A stretch of 64,000 nucleotides of DNA from Quercus robur (lineage: Eukaryota; Streptophyta; Magnoliopsida; Fagales; Fagaceae). The stretch's first letter is position 1. Each line of letters begins with the position of its first letter. Below, piece after piece: positions 1-64,000 of the stretch. A model generated the notes under the pieces. The model did not search any database. It had not been told where the DNA came from and was given only the letters and a program-made list of their open reading frames with translations. The stretch is taken from assembly GCF_932294415.1 (NCBI RefSeq), contig NC_065536.1:54532354-54596353 (forward strand), given 5' to 3'. The translations under genes were made by a program, and so were the position numbers.

Positions 1-578
1 ATTCAATAAGACTTACAAGCCCCCACGCTCGACTTCTTATTGTTACCAACCAGTAGAACTTACTGACACGACCACGTGCAAGCTTCGAATCCACGGACTC
101 CTTCTTTCTTGGATTCACCACCAGCTACAAGCACACCCGCTTGTGTTTTCTTTAAGCTTCAATGGCAGCAACTGAATTGATCATCAAGGTGTAGATAAAT
201 CTTCTCCTTGAAAACCCTAAGTTTGTGTAAAGGAAAGCTCCTCTAGATCTCACAAGAGATTTACACAAACCGCAAATATGAGCAACACTAAAACGTGGCT
301 AGGGTTTGCCTTTTATACTTAGGACACCCTAAAAACGTTTTAAAACAACTAGGGTTGAGTTGGACGAATTTGCAGAAAAGCAATCTGCCCGAGCTTCAAT
401 CGATCGAGCCAGGCCGAAAGGCACAATGCTTCCTGCTTTAACTCGATTCCAACTTTACATAAAATCACAACTTTGATCTAGACTTAAACACTTCTAAACA
501 CATTGTTTTGATCATGGTTTGCCAACAATACACATTAGAGTTCTAAATACATAAAATCCTAAACTTTAGAACCTAACA
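1..578 (-). mobile_element. LTR fragment, cut by the window edge
   Basis: On the minus strand this begins TGTTAGGTTCTAAAG at 578 and runs off the window. The outer part is repeated in inverted orientation at 10614..10883; both share the stretch around GGCAAACCATGATCAAAAC. The TG start and the two dispersed copies suggest an LTR. The family was not identified and no coding region is attached. Confidence 0.55.
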
Positions 579-599
579 TAAAAGATGACTTTTGTTTTT

Positions 600-890
600 T
601 AATTTTAATTTTTGATGAATGATCCTCATTGAGCACAAATTTATAATTATAGGAGATACTTCATTTTGTATTTGTTGATATTTTTGTACATGTCTAATAT
701 CAAACCCAAACAATATTTTTCATTGGAGTTTAGAAGATGATAAGTTCAAAGGTGATAACTTTGTATACAATATATTTATGAGTTATGGCTTACTCTAGTA
801 TATAAATATTAAGTGTATATTTAGCAACAAAAAAAAAAAAAAAAATTAAAGTATATATATACACACACACTTAACTAACTCTTTACTAAA
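600..890. repeat. Block duplicated at about 20545..20790
   Basis: Both blocks read in order: a stretch ending in AAATTTATA and AGGAGAT, TTTGTACATGTCTAATAT, CATTGAAGTT or CATTGGAGTT, GATAAG, and a closing stretch that passes into alternating AT and TG or AC. The match is in the same orientation. It ties the left end of the window to the tandem units at 17.8-24.5 kb. Confidence 0.6.
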
Positions 891-1374
891 GGCCAAGGGT
901 CTTGTAGCGAAATTGACACCTTTTAATGCACAAAATTTATAGGAGTCTTAATTGGGGGGAGGGGGGGGGGGGAATGGTTCAAGTTGCGTGCTTAGCAGCA
1001 TATTATAATTATTTATCAAGAAAACTCTTTACTAAAACTGTCAGGCCTAATGAATAATAAATTCTCATTAAACCCATCTCAAGGGGATGTTTTATGTCCC
1101 TATAAAGATATTATGGGTTCCGTCTTAAAATGTGTGTTCTACTACACTATATGTGATTGTCCAAAGTACTGAAGTTTTAATCATGCAAGATCTCATTCCA
1201 ATATACATCAAAGAAATCAACATTTTATGTGTGAGTTCACCGTCCTCTTAGGATTGGGAGTCTATGAAAATAACAATAGTGAGATTTATTTGTTTAGGTA
1301 ATTGTAGTTAGGCGAACAATAAATAACACAATGATCTAGTTTAGTGTACCTTAAAAAACACTTAAGACACCAAC

Positions 1375-1433
1375 ATATCAATCATGATAAGTCTTCACTT
1401 TCCTTGATCATGATAGATTATCATGATTGATAT
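1375..1433. repeat. Short perfect inverted repeat
   Basis: The 16-base arms at 1375..1390 and 1418..1433 (ATATCAATCATGATAA and its complement) are perfectly complementary. The 27-base loop contains a smaller palindrome, TGATCA. It could form a hairpin; no function is evident. Confidence 0.6.
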
Positions 1434-1622
1434 ATATTACTCTTCACATATGAAATGCACAATTTTATCACTAATTAAGAACTAGGATTTACGAGTTTTC
1501 AAAACATTTGTGATTTAGATCTTTTGTATGCGAATCTTATTCACATAGACTACAGTATAATGTCCAAATATTTATGCAAAAATTAATCTCATAAAATAAA
1601 ATAAATTTTATTATTTAGGGTC

Positions 1623-1798
1623 ATGCTAATGAGTGGCTTTAAAACACTGGTTAAGAATTCACTTTAGGAAAGTTTTGACATCACTTTTATGGGAAATGAA
1701 AAAGTTATCAAAACATTAATAGTTTTTTTTTTTTTTTCCCTATAAAAACTTTCTTTAACTAGATTCTTAATCAGTGCCCTAAGAGCACTCATTAGCAT
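1623..1798. mobile_element. MITE with 13-bp perfect terminal inverted repeats
   Basis: ATGCTAATGAGTG at 1623..1635 is mirrored by CACTCATTAGCAT at 1786..1798. The inner sequence is AT-rich and partly self-complementary (TTTAGGAAAGTTTT against AAAACTTTCTTTAA). A related degenerate copy lies at 8640..8812. No clear target duplication, so the superfamily is open. Confidence 0.6.
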
Positions 1799-1982
1799 TT
1801 CTCAATTATTTATAAGACAATGCCATTCAATTGGATTTTAGGGCAGTAGTCCTAACATCAAGAACATTGTATTGTAGACGGCATGCAAACCCAAAGTGAT
1901 TATTATGAGTTTATGACCACTAAAAAAAATACAAAGCACCTATATAGACGGATCAAGACCACGTTCCTAATTCTACAACTCA

Positions 1983-2286
1983 AAAGAATCCTTTACCTAC
2001 CTCCGCGCTCCTTTTTGCCTGTAGATATCATCCATAAACTCCTTGTAACTATAGTTACGATACATTGGTGGGTGTTCCTCATTTCTCAAATACTCAAATG
2101 GACCAATCACAGTCTCATTATTTGTTGCATAGTGTTGTTACTTAGAATAATAATTTATAAATAAATAATTTTTATCATCATCATTTAAATAATAACATTT
2201 CACATAAATTAGAATTCAGTATAAAATCAGAGAACAGTCGGTAATGATAGTTGTGGCAACTGCTTGCTGGTTACGGCCCTGTGAAC
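1983..2286 (-). pseudogene. 2OG-Fe(II) dioxygenase last exon, left part (relic)
   Basis: Read on the minus strand, 2130..1983 matches the C-terminus of the dioxygenase at 52640..52888: the EEH, P-x-YRNYS, MD and YRQ-x-G positions can be followed. The stretch 2286..2225 holds the HRAVT segment with the distal iron-binding His. About 80 bases of AT-rich sequence (around 2145..2225) and frameshifts interrupt the frame, so it cannot be functional. The exon is cut at 2286 by the copia element and resumes at 8121. Confidence 0.75.
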
Positions 2287-2628
2287 TGAAAAAACCAAGC
2301 TATTCTAGAGAGAAAAGTCTAGTTTCAATGTATCTTGAAAACTGTATTATTGATTTGCCCTAATAAAATTACAAGTAATGAGATATTTATACATGGAGAT
2401 TTCCCTAACAAACTCTAACCAACTCAGCGGGAAACACTCTTGGAATAACAGACTCTCTAACTACTCAATCAACACAGGACACGTGGCATCTCTACCCTAC
2501 CAGAATTGGCACTCATCACTCCTCACTAAACTACATGTCGTGTGACTCAATGGCTGCACTACCAGAGTGCATTCTACAGAACAATCATCCACTACTCTTA
2601 TCTACACTAAGCCCATTGTGGCTTTACA
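2287..2628 (-). repeat. Copia LTR (3' LTR in element orientation)
   Basis: 342 bp, starting TGAAAAAACCAAGC and ending GGCTTTACA. It has about 20 bases (around 2366..2386) absent from the other LTR. Confidence 0.9.
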
Positions 2629-2638
2629 TCCCCCCTCA
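2629..2638 (-). other. Polypurine tract of the copia element
   Basis: On the minus strand TTGAGGGGGGA directly abuts the 3' LTR. This is the expected position and composition for plus-strand priming. Confidence 0.75.
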
Positions 2639-2971
2639 AGCTAAGGGGAGGAACTCCCATTAGATTGGTGAGCAAAGCATGAAACCGAGGAGTGGGAAGA
2701 GCATTAATAAATAAATCAGCCAACTAATAATGAGTAGAGATGAACTTAACAAGTATGTCCCTATTAACAACCTTTTCATGAATAAAATGATAATCCACCT
2801 CTATGTATTTTGACCGAGCATGAAAAACAGGAATAGAAGCCAAAGAAAGGGCAGAGACATTATCACACCATAAAAATAGGGGGCTGACACAAAAAAACCC
2901 CTAAATCCTTCAAAAGCATCCTTAACCAATAGAGCTCAGCTGCAGTAATAGCAAGTGCTCTATATTCAGCC

Positions 2972-4510
2972 TCAAACTCCTAGAGACAGTTGCTTTTTGA
3001 CTGACCAAGTAATTGGAGAATTGCCTAAGAAAACCACCATGCCTGTGATAGACCTTCTATCAATAGGGTCCCTTGCCCAATCTGCATCACTATAGGTAGA
3101 TAAGGCAAGAGAACCTTTCTGAAAATGAATACCTAGATGCAAGGACCCCTTGATATATCTCAAAATTCGTTTGGCAACAACAAGATGATGAGAAGTAGGG
3201 TGACTCATAAACTGACAAGCCTGTTGGATAGCATATGAAAGATCAGGCCTAGTAAAAGTCATGTATTGAAGGGCTCCAACCAAACTTCTGTAGGCAGTAG
3301 GATAAGTCAACAAAGGACTATTGGCAGGAACCAAATGATGAGAAGAAGAGCAAGGATTGGAGCATGGTTTACAATCAAGCATATTGAACTTGATGAGAAG
3401 ATCCTTAGCATACTTTGACTGATGATCAAAGATACCAATAGGAGTATACTCAAACTGCAAACCAAGAAAATAACTCAATGGTCCAAGATCCTTAAGAGCA
3501 AAAGCTGCACTGAGCTGATGAGTAATGTCTGAAACAAAGGAAGAATTGCTACCAGTAATGATGATATTATCAACATAGAGAAGAAGATAAACCACACAAG
3601 AAGAGTGAATGAGGATAAACAAGTTACTGTCAGCCCCAGAAACATGAAACCCAAGATAGAACAACTAAGTGGTAAAGCTATCAAACCAAGTGCTTAGGGC
3701 TTGCTTAAGACCATAAATTGCCTTATGAAGAAGACACACATGATTAGGCCTTGAATGATCTCTATAGCCAGGAGGCTGGGCCATGTACACTTGTTCTTGC
3801 AAAACACCATGTAAATAGGCATTAAAAACATCTAATTGCCTCAAAGACCAACCAAATTGAACAGCCAAAGCCAATATAATCTTGACAATTGTGGGCTTAA
3901 CCACAAGGCTAAAAGTCTCCTCATAATCTAAGCCATATTGTTGAAGATAACCTTTGGTAACCAACCTTGCCTTGTATCTAGCTAGACTACCATCACTATT
4001 CCTCTTGATTTTAAAACCCCACTTACATCCTACCACATTCTTACCAGAGGGCAAAGGTACCAAAGACCAAGTCTTCTACTGCAGCAAACTATTGAACTCA
4101 GAATCTATGGCCTCAACCCAATGTTTGTGTTTGGAAGCCACAGAATATGAAGAAGGTTCATTGGTAGTATAATTAGTAGCAACAACAAGAGCTTTGGGCT
4201 TAAATATACCATTTTTGGATCTAGTCACCACAGGATGGACATTGGTAGTAGGGGTATCAACCACAGGAACAATAGAAGTATCAAAAGAAGGAAGAGAGGA
4301 AGAAGGAACAGAATGAGAATCCAAAGAGGGAAGGGGAAGGAGAGGAAGGGCAAGCAAAGAAGGAACATCATAAGTAGGGCTATCAGACACTAGAGAAAAG
4401 GATGTAGAAACAGCAAGGAAGGAGGACGCACCAGGTAAAGAAGATTCAACAGGTAAAGAAAGTAAGGAAGCTAACCAAACATTAGCAGAGGGAGTGACAG
4501 AAGGAGACAC
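2972..4510 (-). pseudogene. Copia reverse transcriptase and RNase H (broken)
   Basis: The frame opens with a Ser/Pro-rich linker (4510..4076). RT follows: 4063..3665 contains [33 protein letters not shown] and YGLKQA. The frame then shifts to 3664..2972 with LLLYVDN and later YSDADWA and DRRS-x-TG of RNase H. Copia RT normally reads YVDD at the active site; here it is YVDN, a changed catalytic aspartate. Stops near 4073 and 3663 and a frame break before 2972 confirm decay. RNase H homology continues in another frame toward 2640. Confidence 0.85.
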
Positions 4511-4595
4511 AGAAGGGGCTGAAGTAGAAGAGACTGAAGAGTATGAAAGAAAAGTAGACTCATGAAATATAGCATGACTAGAAATGTAAATCCTA

Positions 4596-5021
4596 CTAGA
4601 AGCTTAGATGTTGCTTATTAGAAGGGTAGGACCTGAGCAAAGGGTAACATGCACAACCAAAAGATTTTAAAGCCTGCAAGGGTGGTTTCTTATGAAAAAG
4701 TTTTTCCCAAGGTGAGACAAAATTCAAGACGGAAGATGGAATCCTATTAATCAAGGAAATGGCAGTGTTGAAGGCATAGGACCAAAAGGACAAAGGAAGT
4801 TGAGATTGATGAAGCATAGCAAGACCACTCTTAACTATATGCCTATGTTTCCTCTCAGCAACACCATTCTGGTGAGGTGTATATGGACAAGAGAACTGAT
4901 GCTGAATTCCATGAGACAAACAAAAAGACTTGAATTTATGATTATCATACTCACCACCCCTATTAGACCTCAAAACCTTAATAGTAGTGTTAAATTGATT
5001 CCCAACAAGAGCTTTAAAATG

Positions 5022-5073
<52 letters not shown>

Positions 5074-5427
5074 AACAACAACAACAACAACATTGAACAC
5101 ATCAAATTTATGTCTAAGTAAAAACATCCATGTGAAACGAGCAAAATCATCCACAAAAATGACATAAAACCTGTGTCCAAGTTCATAAACAATAGGAGTA
5201 GGGCTCCATACATTAGAATGAACTAATTCTAAAGGAAAAGAGGAATTTGGTACATATTTAGATACAGAATGTTTGTGCATTTTAGCACTTAAACAACCTA
5301 GACATTGGGAACAAATGTCACTATTTACAAGAACATGAACAAATTGAAAATCAGATAAAGCAGAATGAAGAATCTTGGAGTAAGGATGACCAAGCCTCTT
5401 ATGCCAAAGTAAAGCATGATTAGACAT
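4596..5427 (-). pseudogene. Copia GAG-pre-integrase and integrase core (broken)
   Basis: LLWHKRLGHP marks the pre-integrase zinc region and C-x2-C follows (CSQCLGC). The core has VHSNVW where copia integrases have an Asp, then RSNRGGEYD where the second Asp is expected, and finally HQNGVAERKHR with the Glu intact. Two of the three DDE residues are thus Asn. A 51-base homopolymer plus a trinucleotide repeat (5022..5091) replaces part of the core and shifts the frame. The C-terminal part (SPWEKLF, FGCACYP) is recognisable. Confidence 0.83.
5022..5091. repeat. A(51) homopolymer plus (CAA)n inside integrase
   Basis: An uninterrupted A run at 5022..5072 is followed by about six CAA units. In the element's sense it reads as poly-Val then poly-Phe codons in the integrase core, so it arose by slippage after the element died or killed it. 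Confidence 0.9.
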
Positions 5428-5475
5428 AGCAACAAAGCCAGCAGAGTTGACAGATGAAGAAGAAAGATTTGATAG

Positions 5476-6249
5476 TTAAGGAATAGGATAAACCCCATCT
5501 TTACTCAATCCTTTGTAAAGAATTTTCCACGTAGGTAAATCCTGAATTAAGAACTTGTATACATCAAAATAACAAAAAGTATTATTTTGAAGGCACAATT
5601 TATGAACAGAAAGTAAGTTTGATGCAAGTTGAGGAACACAAAGAATATTATCAAGTTTGAAAGCATGAGAGGGAGTAGCTAGTTTACCATTGCCAATATG
5701 AGTGACTGGTAATTCTTGCCCATTGCCAACTGTGACTGATTCATTACCAACAGTAGGTTGTGGATGAAGAGAGAGTTGAGCCAAATCAGGAGTAACATGA
5801 TCAAAAGCTCCAATATCAGTGAGCCACTGTGAATTTTGAGTAGAATTAGCAACAGCAGCCATAGAACTTGCAGCCATTGAAGCAAGTTTGACAAGTAGGC
5901 CTCTGATTTTGCGAGGGTTGTGAGCCAAACTTAGACTGAAACCGTGAAGATATAGGACCACTTGGAGATCCAAAGAATGAAGCTTGACCATTGCCAAAAG
6001 ATCCATAAACTTGACCACCACTACAAGGACTAAAATTCCCATGAAACTGAGCATTACCATTACCTCTACCATTACCACAACCTCCGTTACCATTGTTCCT
6101 GCCTTTGCCACGATTATTGGAATTGTTGAAACTGTTAATAAAGTGATTCATAGACATATCTAATGATGTAGATTCCTTGTAAACAGAACGTTTCTTGATG
6201 GATCTTTCTTCAGAATTCAATAGAATGTTTTGATAGGCCAAAAACAAAT
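5476..6249 (-). pseudogene. Copia gag C-terminus and aspartic protease
   Basis: The part at 6247..5900 carries SIKKRSVYKESTSLDMSM and an Asn/Gly/Arg-rich nucleocapsid-like stretch, then a cysteine-rich remnant where the CCHC knuckle should be. In the 6111..5476 frame the protease motif reads WLTDIGAFDHVT, against the usual D-T/S-G-A-S-DHV, so the catalytic Asp is present but the next residue is changed. NLLSVHKLC and KDGVYP lead into the integrase. The two frames overlap, which indicates a frameshift. Confidence 0.82.
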
Positions 6250-7135
6250 TGACCTCTTGTGATGAATTAATTGATTAATTAACCAAGTTTATTAATTAAT
6301 CAAATTAACATGCAAATGCATGGTAGCACAAACAAATCACTAATAAACTAAGTATGCAGCGGAAAATAAGTTGACACGATGATTTGTTTAAGAATGGGGA
6401 AAACCAACACGGCAAAAACCCCACCAGGTGATTTTAAGTTCATCACTCCCAAGAATCCACTATTATCACAACAAGCGGTTACAAGTAAAGGAATCTCAGT
6501 ACCTTATACCAACATACAGCTAAACCCTTACCCCAATACCCAATTAGACTGGTTCCGTAGTGACAATCTCTCCTTTTGAATGCACGGCTCCCAGTACGTG
6601 ACTAACCAATTGCGTGGATCCTAATACGCGACTTCTATCACCAACTAGAGAAGGTTGTTGGCTACAAAGTTCTTTAGTTCATCCAAACAATGAAGATCGA
6701 GAAGCTCTTTGGTTACAAAACTCTACGGTGCACAAATATAGCAGCTTCTTCACAAGAAAAATGAACTAGGGCAAATTCTGTCTTCAATCACAATTTGCTT
6801 GAACAAACTTTGCTCAACACTTGTGCAACTTGTGTCCACTTTGACGGCCCTTAAAATAGTCCTTTTATATGTTTAGGGTTGTGAGAAAAGAAAACTCAAA
6901 CATACAATCACGGATTGGAATCAAAACAGAACTAAAATTCTGTTTTTCATAAACCTCAACAGATGCCTATCTGTCGAGTTGTTGTCAAGTTACGAGCTTC
7001 AACAGCTCTTCAAGGCTCGATAGATGGTTAGTTATCGAGCTTTAATGAACAACACTTTCTACACTTGAATCTTGGACAGACTTGCATGAATTTAACACTT
7101 GATCTTGAAACAAGTGAATCACATATGTTCTAACA
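6250..7135 (-). mobile_element. Solo LTR-like insertion in copia gag
   Basis: On the minus strand it begins TGTTAGAACATATG at 7135 and ends AGAGGTCA at 6250. Gag reading resumes on both sides (SLEEL before, IKKRSV after). A related copy lies at 58259..59177 in the same orientation; both share the ATTAATTAAT run near the low-coordinate end and the stretch that reads GGTGATTTTAAG on the plus strand. No target duplication found. Confidence 0.7.
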
Positions 7136-7140
7136 TGTTC

Positions 7141-7777
7141 AATTCTTCAAGACTAAACACATCATTCCTAGTCTTGATTGCAGAGCAAAACACATCATAC
7201 TCAGGCGGAAGTGCCTCAAGTGCTAGATGAATCAGGTCTTCTTCATCAACACAAACAGCAACAACACTCAATTTGTCACGAATTTCCTTAATGGCTTAGT
7301 TCCTTTCTTGAGACTCATCAACTCATCCCACAAACCAAGAATATAAGAGCGAGAAATAGAGGCAAAACGTTTCTCAAGAATCTTCCGTACTCCTCTCCCT
7401 GATTTTTGCCTCACTGTAAGAGCAAGAATTGGTGGAGACAGAGTAGAATAGAGAAACTTAAATAGTGCTTGTTCACAATTCTTCTAGTGAACATATTCAG
7501 GATTTGCTTCAATGGTATAATTCCCTGAGCTATCCTTCATGAACGGATCAGGAGCTCCATTGGAGTCTTCGATGAAGTTAATCAAAGAATAGGCCTCGAA
7601 GATTACTTCGATCTGGTGCCTCCAAACCAAGTAGTTATTGTAGTCTAGCTTTTTAGTCACCATATTCGCCATAATAGAGAGAAGCAACAGTGATGGATTG
7701 ATGCTATGATTAGAAGCAGTGGTACTTGTAGAACTTTAATAAGCAGAGGTTGAACTCAAAGAAGCAAAGGACGCCAT
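7141..7777 (-). pseudogene. Copia gag, N-terminal part
   Basis: The first ATG (7777) lies directly behind the primer binding site. The frame begins MASFASLSS, meets a stop after about 13 codons, and continues as KLDYNNYLVWRHQIEVIF, the conserved start of copia gag (a W-x3-I/V region). A stop after PEYVH (7484) and a later frameshift follow. The remainder (LALEALPPEYDVFCSAI) is clear up to the inserted LTR at 7135. Not translatable as it stands. Confidence 0.78.
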
Positions 7778-7782
7778 TAATG

Positions 7783-7794
7783 GCTCTGATACCA
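7783..7794 (-). other. Primer binding site, initiator tRNA-Met type
   Basis: TGGTATCAGAGC follows the 5' LTR (7795..8115) directly on the minus strand. This is the standard plant copia PBS complementary to the 3' end of initiator tRNA-Met. Confidence 0.9.
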
Positions 7795-8115
7795 TGAAAA
7801 ACCAAGCTATTCTAGAAAGAAAAGTGTAGATTCAATGTATCTTGAAAACTGTATTATTGATTCACCCTAATAAAATTACATGGAGATTTCCCTAACAAAC
7901 TCTAACTAACTAAGCGGGAAACACTCTTGGAATAGCAGACTTTCTAACCACTGAATCATCACAAGGCACGTGGCATCTCTACCCTACCAAAATTGACACT
8001 CATCACTCCTCACTAAACTACATGTCGTGTGACTCAATGGTTGCACTACTAGAGTGCATTCTACAGAACAATCATCCACTATTCTTATCTGCACTAAGCC
8101 TACTGTGGCTTTACA
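7795..8115 (-). repeat. Copia LTR (5' LTR in element orientation)
   Basis: 321 bp, clearly matching 2287..2628 apart from a ~20-base gap and scattered substitutions. Confidence 0.9.
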
Positions 8116-8120
8116 TGAAC

Positions 8121-8151
8121 CACACACTTGTACTTTCCATTACTCAAAAAC
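8121..8151 (-). pseudogene. 2OG dioxygenase last exon, right part (relic)
   Basis: On the minus strand this reads LSNGKYK, matching LSNGKFK at the 5' edge of exon 3 in the intact gene (52888). It joins 2286 once the copia element and one TGAAC are removed. The splice acceptor AG is degraded; no upstream exon was found beyond it. Confidence 0.72.
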
Positions 8152-8639
8152 CTATACAAACTACAAAGTGAAAACATGACCAGAAAGAGTCAACAATATT
8201 CGAGTTCAATTTTAAATTAAGTACTATAGACAGAGTCAACAAGAAAATACGTCAACCATACTGATACCAACAGAAAAAGCCACCCAGCTTCATAAGAGAA
8301 TGTCAAACGTATAGACAATTAACTATATAATGGTTATCCATTTAGCGAAAACACAACACTAGTTGGCTTATAGTGGGCATCCATTTGGCATTTATTTATT
8401 ATCATTATTATTTAAGTTAGGACTACATAAAATAATAGTTAAAAATAGTTAAAATTGGAGGATTGAATTGAACACAAAAATTGAGATCACATGACTGAAT
8501 TGAACTTTGGACAAAGTTATGGAGTGCAATTTGTAATTTAGCAAAAAAATAAAATTTATTGTCTATCTTTTATTTTGTTTTAGGATGTTCCAAAATGTTG
8601 TTCTCTGTGAAAAGTTAATAAATAAATTTATTACCTTAC
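8152..8639. other. AT-rich sequence, nothing identified
   Basis: No coding or repeat feature was recognised. Confidence 0.5.
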
Positions 8640-8812
8640 CTATTACTTTATAAGTCATGTTAACAGGTGCACATAGAGAAATTGCTAATAAACTATTTTA
8701 GGAAAGTTATGATACCACTTTTATGGAAAATAAAAAAAGATCTCAAAACAAAAAGTTCATAAAAAACCTTTCCTAAAATGGTTTATAAAAAAATGGTTCA
8801 TAAAAAAATGCC
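8640..8812. mobile_element. Degenerate MITE related to 1623..1798
   Basis: It shares TTGCTAAT, TTTTAGGAAAGTT, CACTTTTATGG and a closing AAGAGCAT with the MITE at 1623. Internally it contains duplicated AAATGGTT segments. The terminal repeats are mutated. Confidence 0.45.
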
Positions 8813-8965
8813 CATAAGAGCATCCTTTAGCTTTTCTATTACTTTATTTAAAAAGTCATTACCATTCTTTTATTAGAGTTTTAATCAATAGGGGTAGTTT
8901 TGGAAACTTTTATTTTTATTTTTTAAATTAAAAGACAATGCCTTAAGTTATATATTCTCTTAAAA

Positions 8966-9483
8966 AGTTCACATACAAGCTGAACTTCGACGCGGCCGTC
9001 TTCTCCGATACATGCTCCTCTGGATTCGGTGCCGTTATTCGCAACAACTTGGGGGAGGTTATGGCTGCTATGTCAGCCAAAGGGCTAGGGGTGGTGGACA
9101 GCGAGGAGGCCAAGGTGCTGGCCTGTCGGAGAGCACTGGAGTTCGCCGTTGATGCTGGGTTCGTGGGGCTGATGGTTGAAGGTGAAAACTCCACGATCAT
9201 AAGGTGCATCTCTTCACTACGGGCTTTACGGTCCAGGCTGGGGAATATTTATGCAGACATCCACGTCTTAGCTGCTGGTTCCAGTTGTAAGTCATTCAGT
9301 TTTGTTAATCGTGAAGCTAACTCTGTAGCACATTCACTAGCTAAATATGCTAAGTCTACTATTGAGGATATTTTCTGGATGAAGGAGATTCCACCTCCTG
9401 CCAGTGAGGCTATGTATTTGGACTCATTATCTCTAAATGAATGAAAGTCTTTTGGTCCAGTTTCAAAAAAAAAAAAAAAAAAC
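8966..9483 (+). mobile_element. 5'-truncated LINE, RNase H tail and poly(A)
   Basis: A coding fragment starts abruptly near 8971 (KLNFDAA), reads as a plant LINE-type RNase H domain to the TGA at 9442..9444, and is followed by a short 3' UTR and an A run (9466..9482). Abrupt 5' truncation plus poly(A) is typical of target-primed LINE insertion. Target duplications were not recognised. Confidence 0.78.
8971..9444 (+). pseudogene. LINE RNase H domain (RVT_3 type), fragment
   Basis: About 157 codons without a stop. Visible motifs: NFDAA with the first acidic residue, GFGAVIRN, EAKVLACRRAL with the catalytic Glu, then VEGENSTI where most members have E-G-D-S (here Asp is replaced by Glu), and NREANSVAHSLAKYA with the conserved Asn and His. 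The C-terminal tail after AKYA is short, as in LINE ORF2. No start codon or RT domain remains. The alternative, a host RNase H-like gene, is less likely given the adjacent poly(A) and lack of upstream sequence. Confidence 0.8.
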
Positions 9484-10613
9484 AAAATGGGACGGAAGTA
9501 GTATACATTTTCCATCATCCATCTTTTTTATCCCTCTACTAAACATACTTGAAGGAAAATAATAAAATACTTTCTACTTCTTCCTTTTCTATTCTCACAT
9601 TACTTTTCATTGTCTCATTTTCAGAGAAGTCAATACCATATTATTGGGGAAATGTATCATATTGGCCATTAAATTGGTACAGATACTCTTCTAAAATGTA
9701 TCAGATAAAATACCGGGTTGTAACAAGGATATTTTGAGTATTTCAGTTGGTATAATATATATATATATATATATTTTTTTTTTAAGTTAAAATTTTTTAA
9801 ATAATTATTGAAAAACTTTTTATTTAAGATAACATATTGGGTTAATGTACTTAAGTTAATATTAGGCTTATAAAATATGTGGATTTTTGATGTAGAACAG
9901 ATACGCCTTCCTAGAGAAGTGAGAGTGCTAGAAATCATGGGGCAAGATCAAGGGGCAGCTTTAGAACTTATCAGGACAACGATGTGGGAATTGCATGAAA
10001 ATTGAATGATTGAAGTCTAAAGGGAAATGGTTTTCTGATCAAGACTCGTTTACGTGGTTCGCCCTAATTTGGGCAAATTCCTCCATTAAGGCCTGAGAAA
10101 TAGTAATTTTATCATTTTTAATAATATTTTTTTTCCTTAATAAATTTTAGCTTAAAAGTCAAAATAAAGTTCGGTTTGTTATGGGATGTCTTTCATAGTC
10201 AGTAGTTTCAATTTTAGCAATTATCTTAATTTTTCTATTTTTGGTTAAAATTACTATTTTGCCACTTAATTATATGATTAGTGCGAGTTAAAGTTTTCTG
10301 AGTATTTTCCTAGTTGTCCTAGATTTATTTATTTACTATTTAAACTCATTTTATCCTCCAAGGCAATTCAGCTTTAAGATTAATAAAAATTCATTCTTTT
10401 TGTTAATTTTTTTTTCTTGGTAGATTCTACGAACCTATCACCTTGTAGATTGAAAGAACTCCTTATGGATTTGAGGTTTTCATTCAGAAGCAACTTGGTT
10501 AGTTTCTTTTCCATTTATAAAATAACTTTTTTTTTTTTTTTTTTTGGTAGCTTCCACAACATCAATTTTAAATTTTATTTTTATAAACAAAAAAAATCAA
10601 TAAATTTATACTT
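9484..10613. other. AT-rich intergenic sequence
   Basis: It holds an (AT)n run near 9750..9772 and homopolymer T runs. No gene supported. Confidence 0.5.
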
Positions 10614-10883
10614 TGTTAGGTTCTAAAGACTTAGGATTTTATGTATTTAGAACTCTAATGTGTATTGTTGGCAAACCATGATCAAAACAAGATGTTTAGT
10701 CGTGTTTAGACTTGCTCAAAGTTGGTTCATTTATGTAAAGTTGGAACAAGTTGATGCAGAAATTATTTATGCTTCTCGGCCTGGGTTGATCGATCGAAGC
10801 TTAGGCTCGATCAATCAAAAATCGGGTTAGATGCGTTTTCTGCAGAATTCCAACTCAGCCCTAGTTTGTTTTAAAACGTTTAT
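10614..10883 (+). mobile_element. Truncated LTR fragment, inverted relative to 1..578
   Basis: It starts TGTTAGGTTCTAAAG at 10614 and follows the minus strand of 578..~330 (GGCAAACCATGATCAAAAC, TCGATC, GTTTTAAAACGTTT). Similarity stops near 10883, so the copy is truncated or interrupted. Confidence 0.55.
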
Positions 10884-11271
10884 GGGCTGAGTTGGAACAT
10901 AGTTTTTGTTCGTCCCAATTTTCCCTGATATTTTAGTACTACTAGTCCCATTGGTGATTTTGCTAGTCCCATGTAAAAATATTCAAAATTGCAGTACTTC
11001 ACTAAGGGAGTATTCTGATGGAATAAAATTCCATTGGCATTATCACCACTGAGACAATGGAATTTCACCCAACATTATTCCAGCGTGGTAGTAAAAGCAT
11101 CCTTATCGGATATTGCAAAAAAAAAAAACGAAAAAAGTAATTTTAACACACCAAAATTCTACTTTATTATTTTACTATATCATTTTACAACATCTCATTT
11201 ATCAGATATTTTATCATTCAATTCTATACATTAAAATAATATTTACTACACATTAAAATAATATATTATCT

Positions 11272-11744
11272 CCTCCCTATCATCACCATTAACAACAACA
11301 ACGGCACATCCACCACTACCGCAACAACGACCACCAACAGCAACAACACCGACCAGCCACCACCGACACAAACCCACATCCACCAACACCACCTTAAAAA
11401 ATAATAAATAAATAAAATAAAATAAAATAAAAAACACAACCAGAGAGATCGGCCTCCCTATCATCACCATCAACAACAACAATGGCACATCCACCACTAC
11501 TGCAACAACGGCCACCAACAGCAACAACACTGGCCAGCCACCACTGACACAAACCCACATCCACCAACGCCACCTCAAATTAAATTAAAAAAAAAAAAAA
11601 AAAAACACAACCAAAGAGATCAGCCTCCCTATCATCACCGTCAACAACAACAATGGCACATCCACCACTGCCGCAACAACGGCCACCAACAGCAACAACA
11701 CTAGCTAGCCACCACCGGAACAAACCCACATCCACCAACACCAC

Positions 11745-11792
<48 letters not shown>

Positions 11793-11817
11793 CACACACA
11801 CAACCAGAGAGATCGGC
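11272..11817. repeat. Three-copy tandem repeat of about 180 bp
   Basis: Copies start at 11272, 11453 and 11624, each with CCTCCCTATCATCACC. Each is rich in CAACAA and CCACCA triplets and ends in an A-rich variable spacer followed by ACAACCA-AGAGATC. The third spacer has expanded into a long A run plus (AC)n at 11779..11802. The Thr/Pro/Val-rich frames through it are low-complexity artefacts. Confidence 0.9.
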
Positions 11818-11944
11818 ACAACCACAAATTTCAAACCTATCAGCACCATCCCAAATCTCAAATCCACAGCACCATCCCAAAATCCCAAATCACGGCAAGA
11901 TGGTGTCAAGCGAGATCAGAAAGACCTAGACAGCGAGATACGGC

Positions 11945-12120
11945 GGAGTTTTGGCCCTTCTCATCTTGGACGTCGGCGATGACGATGGCTTGTGCGCCGT
12001 GAGCGGCGAACTCGCGAGCCGTGTCCTCACCCATGCCCACTTGCGCCTCCGGTGATAATGGCCACCTTGCCTCGGAGCTTAATTATTGTTTGAAGATGTG
12101 GAGTGTGTTCTTTCTCTGTT
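11945..12120 (-). pseudogene. Short-chain dehydrogenase/reductase N-terminal fragment
   Basis: On the minus strand the frame reads KLRGKVAIITGGASG, the start of a classical SDR with the TGxxxGxG NAD(P)-binding motif. One extra G then shifts the frame. Past it, FAAHGAQAIVIADVQDEKG follows, the second strand with the cofactor-selecting Asp. Only the first ~60 residues of the Rossmann fold are present; no catalytic YxxxK region exists here. Plant SDRs of this type act in hormone and specialised metabolism, but the substrate cannot be told from the fragment. It looks like captured, dead sequence. Confidence 0.78.
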
Positions 12121-12377
12121 GAGGGAGGAGCTGGAATCTAATGTGAAAAGAGAGAGAAAAAATCAATTAAAGAAGTGAGAGGAGAGGGAAAGTCGAATAA
12201 AAAACATTATTTTGGTTTTAGCATTTGTGTTCGTACTGTTGCAAATTTGCAACGGTACAGACACAAATGCCAAACATTTGCAACATTTAAAACATATGCT
12301 GTGAGGTGTGTTTTGGTGTTTAGTGTGCCAAATATTTGACATTTGACACATTTGGCACATCTACTGTGGATGCTCTA

Positions 12378-13059
12378 AGTTCTTCTTTTTATCCTCTATT
12401 TCTCCTTTATAAATGACCAAGATCTGGATAGTTTCTTGTATTAGACACCACTGTTATATTCCCTCTTGTCCCACCATTAATTTTTTTTTGGTGAAAGTCC
12501 CACCATTAATTTTGCCCCCCATCTTTTGAGATTATTGATTCCATAAATATGCCAAGCTTGCCCCACTTTTTTTGTTGGTCCTAGAGGAGATAAAAGTCTC
12601 ACTGAGGTGGGGTTTCTTTAACCTCGAAAGCGACAAGAATATAATGACTTAAAAAATTCGGGGTCTATTTACGGACACTCATATTACCAAGTTTCATGAA
12701 AAGTGATACTGATACTGGGACACCCTCTTGAAAAGGTTCTACTATGTGAACAAATATAACTGTTTGGATCGAGGGATCATGCTAATTCACTAGGAAAACT
12801 AAGTACATTTTAATTTCATATATAGTTAGGGGAGTACAAATTGAAAATTGGAATTTAAATTATGAAGATCTCTATTTCATACATTAAAAAGTACTGATTG
12901 ACCTATAAAACAATTGAAACTAATTTTTAATATTTATTAAAGCCAAAAAAAATTTAGATGATATTTACATATTAATTTATGTCAAAGTTTATACTTCAGT
13001 TCAAACAAGCTCACTTTCATTACACCAACATTGGGAAGTAAATTTTGCACTAGGACAAG
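12378..13059. other. AT-rich sequence, no feature recognised
   Basis: No coding region; no CACTA 5' terminus (CACTACAA) could be found here. Confidence 0.5.
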
Positions 13060-13065
13060 GAAGAA

Positions 13066-15479
13066 ATGATTTTCCTGCATATGGTGATATCTCAGGTTAG
13101 AGTACCAAAGGTGCTCTTATATGTTCCCCTTGTAACTATGATAGTCAGTCTCGTTGGTTGAAATATGGAAAGAAATTTAGTTACATTGGACATAGGCGTT
13201 TCTTGGATAGTAATCATAAATTCTGTAAGAAAAAACAATCATTTGATGGGCATGTTGATATAGGATCAGCTTCTATTACGGTATCCAGAGGGCAAATCAT
13301 GTTACAAACGGATATTGTAGTCGATCATGTGTTTTGGAAGAAAACAGTTAATTTGCCCAATAAAAGAAAAGGAGGGGAGGAAGCCTTAACTGTGAGGAAG
13401 AGAAGTATATTTTTCACCTTAACGTATTGGGAGGATCATGTGTTGCGTCACAATCTTGACGTAGTGCATATTGAAAAGAATGTAGTCGATAATATAATCG
13501 GCACATTGTTGAACTTGGATGACAAGACAAAGCATAACTTGAAAGCACGTCAAGACTTAAAGGATATGGGTATAAGAAGTGAACTTCACTTGGAAAAGGT
13601 TGAGAATGATAAGACATGTATGCCACATGCCTGCTACCATATGAATGCCAGTGAAAATGATGGTTTTTTGCAAGTTTTGAAGGATGTAAGAGTGCCAGAT
13701 GGATATTCTTCAAACATCTCACGTTGCGTTAAACTCAAAGAATGCAAGATTAGTGGGATGAAGAGTCATGATAATCACATCTTAATGCAGCAACTTTTTC
13801 CAATAGCAATACGCGGATAATTGCCCCCCGAAGTGAGTAGGCCTTTAATTGGCTAATCTTGTTTCTTTAGGGAGATATGTTCCAAAGTACTAAATATGGA
13901 TGAACTTGAGGCTCTTGAGAAGAGAATTGCAGTGACATTGTGTGAGTTGGAAATGATATTCCCTCCCTCTTTCTTTACAGTGATGGTACATTTAGTCATG
14001 CATTTGGCTAACGAAGCCAAAGTTGCTGACCCAGTTCATTATCGTTAGATGTATCCCATAGAGAGGTAACACGTATAGTAACTTTGTCTATCTAATTAAT
14101 TGTTTTTCACACCAATTTCCCGTTGTTGATCTTGGGTTTTCCAATAGGTATTTGTCAAGACATAAGTCTTACGTGCATAATAAAACTTATTCAGAAGGCT
14201 CTATTGCAGAAGAGTATATAGCAAAGGAATGCTTAGCATTTTGCTCACGCTATTTTAAATCTGTTGAAACTGCATTCAATCGGCTTGTAAGGAATGTTGA
14301 GGAATTCATGGGTGCGGTGGTGAGCATTATACTAGATTCAAATTCATGGATCCAAGTACATCGTTATTTGCTATTCAATTGTGTAGAAATCATCCCATTT
14401 CGCGAGTAAGTAATGTGTCATTACATATCCTTTCATGGCATTCAAGTACAATATTCTAACTTAACACTAACATGTTTGTTTACATAGTGTACACATAGCG
14501 GAGATCAAGGCTGATTTCCCTTTTCATGTAACCGATGATGTTATTCAAAAGCAGCACATGGAGAAATTCTGCGGCTGGTTTAGGAACTATGTAAGTAAAG
14601 CATATATATAAAACTTGGTTGTTTATAATAGGTGATATCAATGTCTATATATAAAACTTGGTTGTAACACTTAGATAGCATACTTATAATAAACATCATT
14701 GTCTATATTAGGTGATGTCAATGGATGCATCTGAAAAAAAGAAACTCTCTGATAAAGTCATATGGCATGCTCGATATCCAGATAATGAAGCAAAACAGTT
14801 CAAGCGTTATGTTATAAATGGTGTGAAGTTTCGCACCAAAAACTCTAAGGCAACTAGGAAAATTCAAAATAGTGGAATTTGTGTTGTTACTGAAGGTGGT
14901 GTTACTTATTATAGTGTACTAATCAATATTATTGAGTTGAACTACTCTGATAAGTATTAATATGTACTATTCAAATGTCAATGGGTTGACGTTATTAGTG
15001 GGAGAGGATGCAAACAAAATGAGTTTGGATTTCCCCTTGTCAATTTTTCACGATTGATACACATGGGTGGTCGATTGATTAATGAGCCTTGTGTATTAGC
15101 ATCTCAAGCTTCACAAGTGTTTTATGTGGAAGATGTGAGACATAAAGATTGGGCGGTGGTGGTCAGAACAAAACCTAGGGAGGTGTTTGACATTGGTATT
15201 AATACTTCACATGATGATGATGATGACGATGATGAAGTGGGTACCTATCATGAGAATGTCCCTTACAATATAACTACTGTTGATGCATGTGATGATGCAA
15301 ATGACAACCATGCTTGGGCTCGAGTTAATGAAGAAGGAACCATTTATGATACATCGTTGATCAGTGTGGATGAATTGCTTGAACAAGACTTTATTGATGA
15401 TAAAGAGCTTAGCAATGATGTTTATGAGTCTAATGATGATGAGTCCAATGATGACGAGTCTAGTGATAATGAGTCTTAG
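13066..15479 (+). pseudogene. CACTA TNP2-like transposase (multi-exon, broken)
   Basis: Homology starts at DFPAYGDISG (stop at the expected Trp), then YIGHRRFL, RSIFFTLTYWEDH and LRHNLDVVHIEKNV, which are hallmark TNP2 motifs. KARQDLKDMGIR, DGYSSNISRCV and SHDNHILMQQLFPIAIRG follow, then a stop (13817). A later exon (about 13870..14065) carries ALEKRIAVTLCELEMIFPP and MVHLVMHLANEAK with a stop at MYPIER; then SEGSIAEEYIAKECL from 14152. The C-terminal domain includes INGVKFRTKN (14712 onward) and a Asp/Glu-rich tail ending at 15479. Exons are bounded by plausible AG/GT sites. At least three stops make it non-autonomous now. Confidence 0.87.
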
Positions 15480-16490
15480 AGTTTCAAAACCTCTCCCTGG
15501 TTAGTTTCTTCTCCTTGAAATTGTTTGAAATTATCTCCCATCTAATTGCTGAACTGGCTGAATTGTATGTTTACTTTGCAACTCATTCTTGCAATCTTTG
15601 CATCTATGGAACCATGAATTTTGGATAGATGGTAATAGGAAAATATAGATGGTAATTGGGTCATTTTCATAGTTAGTCTATAGTACGAGGTTACTACCTA
15701 AAGCTATGATAGGGTGTTGAATTGAAGACTAAATATTTGCCATCTATATATGGTATTTGCTCATTTTTACTATTTTATTGTAGATTTTACAAAAAGAAAT
15801 CAGCTTTGTTATCCGTTTTCTTACAAATTATGGTATGGGTTTTGTGTTATAATTTTCCAAGCCTTTTTGGTTGACCAATTTTGATTTCTTGTTGGAAAAA
15901 AAGAAGTGTAAATTGATCATAATTTTTTTTTATCAAATTGATTTCTTTGGGTTCCTCGTATCATGTGATTTCTATGAATTTATTTTGTTGTTATGAGCTA
16001 TTATATCTGAAAGGCATGCTTGCTGCTTCCTCTCTTTTTAGTTTTTCTTATGCTCTGTTTTTGGCCTTTTCTAGCATAGTTTTTTGTTGCATACTATTGT
16101 GCAAAATCTAAGTGACTGGTGTCATTTAATTAAATTTTTGGAAGAACTCTATCTTTGATATATGGCTCTACATTTCAAAGGATCATCTTTCTTAAGTATG
16201 AGGAAGGGTATGGACACCGAGGTGAAAGATCATCATTTTTAGCAGAAATAGAAGTTACAGCGTCCCAAGTAGGGGACACAACACACAAGTACATGCACAG
16301 TATTCTCTATCAAGGTTTTATATGTTTGAAAACTATGTTAGGTTATGCATTGATGTTAGGATTGACAGTTCATGATCTTGCTATTTTTGTCAACTTAATT
16401 TATCGGTGAACTGAATCATACTGATTATTGAACCATTTCTTATGTTAACATCTGACTTATATGTGTTGGGTTTAGGTATCTGCAATAGTA
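15480..16490 (+). other. CACTA interior, no gene recognised
   Basis: AT-rich. The place where a second CACTA gene would lie shows no recognisable homology; an 84-codon open stretch at 16155..16409 matches nothing I know. Confidence 0.4.
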
Positions 16491-16496
16491 GCATGT

Positions 16497-17150
16497 TTGT
16501 TGGGACTTGAATGAGCAGGAAAAATCAGGATATTTGCAGGAGATGTGGTTCCCCGAAAAAAGCCTGATCCGATAAACTTTTCATCCTCTTAGTATTAATA
16601 TAGTAAGGTTGTGTCTGGCCACCATCTAAATTTATTATCATTTGGTTTTACTTTCTCTACATTTAAAGTTGTAACTCCATCTATTATTGCGAAGTAATCA
16701 CAAAGTGAGAATGGAAATTCTGTATGGCCTAAATTTGTATATCGTTCATGTCCTTAAATGCAACAACATGATCAATATTTACAGTTCCAGAAACATAAGA
16801 CACTTCCTCTACTTTCCATGTATACAAGATGCTCATGTGTGATTGTATCAACTTGTGATCGTCTAATCATTTTGAGTTCATTTAGTGTGTGTGGTTAATG
16901 GGTGTCTTTGTTAGGCACTAAACTGTATCTATTCTTTCTGGTAGGCCATCTACATATTAGCAGCCAGCACTCTAGGAGTTAATCCTTCAAGGTATTTCAT
17001 CCCAAGGGCCTAAGTTATATCTAATTCTAAGATGCTTGCATTTGTTTGGAACTCATATAATGGTTATTTTCTACAGTTGTGTTGTGGTGGAGGACAGCGC
17101 CATTGGCCTTGCAGAGGCCAAAGCTACTGGAATTGAGCAACTTTTTTATT
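16497..17150 (+). pseudogene. HAD-like (CbbY-type) phosphatase gene fragment captured in CACTA
   Basis: Three exon-like pieces keep order, strand and splice signals. The first (16477..~16571, after TTTAG) reads AIVACLLGLE, a stop, then KIRIFAGDVVPRKKPDP. The second (~16944..16991, between TAG and GTATTT) reads AIYILAASTLGVNPS. The third (from ~17083, after CTACAG) reads CVVVEDSAIGLAEAKATG. The K-KPDP and VVEDSAIGL-A---A-G sequences are HAD motifs III and IV as found in plant CbbY-like plastid phosphatases. The stop and missing N- and C-terminal parts show that it is a captured genomic fragment, with introns retained. Confidence 0.78.
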
Positions 17151-17464
17151 GTATCTTGTGTCTTATAACTGGAACTTCTCAAGATTAAACTATTTGGGCA
17201 ACTATTCAATTAAACAAAACGTACATATTGTATATTAAACTATTTGAGCAACTATTCAATTAACTAGACAATGTTATATGTAAATTGATAATATATTTTG
17301 ATGTTAATATTACGTTAGTTTGGAGACATTTGTGGTGTTGTTAATTAGTTACATTTGTGATATTGTGTTAATTAGTTACAGGTTCTTTGTAATAAGTTTG
17401 TAAAAAAAAAAAAAAAAAAAAATAGTGGTTTTAATATAGGCTGGAAAAAAAAAAAAAAAAAAAA

Positions 17465-17780
17465 AAAAAAACCTCTATAGCAGCGGTCAAAAAGCGCTGC
17501 TAAAGGCGCATATTATGATTTAAATGATTCCCTATAGCGGCATTTTTCCCGCCACTAAAACATTTACACATATAGCGGTGTTTCTACCCGCCGCTAAAAG
17601 TTCAATAAGCTCGTTTTAATTCGTTCCCCATAGTGGCGCTTAATGCTAGCCGCTACAGCTTGCCACAATAGCGGCGGACATAACCCACCGCTAAAAGTCA
17701 ATAGACACGAATTCTGACAGCATATGGTGGCGGTTTTCTACCCACTGCAAAAAACCAAAAACGCCACTAAAAGGTGTTTT
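17465..17780. repeat. CACTA subterminal array of short palindromes
   Basis: Six successive units of roughly 30 to 45 bases pair a TAGCGGyG-like half with a CrCCGCTA-like half (for example TATAGCGGTGTTT ... CCGCCGCTA at 17571..17597). Subterminal inverted motifs of this type are where CACTA accessory transposase binds; that role is inferred here. Confidence 0.7.
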
Positions 17781-17826
17781 TTAGGATTTTGCAACGGTTT
17801 TGGCCCATCGCAATAGGCCAGTTTTT

Positions 17827-17836
17827 TTTTGTAGTG
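17827..17836 (+). other. CACTA 3' terminal inverted repeat
   Basis: TTTTGTAGTG, complement of the canonical CACTACAAAA end. The 3-bp target duplication cannot be checked because the 5' end is missing. Confidence 0.75.
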
Positions 17837-18106
17837 TTTGTTTTTATATCCTCTTGGGCCGATAAATAATAAGCATTGGCATAAGTGATTGCCAAATATA
17901 ATATATATTATTTATTTTGTTATCTTAAAAGATTATTAAACTATTTGATTAATTAATAATAAAGTGAAGCTCTTTAGAGAATACAAGTGGCGTCATTTTG
18001 TGGGTTCCAGTTAGTGCAACTCATAAAGTCTCTGATAGTTGAATAAGAAATTTGGAGTTCAATCCTCTCCCACACCAAAAATTGATCGGTGTCTTAGTTT
18101 GATGAT

Positions 18107-19287
18107 TGTCGGGGACATTTTGCAACAAGGGCTGAAAATGTGAGAACGGCCCAAATCTCCCATTGGGTTCTTTAGAGGTGTTTATTATGGAGAATCAAGT
18201 CCAAAATTCCAAATATATAATGAAAAAAAGGCTAATGGTGCTTTGATAAGAGAGAATCAAAATGCTAATAACAAAAGTGAAGAAAAAACATAAAAACATA
18301 ACAGGTCTGAAACTTTGACCCACAATCACCGAGAAGAGGAAATTGAAAAAGGTTGTGAGGAAGAGAGGGAAGGTTCCCTTGTACCCATATTTCCACCCCT
18401 AAGGTTGTGAGAATGTTTCCTAGCTTAGTGGGTTTTTACTCTCAAATTTCAGCTCTATGGGGAAAACGTGGTTCAACAGGTCTGAAACTTTGACCCACAG
18501 TCACCGAGAAGAAGAAATTGAGGGAGGTTGTGAGGAAGAGAGGAAAGGTTCCCCTGTACCCATATTTCCACCCCCAAGCTTCAGAATTGTGAGATTGTTA
18601 ACTGGCTGCATAGGCTTTTGCTCTAAAATTTCAAGTATGTGGGTAGAACGCCGTTAGTTGATTTTGAATCTGATTGAGGCATATTGTATTGAACTTAGGG
18701 TGCTCTAAGTGATTTTTTTGGTCAATAGAAGAGGCTTTGAACCCTAAGGTATAAATCAAAGAAGTTACGGTCAGATTTTATTTAATTGGGTAAGAGGGAT
18801 GCCTTGCTTTTTGCATAATTTGGGAAATAAAGTAGCCTAAATTCATGGGCTGATGTTTCCTAGACATGACAGGTCCTTGGAGATTGCATTTGGTTGTTGC
18901 AGCAGACAAGGCCAGCCACTTAGGGTCAACTATGTGTTTTAGGCAAAAAATGGTATAGCGGAAAAGTTGGGCCACAGTCACCCAGAGCATAAAAGCTGTT
19001 TTGGGATGGAAATTTCGGGTACAAGATCTTCTCCATGAGTCTGAGGTGCTACCAGTATCCCTTGCCCACTTGGTAGCAAGCATGGGCTGGGCTCATGCAA
19101 AAAGTCCAAAAGGAACCAACCCATACCCTCCAAATCAGACTTCCTTAATTTCTCCCATAAGTCACATGGGTTTGGGCCATGCTTAAAATAATATAATATA
19201 ATATAATACATGAATTGAGCCCACAATGAAGTCGGGCTTGGCTGAATCAGGTTTGTTAAAAATGTGTCTCGAAAATGGATATCAACA
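18107..19287. mobile_element. Solo LTR inside the SINE
   Basis: 1181 bp starting TGTCGGGGAC and ending ATCAACA, flanked by ATGAT and ATAAT (4 of 5 identical). No coding sequence. It contains a ~176-bp tandem duplication. The orientation is not certain because no internal region remains. Confidence 0.65.
18299..18652. repeat. 176-bp tandem duplication within the solo LTR
   Basis: AACAGGTCTGAAACTTTGAC opens each copy, at 18299 and 18475. Both copies continue through CCCACA-TCACCGAGAAG, TGAGGAAGAGAG and CCCATATTTCCACCCC, with scattered substitutions. Confidence 0.85.
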
Positions 19288-19545
19288 ATAATAAAGAGCT
19301 ATTTTCAGGAGTAGATGCCATAGATTGTGAAACTCTCTAAAAAAAAATGGCACCATTTTATTGTTCATAAAGTCCATTATCAATTAGTGTAAAGCCAAAG
19401 GAGATTGCAGATCTATTCGAATGAGGCCATGTGAAAATCACATGGGCAATTATATGTGAGCGGTTATTAATAGCGTACAAATATAGTAGAACTTGTGACA
19501 CGTTTATGTGATAACTGAAATTATGCGTTACCACTAATGGTCTAG

Positions 19546-19552
19546 TATAAAA
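19546..19552 (+). promoter_or_regulatory. Possible TATA box in unit A
   Basis: TATAAAA within GTATAAAAGGGAT, about 15 bases before TTATTCAAGACATGCA. The same arrangement occurs at 21373 in unit B. No gene follows, so it may be the relic promoter of a lost gene. Confidence 0.35.
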
Positions 19553-21372
19553 GGGATCAGCTTTCTTATTCAAGACATGCAGACATCATTTGTTAAATTA
19601 GACTTATCCCTGATCAAACGAATGTTTATTTTCCTACTTGTAAATGTGTCATCGCCTTGCATCATTGCATGAACTCTATCTAGGAGAAGGCTCTTGTAAC
19701 TTAATCAATAGGCTTGTTAATTCAAGCTTTGTATTTTGTAATTAATCGTGATTTTGTATCTGTGATCTCAATATTATCACCTTTTGGTGCGAAGTCTTGT
19801 TTTGCTTAAGATCACTTAGTGCGAGCAACCGGGAAAACTAATTTATACTCCAAACAAGTCTGTTTTTATAAACTGCTTCATCAGGAAAATTTTGTGCTAG
19901 ACAATGCTGTTATATCTCCCTCTTGGCCCACAATTAATTTTGTGCTTGTTCAATAGTTGTTTGATATTGTAATATACTATATATAATGAATCAATATGTG
20001 GTATTTATATGTGAGCAGAAAGATATTGTGGACCAGAAGAATCTAAAGAAATTGATCTTGATTTTATTAATTAATGATATGACTTTGTATAGAAGTTTCT
20101 TTAGTCCCATCTTTCACTCTCTCTCTCTCTCTCTCTCTCTTCCTTCCTTTATTTCTATTGGACAAAAAAAAAAAAACAAGGGACGACGCAGCCACATAAA
20201 TGATTGGGGGTTTCTGTTATTCCATATATAATTATCAAAAACTTTAAAGATTTGGCTTATAGAAAAAAATTATTTCACTTAGTCCATTGGTGCTCTTTAA
20301 AAAAATTAATTTGTCAATTGGTCTATTAATTATAAAAATAAGGTATAGAGATAAGATAGTTTTTGTTTTCTAAATTTCTTTTTTATTATAAAATTTACAC
20401 TTGCATTTATTAAAGGTTTGGATCATTCATATCTTTGAAGACTTTCATGATTCTATTGAATTCTTTTATTCACTTTGGTAGACAATGTTGTAATTTTTAT
20501 TAAAATGAAAATTTTAATAATTCCCTATAAAGATGGTAAAAGATGAAGTTTTTTCTATGAAATATTCTCATTAAGCACAAAATTTATAGGAGATTTAAGT
20601 TTTTTTTTTTTTTGGTTTTTGTTATCTTTGTACATGTCTAATATATCAAACTAGACAACTTTTTTCATTGAAGTTCATAAAATGATAAGCTCAAAGTTGA
20701 TAATTTTATATATAATATTTATGATATGACTTATTCTAGTACTTAATTATTAAAGTTTATATATAATATGTGTGAGTGTGTGTGTTTGTGTGTGAGTTAG
20801 TCTTGACTATATACACGGCAAGTGGATTGCTGTAATAGAAAATGATGTACTTATTAGCTGAACTCAACCCAAAGTTTTCTTCTTTTCTTCTCTTTTTTAT
20901 TTTATTTTTTTTATTTTTTTTTTTGACCAATTTGAAATCATACACATGATGTATGAGACTCAAACTCTGAGTCATGGTTATTCATTATTTGCAAGGAGAT
21001 CATCTTTCTGGCATAGTAGCATGGTATTGGTAGTAAGGCCTTTGCCTTATATCCACTTGGGTAGATAAATAATAAGTATTAGAATACGTGATTGCCAAAT
21101 CTAATATACATTAATAAATTTATATTATTTACCTTTAATGATTATTAAATTGAATGATTAATTACTAATAAAGTGAAGCCTTTATGAGAATATCAGTACG
21201 TGGTGACATTTTATTGATCGTTAAGTCCATTATCAGTTAGTGTAAAACTAAAGGGTGTAGATCTATTCAAATGAGGGCACGTGAGAATCACATGGGCAAT
21301 TATATGCGAGTGGTTATTAATAGACAGCAAATATAAAAGAACTTGTGACGTGTATGTGATAACTACGTCAAG

Positions 21373-21379
21373 TATAAAA
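21373..21379 (+). promoter_or_regulatory. Possible TATA box in unit B
   Basis: TATAAAA in AGTATAAAAGGGATTAG, matching the one at 19546. Confidence 0.35.
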
Positions 21380-22617
21380 GGGATTAGTTTTTCTATTCAA
21401 GACACGCACAAACGGACAGTTAGCTTCATGCTTTTAAATGTGTCATCTCCTTGCATAAACTTTATCTCGCATTGCATGAATTTTATCTAGGAGTAGGCTC
21501 TTTGTATCCATGTTCTCAACATTATTATTTCTCAAAGAAAAAAAAAAAGTTCTCAACATTATCAATAAGAATATCTATTTTGTTCCTTATTTTTTGGTTG
21601 ATGGGTGCGTTTAAGTCCTATTAAATTAGGCAGTGATTGAGTCCAGCCCTTTTTGATGCGAAGTCTAGTTTTGCTTAAGACAACTTATTGCGAGCAACTG
21701 TGAAAACTAGTTTGTACTCCAAACACCTCTATTTTATAAACTGCTTCATCAAGAAAGTTTTGTGCTAGACAATATTGTTATGTCCCTCCTCTTGGCTCAC
21801 CCTTAATTCTTTTCTCCAATCTTTTGGCCTTCCTTAAACTTGGCTACTTTGGTTCTTCTAGGTGCCACATAATTACTCCGATACCTTTTCTTTCTTTTTC
21901 TTTTTTTACTCTTTTTGTGGATAATTTGATAATTGAGAGATAGAAGATTTGAATTTAGATAAATATCTCATTTAGAAATACTAAAAAGTGTTAACCAATT
22001 GAGTTATAAAACTCTAACGCCATGACTCCAGTGCTGCCCCTAACAAAATTTTGCTTGTTCAATAATTGTTTGACATGGTAATATTATATATATATATGAT
22101 AAATCATTATATGGTATCGTGGTATCTACTTGAAATAATATCTCTCAGCCAAAAATGGACAAAATTTAGTTATAAAATTAGTTGTAACTAAAGATTACAA
22201 CATTACTCAATATTTTTTTATTGGAGGTGAATTTTGAGAAATCCACTATTGGATTACAACTTCTTCTTATATCCTCCATACTTGCAAAGTTTCTAGAAAA
22301 TTAAATATCGATCAATAGTTATGTCATCAATAAATTGTTTAAATTGTAAGTTTTTGTAATTTAAAATTATGTATAAAATATAAGCTTATAGATCGTATCG
22401 TAATTAATATCCAATTGACACAAATTTTGACATATGTATTAAGAGTGTAAAGAATATACAATTCAACGGTTAGATTTTCAAAATATGTAGTAATGTTTAT
22501 TTTATTGAGTAAGGTTGTACCTTTAAACTACAACTAATTTTGTAACTAAATTTTATCTAATAATAAATAAATATGAAACATTTCAAACTATTATTATATA
22601 TATATTTTTTTATTATT

Positions 22618-22955
22618 ATTTTTTTTATGAGTTAAAAGCGATAGAGATGTATATATTTATAATAATTTAGTGTGTACAATGAGAACGAGAAACGAAGGAA
22701 AATCCCTAACCAAATGGAGGGGTCCTTATTCTCCTTTGCATATGCGGCCATCATCTGTGCCACATTATTAAATTATTATTTTTTTTTTTTTTTTAATTTT
22801 TTTATGAGTTAAAAGCGATAGAGATGTATTTATTTATAATAATTTAGTGCATGTGTACAATGAGAACGAGAAACGAAGGAAAATCCCTAACCAAATGGAG
22901 GGGTCCTTATTCTCCTTTGCATAAGCGGCCATCATCTGTGCACATTATTAAATTA
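22618..22955. repeat. Tandem duplication, ~177-bp period
   Basis: TTTTTTATGAGTTAAAAGCG begins each copy (near 22621 and 22797) and both contain GAGAACGAGAAACGAAGG, CCAAATGGAGGGGTCC and GCGGCCATCATCTGTG. They are nearly identical, so the duplication is recent. Confidence 0.88.
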
Positions 22956-23849
22956 TCTAGGGAAAGGAAACTTTCTGACGAAGAGGAACCAAGATTTTGG
23001 ACATGCTCTAGCAGCTCGTTTAATTCCAACGGACACTTCTCTTTTGCATTTAGCAGAACTATCAACTGGGAGTTTGAGCATTCAATTTGAGAACTTTATG
23101 TCGGTTCAGTGTTTTACACAATTGCAAGCCTTTGACCTTTCTAATATTCCATATATATAATTTGCAAGGGTAATTATTGTGTACTCCCAGAGTACCATAG
23201 ATGTGTACTCTTCCCTTTTACATAACTGTGAGTCTTACTAATTAAATTTATGGTGGGACCCACAATTCATGTGAGATGAGGAAGTACATATTAGTACTCC
23301 CGAAGTATCCAATAATCTTCAAAATTAATTAACTTAGTCACTCATTATGAACAAGCTCAATTAGGATTAATTAAATATAAAATTCTCATTAATTAAAAAA
23401 AAAAAAAAAAAGGATGATGAATACCCATGCATGAAATGAAACGTAAGGAACATTTGGTATTTCAAAATTGATAATAATAAATTGATTGTTTATTTTTATA
23501 AATAAGTAAGTATACACTCAATTACACATGACCATATCATGTGAAATCATCAATAAATGCAATGAAGTAGGAACATATTTCTCTTTCTTTCACATTCATT
23601 GGGATATATCGTTTTTTTTCTCTCTCGATCTCTTTACAAAGGGAGTTTTCATTTGGAATGACATTTTTTTTTTCTCTCTTTCTGTGTTCCTTTCTTTCTT
23701 TTCTATTAAAAAGAAAAAGAATGAATGAATGTAGGAAACCAGGAGCGCAGCCACATATATGATTAGGGGGTTATATATAATGATCAACTACTTTAAAGAT
23801 TTGGCTTATAAAATAGGAGTTGACCCCTCCTATTATTTGAGCTGACAAC

Positions 23850-23856
23850 ACCCCCC

Positions 23857-23887
<31 letters not shown>

Positions 23888-23892
23888 AAAAT
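23850..23892. repeat. C-run followed by A-run
   Basis: About 20 consecutive C at the end of CCCCCCACCC, followed by an A run. Confidence 0.85.
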
Positions 23893-23946
23893 TTGTTTCT
23901 AAACATAATTATTTGAGCTAGTACATAGGTGTTCTTTAAAAAAAAA

Positions 23947-24343
23947 TGGTAAACTGCAAATTAAACCCCTAAAGTTTGGGAGTGATTGAATTTTACATCT
24001 TGAAATTTCAGAATTTAGATTTTACTTCCTGAAGTTTGGTGATGTTTGGATTTTACACCCTGACGTTTCAAAATTTGAATTTTATCCCCTATATTTTAGA
24101 AATGTTTGGATTTTACTCCCTAAAGTTTTGAAGTGTTTAAATTTTATACTCTAAAGTTTTAGAATTTGGGAGTATAAAACCCAAACAACCCTAAACTTTA
24201 GGGGATAAAATCCAAGTTCTGAAGCGTAGAGTGTAAAATCCAAACACACCAAATTTTAGGGGGGTAAAATCCAAATTCTGAAACTTCAGGATGTAAAATC
24301 TAATCACTCCTAAACTTTAGGGGTGTAATTTACAATTTACCCT
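23947..24343. mobile_element. Foldback MITE, ~400 bp, nearly all hairpin
   Basis: The left half (GGTAAACTGCAAATTAAACC, then CCTAAAGTTTGGGAGTGATT) is the imperfect complement of the right half (AATCACTCCTAAACTTTAGG ... AATTTACC). Repeats of the type TTTGGATTTTAC and CTGAAGTTT recur inside each arm. Unit A (around 20300..20312) has CTCTTTAAAAAAATT directly joined to TTGTCAATTGG, the empty site. Confidence 0.8.
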
Positions 24344-24506
24344 AAAAAAATTGTCAATTGGTCTATTAATTATAGAAATAAGGTAGAGGGTTAAGGTAGT
24401 TTTTGTTTTCTAAAATTGATTTTTACACTTGGTTTTTATTAAAGTTTTTTGGATTATTCATATCTTTGAAAACTTTCATTATTTCATTAAAAATTGATTA
24501 TACGAC

Positions 24507-25777
24507 TGTGAGAGTGCCCTTTTTCGTAACACTCAGGCCCAAGGATCCCGAGCCGAATAGTTGTGGTTTGGTGGACCGGACTTTGATTCACCGCAGCTAA
24601 CGGGCTGTTTAAGAATCAAATGCGCAGGGCATGCTTCCTACAATACATGTAAACTAACAACAAGGATATTTGCATTGAATGACAAATATAAAGAACAACA
24701 AAGTAAATGCAGAGAAACAAAAGCGCAAAGTAACGTTATAAGGATCCTTAGAGCAGTGGAAAGTATTTCATTAAGTTTTCCTTTATCAATGTTACAGTAC
24801 GCTCACTAAGACGTGATACAAGGTTCAAGCAAGCTCAAAAATTACAGACTTAGATGGCTATCTCAGCCTCTAAGACTTGCAAAGTTTGATTCTTTTTGAA
24901 TCCGAGTATGTGCATTAGTGGCTTTTCTGGGATACCGGGAAGTAGTGTTATTAACTTTTCCTGAGTTTTTCTCCTCTTTTCAGAATTTTATCAATAGCTC
25001 TTTCACTCTTCAAGATCCCCCTTTTCTTCGCAACCTTTCTCTCCCTTTTATAGCGATATTCTGGGATCACAGGGGAACCATTGGTTCCCCTGTTTTGTCC
25101 TCTAGTTAACAGGGCATGTACCGTGCCCATCACTTAGCAAGTTCTATTCCCTGTTTTCTCATCCTTTCCTTCCTTTGGTTTCGGTTCCTTTGAAAGTCCA
25201 TGGCCGGCTACCCATTTTGGGATATACTGAGACCACGCCTTTCTCGATCCCACCTTTGGGCAGTTCTCCCTTTTTGCCTTTTTTCCCAGCTGGGCGGAAT
25301 CCCATTCGGCCGGTTTGAAAGTCGTTCGTTGCCATTCCCTTTTTTTATACTTCTCGGTTCTGGTTCCCCGAGGTGCTCCCCACTTGCGTCATGATAGGTC
25401 ACTGATTCTTCCTTCTTTTCTTGCTGGGTCGTTTTGGCGCTTGTGGATTTTCCTCTGTTTCTCATGTTTCTTTTTCTTTTTGGTCCTTTTCTTTTGAACT
25501 GTCTCAATCTTCCTTTGACTGTGCTTATGGGCCTGGGAGGATTCGTGCCTCTTGGTAGTCGCTGATGATCCTGGCTATTTCTTCTTTAATCTCTTGATGT
25601 GGGTTTCTCTTCCTTCTTGATGCTTCTTTTTTTTGGGCTTCAAGCCTCTTAGGCCTGCCGTTTCTTTTCTTTCGTGGTCCCCTTGCACCTACTTCCTTGG
25701 TCTTGGCTTATTTTCTTTTGGGCTTGGCTCACTTCTTTGGGCTTGGGCACTATGATCTCTTATTTTAGACCTCAACA
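24507..25777 (-). repeat. Outer gypsy LTR (3' LTR)
   Basis: 1271 bp, TG..CA ends on both strands, preceded by ACGAC. It ends TAGACCTCAACA on the plus strand. Confidence 0.94.
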
Positions 25778-26267
25778 TTTAGCCCCCCGAGCTCGTGGGT
25801 TGCCTGAAGCCCACGCGTGAGTAATTCAGGGTTTCTTAGATTTTGTAGTATCTTCTTTTAATTACCCCTAAGTTCCCTTCTTTCTTACTCAGGATCCCGG
25901 TCTTTCTTGCTGCTTCTTTAGTCTTTTGATGTGTGTCGTGTTCTCTTATTTTACAACTTCCTCTTTGCACGGGACGTGGCAGTTGAGTATTTGGAGTAAA
26001 ATTCCTTTACCCACCTTTCTCGTTCCCCGTAACTTCCATTAATAACTGCTAATTAATCTCTTCTTCAAAATTAAATTTTTTGGCAACTGGCGCGTCTTTC
26101 CATACACTGTCTTCTCCAACTGCTATTTGCGCCTTTATTGCGGCCGTTTCACATTATCACTTTGCTTCTCTAAGTCTTTCATTCTTGGGTCTCTTTTTTC
26201 TCTCTGTCATTCCCGTCTTCCCTTTATCGCTCTTTCAATCCGCTTTTTCATTATTCGCATTGTTCTA
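25778..26267 (+). promoter_or_regulatory. Outer element: PPT and probable promoter region of antisense gene
   Basis: The first ~14 bases are the element's polypurine tract on the minus strand (TCGGGGGGCTAAA next to the LTR). Downstream is ACGTGGCA (25974..25981), a G-box/C-box-like core conserved in the inner copy, then AT-rich sequence (AATTAAATTTTTTGG) before the ATG at 26268. No cDNA evidence, so the promoter role is an inference from position and conservation. Confidence 0.45.
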
Positions 26268-28464
26268 ATGGCTTCTTCTTCTTCCCGAAAAAGAAGAGAG
26301 CGCACCCCAAGCCCTTCTGAGGGCGAAGGTTCTTCTGGTTCCGCTCCAAGTGATTCTCACGAAGTCACTGAACGTCCGGCCTTTCCTTTATGGGACCCCT
26401 GGTATTCTCCCAGTCCGTTTTTTCCTCAGGTATCTCATGGCGAGGCTCCTCCGTCTCCTCATGCCTGGATGTTTTCTGGCCAGGCGGGTTTTGCTGGTTC
26501 TGCTCAGGTTCCAGACCCTAGAGAGATTTTTGACCTTCAAATTAGACAAGGAATTCGAGTGGCGGTGCCTAACTTTTTTTATTTTGTTCCGGGGAAAATC
26601 CAAGGCTGGCCCATCTGGGTAGACAAGGAACTGTCTGATGTGGAGTTTGTGGGTCGCCTGGAGCGCGCTGGTATCCTAAAAGTAATGGTAATTTCTAGAA
26701 ATCTTGAGGGTTTCAGAGACACCAAGGGGCTCAGGCATCTGGTACGCCGTTGGTGCCCTTCTCTTCATACTTTTTTCTTTTCTGTTGGTGAGTTGACGAT
26801 TACTTTGGAGGATGTGGTTAATAACTTCCTTCTCCCGGTGTTTAGTGATGAGATTCCTTTTGATATTAGCCTTTCTAGAGAGGATCTTGTGGTGGAAGAT
26901 AAGTTGTTTGGCCATTTTGGCGGTCGTACTGCCTGTCCCGGTGGTAAGCCGGCTAGAATGGGGAGATGGGTGATGACCCTTTCCCGTGAGAAGAATAAAG
27001 AAGTTAGGTGGGCTGGTTTCTTGGCATTTTGGCTTAGCGAATTCTTGTTCAGCGAGTTCCCTGGGTACGGGGTTAAGTCTTCCTTTTTTCCATTAGCGAT
27101 CAAGTTGGCTCGAGGTACTCAATATCCTTTAGCCCCTCTGTTTTTGGGCCATGTTTATTCTCAATTAGATCAGCTTCATGGAGATGAGGCCGAGGGTGAT
27201 TCTTGTTATGTGATTACTTCGTCTCTTCACTGTGCTATTCTTCAAATTTTCATGTGGGACCGTTCTGCAGCTACTTTGGCTAAATGTAGGAATTTGAAGT
27301 TTGTAAAAGATAAATTCCAAGGATCCCCCGACATAGTGAAGGGTCTTTGTGGTAATTTGACTGATGCTTTTCTCATTATCTTTCGTTGGATTAGTTTGAA
27401 AGGTGGTGGCCTCAATCTTGTTGAGTTATTCGATCAAACAGGGAATTTTCGTTGGAGATCTCCTCGTGAGTTTGGTCCTGGCTTTGCGTGCAATTCTGTG
27501 TTGTCTTCCTTTTTATCTTCTACAGGTAATACTTTTGATTTGCGTCGTGGTGATGAAGGCAGTCTGGCTTATCTTGCTTGCATTAGCCCCTCTTGGCTTC
27601 TTGTGCCTTCTTTGAGTGGTCCAAGATATACCCATTATTCAGCACACCGGGTGCTTCGACAGTTTGGTTTTGACCAGGACATTCCTCCAATTTTTAAGGA
27701 CATAGTGCTGTCCCTTCCTTCTTTGGATCCTTTCTTGAGGCTGCAGGCCTTTTCTTATTGGTCACGGAGGTGCCCCCAATTTCCAGTGCCTAACTCCCAG
27801 AGAGGAGTTTTTGCTTCTAGCGGCTATACTGGCTACTGGAGAAGAGTACAGAAGTCTTTTGTTGATTATGTTGGCTCTAGTTCAGTTCGGGAAACCCCTA
27901 GTCTTAGTATTGCCTCTGCTTCAACATCCAATAGACGTTTATCCTTGCCTACTGCTGGGATTGTTTCTGCTGCCCTAAGTAGCAAGACTGTGTTTGCAGA
28001 ATGGCATGCCTCCAGGGGAGGTTGGGTGACTTATGCACAAGATTTTCCTGGAACTTGGTTGGGTTGCGGACTAATTATTGGTACTTCCTCCGGAGTACCT
28101 ATTAAGAAGGGTGCAGTGGAGACAATAGGCGCTGCTACCGCTTCAGTTAAAGGCAAGGACGTCAGGCCGGAAAAGACGAAAATAGTTGGTGTTGAGGAAA
28201 GTGCAAAAGGTGTGAAGACTGGTCCTGAGACGAAAAGAAGAAAAACTGGAAGTCACAGACACATTTGGTATCCTAGGAAGACAAGGAGGCCGGGCAACCT
28301 TTGGCTTCAAGGACCCGGAAGAAGACCAAGGTAGAGTCTTCTTTTTCCCAGGTTCCTGTGACTTCTTCAATCCCTGGTTCTTTAGGATCCTCTGATTTTG
28401 TATCCCAGCCCCCCTTAGGACCCTCGGGCGTACTCGTAGTAAGCAAAAGATCTCCAAAAAATCT
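26268..28464 (+). pseudogene. Antisense plant-mobile-domain (PMD) gene, exon 1, outer copy
   Basis: The ATG at 26268 (MASSSSRKRRERTPSPSEGE) is chosen because the inner copy starts identically and the sequence upstream diverges in frame. A Ser/Arg-rich, NLS-like N-terminus is followed by a PMD-like region: GWPIWVDKELSDVEF, GLRHLVRRWCPSLHTF, GELTITLEDVV and LLPVF. PMD proteins (MAIN/MAIL type in plants) act in the nucleus in silencing and development, and PMDs also occur in Ty3/gypsy elements. The frame is open for ~655 codons; a 1-base deletion near 28232 then shifts it, and an in-frame TAG lies close by in the original frame. Exon end 28464 (before GTAGAG) is inferred from the inner copy. Confidence 0.78.
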
Positions 28465-28579
28465 GTAGAGAGAGAGAGAAGGGCAAGACCTCTTTCCTTC
28501 TTCTCTCTTTTTTCATTTGTTCATATTGTTGCAATTACTTCCTCCCTTTTTAGCTGACGAGTGATCCTTTCCTTTGCAG

Positions 28580-29846
28580 TCCAAACGCAAGTCTAACTTC
28601 AAGAAGGGCAAAAGTCAATCGTCTGGTGATGATGTGGCATGGATTTCTCTTGTTTATGCTTCTCCGTTTGCTCTGGTACTGTGTTGTTTGTATCACCCCG
28701 TTGTCTTCACTTATTACTGTTTGCTTTTTCTCTTCTTTTCTCTTTAGGTGGAGGTGTCTCCTCCTATGACCGGCAAAGTTCTGGAAGAAGAAACTGTTAC
28801 AGCCCTTTCTATTGCATTTCCCGTTATGGAGGAGGAGCCCCTTAGTGGTGGTCTGGCTGAGGAGACCGGGCAACCGATGCAGAGTGCCCAAGCTTTTCAG
28901 GATCCCGAAGCTTCTAAGATCCCCACATCTCAAAGTCCTCAGCTTGAGCGCACTCCTAGTCCCATCAGAACCGTGTTTCCTCAAACATTATCAGGTAAAG
29001 AGACTTTGGGAGGCACACCTTTATCCAAACAAACAGGTGAGTCGTATTCCCTTTTAAAATAGTGTTTTCATCTCTATTTCTCTTTGTTCACCTTTTTTTT
29101 TTTTTTGAGTTTCTTCTTTCTTTTCTCCTTTTAGGTCAAGCCAGTGTGAGGTCTTCTCCTAGTGTTGCCTCCCCCTTGGAATCAGAAAACTCAGAAGGTG
29201 AGTGTGAATTGTTTCCACTGTGTTTCCTTTTTCTTTCTTTCTTTCCCTACCCTCTCTTCTTTTTCTTCTTCCATGGCGAAGCCCCCTGCATCTCTTCCTT
29301 CCTTTAGCCGTTTCGCCATAAGTTCTTTACCCTTTCTTCAACTTGCTTTATGCCCTTTCCCAGAACCTTCGAGGAAATCAAAGGAGTAGGAGGAAAAGAC
29401 TCTGCCTCAAGAAACTGGTATGGGTTCGCTCTTCTTTTCTTTTCTTCCTTTTTTTTTTTTTTGTCACTCCTCTCCTTTTCTCTTTTTTTTTTTTAAGACT
29501 AAATCTATTCTTCTTTTCTCTTTTCTTTTGCGAATGTTGATATAGGCCTTAGAGATTCTGAGCCTGCTATTCCTGAGGGAATTGTGAGATCCGTTCAAAT
29601 TGCTGATCTTTAGTCAAAACAAAAGAGTGCAAGTTTTCCAGTTTCTGCAGGCGGGGACACAGTGATGGGGGATGCTCCGGGAGTGGTTGCCCCAGATCTT
29701 GATTCAAGGCTTTCCTCCTTCCTAGCTCGTTTTGATCTTATGGGGTTCAACAGCCTTCCCGCCAACCACTTCTACTCTTTTGGGTCCTCTTATGGCAGCT
29801 TCCTGCGTTTCTTTGTGCCTGTTGAAGGCCTGCCGCTGTTAGAAAG
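28580..29846 (+). pseudogene. Antisense PMD gene, exons 2 to 6a, outer copy
   Basis: Inferred exons: 28580..28636 (SKRKS-x-KKGKSQSS), 28748..29036 (VEVSPPMTGK ... TPSPIRTVFPQTLS), 29135..29197, 29364..29417 and 29546..29846. Sizes and phases match the inner copy (57, 289, 63 and 54 bp). The exon 2 donor is GC instead of GT, exon 5 has a TAG, and exon 6a has a TAG after QIADL. Exon 6 is cut at 29846 by the inner element after PLLES and resumes at 43696. The product is predicted hydrophilic with a helical end. Dead in this copy. Confidence 0.72.
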
Positions 29847-31103
29847 TGTGAGGGTGCCTTTTTCGTGACACTCAGGCCTAAGGATCCCAGGCCTAAATGA
29901 AAAGGAGGATTTAGTGAACCGGGCCTTGACTCACCGCAGCTAACGAGCTGTTTAAGAATCAAGTGGTATACAGAGGATGCTCCTGACAATATAAAAATGA
30001 CAAGCAAGGATATCGAAGAGTGCCAAAAAATTAACAAGGTAAATTCAGAAGGAAAGAAACAGGATTAGCAAAGTGATAAAAAAAAAATAATACTGAGGGG
30101 ATCCTGAGAAATATGAAGCAATGTTTCATTAATACATTGTCTGTTCGATTACAGAAAGCTTACTAGGACGTGATACAAGGTTCAATCAAGCTCAAAAATT
30201 ACAGTCTTGAATGGCTATTTCAGCCTTCAAAACTTGCAAAGTTTGATTCCCGTTGAATCCGAGTATGTGCAATAGTGGCTTTTACAGGATACCGGGAAGC
30301 AATGTTTGTTTTTCCCTTAGTATTTTTCTTCACCACAGATTTTTCTGATAGCTTTTCTAGAAAAATCTCTTCTTTCTTGTATTTTTCTCTTTTTCTCGCT
30401 GCCCCCCTTCTTTACGACCCATCCCCTCCTTTTATAATGGAGTTTTTTGGTCTTCCCGGGGAACCGTTGGTTCCCCTGTTTTATCCTTTTGCAAACAGAG
30501 CTCGTCCTGTTTCCATCATCTCGGTAAGTCCCATTTCCCTTTTTTCTCATTCTTTCCTTCTTTCGGCTCTGATTCTTTTGAAAATTCCTGGTTGGCCATC
30601 TTCTTTGGGATGTGCTGAGGTATGCCCTTCTCGGCATCCCCGTTTCTAGCGTTTTCCACTTTTCCCTTTTCTTTCCCATCTGGGCGGAATCCTGTTCTGC
30701 CATTTTTGAAAGTCATTTGTTATCATCCTTCTTCCCTGTTCTGGTTCCCCGAGGCTTTTTTCTGTCTGTGCCATGAGAGGTCGCTCGTGTTCTTTTTGCT
30801 TTTGTTTCTTGTTTTCTTCTTCTGTCTTTTTCTTTCGAGCTGTCCTAGTCTTCCTTTGTCTTCGTGCCTGAAGGGATCTGTGCCTCTCGATGGTTCCTGA
30901 GGATCCTTGCTTCTTATCCCTTGCCGTGGTTCTTTTTTTTTTGGATACTTTTTTGTCTGGGCTTCAGGATCCTCTGGGCCTTTCTTTTATTCCCTCATGG
31001 GTCTCCTGTATCTACTACTTTGGGCTTAGCTTGAATTTTCCTTTTGGGCTTGACTTATTCTTTTTGGGCTTATTTCACTATGATCCTTTTTCAGACCTCA
31101 ACA
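29847..31103 (-). repeat. Inner gypsy LTR (3' LTR)
   Basis: 1257 bp; starts TGTGAGGGTGCC and ends CAGACCTCAACA. It is a diverged relative of the outer LTR, sharing the GATTCACCGCAGCTAACG-like block near the start and the pyrimidine-rich second half. Confidence 0.94.
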
Positions 31104-31635
31104 TTTAGCCCCCCGAGCTTGTGGGTTGCCTGAAGCCCACGCATGAGTGATTTAGATTTTCTAAGATTTTCGTAGGATCCCCTTCTCCAACTTCTACTAG
31201 GTTCCCTTCCTTTTTACTTGGGATCCCGGCCCTTTTCTGCTGCTTTTGGTCACCTCCTTTTTGCATGTCACGTTCCCTTATAATCATTATTTTTTGCAGT
31301 TTCCTCTTTGCACGGGACGTGGCAGTTGAGTATTTGAGGTAAAACTCCTCTACCCAATTTTCTCGTTTCCCGTTACTTCTCATTAATAACCGCTGATTAA
31401 TCCCTTCTTCAAATTAAAATTTTTTTTGGCAACTGGCGCGTCTTTCCATACACTGTCTTCCCCAACTGCTATTTGCGCCTTTATTGTAGCCGTTTCATCT
31501 TATCATTTTGATTTTCTGAGTCTTTCATTCTTTGGGTTTCTCTTTCTTCTTTTTTTTTTCTTCTTCTCTGTTACTCTGGTCTTTCCCCTTTTCACACTTT
31601 CAATCTCTTCTCTTTTCATTGTACGTGTTGTTCCA
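31104..31635 (+). promoter_or_regulatory. Inner element: PPT and probable promoter region of antisense gene
   Basis: It opens with the polypurine tract complement (TTTAGCCCCCCGAGC). ACGTGGCA at 31317..31324 and the sequence CATTAATAACCGCTGATTAA are shared with the outer copy. The 70-odd codons open upstream of the ATG at 31636 lack an ATG, so they are treated as leader. Confidence 0.45.
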
Positions 31636-33841
31636 ATGGCTTCTTCTTCTTCTCGAAAAAGGAGAGAGCGTACCCCCAGTCCTTCTGAGGGTGAAGGTTC
31701 TTCTGGTACTGCTCCGAGTGATTCTCGTGAGGTTACCGAACGTCCGGCCTTCCCTTTACGGGATCCTTGGTATTCTCTCAGTTTATTTTTTCCTCATGTA
31801 TCTCATGGTGAGGCTCCTCCATCTCCTCATGCTTGGATGTTTTCTGGCCAAGCGGGTTTCGCTGGTTCCGCCCAAGTTCCTGACCCTAGAGAGATTTTTG
31901 ATCTTCAGATTAGACAAGGAATTCGAGAGGTGGTTCCTATCTTCTTTGATTTTGTCCCGGGAAAAATTCGGGGCTGGCCTATCTGGGTAGACAAGGAACT
32001 GTCTGATGTTGAGTTTGTGGGTCGCTTGGAGCGCGCCGGTATCCTGAAGGCAGTGGCTATTTCCAGAAACCTTGAGGGCTTCAGAGACGCCAAAGGGCTC
32101 AGGCATCTGGTACGTCATTGGTGCCCTTCCCTTCATACTTTTTTTTTTTTTTTTTTTTCTGCTGGTGAATTGACGATTACCTTGGAAGATGTGGTTAATA
32201 ACTTCCTCCTCCCGGTATTTGGTGACGAGAGCCCCTTTGATATTAACCTTTCTGGGGAGGATCTCGTGGTGTAAGATAAATTGTTTGGTCATTTTGGTGG
32301 TCGTTCTGCCTCTTCTGGTGGTAAGCCGGCTAGAATGGGGAGATGGGTGATGACCCTCTCTCGTGAGAAAGATAAGGAAGTGAGGTGGGCCGGTTTTCTG
32401 GCTTTTTGGCTTAGTAAGTTTTGTTTAGTGAGTTCCTTGGGTACGGAGTTAAGTCTTCCTTTTTTCCGTTGGCAATCAAGTTGGCTCGAGGTACCCAATA
32501 TCCTTTGGCCCCTCTGTTTTTGGGTCATGTTTACTCTCAATTGGACCAGCTTCATGGAGATGAGACCGAGGGTGATTCTTGTTATGTGATTACCTCATCT
32601 CTTCACTATGCTATCCTTCAGATTTTCATGTGGGGCCGTTCTGCAGCTACTTTGGCCAAGTGCAGGAATTTGAAATTTGTGAAGGACAAATTCCAAGGAT
32701 CCCCAGACATAGTGAAAGGTCTTTGTGGCAATTCTACCGATGCCTTTCCCATCATCTTTCGTTGGAATAACTTGAAAGGTGGTGGCCTCAATCTTGTGGA
32801 GTTATTTGACCAAGCAGGGAGCTTACATTGGAGATCCCCTCGTGAGTTTGGCCCTGGCTTTGCGTGTGATTCTGTAATGTCTTCTTTTTTATCTTCTACA
32901 GGTAATTCCTTTGACTTGCGCCGTGGTGATGAGGGCAGTCTGGCTTATCTTGCCTGCATTAGCCCCTCTTGGCTTCCTGTGCCTTCTTCAAGTGGCCCAA
33001 AATATACTCATTATTCAGCACACCAGGTGCTCCGACAGTTTGGTTTTGATCAGGACATTCCTCCAGTTTTTAAGGACGTGGTGCCGTCTCTTCCTTCTTT
33101 GGATCCTTTCCTGAGGCTGCAGGCCTTTTCTTATTGGTCACGGAGGAGCCCCCAATTTGTAGTGCCTAGCTCCCAGAGAGGAGTCTTTGCTTCTAGTGGC
33201 TATACCAGTTATTGGAGAAGAGTACAGAAGTCTTTTGTTGACTATGTTGGCTCTGGTACAGTTCGGGAAACCCCGGATCTTAGCATTGTTTTTGCTCCGA
33301 CATCCAATAGGCGTTTATCCCTTCCTACTGCTGGGATTGTTTCTGCTGCTGCAAGCAGCAAGACTGGGTTTGCAAAGTGGCATGCCTCCAGGGAAGGTTC
33401 TGTGACTTATGGACAGGATTTTCCTGAGACTTGGCTGGGTTATAGTCTCATCATTGGCACTTCCTCTGGGGTGCCCATCAAGAAAGGTGCAGTGGAGACA
33501 ATAGGTGCTGCCACTGCTCCGAGTAAAGGTAAGGATGTCAGGCCGAAGAAAATGAAAGCTGTTGATGTTGATGAAAGTACAGGGGGTGTGGAGATAGGTT
33601 CTGAGACAAAAAGAAGAAAAATTAGGAAATCTCAAACACACTTGGCATCTCAGGAAGACAAGGATGTCAGGGAACCTTTGGCTTCAAGGACCTGGAAGAA
33701 GACCAAGGTAGAGTCTTCTTTTCCCAGGTTCCTGTGACTACTTCAGTCCATGGTTCTTTAGGATCCTCTGGTTTTGTATCCCAGCCTCCTTTAGGACCTT
33801 TTGGGCGTACTCGTAGTAAGCAAAAGACTTCCAGAGAATCT
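31636..33841 (+). pseudogene. Antisense PMD gene, exon 1, inner copy
   Basis: It starts MASSSSRKRRERTPSPSEGE and carries the PMD-like block (GWPIWVDKELSDVEF, HTFFFFFFFS, GELTITLEDVV). The T run at 32139..32158 adds four Phe codons compared with the outer copy. Two lesions break it: a GAA-to-TAA change at 32272..32274, and a 1-base deletion near 32420. A third shift (one T fewer near 33720) occurs before the exon end. The rest (LARGTQYPLAPLFLGHVYS, SYWSRR, RGVFASSGY) matches the outer copy closely. Exon end at 33841 (TCT followed by GTAGAG) keeps phase 0. Confidence 0.78.
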
Positions 33842-33952
33842 GTAGAGAGAGAGAGAGAAGGGCAAGACCTCTTTCCTTCTTCTCTCTTTTTCATTTGTTC
33901 ACCTTGTTGCACTTATTTCTATTTTGCTGACGAGTGGTGGTTTCCTTTGCAG

Positions 33953-35563
33953 TCCAAACGCAAGTCTGATTACAAGAAGGGCAAAAGCCAATCTTCTGGT
34001 GACGACATGGTATGTGCCCCCCCTTTTTTTTTGTTCTGACATTGTGTTGTTAGCATTACCCCGCTATTTTTACTTGGCACTGCTTTTTCCTCTTCTTATT
34101 CCTTTAGGTGGAGGTATCTCCTCCTATGACCGGCAAGGCTCTGGGAGAGGAAATCGTCACAGCTCTTTCTATTGCTTTTCCTACTGTGGGGGAGGAGCCC
34201 CCTGCTGGTGGTCCAGTTGAGGAAGCCGGGCAACTGATGCAGGGTTCCCAGGATTCTCAGGATCCCAAAGCCTCTAGGATCCCTTCATCCCAAAGTCCCC
34301 ATCTTGAGCGCACTCCTAGTCCCATCAGGACTGTGTTTCCTCAAACCTTGTCAGATAAAGGCGTCTTGGGAGACACTTCTTTATCCAAACAAACAGGTGA
34401 GCCTTGTTTCCTTGAAATAGCGTTATATCTCTATTTTCTTTTCCATTTTTTTTTGAGTTCCTCCTTTTCTTTCTCCTTTTAGGTCAAACCAGTGAGAAAT
34501 CCGCTCTCAGTGTTGCTTCTTCTTTAGAATCAGAAAGCTTAGAAGGTGAGTGCGAGCTGCTCCCATTGTGTTTCCTTTTCTTTTCTTTCCTTCCCCTCGC
34601 CCTTCTCTTTTTATTTTTTTATGGCAAAGCCCCCTGCACCTATTCCTTCCTTTAGCCACCTTGCCATTGGTCCTTCACCTTTTCTTCAACTTGCCTTATG
34701 TTCTTTCCCAGAATCCTCAGGGAAGTCAAGGGATCAGGAAGAAGAGGCTCTGCCCCAAGAAGCCGGTACTGGTTTGTCCTTCTTTCTCCCCCTTTTTTTT
34801 TTTTAAGAATAAATCTGTTCTTCCTTTTCCCTTTTTTTTGAATATCGATATAGGTTTTGCAGATTCTGAACCTGTTATCCCTGAAGGAATCGTGAGACCC
34901 GTTCAAATTGCTGACCTTCATCTAGAGCGAAAGGCTGCAAGTCCTCCAGTCTCTGCAAGTGGTGACACAGCGATGGGGGACGCCTCGAGAGTGGCTGCCT
35001 CAGATCTTGATTCAAGGCTTTCCTCCTTCCTGGCTCGCTTTGATCTCTTGGAATTTAACAGTCTTCTTGTCAGCCATTTCCATGTTTTTGGATCTTCTTA
35101 TGGCAGCTTCCTGCGCTTTTCTGTTCCTGTTGAAGGCCTGCCGCTGTTAGAAAGTCTGCTCAAGAGTCACGAGGATTTCACCAGTGGCTTCAGGGGAGGC
35201 GTTTTTCTGGGCAATATTTTGATAGAGTTGCTGTGTGCTGTGCTGGTTTCCCTGAGGAATTCTTCTGTAGATTCTTTGTCTGAAGAAAAACTTTTGGAGT
35301 GGAGAGGGGTGGTCCAAGACCTTCTGGAGGCCAAGTTCAATTTGTCTTTTCTGTTGGATCACTTGCGTTTGTTGGCTCATATGCTGTTTCAGAGGCAATC
35401 ATTCAAGAGTATAAACACCGAGATAGCTGCTGCTAAGGAAGCTTTAGCTCATGCTCACAAGGTTCTACAAGACTTGAAGGTCAAGCGGCAGAGGATCCTT
35501 TCTACTTTGATTGTGCCTGTTATTCCTCTAAATGCCTCCCTGTTGGCTGGCCTCATTCCTTAG
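33953..35563 (+). pseudogene. Antisense PMD gene, exons 2 to 6, inner copy
   Basis: Exons 33953..34009, 34108..34396, 34483..34545, 34712..34765 and 34854..35563. Every boundary has AG before and GT after, and phases (0, 0, 1, 1, 1) join one continuous frame across all five exons to the TAG at 35563, without a stop. Exon 6 encodes DLDSRLSSFLARFDLLEF and a long helical tail with heptad-like leucines (KLLEWRGVVQDLLEAK, HLRLLAHML) and a basic end (LKVKRQRIL). With exon 1 the product would be ~1,100 aa. Exon 1 is broken, so this copy is not expected to give a full protein. The function is unknown. Confidence 0.78.
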
Positions 35564-35855
35564 CTTATTTTAGATTTACTTAAACAATTTGGGGTTGTAT
35601 AAGTTTTTTTTTTTTTGAACATTGCTTTCCTCTTTGTTTCTTTTTTTTTTTTTGTGTTTCAAAACTGCTTCTCATTTCTTAGTATGTGAATCTGCCTTTT
35701 TCTTTGATATATTGCCTTTTCTTTTCTATGACTTTTCTTTTTTCTTTCCTGAGTCCTGGACCATGGTTCCTATAGGCTTCACTGTAAGTTCTAGTCCAGG
35801 TACCCGGTAATCTATTATGCAAGTACTGAACTGGGTACACCGGTATCCTTTCCTA

Positions 35856-35886
<31 letters not shown>

Positions 35887-36322
35887 CTTTGAGATACGAT
35901 CCCAGTTCATGAACTTTGACAGGTTACCCCCTTTTGCCAAGTGCTAGGCTAGGTATCTTGGATACTTTACTTTTATCTGTGATCCTAGAACTATGCACTT
36001 GGAACTGTCTGTGGGATATCTGAAATTATCTGTGAGGTGGATCCTGGGCCATATGTAAAAGGGTATTACATACCCTTTTTTTTTCTCTCTTTTTTTTTTG
36101 ACTCAGGTATCCCTCCTTAAATCTATCCAAACTTGGTCTTTGCAGTATTTAAAGAAAGACTTAAATGTTGAAGAAACAGGAACTTCATAAAAAAATGGTC
36201 ATTTTTAAGGAACAAAGGAAAAATCATTTAGTGCAGTATTGACCACAAAGTGTCAATCTATCATATGTTCCTGAACAAAAGCATTTTAGACCAAAATTCA
36301 TGATAAAGGCTGAAATAAAAAG

Positions 36323-36368
<46 letters not shown>

Positions 36369-36422
36369 TAGCAGATAGTGAAGCTGGTAAAAGGATCCTG
36401 AGGTACCGGGATCCCCTCGTCC
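35564..36422. other. Inner element: tail-to-tail spacer between antisense gene and pol
   Basis: T-rich runs, (AT)n at 35856..35871 and an A run at about 36327..36366. It should hold the 3' ends of both transcription units. No ORF supported. The outer counterpart is 44105..44957. Confidence 0.55.
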
Positions 36423-38348
36423 TTATGCATAGTATTGCTTTAGCCATTTCCCGTTTATGGGTTCTGTCAGGACTGTCCCATCCTCTTTGGTAAGGTAATA
36501 ATACCCACTCTCATGAGCTGCATTAATGATGTAGGGTCCTTCCCATTTTGGGGTGAACTTGGAAGGCCCTGGCAGGTTCCTCCTCACATGCTCCGCCATC
36601 CTTAGTACTAATTGTCCTTCAGTGAACACTCTTGGGCGTACTGCTTGTGCATATGCTCTGGTCATTCTTTGCTGGTACCTCTGGCTCCTTTTCTTGGCTA
36701 GCTCTCTTTCTTCTTCTACCCCTTCCAGATCTGCTAGCCTCCTTTCATTGTTCGCGTCCTCACTTTCTCCTTGATTTTCCTCCAGAACTACCCTTGGTGT
36801 AGGAATGACTAACTCCACGGGGCTGATGGCTTCTGTTCCATAGACCAGGGAGAATGGGGAGAATCTTGTGGCTGTCTTTACAGAGCTTCTACATGCCCAA
36901 AGCACATCTGCCAGATGGTCACTCCATTTCCCTCCATACTCATGCTTCATTTTCTTAAGGATCTTCAACATTACCCTATTAGTAGCTTCAGCTTGGCCGT
37001 TTCCTTGTGGGTAGTATGGGGTAGATCTTCCATGCTTGATGTTGTATGCTTCAGTTAACCCCTTCATATCTTTGTTTATGAAAGGGGTTCCGTTGTCACT
37101 GATCAATCTTCTGGGGATCCCGAACCTTGTAATGATGTGGTTTCGAATGAAATTTGCTACAGCTGCTCTAGTAGCTTTTTTCAAAGGGATGGCCTCTACC
37201 CATTTTGTAAAGTACTCTGTGGCTGCCAGGATCCATATATAACCGTTGGATAGAGGGTTTATAGGCCCTATGAGATCAAGCCCCCAAGTATGAAAAGGCC
37301 ATGGCGTCGTCATATCCTGTAGGACATTTGGGTGAGTATGAATTGCATCTCCCAGGACTTGGCAAGCATGACATGTTTTGACCAGCTCCTCAGAGTCTCT
37401 TTTCATCGTTGGCCAGTAATATCCCAACAACAGTAACTTCTTGTACAGCCTTCTCTTCCCCGGGTGACTTCCACAATCTCTAGAATGTACTTCTCTAACT
37501 ACTTCTCTAGCTTCCTTTGGTCCCAGGCACCTGAGGGGATCCCCATGGTATCCCTTTTTGAATAAGATGTCGTTCTGCAAGAAATACCTGCCTGCTAGCT
37601 TTTTGAGCTTGTGGGCCAGTTTCTTGTCAGTTGGCAGGATCCCCTGAGCCAGGTATCCTATGAAAGGAACCCGCCAATCTTCTGCAATAAACACCGCATA
37701 GCTTTCTTCTTTATCAATTGCCAAACGACACTCCTGGCATTTTTCCTGTATAATTGCTACTTCCTTGTCCATATCTGGCCAGTAATACCCCATGCGTTGC
37801 ATCCTTCTATATAGGCTGACCTTTTCTGCAACTCCACATGCTTGGGTGTGTAATTCTTCTAGTTTCGACTTTCCTTCCTTCTTGGTGATACATCTGGACA
37901 ATATTCCTCCTGGCAGCCTTCTATACAATTCTCCTTCTATCTGAGTGTAATCCATTAGCTCTTTGATGTTCCCTCTAGGCCCTGCCTCTTTCATCTTTTC
38001 TTTGACTTCGTCCCTCCAGTCCCACTGTTTGGACTCTTCGAGGTACATCCCTTGGAGGATCCTTACAATAGAATGTTCCTGCCTTCCTATTTTTATCAGC
38101 GTATCTCTCCCATTAAATGGTATTTGGGATCCCAGGGTGGCGAGTGCATCAGCAAAATTGTTTTCACTTCTTTGAGTGTACTCTATGTTGAAGGTCTGAA
38201 ATTCCATCTCCAGCCTTTGTGCCCAAGTCCTGTAGGCTGCTAAGCTTTGTTCTCGTAATGCGAAGTCACCTTTCACTTGGGAGACTACAAGATTGGAATC
38301 TCCCAACACTCTCATATGTTTTACTCCTATGTTTAGTGCTATAGTCAA
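36423..38348 (-). pseudogene. Archaeal-type RNase H (C-terminal part) and integrase, inner copy
   Basis: 641 open codons. Residues 1 to ~75 finish the second RNase H (VLGDSNLVVSQVKGDF, YTQRSENNFADALATLG). A degenerate zinc motif follows (H167, Ala at 174, C204, C207), then a full H2C2 motif (H288, H295, C326, C329). The integrase core has D358 (GLDLIGP), D418 (ISDNGTPF) and E454 (GQAEATNR), spacing 35 between the last two, so the DDE triad is intact. The end is KWLKQYYA. The integrase part is undamaged, but this is the 3' portion of pol and upstream stops prevent a full polyprotein. Confidence 0.9.
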
Positions 38349-38369
38349 CCCGGTTAAGTATGCCTCATA

Positions 38370-40093
38370 TTAAACTGCATTATTAGAGCACGAAAAACCA
38401 AGCTTGAAAGACAAGGGCATGATATCCCCATTTTCACAACTTAGTACAATTCCTACCCCATTTGAAGTTGCTGTAGCCGACCCATCAAACCTCATGGTCC
38501 ATTTCTTCCCTAGGATCTCCATTACTGCTACTTCACCAGGGATTTCTTCGCTCAGCTGGCCTTCCTCCTTTCCTAGGAATTGAGCTAGCAAATCTGCTAT
38601 GGCCTAGCTCTTGACAGCCTTAGGAGTTCTTATGCCTATATCATATTAAGAGAGCAACACTAGCCATTGTGCTATTCTTCCCGTAAGAAGGGGCTGGTGC
38701 AGGAGTGCTTTTATGGGGTGAGACTTGGTTACCAAGAGGATTTGGTGAGCTGAGAAGTACCTTTTCAACCTTTGGGATGCATAAATGATCACTAGGCAGG
38801 CTTTCTCTATTCTGGGGTACTTGGTCTCGGTATCCTTGAGTGTTCTGCTTACATAATATACAGGCTGCTCATTTCCTTGGTCATCTTCTTGTGCCAGCAA
38901 AACTTCTATTGCTTGGGAGTTTGATGCTAAGTATAGCAACAGAGGTCGCCCACGTACTGGTGCCTAGAGGGTGGGCAGATGATTCATGATGCCCTGAATT
39001 CTTTGAAAAGCTTCCTGCTGCTCTGTCCCCCAGGTAAATTCATTCCCCTTTTTCAACAATTTGGATAGGCCTGCTGTAGCTGAGGCTAAACCAGGCACAA
39101 ATCTCCTAATATAGGAGACCCTTCCCAGGAAGCTTTTGAGTTCCCTAACAGTAGTTGGTCTTCTCATTGTGGCGATAGCTGTGGCCTTGGCTGGATCCAC
39201 ACTTATGCCTTTGTGATGTACTAGGAACCCAAGGAACTTTCCAACAGACACTCCAAAGGCGCACTTCATGGGGTTCATACGTAACTTGTACTTCCTGCAT
39301 CTTTCAAAGACTTGCTCAAGTACTTGGAAATGTCTTGTTCTGGTTTTTGACTTGACCACAATGTCATCTACATAATCTTCCATCTCCTCATGTCATTGAA
39401 AATGGCTGTCATGGTCTGCTAATACGTAACCCTCGCATTTTTTAGGCCAAAGGGCATTACAGTGTAGTAAAAGTTCCCAATCGGAGTTCTGAATGCCGTC
39501 TTCTCTGCATCTTTGGCTGCCATGCGGATTTGGTTGTACCCACTATACCCATCCATAAATGAGAACATTGAGCTTCTTGCAGCTGAATCTACAAGGAGGT
39601 CGATATTGGGCAAGGGGAATTCATCTTTAGGACATGCCTTGTTCAAGTTGCGAAAGTCTACACAGCAACGGATCTGACTGTTTTTCTTCTTCACAGGTAC
39701 AATGTTGGAAAGCCATTTTGGGTGTTGGATGGGTTTGATAAAACCAGCTGTTAGCAATTTTTTGACCTCTTGAACTATTTGAGCTTCTACCTCAGTGTGG
39801 AAGACCCTAGCCGGTTGGACTACTGGCCTCATCCCTGGGTCCACATTAAGAGAATGGATTACCAACCCTGGGTCTAGACCAGGCATCTCATCATAGGTCC
39901 ATGCAAACACATCTCTGTATTTTTGAAGCAAGGTTACCAGTTGTTCTCTTTCTTGCGCCACCAATTGACTACTAATGAAGACAGGCTTTCGGGATCCCGG
40001 TTCTGTCCCCAAATCTATTTCCTTTAATTCTTCATCAGGCTGAATCTGGGCCTCCTTAACTGGTTCTTCTGGAATTTCTTCTTGGGCCATCAT
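38370..40093 (-). pseudogene. Reverse transcriptase, RNase H and start of second RNase H, inner copy
   Basis: RT: DPGLVIHSLNVDPGMRPV, CVDFRNLNKACPKDEFPLP, FSFMDGYSGYNQI and YVDDIVVKSK, both catalytic motifs intact. RNase H: NEFTWGTEQQEAFQ, LLYLASNSQAI, PVYYVSRTL, IEKACLVIIYASQRL. Second RNase H begins KKWTMRFDGSATATSNGVG. Lesions: TAG after ARVTY (~39419), a 7-base deletion against the outer copy near 39393, TAG after LPTL (~38966), TAA after VLLS (~38647), TAG after AVKS (~38606), and TAA in NNAV-x-YEA (~38371). Most are CAG/CAA/GAA changed by one base. Confidence 0.9.
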
Positions 40094-40147
40094 GCAGCTT
40101 GGTGGTCCGGAACCTTCCTACACAATGCATTCGGGTCCCGCGCACCT

Positions 40148-42373
40148 TCATAAACGATAGATTAGCCTTCCCCCAGGTTCCCGCACTACCACACATTCTT
40201 GGGATACTGAAGAGCTGGGCTTCCTTTTTTGTCTTTTTCTTTCCAGAAGGTTCCTCGGGTCACGGGTGCCCCTCCCTCCTTCTTCTTCTTCTAGGATAGG
40301 TGTCCCTGGGGTCCCCGGGGCGGGATTCTCAACATCTGGCTCCAATTCATCATAAAACATCGTTTTTGCAAAGTTCACTTCTCCCTGGCTGAAAGGATTA
40401 TGGTTGGCAGGGATCCTTATGGGCCTCCCATTCAGTCTCCCTTTAATGCATTGATGGAACGTGGATGGAATAAGGCGATGTTTATGAAGCCACGGGCGTC
40501 CCAACAACACATGATAAGAAACTTCTGCATTAATCACATGAAACCTTGTTAGGGCTACTATTGGCCCTACCCTTAAAGCTAGCTGCACGTATCCTTCTGT
40601 TGATTCCACCGATCCTCCAAATCCTGTTATTTCCATGGGAGCCCCCAGGATCCTTCTGTCAACTAAGCCTACAGCTTCCAGGGTACTCAAGGCTATGAGA
40701 TTGAGTGATGCCCCCGTGTCCACCAGTGCTCTTCTGACTTGAACGCCGTTTATGGTGGCCATTAGATAAAGGGGTCTACGGTGGTCTGGGTGCTCAACCT
40801 CCATGTCTTCATCAGTGAAGGTTATTGCATTGGTTGTCTCCAAGAAAGCTCGACTAGCATGTGACTCTGCTGTAAAGCATTCCATCCCTGAATCTGCTGC
40901 AATGCTCATGAGAGACTCTGTGGCCACTCTTCTTGCTTCTGGTCCGAATCCTAATTGATTGAATAGTGACCTGAACTTAGGATTCTTCTGGAGGGTCCTT
41001 ACTGTGCTCGGGTGGAAGGATCCTTTAGATTCTCCTGCTTCTGCCAGGTTCCCGTGTATTACTACTGCTACCACCCCTTTTCCTTTGTGGTTAGGCAAGG
41101 GGTTCCTCTGCACTTCTGGCTCCTTCTGAGTGAGTTCCAGGGTTCCTTCTCTCAACTTTTTGTGGAAGAATCTGCGAAAGGTCCAGCAATCCTTTGTGGA
41201 GTGTTTGACATAATTATAGATTCTGCAAAATAAAGGATTCTTCCTTTCTTCTTCAGTTGGTGGCCTGGACACAGTGAATGGCCTAACAACCACATCTCCG
41301 ATCCATTTGTCTAAGACATGGCTTAACTCCTCAACTGTACATGGGATCACTGGTGGTTCCTCGAACACCTTCCCATCTGGTCTCTTCCTTTTCTCTCCCA
41401 CTGATGCCGTCATAGCTTGGGACGCGGGTAGCCTTTTTGTCCTCATGGTTTGCGCCGTCCTTCTGGTTCTCTGTAGCAGGTCAGCAAATTGTGTGATACA
41501 TAGATTTTCAAGGTTGAGCTTGTAGTCAAAAAGCATGTTGGCTACACAGGTTTCCACGAGTTCCTTTTCTTCATGATCCCCATAGCAGTCTAGGGACACA
41601 TCTTCAAACCTTTTAATGAACTGGACGGGATCCTCTCCAGGTCTCTACCTCACCATTTGCAGATTCTAGAAAGTGATCTTGTCTTCACCAAGGTAATATT
41701 TGGCGCATAATTTTTCCATCATCTCATCCCAGGTTTTGATGGACCCGGGTCTCAGTGTGGTGTACCAGGTGTATGCCCTGTCCACTAAGGACTTGGCGAA
41801 TTCCCTTAGACATAGTTCTCTGTCTCCTGCATAGGGGCCCATAGTGTGGACAAACCTACTCACATGTTCCACGACACTTCCATTTCTTCCATCGAAAGGA
41901 TGGAACTTTAGGGGTTCGTATCCCTTAGGGTATGGTTTGCCAAGAAGTTCTGGAGGGAACGGGGGATCCCAAGAGAATTGCTTGGGGATCCCTGATTGTT
42001 TTTCCCTTTCTTGCTCCAGGAGGGCATTGACATCTGCCAGTGTTAAGTACTGAGGGTTGGCTCTTCCTCCCACTGCTGACCCTCCTTCTGGCTGCGTCCT
42101 ATCTTGGTGGCCAGTAGGGGGAACATTGTCTCTGATTTCCTGTGTCCTGCCCTCTTTGAGAAGACGAACTTCTTGCTCCAGATCCTTCAACATTGCTGTC
42201 ATCCTGGCCATGAGGTCTGGTTCCTGCCTTGCGTGTCTTTGTTCTGACACAACCTTCTGTTCTACCAGGGGTATCCCGCCTCTTTGCCTGGAAGCTACCT
42301 CGTTTTCTCCTACGGGCTCAGAGCCCGTAGGTGGCACATTAGTTCATTTGCTATTTCTTTGTCTTGGAGGCAT
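40148..42373 (-). pseudogene. Gag and aspartic protease, inner copy
   Basis: The start at 42373 (MPPRQRNSK) lies just behind the PBS and equals that of the outer copy. Gag: RRGGIP-type charged N-terminus, FDGRNGSVVEHVSRFVH, AYTWYTTLRPGSIKTWDEM, DPVQFIKRFEDVSLDCY. A zinc-knuckle-like CRIYNYVKHSTKDCW follows. Protease: RRALVDTGASLNLIALSTL with intact DTG, GFGGSVEST and LLGRPWLHKH. Three in-frame stops break gag (after RNSK, ITF and MVR). The last stop (TGA 40148..40150, after RLIYRL) has a counterpart in the outer copy and may be original. Confidence 0.9.
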
Positions 42374-42412
42374 ACTCTGTGAAGGGATTACTTCTTCCTT
42401 CTTCTTTGCCCA

Positions 42413-42430
42413 GTCCTTAGTGAAGTCGCC
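42413..42430 (-). other. PBS of inner element (mutated)
   Basis: TGGCGACTTCACTAAGGA follows the 5' LTR after four bases; it differs from the outer PBS at three positions (TGGCGACTCCACTGGGGA). Confidence 0.75.
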
Positions 42431-42434
42431 AAAA

Positions 42435-43690
42435 TGTGAGGGTGCCTTTTTCGTGACACTCAGGCCCAAGGATCCCAGGCCTAAATGAAAAGGAGGATTT
42501 GGTGAACCGGGCCTTGACTCACCGTAGCTAACGAGCTGTTTAAGAATCAAGTGGTATACAGAGGATGCTCCTGACAATATAAAAATGACAAGCAAGGATA
42601 TCGAAGAGTGCCAAAAAATTAACAAGGTAAATTCAGAAGGAAAGAAACAAGATTAGCAAAGTGATAAAAAAAAAAAATGCTGAGGGGATCCTAAGAAATA
42701 TGAAGCAATGTTTCATTAATACATTGTCTATTCGATTACAGAAAGCTCACTAGGACGTGATACAAGGTTCAATCAAGCTCAAAAATTACAGTCTTGAATG
42801 GCTATTTCAGCCTTCAAAACTTGCAAAGTTTGATTCCCGTTGAATCCGAGTATGTGCAATAGTGGCTTTTACAAGATACCGGGAAGCAATGTTTGTTTTT
42901 CCCTTAGTATTTTTCTTCACCACAGATTTTTCTGATAGCTTTTCTAGAAAAATCTCTTCTTTCTTGTATTTTTCTCTTTTTCTCACTGCCCCCCTTCTTT
43001 ACGACCCATCCCCTCCTTTTATAATGGAGTTTTTTGGTCTTCCCGGGGAACCGTTGGTTCCCCTGTTTTATCCTTTTGCAAACAGAGCTCATCCTGTTTC
43101 CATCATCTCGGTAAGTCCCATTTCCATTTTTTCTCATTCTTTCCTTCTTTCGGCTTTGATTCTTTTGAAAGTTCCTAGTTGGCCATCTTCTTTGGGATGT
43201 ACTGAGGTATGCCCTTCTCGACATCCCCGTTTCTGGCGTTTTCCACTTTTCCCTTTTCTTTCCCATCTGGGCGGAATCCTGTTCTGCCATTTTTGAAAGT
43301 CATTTGTTATCATCCTTCTTCCCTGTTCTGGTTCCCCGAGACTTTTTTCTATCTGTGCCATGAAAGGTCTCTCGCGTTCTTTTTGCTTTTGTTTCTTGTT
43401 TTCTTCTTCTGTCTTTTTCTTTCGAGCTGTCCTAGTCTTCCTTTGTCTTCGTGCCTGAAGGGATCTACGCCTCTCGATGGTTCCTGAGGATCCTTGCTTC
43501 TTATCCCTTGTCGTGGTTCTTTTTTTTTTTGGATACTTCTTTGTTTGGGCTTCAGGATCCTCTGGGCCTTTCTTTTATTCCCTCATGGGTCTCCTGTATC
43601 TACTACTTTTGGCTTAGCTTGAATTTTCCTTTTGGGCTTGACTTATTCTTTTTGGGCTTATTTCACTATGATCCTTTTCAGACCTCAACA
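42435..43690 (-). repeat. Inner gypsy LTR (5' LTR)
   Basis: 1256 bp, matching 29847..31103 base by base apart from scattered changes and homopolymer length. Confidence 0.94.
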
Positions 43691-43695
43691 AAAAG

Positions 43696-44104
43696 TTTGC
43701 TCAAGAGTCACGGAGATTTCACCAGTGGTTTTAGGGGAGGCATTTTTCTGGGTAATATTTTAATGAAGTTGCTATGTGCTGTGCTGGTTTCGTTGAGGGA
43801 TTCTTCTGTGGACTCTTTATTTGAAGAAAAGCTTTTGGAATGGAGAGGTGTGGTCCAAGACCTTCTAGAGGCCAAGTTCAATTTGTCTTTCTTGCTAGAT
43901 CATTTGCGCCTATTGGCCAGCATGCTGTTTCAGAGGCAAACCTCCAGGAGCATAGATGCTAAGATTGCTGTTGCTAAGGAAACTTTGGCTCATGCTCACA
44001 AGGCTTTGCAAGATTTGAAGGTCAAACGGCAGAGGATTCTTTCTTCTTCAACTGTGCCTGTCATTCCTCCAGATGGCTCCTTGTTGGCCGGCCTCATTCC
44101 TTAG
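43696..44104 (+). pseudogene. Antisense PMD gene, exon 6b, outer copy
   Basis: Resumes the outer exon 6 after the nested element: SLLKSHGDFTSGFRGG to GSLLAGLIP and a TAG at 44102..44104, homologous to 35147..35563 of the inner copy. It shows the helical segments (KLLEWRGVVQDLLEAK, HLRLLASMLF) without a stop. Confidence 0.82.
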
Positions 44105-44957
44105 CTTTCTTTCTTCTCCCTTTTTAGATCCGTATAAACAATTTGGGGTTGTATAAGTTTCTTTTTTTTTTTAACACTGCTCTTTTTTTTTTTTAGCTCT
44201 GTGTTTGTGTTTCAAGACTGCTTCTAATTTCTTAGTATGTGGATCTGCTTTTCTCTTTGATACATTGCCTTCTCTTTTGATACATGTTTTTTTTTTTTTT
44301 TTTTTTGATACATGACTTTTCTCTTTTCTTTCCTGAGTCCTGGACCATGGTTCCTACAGGCTTCGCTGTAGGTTCTGGACCAGGTACCCGGTGGTTACTT
44401 TGTTGTGCAAGTACTAAACTGGGTACACTGGGTATCTTTTCCTTCTTTTTTTTGTATATATATATTTTTAGATACGGTCCCAGTTCATGAACTTGACAGG
44501 TTCCGCCTTTTGCCAAGTGCTAGGCTAGGTATCTTGGGCATTTTACTTTTGCCTGTGATCCTAGACCTATGCATTTGACACTGTCTGTGGGGTATTTGGA
44601 ATCATCTATGAGGTGGATCCTTGGCCATGTATAAAAAGGGTATTAAATACCTTTTTTTTTTTTACTCAGATATCCTCTCTTAATTCTGTCCAAACCTAGA
44701 CTTTGCAGTATTTAAAACTCAAATATTGAAGAAAAAGGAACTTTCATTAAAATATGGTCATCTTTTAAGGAACATAGAGAAATCATTTAATATAGTACTG
44801 ACCACAGAGTGTCAATCTACCATAGGTTCCTGAACAAAATCATTTAGACCAGAATTCATGATAAAAGCTAAGAGAAACAATAAGAGAAAAAACAAGAAAC
44901 ACTTAGCGGGTTCTGAAGCTGGCAAAAGGATCCTGACGTTCTGAGATCCCTTCTTCC
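44105..44957. other. Outer element: tail-to-tail spacer between antisense gene and pol
   Basis: Homolog of 35564..36422, T-rich with homopolymers near 44285..44305; it lacks the long A run of the inner copy. No ORF. Confidence 0.55.
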
Positions 44958-47090
44958 TTATGCATAGTATTGTTTCAGCCATTTTCCGTTTATGGATTCT
45001 GTCAGGACTGTTCCATCTTCCTTTGTAAGGTAGTAATACCCACTTTCATAGGCTGCCCTAATGATGTAGGGTCCTTCTCATTTTAGGGTGAACTTGGAGG
45101 GTCCTAGTAGGTTCCTCCTTATGTGCTCCGCCATCCTTAGTACCAATTGCCCTTCAGTGAACATCCTTGGGCGTACTGCTTGTGCATATGCTCTAGTCAT
45201 TCTTTGCTGGTACCTTTGGCTTCTTTTTTTGGCTAACTCTCTTTCTTCTTCTACCCCTTCCAGATCTGCCAGCCTTCTCTCATTGTTTGCGTCCTCATTT
45301 TCTTCTTGGCTTTCTTCAAGGACTACCCTTGGTGTAGGAATAACTAATTCCACGGGGCTGATAGCTTTTGTTCCATAGACTAGGGAAAATGACGAGAATC
45401 CTGTGCCTGTCTTTACAGAGCTCCTACATGCCCAAAGTACATCTGCCAAATGATCACTCAATTTCCCTCCATATTCATGCTTCATCTTCTTAAGGATCTT
45501 CAACATCACCCTATTGGTGGCCTCAGCTTGGCCTTTTCCTTGTGGATAGTATGGGGTAGACCTCCCATGTTTGATGTGATATGCCTCAGTTAACCCTTTC
45601 ATGTCTTTGTTTATGAACGGGGTCCCGTTGTTAATGATCAATTTTAGGGGGATCCCGAACCTTGTAATGATGTGGTCTCGAATAAAGTTTGCTACGGCTG
45701 CTCTAGTGGCCTTTTTCAAGGGGATGGCCTCTACCCATTTTGTAAAGTACTCGGTGGCTACCAAGATCCATATGTAACCGTTGGATGGAGGGTTTATAGG
45801 CCCTATGAGATCGAGCCCCCAAGTGTGAAATGGCCATGGTGTCGTCATATCCTGTAGAACATTTGGGTGAGTGTGAATTGCATCTCTCAGGACTTGGCAG
45901 GCGTGGCATGTTTTGGCTAGCTCCTCAGAGTCCCTTTTCATTGTTGGCCAGTAGTATCCCAACAACAATAATTACTTGTAGAGCCTTCTTTTTCCCGAGT
46001 GACTCCTACAATCACTGGAATGAACTTCCCTAACCACTTCTCTAACGTCTTTTGGCCCCAGGCACCTTAAGGGGTCCCCACTGTATCCCCTTTTGAATAA
46101 GATACCATTCTGCAGGAAATACCTGTCTGCAAGTTTCTTGAGCTGGTGGGCTAGTGTCCTGTCGGTTGGTAGGATCCCTTGAGCCAGGTATTCTATGAAT
46201 GGAACTCGCCAATCTTCTGCAACAAACACAGCATAGCTTTCTTCCTTATTTATCGTCAGCCGACACTTTTGACATTTTTTCTATATAGTTGCTGCCTCCT
46301 TGTTCATATTTGGCCAGTAATACCCCATGCGTTGCATCCTTCTATATAGGCTGATCTTTTCTGCAATTCCACAAGCTTAGGTATGTAATTCTTCTAGCTT
46401 CCGTTTTCCTTCCTTCTCGTCAATACATCTGGACAAGATTCCACCTGGCAGCCTTCTATACAATTCTCCTTCTATCTGAGTGTAATCCTTTAGTTCTTTG
46501 ATGTTCCCTCCGGGTCCTGCCTTTTTCATCTTTTCTTTGACTTCGCTCCTCCAATCCCACTGTTTGGACTCTCCGGGGTACATCCCTTGGAGGATCCTTA
46601 CAATAGAATGTTCCTGCCTTCCTATTTTTATCAGCGTGTCCCTTCCCTGGAATGGTATTTGGGATCCCAAAGTGGCGAGTGCATCAGCAAACCTATTTTC
46701 ACTTCTTTGAGTGTACTCTATGCTAAAGGTCTGGAATTCCAGCTCCAGCCTTTGTGCCCAAGTTCTGTAGGCTGCTAAACTTTTTTCCCGTAACGCAAAG
46801 TCTCCTTTTACTTGGGAAACCACAAGATTGGAGTCTCCCAATACTCTCATATACCTTACTCCTATACTGAGTGCTATAGTTAGCCCGATTAAGTATGTCT
46901 CATATTCAGCTGCGTTTTTAGAGCACGAGAAACCAAGCTTGAAAGACAAGGGTATGGTGTCCCCATTCTCACAGCTTAGTACGATTCCTACCCCATTTAA
47001 AGTTGTTGTAGCTGACCCGTTGAATCTCATGATCCATTTCTTTCCTGGGATCTCTGTTACTGCCACTTCACTAGGGATTTCTTCACTCAT
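44958..47090 (-). pseudogene. Second RNase H and integrase, outer copy
   Basis: Second RNase H is complete in 47090..46377: KKWIMRFNGSATTTLNGVG, AAEYETYLIGLTIAL, VLGDSNLVVSQVKGDF, RSENRFADALATLG. The zinc region follows with stops after EELHT (46377) and near 46280; 46229..45972 covers the linker and start of the second H2C2 motif (VHSSDCRSHSGKRRLYK, then a stop). The core in 45968..45078 keeps GLDLIGP and GQAEATNR, but the middle Asp is changed: LIINNGTPF instead of LISDNGTPF. A stop (TGA or TAA type) lies after SKFTLK (45078) and the end KWLKQYYA is at 44958. Not active. Confidence 0.9.
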
Positions 47091-47228
47091 TGGAACTTCC
47101 TCCTTTCATAGGAACTGAGCCAGCAGATCTGCTATGGCTTGGCTTTTGACAACTTTGGGAGTCTTGATGCCTATGTCGTATTGAGAGAGCAAGACTAGCT
47201 ATTGTGCTATTCTTCTCGTGAGAAGGGG

Positions 47229-48635
47229 CTAGTGTAGGAGTGCCTTTATAGGGTGGGACTTGGTTACCAAAAGGATTTGGTGAGCTGAGAAGTACCTTTT
47301 TAACCTCTGGGACGCGTAGATGATTACTAGGCAGGCTTTCTCTATTCTGGGGTACCTGGTCTCGGTGTCCTTGAGTGTCCTGCTTACGTAATAAACAGGC
47401 TGTTCATTCCCTTGGTCATCTTCTTGTGCCAATAAAGCTCCTATTGCCTGGGAATTTGATGCCAAGTATAACAACAGAGGTCGCCCACGTACTGGTGCCT
47501 GGAGGGTGGGCAAATGATTCATGATGTACTAAATTCTTTGGAAAGCCTCCTGTTGTTCCGTTCCCCAGATAAATTAAGTTCCCTTTTTCAATAGTTTAGA
47601 TAAACCTATCGTAACTGAGGCCAACCTAGGCACAAATCTCCTAATATAGGAGACCCTTCCTAGGAAACTTTTGAGCTCCCTCACAGTAGTTGGTCTTCTC
47701 ATCGTGGCGATGGCTGTGGCTTTGACTGGATCTACACTTATGCCTCTGCTATGTACTAGGAACCCAAGGAACTTTCTAGCAGACACCCCAAAGGCACATT
47801 TCATGGGGTTCATGCGTAGTTTGTACTTCCTGCATGTTTCAAAAACTTGCTCAAGTACTTGAAAGTGTCCTGACCTAGTCTTTGATTTGACCACAATGTC
47901 ATCTACATAATCTTCCATCTCCTCATGTATCATGTCATGGAAAATGGCTATCATGGTTCGCTGGTATATAGCCCCCGCATTTTTGAGGCCAAAGGGCATT
48001 ACAGTGTAGTAAAAATTCCCAATTGGGGTTCTGAATGTCATTTTCTCTGCGTCTTTGGCAGCCATGAGGATTTGGTTGTACCCACTGTACCCATCCATAA
48101 ATGAGAACATTGAGCTTCCTACTGCAGAATCTACAAGGAGGTCGATATTGGGTAGGGGAACTCATCTTTTGGGCACGCCTTATTTAGGTTGCGGAAGTCC
48201 ACACAGCAACGGATCTAACCATTTTTCTTCTTCACAGGTACAATGTTGGAGAGCCATTTTGAGTGTTGGATAGGTTTGATAAAACCAGCTGTTAGTAGTT
48301 TCTTGACTTCCTGAACTATCGGAGCTTCTACCTCGATGTGAAAGACCCTAGCCGGCTGAACTACTGGCCTCATTCCTGGGTCCACATTAAGAGAATGAAC
48401 TACCAATCCCGGGTCTAAACCGGGCATTTCATCATAGGTCCACGCGAACACGTCTTTGTATTTTTGAAGTAAAGCTACCAATTGTTTCCTTTCTTATGTC
48501 ATCAGCTGACTGCTAATAAAGACAGGCTTCCGGGATCCCGGCTTGGTTCCCAAATTTATTTCCTTTAATTCTTCCTCAGGCTGAATTTGGGCTTTCTTGA
48601 CTGGTTCTTCTGGGATTTCTCCTTGGGCCATCATG
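47229..48635 (-). pseudogene. Reverse transcriptase and RNase H, outer copy
   Basis: It begins at MMAQGEIPEEP and follows the inner copy. RT motifs: TAGFIKPIQHSKWL, CVDFRNLNKACPKDEF, FSFMDGYSGYNQI, EEMEDYVDDIVVKSK. RNase H: PVYYVSRTLKDTETRYPRIE, YASQRLKRYFSAHQILLVT. Lesions include TAA after SQLMT (~48484), TAG after KKNG (~48214), a 1-base deletion near 48156, a stop after LKKGT (~47574) and stops around 47525 and 47229. Unlike the inner copy, IFHDMIHEEMEDY is intact here, which shows that the inner copy has the 7-base deletion. Confidence 0.88.
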
Positions 48636-48688
48636 TAATTTGGTGGTCTGGGACCTTTCTGCATGATGCATTCAGTTCCCGCGCACCT

Positions 48689-50912
48689 TTATAAGCGATA
48701 GATTAACCTCCCTCTGGGTTCACGCACCACCACGCATTCCCGGGATCCTGAAGAGCTGAGCTCCCTTTTTTGCCTTTTTCTTTCCAAAAGGTTTCTCAGG
48801 TCACAGGTGCCCCTTCCTCCTTCTTCTTCTTCTAGGATAGATACCCCTGGAGTACCTAGGGTCGGGCTCTCATCATCTGGCTCTAACTCATCATAAAACA
48901 TTGCTTCTGCAAAATTTACTTCTCCCTGGCTGAAAGGGTTACGGTTGGCAGGGATCCTCACGGGCCTCCCATTCAGTCTCCCTTTAATGCATTGATGAAA
49001 CGTAGATGGAATAAGGCGGTGTTTATGGTGCCATGGGCGTCCCAACAACACATGGTAAGATACTTCTGCATTAATCACGTGAAACCTTGTCAGGGCTACT
49101 ATCGGCCCAACCCTTAAGGCTAGCTGTACGTATCCTTCTGTTGATTCCACCGACCCCCCAAATCCTGTTATCTCCATGGGAGCCCCCAGGATCTTTCTGT
49201 CAACCAGGCCTACAGCTTCCAGGGTACTCAAGGCTATGAGGTTGAGTGATGCCCCTGTGTCCACCAGTGCTCTTCTGATTTGGATGCCATTTATAGCGGT
49301 CATTAGATAAAGGGGCCTTCGGTGGTTCGGGTGTTCAATCTCCATGTCTTCGTTAGTGAAGGTTATTGCATTGGTTATCTCCAGGAAAGCTCGACTAGCA
49401 TGTGACTCTGCTGTGAAGCATTCCATTCCTGAATCCGCTGTTATGCTCATGAGAGACTCTGTAGCCACCCTTCTTGCTTCTGGTCCAAATCCCAGTTGGT
49501 TGAATAATGACCTGAACTTGGGATTCTTCTGGAGAATCCTGACTGTGCTTGGGTGGAAGGATCCTTTTGATTCTCCTGCTTCTGCCGGGTTCCCATGGAT
49601 TACTATTGCTACCATCCCTTTCCCTTTATGGTTAGGCAAGGGGTTCCTCTGCACTTCTGGCTCCTTCTGAGTGAGTTCCAGGGTTCCTTCCCTTAGCTTT
49701 TTGTGGAAGAGTCTGCGAAGGGTCCAGCAATCCTTGGTGGAATGCTTGACATAGTTATGGATCCTGCAAAACAAAGGGTTCTTCCTTTCTTCCTCAGTTG
49801 GCGGCCTGGACACAGTAAACGGTCTAACAACTCCATCTCTGATCCATTTATCTAAGACATGGTTTAACTCCTCAGCTGTACATGGGATCACCGGTGGTTC
49901 CTCGAACACCTTCCTGTCTAGCCTCTTCCTTTTCTCTCCTACTGAAGCTGTCATAGCTTGGGACACCGGCATCCTTTATGTCCTCATAGTTTGTGCTGTC
50001 CTCCTGGTTCTCTGTAACAGGTCAGCAAAATGAGTGATACATAGATTTTCGAGGTTGAGCCTATAATCAAAAAGCATGTTGGCTATGCAGGTTTCCACGA
50101 ACTCCTTCTCTTCGTGGTCCCCATAGCAATCTAGGGACACATCTTCAAATCTTTTAATGAACTGTACGGGATCCTCTCCAGGTCTCTGCCTCACCATCTG
50201 AAGGTTCTGGAAGTGATCTTGTCCTCACCGAGGTAATATTTGGCACAGAATCTTTCCATCATTTCATCCCAGGTTTTGATAGACCCGGGTCTCAGCGTGG
50301 TGTACCAAGTGTATGCTCTATCCACTAAGGATTTAGCAAACTCCTTTAGACATAGTTCTTTGTCTCCTGCATATGGGCCTATAATGTGAATGAACCTACT
50401 CACATGTTCCACAACACTTCCATTTCTTCCATCGAAATGATGGAACTTTGGGGGTTCGTACCCCTTGGGGTATGGTTTGTCGAGAAGTTCTGGGGGGAAC
50501 GGGGGATCCTGAGAGAATTGCTTACGAATCCCTGAGAGTTTTTCCCTTTCTTGCTCCAAGAGGGCACTGACATCTGCAGTGTTAAGTATTGGGGGTTGGC
50601 TCTCCCTCCCTCTGCTGACCCTCCTTCTGGTTGCGTTCTGTCTTGGTTACCAGCAGGGGGAACATTATCCTTGATTTCTTGTGTCCTGCCTTCTTTAAGA
50701 AGGCAAACTTCTTGCTCCAGATCCTTCAACATTGCTATCATCTGAGCCATAAGGTCTGGTTCCTGCCTTGTGTGCCTTTGTCCCGACACAACCTCTTGCT
50801 CCACCGGGGGTACCTCGCCTCTCTGTCTAGAGGCTACCTCGTTTTCTCCCACAGGCTCGGAGGCCGTAGGTGACACATTAGTTCCTTTGCTATTTCTTTG
50901 TCTTGGAGGCAT
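48689..50912 (-). pseudogene. Gag and aspartic protease, outer copy
   Basis: Start at 50912 (MPPRQRNSKGTNV), behind the PBS. It follows the inner gag in 50912..~50580, shifts by a 1-base deletion near 50577, continues as EQEREKLSGIRKQF, shifts again near 50213, and resumes at MVRQRPGEDPVQF (50197). A TAA at 49973..49975 separates RTAQTMRT from RMPVSQAM. The knuckle-like CRIHNYVKHSTKDCW and protease RRALVDTGASLNL are intact in the long open stretch 49972..48689. The ORF ends RLIYRL with TAA, at the same codon where the inner copy has TGA. Confidence 0.9.
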
Positions 50913-50951
50913 ACTCTGCGAAGGGATTGCTTCTTCCCTCTTCTTTGCCCA

Positions 50952-50969
50952 GTCCCCAGTGGAGTCGCC
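50952..50969 (-). other. PBS of outer element
   Basis: TGGCGACTCCACTGGGGA, four bases behind the 5' LTR. PBSs of this type are known in Tat/Ogre-like elements, where they have been described as tRNA-Arg complements; I recall this and could not check it. Confidence 0.75.
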
Positions 50970-50973
50970 AAAA

Positions 50974-52244
50974 TGTGAGAGTGCCCTTTTTCGTAACACT
51001 CAGGCCCAAGCATCCCGGGCTGAATAGTTGTGGTTTGGTGGACCGGACTTTGATTCACCGCAGCTAACGGGCTGTTTCAGAATCAAATGCATAGGGCATG
51101 CTTCCTACAATACATGTAAACTAACAACAAGGATATTTGCATTGAATGACAAATATAAAGAACAGCAAAGCAAATGCAGAGAAACAAAAGCACAAAGTAA
51201 CGTTATAAGGATCCTTAGAGCAGTGGAAAGTATTTCATTAAGTTTTCCTTTATCAATGTTACAGTACGCTCACTAAGACGTGATACAAGGTTCAAACAAG
51301 CTCAAAAATTATAGACTTAGATGGCTATCTCAACCTCTAAGACTTGCAAAGTTTGATTCTTTTTGAATCCGAGTATGTGCATTAGTGGCTTTTCTGGGAT
51401 ACTGGGAAGTAGTGTTATTAACTTTTCTTGAGTTTTTCTCCTCTTTTCAGAATTTTATCAATAGCACTTTCACTCTTCAAAATCCCCCTTTTCTTCGCAA
51501 CCTTTCTCTCCCTTTTATAGCGATATTCTGGGATCACAGGGGAACCATTGGTTCCCCTGTTTTATCCTCTGGTTAACAGGGCATGTACCGTGCCCATCAC
51601 TTAGCAGGTTCTATTCTCTGTTTTCTCATCCTTTCCTTCCTTTGGTTTCGGTTCCTTTGAAAGTCCATGGCCGGCTACCCATTTTGGGATATACTGAGAC
51701 CACGCCTTTCTCGATCCCACCATTTGGCAGTTCTCCCTTTTTGCCTTTTTTCCTAGCCGGGCGGAATCCCATTCTGCCGGTTTGAAAGTCGTTCATTGCC
51801 ATTCCCTTTTTTTATACTTCTCGGTTCTGGTTCCCCGAGGCGCTCCCCACTTGCGTCATGACAGGTCGCTGATTCTTCCTTCTTTTCTTGCTGGGTCGTT
51901 TTGGCGCTTGTGGATTTTCCTCTGTTTCTCGTGTTTCTTTTTCTTTTTTGTCCTTTTCTTTTTAACTGTCTCAATCTTCCTTTGACTGTGCTTATGCGCC
52001 TGGGAGGATTTGCGCCTCTTGGTAGTCGCTGAGGATCCTGGCTATTTCTTCTTTAATCTCTTGATGTGGGTTTCTCTTCCTTCTTGATGCTTCTTGTTTT
52101 TGGGCATCAAGCCTCTTGGGCCTGCCATTTCTTTTCTTTCGTGGTCCCCTTGCACCTGCTTCCTTGGTCTTGGCTTATTTTCTTTTGGGCTTGGCTCACT
52201 TCTTTGGGCTTGGGCATTGTGATCTCTTATTTTAGACCTCAACA
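50974..52244 (-). repeat. Outer gypsy LTR (5' LTR)
   Basis: 1271 bp, same length as the partner at 24507, followed by ACGAC. Confidence 0.94.
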
Positions 52245-52249
52245 ACGAC

Positions 52250-52254
52250 CACAT

Positions 52255-52294
<40 letters not shown>

Positions 52295-52639
52295 AGACAT
52301 TAGTATTCTAGTCATTAAAGAGTAAATCATTAGTATTTAGGGAGGAAATTACAATATTTTTTTCATTGATGTAATTTTATTTTTGAGAAACAAACACACT
52401 TTTTTTTTTTTTTTTTTTTTGAGGGGGCGAAACAAACACACATAAGAGTGAAGGAATGATAATTTGAGTGTACATCAGAGCTGTCCTGATGGACTTCATT
52501 ACAATAGTCCAGTATGGTGTAGTACGGTGAATACAATACAGGATGCCTATTCACTGCAATTACATTTACAAAGATCACACGTACTGTCTGATTTTATTCT
52601 TTATTCTTTAGGAAAAAAAAAAAAAAAAAAACCAAGTTT
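52250..52639. other. Sequence between outer gypsy and dioxygenase 3' end
   Basis: It has an A run (52264..52292), a T run (52400..52421) and probably the dioxygenase 3' UTR and polyadenylation region. No other feature. Confidence 0.5.
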
Positions 52640-55600
52640 TTAAAGTTGAAACTCAAAAGCTTCCTTTACTCTCCTCCTCTTTCCTTCTTGCCTATAAAAT
52701 TCGTCCATATAGTCCTTGAAACTATAGTTTCGATACTTTGGAGAGTGCTCTTCATCAATCAAATCCTCAATTGGACCAATCATAGTGTCTCTACTTGGTG
52801 TATAGAACATTCCTAACGACAGTCGCGGCAACAACTTGTTGGTGACAGCCCTGTGTCCAACACTCTTGAACTTTCCATTACTAAGAACCTACACAAAAGT
52901 TAAAATATAGTTTCAAAAATTAAATTTATAATCCACTAACAAATTAACTACCACTCAGGTAGACATACGTGCTTGATTTGCATTCCAAAAGTAGTAATTT
53001 GGTAAATTTGTGGTAAGAACATCGTACACCAAAATTTGATTTTTCTTTGGTAAACCATCAAAGTTATTTGTCTAATAGAAAATTCCTATCAGAGGATGGT
53101 ATACCCTTTTAACCAGGGAGAACCTAAAAATCTAAACAATAAATTGGTCACAACAAATTTCACAATTAATTGAGTTGGCAATTTGTTAATGGTGAATAAT
53201 GAAATAGTGTTAGTGTTGATCCATATAAAAATCAATGATAATATGCAAATTCAATAGTTGTCAAATTTGTACCTCAAAAAAAGGAAAAAAAAAAGTAATT
53301 GTCAAATTTGATATGAAAATTGTTCTATTTGTAACATTGCTAAAAAAATTATCATTTAAAAACAAAAGATGACCCTTCCCTCTTTACTATTTGCCTTTTT
53401 GTAAAATCTAATTTCATTTTTTTTTTTTATAAAAGAATTGTACTTCTTAATTTATTTTTTTATGTATAATTTTTTTTAGGTCTCACTTTTTCTATGTAAA
53501 ATTATACTTTAACCAGCAATATTTGCACAGTAACTCACTAGAACAAGTATGTACAATTTCTACTTTAACTAGCAATATTTGCACTATAACTCACTAGAAC
53601 AAGTACAAAGAACACTTAGGGTGTGTTTGGATATCGCCTATTGTTGAAAACTGAAAATACTGTAGCAAAATAATTTTTATTGAAAAAAGTACTTGCAGAT
53701 CCCGTGAATAGTGCACAGGACCCACTGAAAAACGTGGGACGCAGCTGAAAAATGCTTTTCAGTACTATCCAAACATACACTTAATCATGCAACAATGGAA
53801 TAGCTTTTTTTTGTAAGAAAATAATGGAATAGTTTTTTTTTTTTTTGAGAAGAATAATGGAATAGTTGATATCCATATTTTTCCCACTTTAATAATTGAG
53901 TATATTTCTAAGTTCTAAATATACAGCAACACAAACCATAAGCCCTCCAAGTTCCAACACCGCCCACACTAGCATCTATAAATGCCAACCATATATGATT
54001 ATATTATCTATTCAACAATTTAAAGATAACATAATTTTACAAGTGAGTAGTGATATAAATACTATAAGTTTTACTATATTTAGTTTACAAACTAATATGA
54101 CATCAATTATAAATAGAAAATTTAAATATTCATTTAAGAGATGGTTGAAATCCGCCAATCACATTCATTGTAAGTTTAATGTAATAAAAATTGTAGTATT
54201 AGTATCTTTAGGATTTTTCTTTACAGAGTGGAAAAATTTAACAAATACCTTAAAGGCATAGGGAAATTGCAGTAAACTTGTAGTTTGGCCCAAAATCACT
54301 TTGCCTACCCATGATTTGAAAAGTGACACTCTACCCATCTGAGATAAACTCCGTTTGTTATCCATAACCCACCTCAGTTAAAAACATGAGTAAATATGTA
54401 TTTTTTTTCTTTCCATTTATGTTTCTCTCCTCCCAAAACAAAAAACAAGTAAAAACACGAGAAAATAAAATCAAAAAGTGCTATTTGTAAAAAATTGAAG
54501 AGGTATGACATCAGATGGTTCATCATATTTCTCATAACACATTCAATCCCGAATTAACAAGCTTTAAGATTCAACCACCAAATCAACCAACTAAAACCAA
54601 ACCAAAGGGGAAGGATATTTCGGCCAAAATAAATTAACAAAGCCAAACAAAAACACCACCGTAAGAACACCACATGATTTTCGGAAAAAATAAAAAGGAA
54701 ATCCACAACCCAATCAACCTTTTCTTTTTCTTTTTTTCTTTTTTTTTTCATTTTTTTTTCATACTGGGCATAATACTTAATTAGTTTCTATGGAAAGATA
54801 ATCTATAGAATCAGCTATTGAACGACCCAATCAAGCTAGACCAGTGGGTTGCCAAACCAAATTTTTACATTTTTATCAAAGTGTTCGTACCTTCACCACA
54901 AGGGGACTTCCTGGTGGTGATGTGCAGATCCTTGGTGGGGATTTTCACCGGGTCCTTAACCTCAACATCTTGTCACCAAGAACCAAATCCACACAAACCT
55001 TCCCAAGATTTTTATGCTCTTTTTATTTTATGGATCTACTACTTTTCCTCTAGATCCAGCTTAATTTCAAACCTCCTAGATTAAACAAAACCACAGTCCA
55101 AAGTTCCAAACACAAACCCCCAGATCAATGAATATTCATATGAGCAAACCAATGAAAATTCCTGCTCAACGAAAATTTATATGAGAGAGAAGATAAGAGA
55201 GTTTTGAACTTTTTGGTTTGATAGAGGGAGGCGAGACAGTGGTAGAGAAAAAATTTAAAAAAAAATTAAAAAAAAAAAAAACCAAATATTGGTGGAAAGT
55301 GGGTTGGCGAGCAACAAATATAAAATTAGTAGAAATTCGGCTTTAGCTATAAAATTGTGGAGATTGATTTGGATTTTATTTTTCTGTGTGTATGTTCCTC
55401 ATGTTCAAGATCTATGTGAATGGAAAGAGTGACCAATTCTATTTTGATCTTATTTCTATTTTTTTAATGTTATTTCTTGTTTTGGGAGGAGAGAGACATA
55501 AAAAGAGAGTAAAAGTACATATTTACTCCTATTTTTAATAGAGATGAATTATAGAAAACAAATAGAGTTTACCTTAAGTGGGTAAAACGATATTTTTTAA

Positions 55601-57701
55601 ACCACGGGTAGGCAAATTGATTTTAGGCCAAACCACAGGTGGGTTTACTGCAATTACCCTAAAAATAATTTTTTATTATTATTTAAATTGTCCATTAACA
55701 AATGCCTTAAAGACGCTCGTTTACCGAACTCTTACAAATTTCTACTAGAGGATTTAAATATAGGAAGTTTTGTACAGGAAACCTTTTGAAAGCTTATGTG
55801 GAAACATTAGAAAAAGTCAATAAAAGTCAAACGCTTCAATTTATATATGTGAGGAATTTGGCTGTCATAGAATTTAGAATCAATGAAAAACCATGTTAGA
55901 CTAATGAATAATAATGTGGAAAATTTTAGGCTTTCAAAACCTTATATGGCAATATTAGAAGAAATCAGCAAAAATTCAAAACTTTTCATTTTATTTTCTC
56001 TAAATATGGAATTTCATAATTATATTAGTTATTAATAGAAATTTGTTACTTTTTAATTTGTATATAAAACCATCTATTATACAGTTTACAAAAAATATGA
56101 CATGTCAGAATTCTAATACATGGTGTATGTCTATATGAAACCATCTTCTTCTTTTTTTAAATAATGCGATAGACACAATAATTTTCACAATAGTTAAGTT
56201 AAAAAAATTACAAAAAAAAAAAGTTGATAAGTTTTAGTGGTTCTTATTTTGGCTCATCATTAATATTATTTTTTTTAACTACTATTAACAACTAATCACC
56301 TTAGCAATTGTGAACATTTTGTAAAATATTTTGTACTATTGAATTATTGCAATTTTTTTATGTCTCGTGCTACTTTAATTAGTGGGTTCCATATTTTACA
56401 CATAATAATAGTAATAATAACAATAATAATAATAATAATAATAAATCTACTTAATGTTCACATACAACCCCACAACCCTAAAACCCTAAAGTCATTACTA
56501 TTTTTTTTTTCCCCATCTATTGGATTTTTGTATTTTCTCAATTCCGAACTGTAGATTTTTGTTATAAACCGAAACATTAAAAACTTAGAAGAATTAAAAA
56601 TAAATAAATATGTTGAATTCTATATTTTTTAAAAGCAATCAAGGAAAGTGAGCGTAAAATTGATAAAACATTACAGTCTGCATTTATATTAGATTTTTGT
56701 ATGACAATTACATTAGTTTACAACTGTTTATTATTTTTGTTATTAAAGTATATTGCTACCTGAATTTGATCAGCCAGATTGACGACAAATGCATTTGGCA
56801 CAGGATTAATAGATAACCATTTTCCATCTTTGATCATTTGGAGGCCAGTCACTCCCTCCACCTGTAGGAGTACCGCTATTGAACCAAGATCATTATGATC
56901 AGGCAACCCCATTGTGAGCTCGGGCTTTGGACATGGTGGATAGTAATTTGCTTGACAGTTAAGCCCAGGCCTCTCACCCATTCTCTTCTTTAAACATTCC
57001 TTATCAAGGCCAAGCCCTCGGGATATCAAACTCAAAAGCCTATCCATCAAAGCTCCAATCTCCCTTGCATACTCAGAAAAAACTTCTCTATATGTATAAC
57101 AATCAAACAAAACAGATCATGCATGACTTAAAAAGTTATTGAGTTTACGCAATCAATATATAAAGGCAGCATGTATAGGATAACTTGGTAGAAGAAAAAC
57201 AAAAAGGTTGTAAGTGAGATTGAGATACCGATACTGAGGAGGATTTGCGGGTAACAAATTAGTGAAATCTTCAGTAGGATGCCAAGGGTGTGAGAAGGTC
57301 TCACTCCACATTGCGACCTTTCCTATGCCTTCATACTTTTGGTAATAGTTGAACACTTTTACTTGCTGGGTATGATCTTCTGTAAGATATTGTGCCCTAA
57401 CCTCAGGAGGTAATTGAAAGAACTCTGTCACCACAGCCATCACTTTTTGGCATAATTCTTTGGGGACACCATGGTTGATAATATGAAAGAAACCATATTC
57501 CTCACATGCTTGTGATATTTTTGAAACTAACGGGGATGGCCCTTGACCGTCATCTGTATCATGGTCATTTAAGTCGATAATGGGAATTGTAGCCGAAGGA
57601 AGTACCTCTAAGAGGTTTGGCCTCTTGTCCTCTGGGAGAATGAAATTAGGAGAAAGGGTGAGAGGTGTGTTATTGGCTAATTGATAGGGTGTCATCTCCA
57701 T
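52640..57701 (-). CDS. 2-oxoglutarate/Fe(II)-dependent dioxygenase, 3 exons, 349 aa
   Basis: Exons on the minus strand: 57701..57229, 57087..56760 and 52888..52640, with GT-AG introns in phases 2 and 0. The product is a cytosolic DOXC-type dioxygenase: these use 2-oxoglutarate, O2 and Fe(II) to hydroxylate, demethylate or desaturate plant metabolites. The N-terminal DIOX_N region ([23 protein letters not shown]) spans ~39-150. Iron ligands are H222, D224 (LPDHNDLGS) and H279 (VGHRAVTN); R289 and S291 (PRLS) bind 2-oxoglutarate. [10 protein letters not shown] is conserved. 349 aa is normal for the family. Nearest relatives appear to be DMR6/flavanone-3-dioxygenase-like or SRG1-like enzymes; the substrate cannot be told. 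Intron 2 is 3.9 kb because of two transposon insertions. No lesion is visible. A TATA-like stretch (TATAATATAA, ~57757..57767) lies upstream. Confidence 0.92.
53619..53780. mobile_element. PIF/Harbinger-like MITE in dioxygenase intron 2
   Basis: 162 bp with termini GGGTGTGTTTGGAT and ATCCAAACATACAC, flanked by TTA on both sides (53616..53618 and 53781..53783). TTA duplication and these ends fit PIF/Harbinger-derived MITEs. Confidence 0.75.
54259..55661. mobile_element. Long-TIR DNA element in dioxygenase intron 2
   Basis: ~1.4 kb. The first ~190 bp (TAGGGAAATTGCAGTAAAC, GTTTGGCCCAAAATCA) is the imperfect complement of the last ~190 bp (TTTACTGCAATTACCCTA). Both ends have TA next to GGG/CCC, compatible with TA target duplication, but longer TSDs do not match. 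The interior has no recognisable transposase; 54818..55084 is open but low-similarity. Confidence 0.65.
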
Positions 57702-58258
57702 GAAAACATAAGAGAGGAGCTATGGTTGAAGAAAAGAATTGATCAAAACTTATCTTATATTATACCAAAAAACGAGTTTTTGCGATCACTTGGGAGTAAA
57801 GAAAGATATTGTGAACCAAAAGAAATTATTATTGATATTATTAATGATATGGCTTTGGATAAAAGTTTCATTAGTTCCATTATTTTTTCACTAGAATCTT
57901 GAAATCGCATGCGCATTAAAATATTATAAATTCCATTGGCATCACATGGCGTCTGAGACTCTGAGTCAATGGTTATTCATTTTCAAGGAGTTCATCATTA
58001 TGTCATGGTATTGGTAGTTAGGCCTTCGCTTTATATCCTCTGTGGTATTGGTAGTTGGGGTATTGGTAGTTAGGCCTTCGCTTTATATCCTCTGTGGTAT
58101 TGGTAGTTAGGCCTTCGCTTTATATCCTCTGTTTTATAAACTGCTTGGTCCATGAAAATTTCGTGCTAGACATTCCCAATCAACCCAATGATTAACAATT
58201 AGCAAAAATTGCAGAGTGTTGAGCATTTTTTTAATATTTATGTTGGATTAAGATAGCT
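57702..58258. repeat. Dioxygenase upstream region, condensed third copy of the tandem unit
   Basis: 57803..57880 matches 20020..20110 (GAAAGATATTGTG, ATTAATGATATG, CTTT..AT). 57953..58090 matches 20960..21055 (ACTCTGAGTCA-TGGTTATTCATT, GGTATTGGTAGT). 58130..58170 matches 21745..21770 (TTTTATAAACTGCTT and GTGCTAGACA). A local triplication of a ~45-bp piece ending CTTTATATCCTCTG lies at 58012..58130. It may contain the dioxygenase promoter. Confidence 0.6.
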
Positions 58259-59177
58259 TGACCTCGGTTGATTAATTAATTAATTACCCAAGTTGATTAA
58301 TTAAATTTAATTGCATGAAAATTGGGAAAACACCAACAAATCACCAAAAATACTAAGTGCAATGGAAAATAAATTAGATACGGTGATTTGTTAACAAATG
58401 AGGAAAATCTCGCAAGGCAAAAACCTCATTGGGTGATTTTAAGGTCACCACTCCTAAGAATCCACTAATCAACAATCAAGCAGTTACAAGTATAAACAAT
58501 CTTACCAACTACCTTGGCCTATCTCGAAATACGAATTTACAGTTGAATTCTTGCTCTAATACCCAATTGGACTTAATCTTGTAATAGCCTTCTTTCCTTT
58601 GATGTACAAACCTCCAATTTGTGACTAACCCTTTGCACGAATCTCAATATGTAACTAACTCTAGCAACTTGAACAGATGTTGTTGACTGCAAAGTTCTTC
58701 ACTTCGTCAACAATAAAAATCAAGAAGCACTTGGTTATAAAACCCTATGGCGTACGTAGTAGCTTCACACAAAGAAAATAAGTCTCTTGGTCTTTGTATC
58801 CGTGTGTGATAGCTTTTAAAATAATCTTTATATATGCCTAGGGTTGTGAGAAAAGAAACCCTAAACAAATACACAAGACTAGGCCGAATTTCAAATCTAG
58901 AAATTCTGAAATCGTAATTCTCAATAGATCGAGCCGCTGTCAAGTTATCTATTGAGCTTCACACTAAGTCTCGATAGCAGTCATCTGTTGAGCTATCTGT
59001 TATTATTTAATGAACAAATTTTCTTCACTTGTTTCTTTGACCAATCTTCATATCTTTAATACTTGACTTGAACAACATGTTTCTTGAAGTACTAAACTCA
59101 TCTTATATCTATCCAATTACAAGTAAAATGCATTTTGTCAAAAGATTAGCCAATTATAATAAATTATGACCCTAACA
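58259..59177 (-). mobile_element. Solo LTR-like element, related to 6250..7135
   Basis: On the minus strand it begins TGTTAGGGTCATAA at 59177 and ends CCGAGGTCA at 58259; 919 bp. It shares the ATTAATTAATTAATTA run, GGTGATTTTAAGGTCACCAC and the GGGTTGTGAGAAAAGAAA region with 6250..7135. No matching target duplications and no coding region. Confidence 0.65.
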
Positions 59178-59862
59178 ATATATGCAATATGCCAATATCC
59201 CACTTGTTTAAACTCTTATTGATCAGCCTATGAACAACCATTTTAATGTAATTCAGGTATGATTTTTTTATCAAATTGAGGTCAAATCTAGTTATTGACT
59301 TAAAATTGGTCCTTTTTGTAATTGAATCAATTTTTAGGCCAACTTAATTGGGCTTTAGCATGTGGCTTTAGATGGAACCAAAAGAAAATAAAAACGTTAG
59401 CTCCAATGGGTCTTGGGTTTCCTGTCAACTCTTAATAAGTCCAAAGTTACTATTAATTATATTTTATTCTATTATGAAAATATAGTTACACTCTAGGTTT
59501 TTATTAATAAATTATTTATCCTCAAGACTTTATTATTTAACATTGGATCCCTCATATGAAATCACTAATAGTGCAACAAATTCATAAAAGTTACCGTCAC
59601 TTTGTAAATCACTTAATCCTATTTCCTAGAGTCCCTAATTTAATTTTTAGATTACTTTTATATTTTTGAAATATAATTTCATCTATATCTATATATTACT
59701 AAAAGCTGAAGAGTAGCATTTAATGTTATTACACTCACATTGAGCCACATCAGCAGCCACATCATCATTTTTTGTTTCCAATTTTTCTTATATATTTTTT
59801 TAAACATTTTCTCATTAAAGGTGACTTAAAAACTCCATTTTTAAAAAATTAAAATATCTTTT
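59178..59862. other. AT-rich sequence
   Basis: No gene seen. The stretch from about 59690 (ATATATTACTAAAAGCTGAAG and CCACATCAGCAGCCACATCA) looks repetitive; Helitron origin was considered but is unproven. Confidence 0.45.
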
Positions 59863-60426
59863 ATACGGCACCGAGGTCCCAAGACCCAGATGGGCCCTGG
59901 GCTCAGGCCCAATGGCACGGCCCTTTCACTCTAAGCCCTGCTTGAAACTACCTTCAAGAAACACGAGTTTTAAGCCTCGGCCCCTAAACTATGCTCGGCA
60001 TAAATTTCCCGAACAATCAATGAAAACTTGCCCGGACGTACCATAGATTGCTCGTGTCCTCGGGGAGCATCACTACCGAGCATATTCACTTGAGTTGGAA
60101 CCAAGTTCCAAGGCCATAATCGTTGTATTCCACTCTCACCTAAACATCCACTTATAACAAAAAATATTGGACCTTCAATTGCACTAACAATGGCAGCAAT
60201 TATGATCTCCCCACTAACTTAAAGCTATAAATAGGAGAAGTTGGGGAAGAAGAAGGGGTTCAGAAAAAAGGGAGAGAAAACAGTTAGAGAGGGAGTGAGA
60301 GCAGGAAAATTAGTTTGAGTCTCTGTGCCGTGAACGACCCAAAGTAGGAAATCCTTAACCCACCTTACAAATAGGTTGTGAGTCCAAGTGAAGTTATGCC
60401 CAATAACTTCATTTCTGAGACGCACA
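59863..60426 (+). repeat. 5' LTR of the third gypsy element
   Basis: The end (GACGCACA at 60426) is fixed by the PBS that follows. The start is approximate, near ATACGGCACCGAGG, where composition changes from AT-rich to GC-rich; no clear TG start. Confidence 0.6.
60226..60233 (+). promoter_or_regulatory. LTR TATA box
   Basis: TATAAATA in AGCTATAAATAGGAG, ~200 bases before the LTR end. Probable core promoter of the element. Confidence 0.65.
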
Positions 60427-60428
60427 AT

Positions 60429-60447
60429 TGGCGCCCACCGTGGGGCC
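60429..60447 (+). other. PBS of the third gypsy element
   Basis: TGGCGCCCACCGTGGGGCC, two bases behind the LTR end. Typical in form of plant Tat/Athila-class PBS; tRNA not assigned. Confidence 0.65.
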
Positions 60448-60489
60448 ATCCTACGAAGCTATGGTTCGACCGTGACTCGAACGAAGGAA

Positions 60490-61620
60490 ATGTCCGAAAG
60501 GCGTACGGGAGGCCATGCCGAGAGCGGATCGACAGGATCTTATCGGGGTTCTACATGGCGGGAAAGAAGGCAGAAAAGGCGGGAGGATAGGCAGCGTGTG
60601 CGAGGAGAAGAAGAATCTGGCCTGGGAGAAGGATCAGACCAGACTCGCCGAACGATGTCCAATGCCTCGGGACACCGACAGCATGACGAGAGGGACCAAG
60701 AGTTGGAGCAGTTGCGTAGACTGGTGGGGGATTTGGAGTTAGAGGCAAGGGGTTGGCGCCAGAGAAGGGACCAGGACCACCGAGAAAGGAGAGACAGAGG
60801 TATGGGAGATCAAGGCGAGGAGAGGTCTGGCCATTCCAGTTCACGACGATTTCGGGACCGTTCAATTTCCCAAGAGTCACGCCGACATAGGACACGCTCA
60901 CACTCCCAAGAGAGGCTCCGGCGTCGGAACCGTTCTCTTTCGCACTAGTTTGGTGACCGTGGTTCGGATTCACCGGAAGAGAGGCAACCCTACAATGCCA
61001 CTATGGACGCGATGAGCCGGGCTTTACGAAGAGCTGCCCGGTCACCGTTCTCAAACGAAATTGTGCGGGCCCCTATGCCGAACAGATTTACGTGACCACC
61101 GTTCAACTCCTACGATGGGAAGACGGACCCGGTGGAACATGTCAGTCATTATATCCATATGATGTCTTTGCACGCGCACAAAGATGCGTTGATGTGTAAG
61201 GTATTCCCCTCAAGTCTCGACTCCACGGCTTTGAGATGGTTTAATGGGCTACGAAAAGGCTCCATCCATAGTTTTGCCGAGCTGATCCAGGAGTTTGGCG
61301 CCCGATTCGTGACATGCAGCCGGGTGCCGCAACCGGTGGATGCATTGCTTTCCATAAATATGGGGGTCGGCGAAACCCTTCGGAGTTACGCTAGTCGGTA
61401 TTGGGAGCTGTACAATGAGATTGGTGGGCCTAATGAAAAGATTGCGGCGAGCACCTTCAGGATGGGCCTACCTGAGGATTCTGAACTACGAGAATTGCTG
61501 ACGAAAAGGCCCCCGGAGGATATGAGGCAACTTATGAGACGTATTGAGGAGTACAAACGCCTCGAAGATGATCGGCTACAGAATAAGGGAAAGGCCCCGT
61601 TGTTGAGCCGCTCCCGATAG
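60490..61620 (+). pseudogene. Gag of the third gypsy element (two internal stops)
   Basis: The start MSERRTGG at 60490 is the first in-frame ATG after the PBS. The N-terminal ~150 residues are Arg/Glu/Ser-rich with a possible coiled coil (ERDQELEQLRRLVGDLELEA). TAG at 60946..60948 and TGA near 61093 break it, but the frame then continues: PVEHVSHYIHMM, FPSSLDSTALRWFNGLRKGSI, ELYNEIGGPNEKIAASTFRMGL. These are the retrotransposon gag core motifs. A further TAG at 61618..61620 is in frame with the protease section. Single-base decay of Gln/Arg/Trp-type codons. Confidence 0.85.
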
Positions 61621-62613
61621 AGCGTTTTTCCCACGAGACCGAGGAAGGATTTCAGGATGCAGGAGCCAGAAACACAAATTGGAGGGGTAAATGTAGCGTT
61701 CAAAGAACCGGTGCACAAAATTTTGGACCGGATTAAGAATGAAACATTCTTTAGGTGGCCGAACAAGATGGGAGGGGATCCATCTCGGAGGAATCAGAGC
61801 TTGTACTGCACATATCACCGAGATAAAGGGCACACCACCGAACAGTGTCGGGTATTAAAAGATCATCTGGGTCAGCTGGTGAAAGCTGGGCGTTTGAAAG
61901 AATTCGTAATGGAGTCTGGTAACCGAGATGCTGGTCAGGGTGTTCGGCAGATGGGGAATCCTCCCCCGCCTCATTTAGGAGTGATCGAAGTCATCCATGC
62001 TGCCCCAAGGAACGCGGCCACGACGAGAGAAGTATTAACAGTAGCGTGCTCGGAAGGACGATCACCCGAAAAAAGGATGAAAATTGGCCGGCTGGCGATC
62101 TCTTTCGACGAGGAGGATCTGGAGGGGACGATCCAACCTCATAATGATGCGTTGGTAGTAGCAGCGCAGATAAGCGGCTTCTTGGTGAAGAGAGTAATGA
62201 CAGACCAGGGAAGCGGAGCTGATGTAATATATCCCGATCTGTTTGAAGGGCTCGGACTAAAACATCGGGACTTGGTGAAATATGACATGCCGCTCGTCTC
62301 TTTTGACGGAAGAACGGTAATCCCCGAAGGACAGATTTCTCTCTCGGTGAGTATGGAGGGCAAGGAAGTAGTGGTGACCTTCATAGTAGTCAAGTCGTTC
62401 TCGCCATACACGGCAATTTTGGGAAGGCTGTGGATTCACGCGATGAAAGCCGTCCCATCCACCCTGCACGTGAAAGTTAAATTTCCCACCGAATATGGAG
62501 TTGCCGTGGTACGGGGGAACCAGCGAGTGGCTAGGCAGTGTCTGGTCGCCGCGATCAAGTGGAAAGACGAGCAAGCTGAACAAAAGGAAGTCACCGAAGA
62601 AGTAGCTTCATAG
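61621..62613 (+). pseudogene. Nucleocapsid and aspartic protease of the third element
   Basis: Same frame as gag. A zinc-knuckle-like CTYHRDKGHTTEQC at ~61806..61847 is followed by KDHLGQLVKAGRLKEFV. The protease region reads RVMTDQGSGADVIYPDLFEGLGL; Asp and Gly of the D-x-G signature are kept, with Gln in the second position. SFDGRTVIPEGQISL and AILGRLWIHAMKAVPSTLH are the flap and C-terminal motifs. Ends with TAG at 62611..62613. Confidence 0.85.
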
Positions 62614-62664
62614 CAATTATAGAGGCCCCGAGAAGAAGCAGGGGCGTGTTGTGCCGAGGATGTT

Positions 62665-64000
62665 TTGAAGGTCAAAATTTTGCCAGACGCTGACAGGTAT
62701 TTCCAGTTAGGCATGAGCATGGCAAACCGAGATAAGGTACAAATGTTACTGTTCCCAATGCCCAAGATTGACCAACTAGTAGATGCTACGTACGGGCACC
62801 CGAGGATAAGCTTCCTGGACGCCTTTCAGGGATATCACCAGATTGCCCTGGAACCCGAGGACCAAAAAAAGACGGCGTTCATCGCCCTAGATGCCAACTA
62901 TCACTATGAAGTGATGCCGTTCGGATTGAAGAACGCCGAGGCCACTTACCAGCGGATGATGACGAGGATGTTTCGAGAAAAAATTGGGCGCACGGTAGAG
63001 GTGTACATTGACGATATGGTGGTGAAGAGTAAATAGGAACCACGGCACATTAAAGACCTCTGGGAGGTATTTGAAGTACTCCGGTAGCATAAGTTGCGCC
63101 TGAACGCCGAGAAGTGCACATTCGGCGTGGGGCTGGTAAGTTCTTGGGGTATCTGATTTCCACACGAGGAATAGAGGCCAATCCCAACCAGATAGGAGCC
63201 GTGGAACGCCTTAGACCGCCGAGTAACCCCAAGGAAGTGCAGGTGTTAACCGGGATGTTAGCCGCATTGAATCGCTTTATCTCCAAATTTGCTGATCGCT
63301 GCAGACCATTTTATTAGCTTCTGAAGAAGTGGAAGGGGTTTCAGTCGGACGAGGACTGTGACAAGGCCTTTCAGGACCTGAAGGAATATCTTGCACAAGC
63401 GCCCATGTTAACAGCCCCGGATTCCAGAGAAGATTTGTTCATGTACCACTCGATGTCCGATCATGCCGTGAGCGCCGTGCTGTTGATGGATCGAGGAGTG
63501 CAGCAACCGGTGTATTACATAAGCAAAACCCTGGTAGATGCCGAGACGAGATATCTACCCTTGGAGAAGTTAGTGTTAGCTCTGGTGCACGCAACAAGAA
63601 AGCTGCCACACTATTTTCAAGCTCATACCGTGTTCGTCCTCACCGAATATCCCTTGCAGTCGCTTTTGAAAAGATCAGACTTCACGGGCCGAATAGCTAA
63701 GTGGGGAACCCAGTTAGGCTCCTTCGACATAAGATACAGGCCGAGAAGCTCAGTCAAGGGGCAGGTCCTCGCTGATTTCATTGCGGAATTCACCCCCAAG
63801 AACGACGGAAAGATAATCTGTAATATAGAAAATCGCCCATGGAAGGTGTTTGTGGACAGTGCTTCTAGTGCTATGGGGGCCGAAGCCGGAATAGTCGTAA
63901 TCACTCCGGAGGGCATACGACTGGAGCATTCCTTCAAACTGGGATTCAAAGCCTCTAATAATGAGGCCGAATACGAGGCTTTTCTTGCCGGGTTGAGAAC
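62665..64000 (+). pseudogene. RT, RNase H and start of second RNase H of the third element (partial)
   Basis: The segment KILPDADRYFQLGM leads, after a short piece, straight into PMPKIDQLVDATYGHP, FLDAFQGYHQIALEP and VYIDDMVVKSK. The RT stretch expected in between (LNKACPKD-type region and fingers) is missing, an internal deletion of roughly 120-150 codons. A TAG follows at 63034..63036; a 1-base shift near 63130 precedes GAGKFLGYLISTRGIEANP and there is a TAG after RPFY (~63317). RNase H follows: DLFMYHSMSDHAVSAVL, QPVYYISKTL, LEKLVLALVHATRKL. The second RNase H starts WKVFVDSASSAMGAEAGIV at ~63840 and is cut at 64000. Confidence 0.87.

Follow-up and report, generated by a model that had tools for sequence, protein, structure and literature searches.

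According to Neumann 2019, 57% of Ogre elements contain a plant mobile domain (PMD), and the PMDs of gypsy elements fall in the PMD-A clades, PMD-A1 and PMD-A2 (Ikeda 2017). In these PMD-bearing Ogre/Tat elements the domain belongs to an extra ORF and RNase H is doubled, as in the elements analyzed here, where the PMD lies in the interval between pol and the 3' LTR. In the descriptions given by Neumann 2019 and Ikeda 2017, however, it is treated as an ORF or domain rather than as a multi-intron antisense gene with selection on its joined exons and a dispersed short word. The aORF-3R of Grande, RIRE2, Retand and PvRetro13 and the TRP28 aORFs of Retand are also antisense between pol and the 3' LTR, are conserved across many copies and are suspected nuclear regulators, but they concern TRP28 where the present gene encodes a PMD, and are presented as ORFs (Vicient and Casacuberta 2020; Vicient 2025); the survey of Vicient 2025 covered ORFs of at least 600 bp, with shorter ones for TRP28. 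A December 2025 review describes plant LTR retrotransposons as generally devoid of introns, the exceptions it names being Ogre and EVADE, where introns serve subgenomic RNAs. The gene reported below contrasts with that picture: it is antisense, under selection and interrupted by five introns, and its counterpart from a second family has four. A literature search, in which PMDs in gypsy elements were already known, found no description of an intron-bearing antisense gene, of the fold link or of the words considered here.

The window analyzed, a stretch of 64,000 nucleotides from Quercus robur (NC_065536.1, positions 54,532,354 to 54,596,353), contains a Tat-type gypsy element (24507..52244, gag-pol on the (-) strand) split by an element of a diverged subfamily (29847..43690, (-) strand) that sits in antisense exon 6 of the first. 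The outer element is delimited by its LTR pair (3' LTR 24507..25777 and 5' LTR 50974..52244, (-) strand, sharing 96.6% identity with a pair distance K of 0.035) and by the target-site duplication ACGAC on both sides (24502-24506 and 52245-52249). The inner element has LTRs at 29847..31103 (3') and 42435..43690 (5'), also on the (-) strand, with 97.4% identity and a K of 0.024, and a target duplication in which four of the five bases are equal (GAAAG at 29842-29846 and AAAAG at 43691-43695). It starts with TGTGAG at 29847 and ends at 43690; the BLAST match opened 4 bases too early at the start because the target bases match. Gag-pol pieces on the (-) strand span 45078..50646 in the outer element (gag 50191-50646, protease 48689-49975, RT 47574-48161, RNase H 47229-47528, RVT_3 46377-47105 and integrase 45078-45971) and 36423..42343 in the inner element (gag 41666-42343, protease 40148-41644, RT 38964-40117, RNase H 38646-38963 and a second RNase H (RVT_3) with integrase 36423-38369).

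Both elements carry RT_RNaseH and RVT_3, that is, an RNase H additional to the RT-linked one, which defines the Tat clade (Neumann 2019). The order RT, RNase H, RVT_3, integrase places the additional RNase H between RNase H and integrase as in Ogre/Retand, an arrangement that does not separate Ogre from Retand. Transposase_28 (PF04195), the domain of the Retand antisense TRP28 ORF, gave no match when the PMD and exon-6 proteins were compared with Pfam. The 5' LTR is adjoined by TGGCGACTCCACTGGGGAC, a putative tRNA primer-site match; Ogre elements are distinguished by a tRNA-Arg primer site and by an intron that separates the gag-protease ORF from the RT ORF. The antisense gene belongs, as a resident accessory gene, to a gypsy family of the Tat clade whose layout is of the Ogre/Retand type.

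Both nested elements harbor a six-exon PMD gene on the (+) strand. It runs antisense to gag-pol in the interval from integrase to the 3' LTR, and the PMD match and exon structure bear out the original prediction. In the inner copy, exon 1 (31636..33841) encodes the PMD and is followed by a donor at 33842 that is GT in 30/30 copies. Next come exon 2 (33953..34009, 57 bp, phase 0/0, Lys/Arg-rich with SKRKSDYKKGK), exon 3 (34108..34396, 289 bp), exon 4 (34483..34545, 63 bp), exon 5 (34712..34771) and exon 6 (34854..35563), which encodes a C-terminal domain. Junction codons read from the sequence confirmed that exons 2-6 of this copy join without a stop before the final one. The predicted sizes of 57, 289 and 63 bp were reproduced, but not that of 54 bp: exon 5 most probably measures 60 bp, as the donor proposed earlier (34766) is GT in 12/30 copies and the position six bases further (34772) in 29/30, the frame being equal with either. 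The outer element has GT at both positions. Its exons, all on the (+) strand, are exon 1 (PMD; 26268..28465, 3' end approximate), exon 2 (28580..28636, donor GC), exon 3 (28748..29036), exon 4 (29135..29197), exon 5 (29364..29423, the 3' end set by extension as the alignment itself halts at 29420) and exon 6 in two parts (29546..29846 and 43691..44104). Both copies in the window are broken, the inner by frame breaks in exon 1 and the outer by a stop inside exon 5 and by the inner element cutting exon 6.

Between the 3' LTR and the antisense ATG, leaders at 31104..31635 (inner) and 25778..26267 (outer), both on the (+) strand, are candidate promoter/5' UTR regions; in the two-copy alignment, the inner leader contains blocks conserved in the outer copy, with GACGTGGCAGTTGAGTATTTG inside one of them, and TATAWA is absent from 31104..31635. 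A (+) transcript would originate in the leader next to the 3' LTR and be spliced to encode a protein with a PMD and the C-terminal domain. Introns would be kept because the RNA that replicates belongs to the opposite strand and is unreadable for the splicing machinery; this survival follows logically from the antisense orientation, since GT..AG on the (+) strand reads CT..AC in genomic RNA. A second family in the same genome, with about 67% RT and 56% integrase identity, showed an equal layout in four copies, with the first four intron phases equal and exon lengths near-constant; its antisense gene has four introns against five in that of the nested elements.

The PMD profile PF10536, proposed as a check of the prediction, matched with 110.4 bits in the outer and 48.2 bits in the inner copy (curated cut-off 34.9). 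The predicted fold matches the DNA-binding construct of VANC21 (PDB 9lnj); DUF1985 was not listed in a Pfam scan of 25 PMD proteins with E up to 10. The exon-6 domain showed a weak likeness to PEARLI-4 (PF05278), at 21.5 bits below the cut-off of 29.9, and has a long helix at its end in the structure model. GGATCC occurs at 34 sites in the inner element (29882, 30099, 30901, 30967, 31175, 31221, 31761, 32697, 33101, 33761, 34260, 34277, 35493, 36039, 36393, 36409, 37115, 37229, 37537, 37637, 38057, 38127, 39193, 39992, 40411, 40648, 41018, 41628, 41964, 41986, 42470, 42686, 43488 and 43555), or 30 counting one LTR, 26 of those being RGGATCCY. The outer element has 22 sites, or 20 counting one LTR (17 RGGATCCY), and 20 of the 22 are also GGATCC at the aligned inner position. 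Sites are spread over gag-pol, the antisense gene and the LTR, and the enrichment is family-specific, with RGGATCCY in the nested-element family and YCTGCCR in the second. A short word abundant in the nested elements could be a target of the PMD protein.

On balance, sequence and structure modeling favor an antisense-encoded VANC-like factor binding its own element's DNA, a model we hold to be marginally probable. The PMD would act as a VANC21-like DNA-binding domain reading RGGATCCY here and YCTGCCR in the second family, and sequence-specific binding to the own element is predicted as fairly probable. Once bound, the protein may protect the element from silencing or otherwise mark it for expression, a putative anti-silencing outcome that is plausible rather than probable. 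The fold and the word would equally suit an accessory DNA-binding factor that serves some other purpose, such as LTR transcription activation, import of the pre-integration complex into the nucleus or targeting of integration. It would resemble the nuclear protein GENE23 of maize Grande, an element with a nuclear antisense-encoded protein that has its own promoter and proposed accessory roles (Vicient and Casacuberta 2020); such a purpose seems rather unlikely, and a word present beyond the LTR, in gag-pol and the antisense gene too, exceeds the need of an LTR activator. Less likely again, the protein would act as a decoy for host PMD silencing: by competition with proteins of the MAIN/MAIL1 type for PP7L-type phosphatases it would weaken silencing without binding the element's own word. 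MAIN, MAIL1 and PP7L interact and are required for TE silencing (Nicolau 2020), and counter-silencing by TE-borne PMDs has been proposed (Nicolau 2021), but a decoy does not predict family-specific dispersed words conserved in place.

Across 30 genome copies, exon lengths were nearly constant and introns varied with indels, exon indels being rare. The dN/dS check suggested earlier had to be split: changes common to at least 4 copies are constrained (omega 0.28), whereas single-copy changes are close to neutral (1.07) because dead copies decay. Between the outer and inner elements, the joined frame gave a Ka/Ks of 0.17 with a Ks of 0.48, against about 1 for shifted frames, and a chance origin of the frame structure is excluded by these selection tests. 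Together with the rarity of exon indels, the same values strongly disfavor, as very improbable, the explanation that antisense RNA alone matters through dsRNA or siRNA control and the open frames are incidental, although LTR-element antisense transcripts can serve as input to silencing (Vicient and Casacuberta 2020; December 2025 review) and tea PMD transcripts give rise to phasiRNAs. Carriage through at least one retrotransposition, as claimed, extends to many rounds, since 40/40 scored DNA matches, inner copy included, are each one continuous stretch covering the intron-bearing query wholly or in part, and 150/150 scored matches to exon 6 span its full length or lack a single residue. The gene had also been viewed as a captured silencing-type protein; this wording was not supported, as its Ks equals that of integrase (0.48), with gag-protease close (0.43), and the same gene occurs in a divergent family, which makes it an old resident. 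Ikeda 2017 leaves undecided the direction of transfer between gypsy elements and host PMD genes, and favors domestication. A captured host gene fragment decaying without function, in keeping with broken window copies and neutral single-copy changes, is the least credible explanation, refuted for the family by constrained shared changes, one gene structure in two families and the integrase-like Ks, and holding only for the two dead window copies. At the level of sequence statistics, these comparisons demonstrate how the gene is divided into exons, that this division is conserved in many copies and in a second family, and that the joined frame is under purifying selection. Judged from them, the gene is resident, selected and intron-bearing, and its conservation indicates that it is almost certainly spliced.

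An antisense gene near a retroelement 3' LTR is also known from HTLV-1, where the named antisense retroviral gene HBZ has a spliced form; protein and host are unrelated, and the likeness is one of analogy only. MAIN and MAIL1 share the PMD but are host proteins (PMD-C) that silence TEs. For a VANC-like factor binding its own element, the nearest counterpart is VANC21 of Arabidopsis VANDAL21 (Hosaka 2017; PDB 9lnj), alike in predicted fold, in being element-encoded and in having a repeated, family-specific short word. VANC21 is the DNA-binding protein with which this transposon evades silencing, and VANC proteins recognize a short word and clear DNA methylation from the element that encodes them. 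VANDAL21 is, however, a DNA transposon with DUF1985 proteins and words mostly in non-coding tandem repeats, whereas the oak element is a retrotransposon with words also in coding DNA, and sequence similarity between the proteins was not detected. The fold match and the two family-specific words make PMD and Tat antisense-ORF function reducible to simple binding tests, and would connect a gene of a retrotransposon with the anti-silencer of a DNA transposon and with silencing proteins of the host. As a tentative extension, Tat gypsy elements may keep a multi-exon gene on the strand not replicated as RNA, so that introns pass reverse transcription intact, its PMD protein being a VANC-like, sequence-specific anti-silencing factor co-evolving with the word, and PMD and VANC may form one old superfamily of transposon DNA-readers with MAIN and MAIL1 as its domesticated host branch.

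In the outer gypsy element (24507-52244) the LTRs are 96.6% identical and the 5-bp target duplication is perfect; the inner element (29847-43690; LTRs 97.4% identical) is inserted in exon 6 of the outer antisense gene. The LTR-pair distance is smaller in the inner element (0.024 vs 0.035), so it is the younger of the two, in agreement with the nesting. On the minus strand, both encode gag, protease, RT, RNase H, a second RNase H and integrase. Both are Tat elements with an Ogre or Retand layout, since the second RNase H lies between RNase H and integrase, the criterion given by Neumann 2019. A profile search of the interval between integrase and 3′ LTR revealed a plus-strand frame matching PF10536 (plant mobile domain, PMD) with 110.4 bits in the outer and 48.2 bits in the inner element, as the original prediction for the antisense gene had anticipated; the closest named proteins are from Quercus, Lithocarpus and Fagus, which points to a probable member of the oak family as the host plant. 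The window also contains copia-type remnants with RVT_2 and Pol_BBD (2975-6147, minus strand), transposon remnants with Transposase_21 and DUF4216 (13101-15476, plus strand), which we take to be of the CACTA type, a long imperfect self-complementary inverted repeat (23948-24341, about 80% across 400 bp) close to the left end of the outer element, a 2-oxoglutarate dioxygenase-type gene fragment with DIOX_N (57156-57719, minus strand), and a gag fragment with, after it, a 330-aa open frame that matches no Pfam family (61096-62613, plus strand).

Searching the plant genome (786 Mb) with the intron-bearing DNA query gave 40 scored matches, inner copy included, each a single continuous stretch over the whole or part of the query at 89-100% identity. 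Thirty of these, again including the inner copy, were aligned, the first part of exon 1 lying outside the loci. Exons 2-6 measured 57, 289, 63, 60 and 710 bp simultaneously in 23 copies; in each of the remaining seven at least one exon deviated. The density of distinct gap intervals was 96-398 per kb in introns and 7-18 in exons 2-6, with 29 in the sampled part of exon 1 and 159 in the spacer past the stop codon; much of the intron excess fell in homopolymers, yet it persisted when these were set aside (49-255 vs 0-25 per kb). The donor GT of introns 1-5 was kept in 30, 30, 30, 30 and 29 of the 30 copies and the acceptor AG in 28, 30, 30, 30 and 26, by itself a modest signal because 55% of intron columns were likewise invariant. 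The 54-bp exon 5 first proposed probably has to be corrected: its donor GT is present in 12/30 copies, whereas a GT six bases downstream occurs in 29/30 and in the outer copy, so that the exon is most likely 60 bp, with a conserved donor and the same reading frame. The sampled spliced frame was open in three of the 30 copies, one of which had lost the last acceptor. The donor of outer exon 2 (28637) is GC instead of GT.

Selection was assessed by binning two-allele sites by the number of copies with the rarer base, the expected ratio being derived from the mutation spectrum of the introns and part of the spacer. Single-copy changes, which mostly arose after insertion, gave an omega of 1.07 (516 nonsynonymous including stops, 208 synonymous), those in 2-3 copies 0.75, and those in four or more copies 0.28 (70 nonsynonymous, 108 synonymous; Fisher p 1e-14 against single-copy changes). 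In this last class, shifted plus frames gave 1.50 and 1.70; introns gave 0.82-0.94, integrase of the same copies gave 0.33, from 16 changes only, and one minus-strand frame gave 0.36 because it shares third positions with the antisense-gene frame. Constraint was weakest in exon 3 (0.60). Between the outer and inner elements, which are diverged subfamilies, 980 codons of the antisense gene (exons 4 and 5 omitted) gave a Ka/Ks of 0.17, with Ks at 0.48, vs 1.08 and 1.05 in shifted frames; the values were 0.07 for integrase (Ks 0.48) and 0.11 for gag-protease (Ks 0.43). The identical Ks of 0.48 indicates that the antisense gene has been in these elements as long as integrase has, and it is nearly as constrained.

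Of 767 exon-6 candidates, 150 were scored, among them the window's own, and all 150 matched over the full length or one residue less. With a Fagus relative as query on the plant's own genome, 40 of 2,251 candidates were scored, comprising 39 stop-free PMD frames at 37-40% identity, several adjoining exon-6 matches, and one divergent element, L054. This element has the same layout as the window elements, with identities to them of 67% in RT (main piece), 55-57% in integrase, 38% in the PMD and 36% in the C-terminal domain. Its exon junction phases (0, 0, 1, 1; splice sites picked by eye) are those of introns 1-4 of the window gene, exon 2 starts with SKHK (SKRK in the window gene), and a single stop interrupts the last exon of this copy. 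From this second family, 40 candidates were scored and four copies read for exon structure: exons 2, 3 and 4 were 63, 310 and 180 bp in all four, intron 2 varied from 107 to 390 bp, and a one-base length difference was seen in the last exon of one copy and in the first-exon tail of one copy. The shared phases and near-constant exons indicate that the intron-bearing gene is older than the split of the two families. Intron 4 of L054 has a GC donor, not GT, as in 4/4 second-family copies, and is perhaps a genuine GC-AG intron. Elsewhere in the genome, most members of a PMD cluster at G000 C37:13.20-13.42 Mb (L001-L005, L007) carry a single open frame that spans the entire domain.

A short motif, or word, is repeated over the window elements. 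GGATCC is the top-enriched 6-mer by z in both (15.8 and 10.8) and by far their commonest six-base palindrome (30 and 20; runner-up 9 and 7), with RGGATCCY occurring 26 and 17 times in 12.6 kb each. RGGATCCY was absent from 36 kb of flank (GGATCC 4) and from 68 kb of other PMD loci (GGATCC 9). None of the six retrieved loci of the C37 cluster has RGGATCCY. In 29 other window-family copies, GGATCC (233 observed vs 26 expected from base composition) ranked 1st among 6-mers by z and 18th by ratio, and among 7-mers ACGACGT ranked higher than GGATCC-containing words. Outer sites had GGATCC at the aligned place of the inner element in 20/22 cases (38% for same-composition words, p 3e-7) and inner sites in the outer element in 20/32 (39%, p 0.007); over 30 copies, eight modal sites were 90% intact vs 80% for control words (p 0.012). 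When seven gag-pol ORF pieces were shuffled in a codon-preserving way, the excess remained (13 vs 4.2 and 7 vs 2.2); the sites fall in all three codon frames in the inner pieces and in two in the outer ones. In LTR, leader and spacer, 9 vs 0.6 and 5 vs 0.5 were observed vs shuffled, the latter count lying below the maximum of 1000 random runs (6). GGATCC was far scarcer in the second family (3, 2, 1 and 4 in copies of 9.9, 4.4, 4.4 and 4.4 kb, of which 1, 1, 0 and 2 were RGGATCCY), where YCTGCCR reached 3.1, 3.4, 4.6 and 4.8 per kb vs 0.63-0.85 in the window family, and CTGCC-containing words topped the 7-mer list in 3/4 copies.

In earlier reports, PMDs are described in 57% of Ogre elements (Neumann 2019), in gypsy PMD clades (Ikeda 2017) and as the commonest atypical domain in an LTR-element survey, and antisense genes beside the 3′ LTR are already known (Vicient and Casacuberta 2020; Vicient 2025). 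A literature search with incomplete coverage of key older papers returned no introns in such an antisense gene, no cross-exon selection, no PMD-VANC fold link and no family-specific dispersed words.

We propose that plus-strand transcription would start in the leader beside the 3′ LTR and that the transcript would be spliced, then translated into the PMD protein; the genomic RNA, being minus strand, would retain the introns because the splice signals are unreadable on that strand. The PMD protein probably recognises, within the DNA of its own element, the word of its family. Anti-silencing would be the most attractive outcome because of VANC21, the anti-silencing protein of Arabidopsis VANDAL21, and has been suggested for TE-borne PMDs (Nicolau 2021 review) and MULE-borne PMDs (Ikeda 2017). 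Among VANC proteins the word is reported to differ with the protein; likewise, in the two element families, a different PMD goes with a different word.
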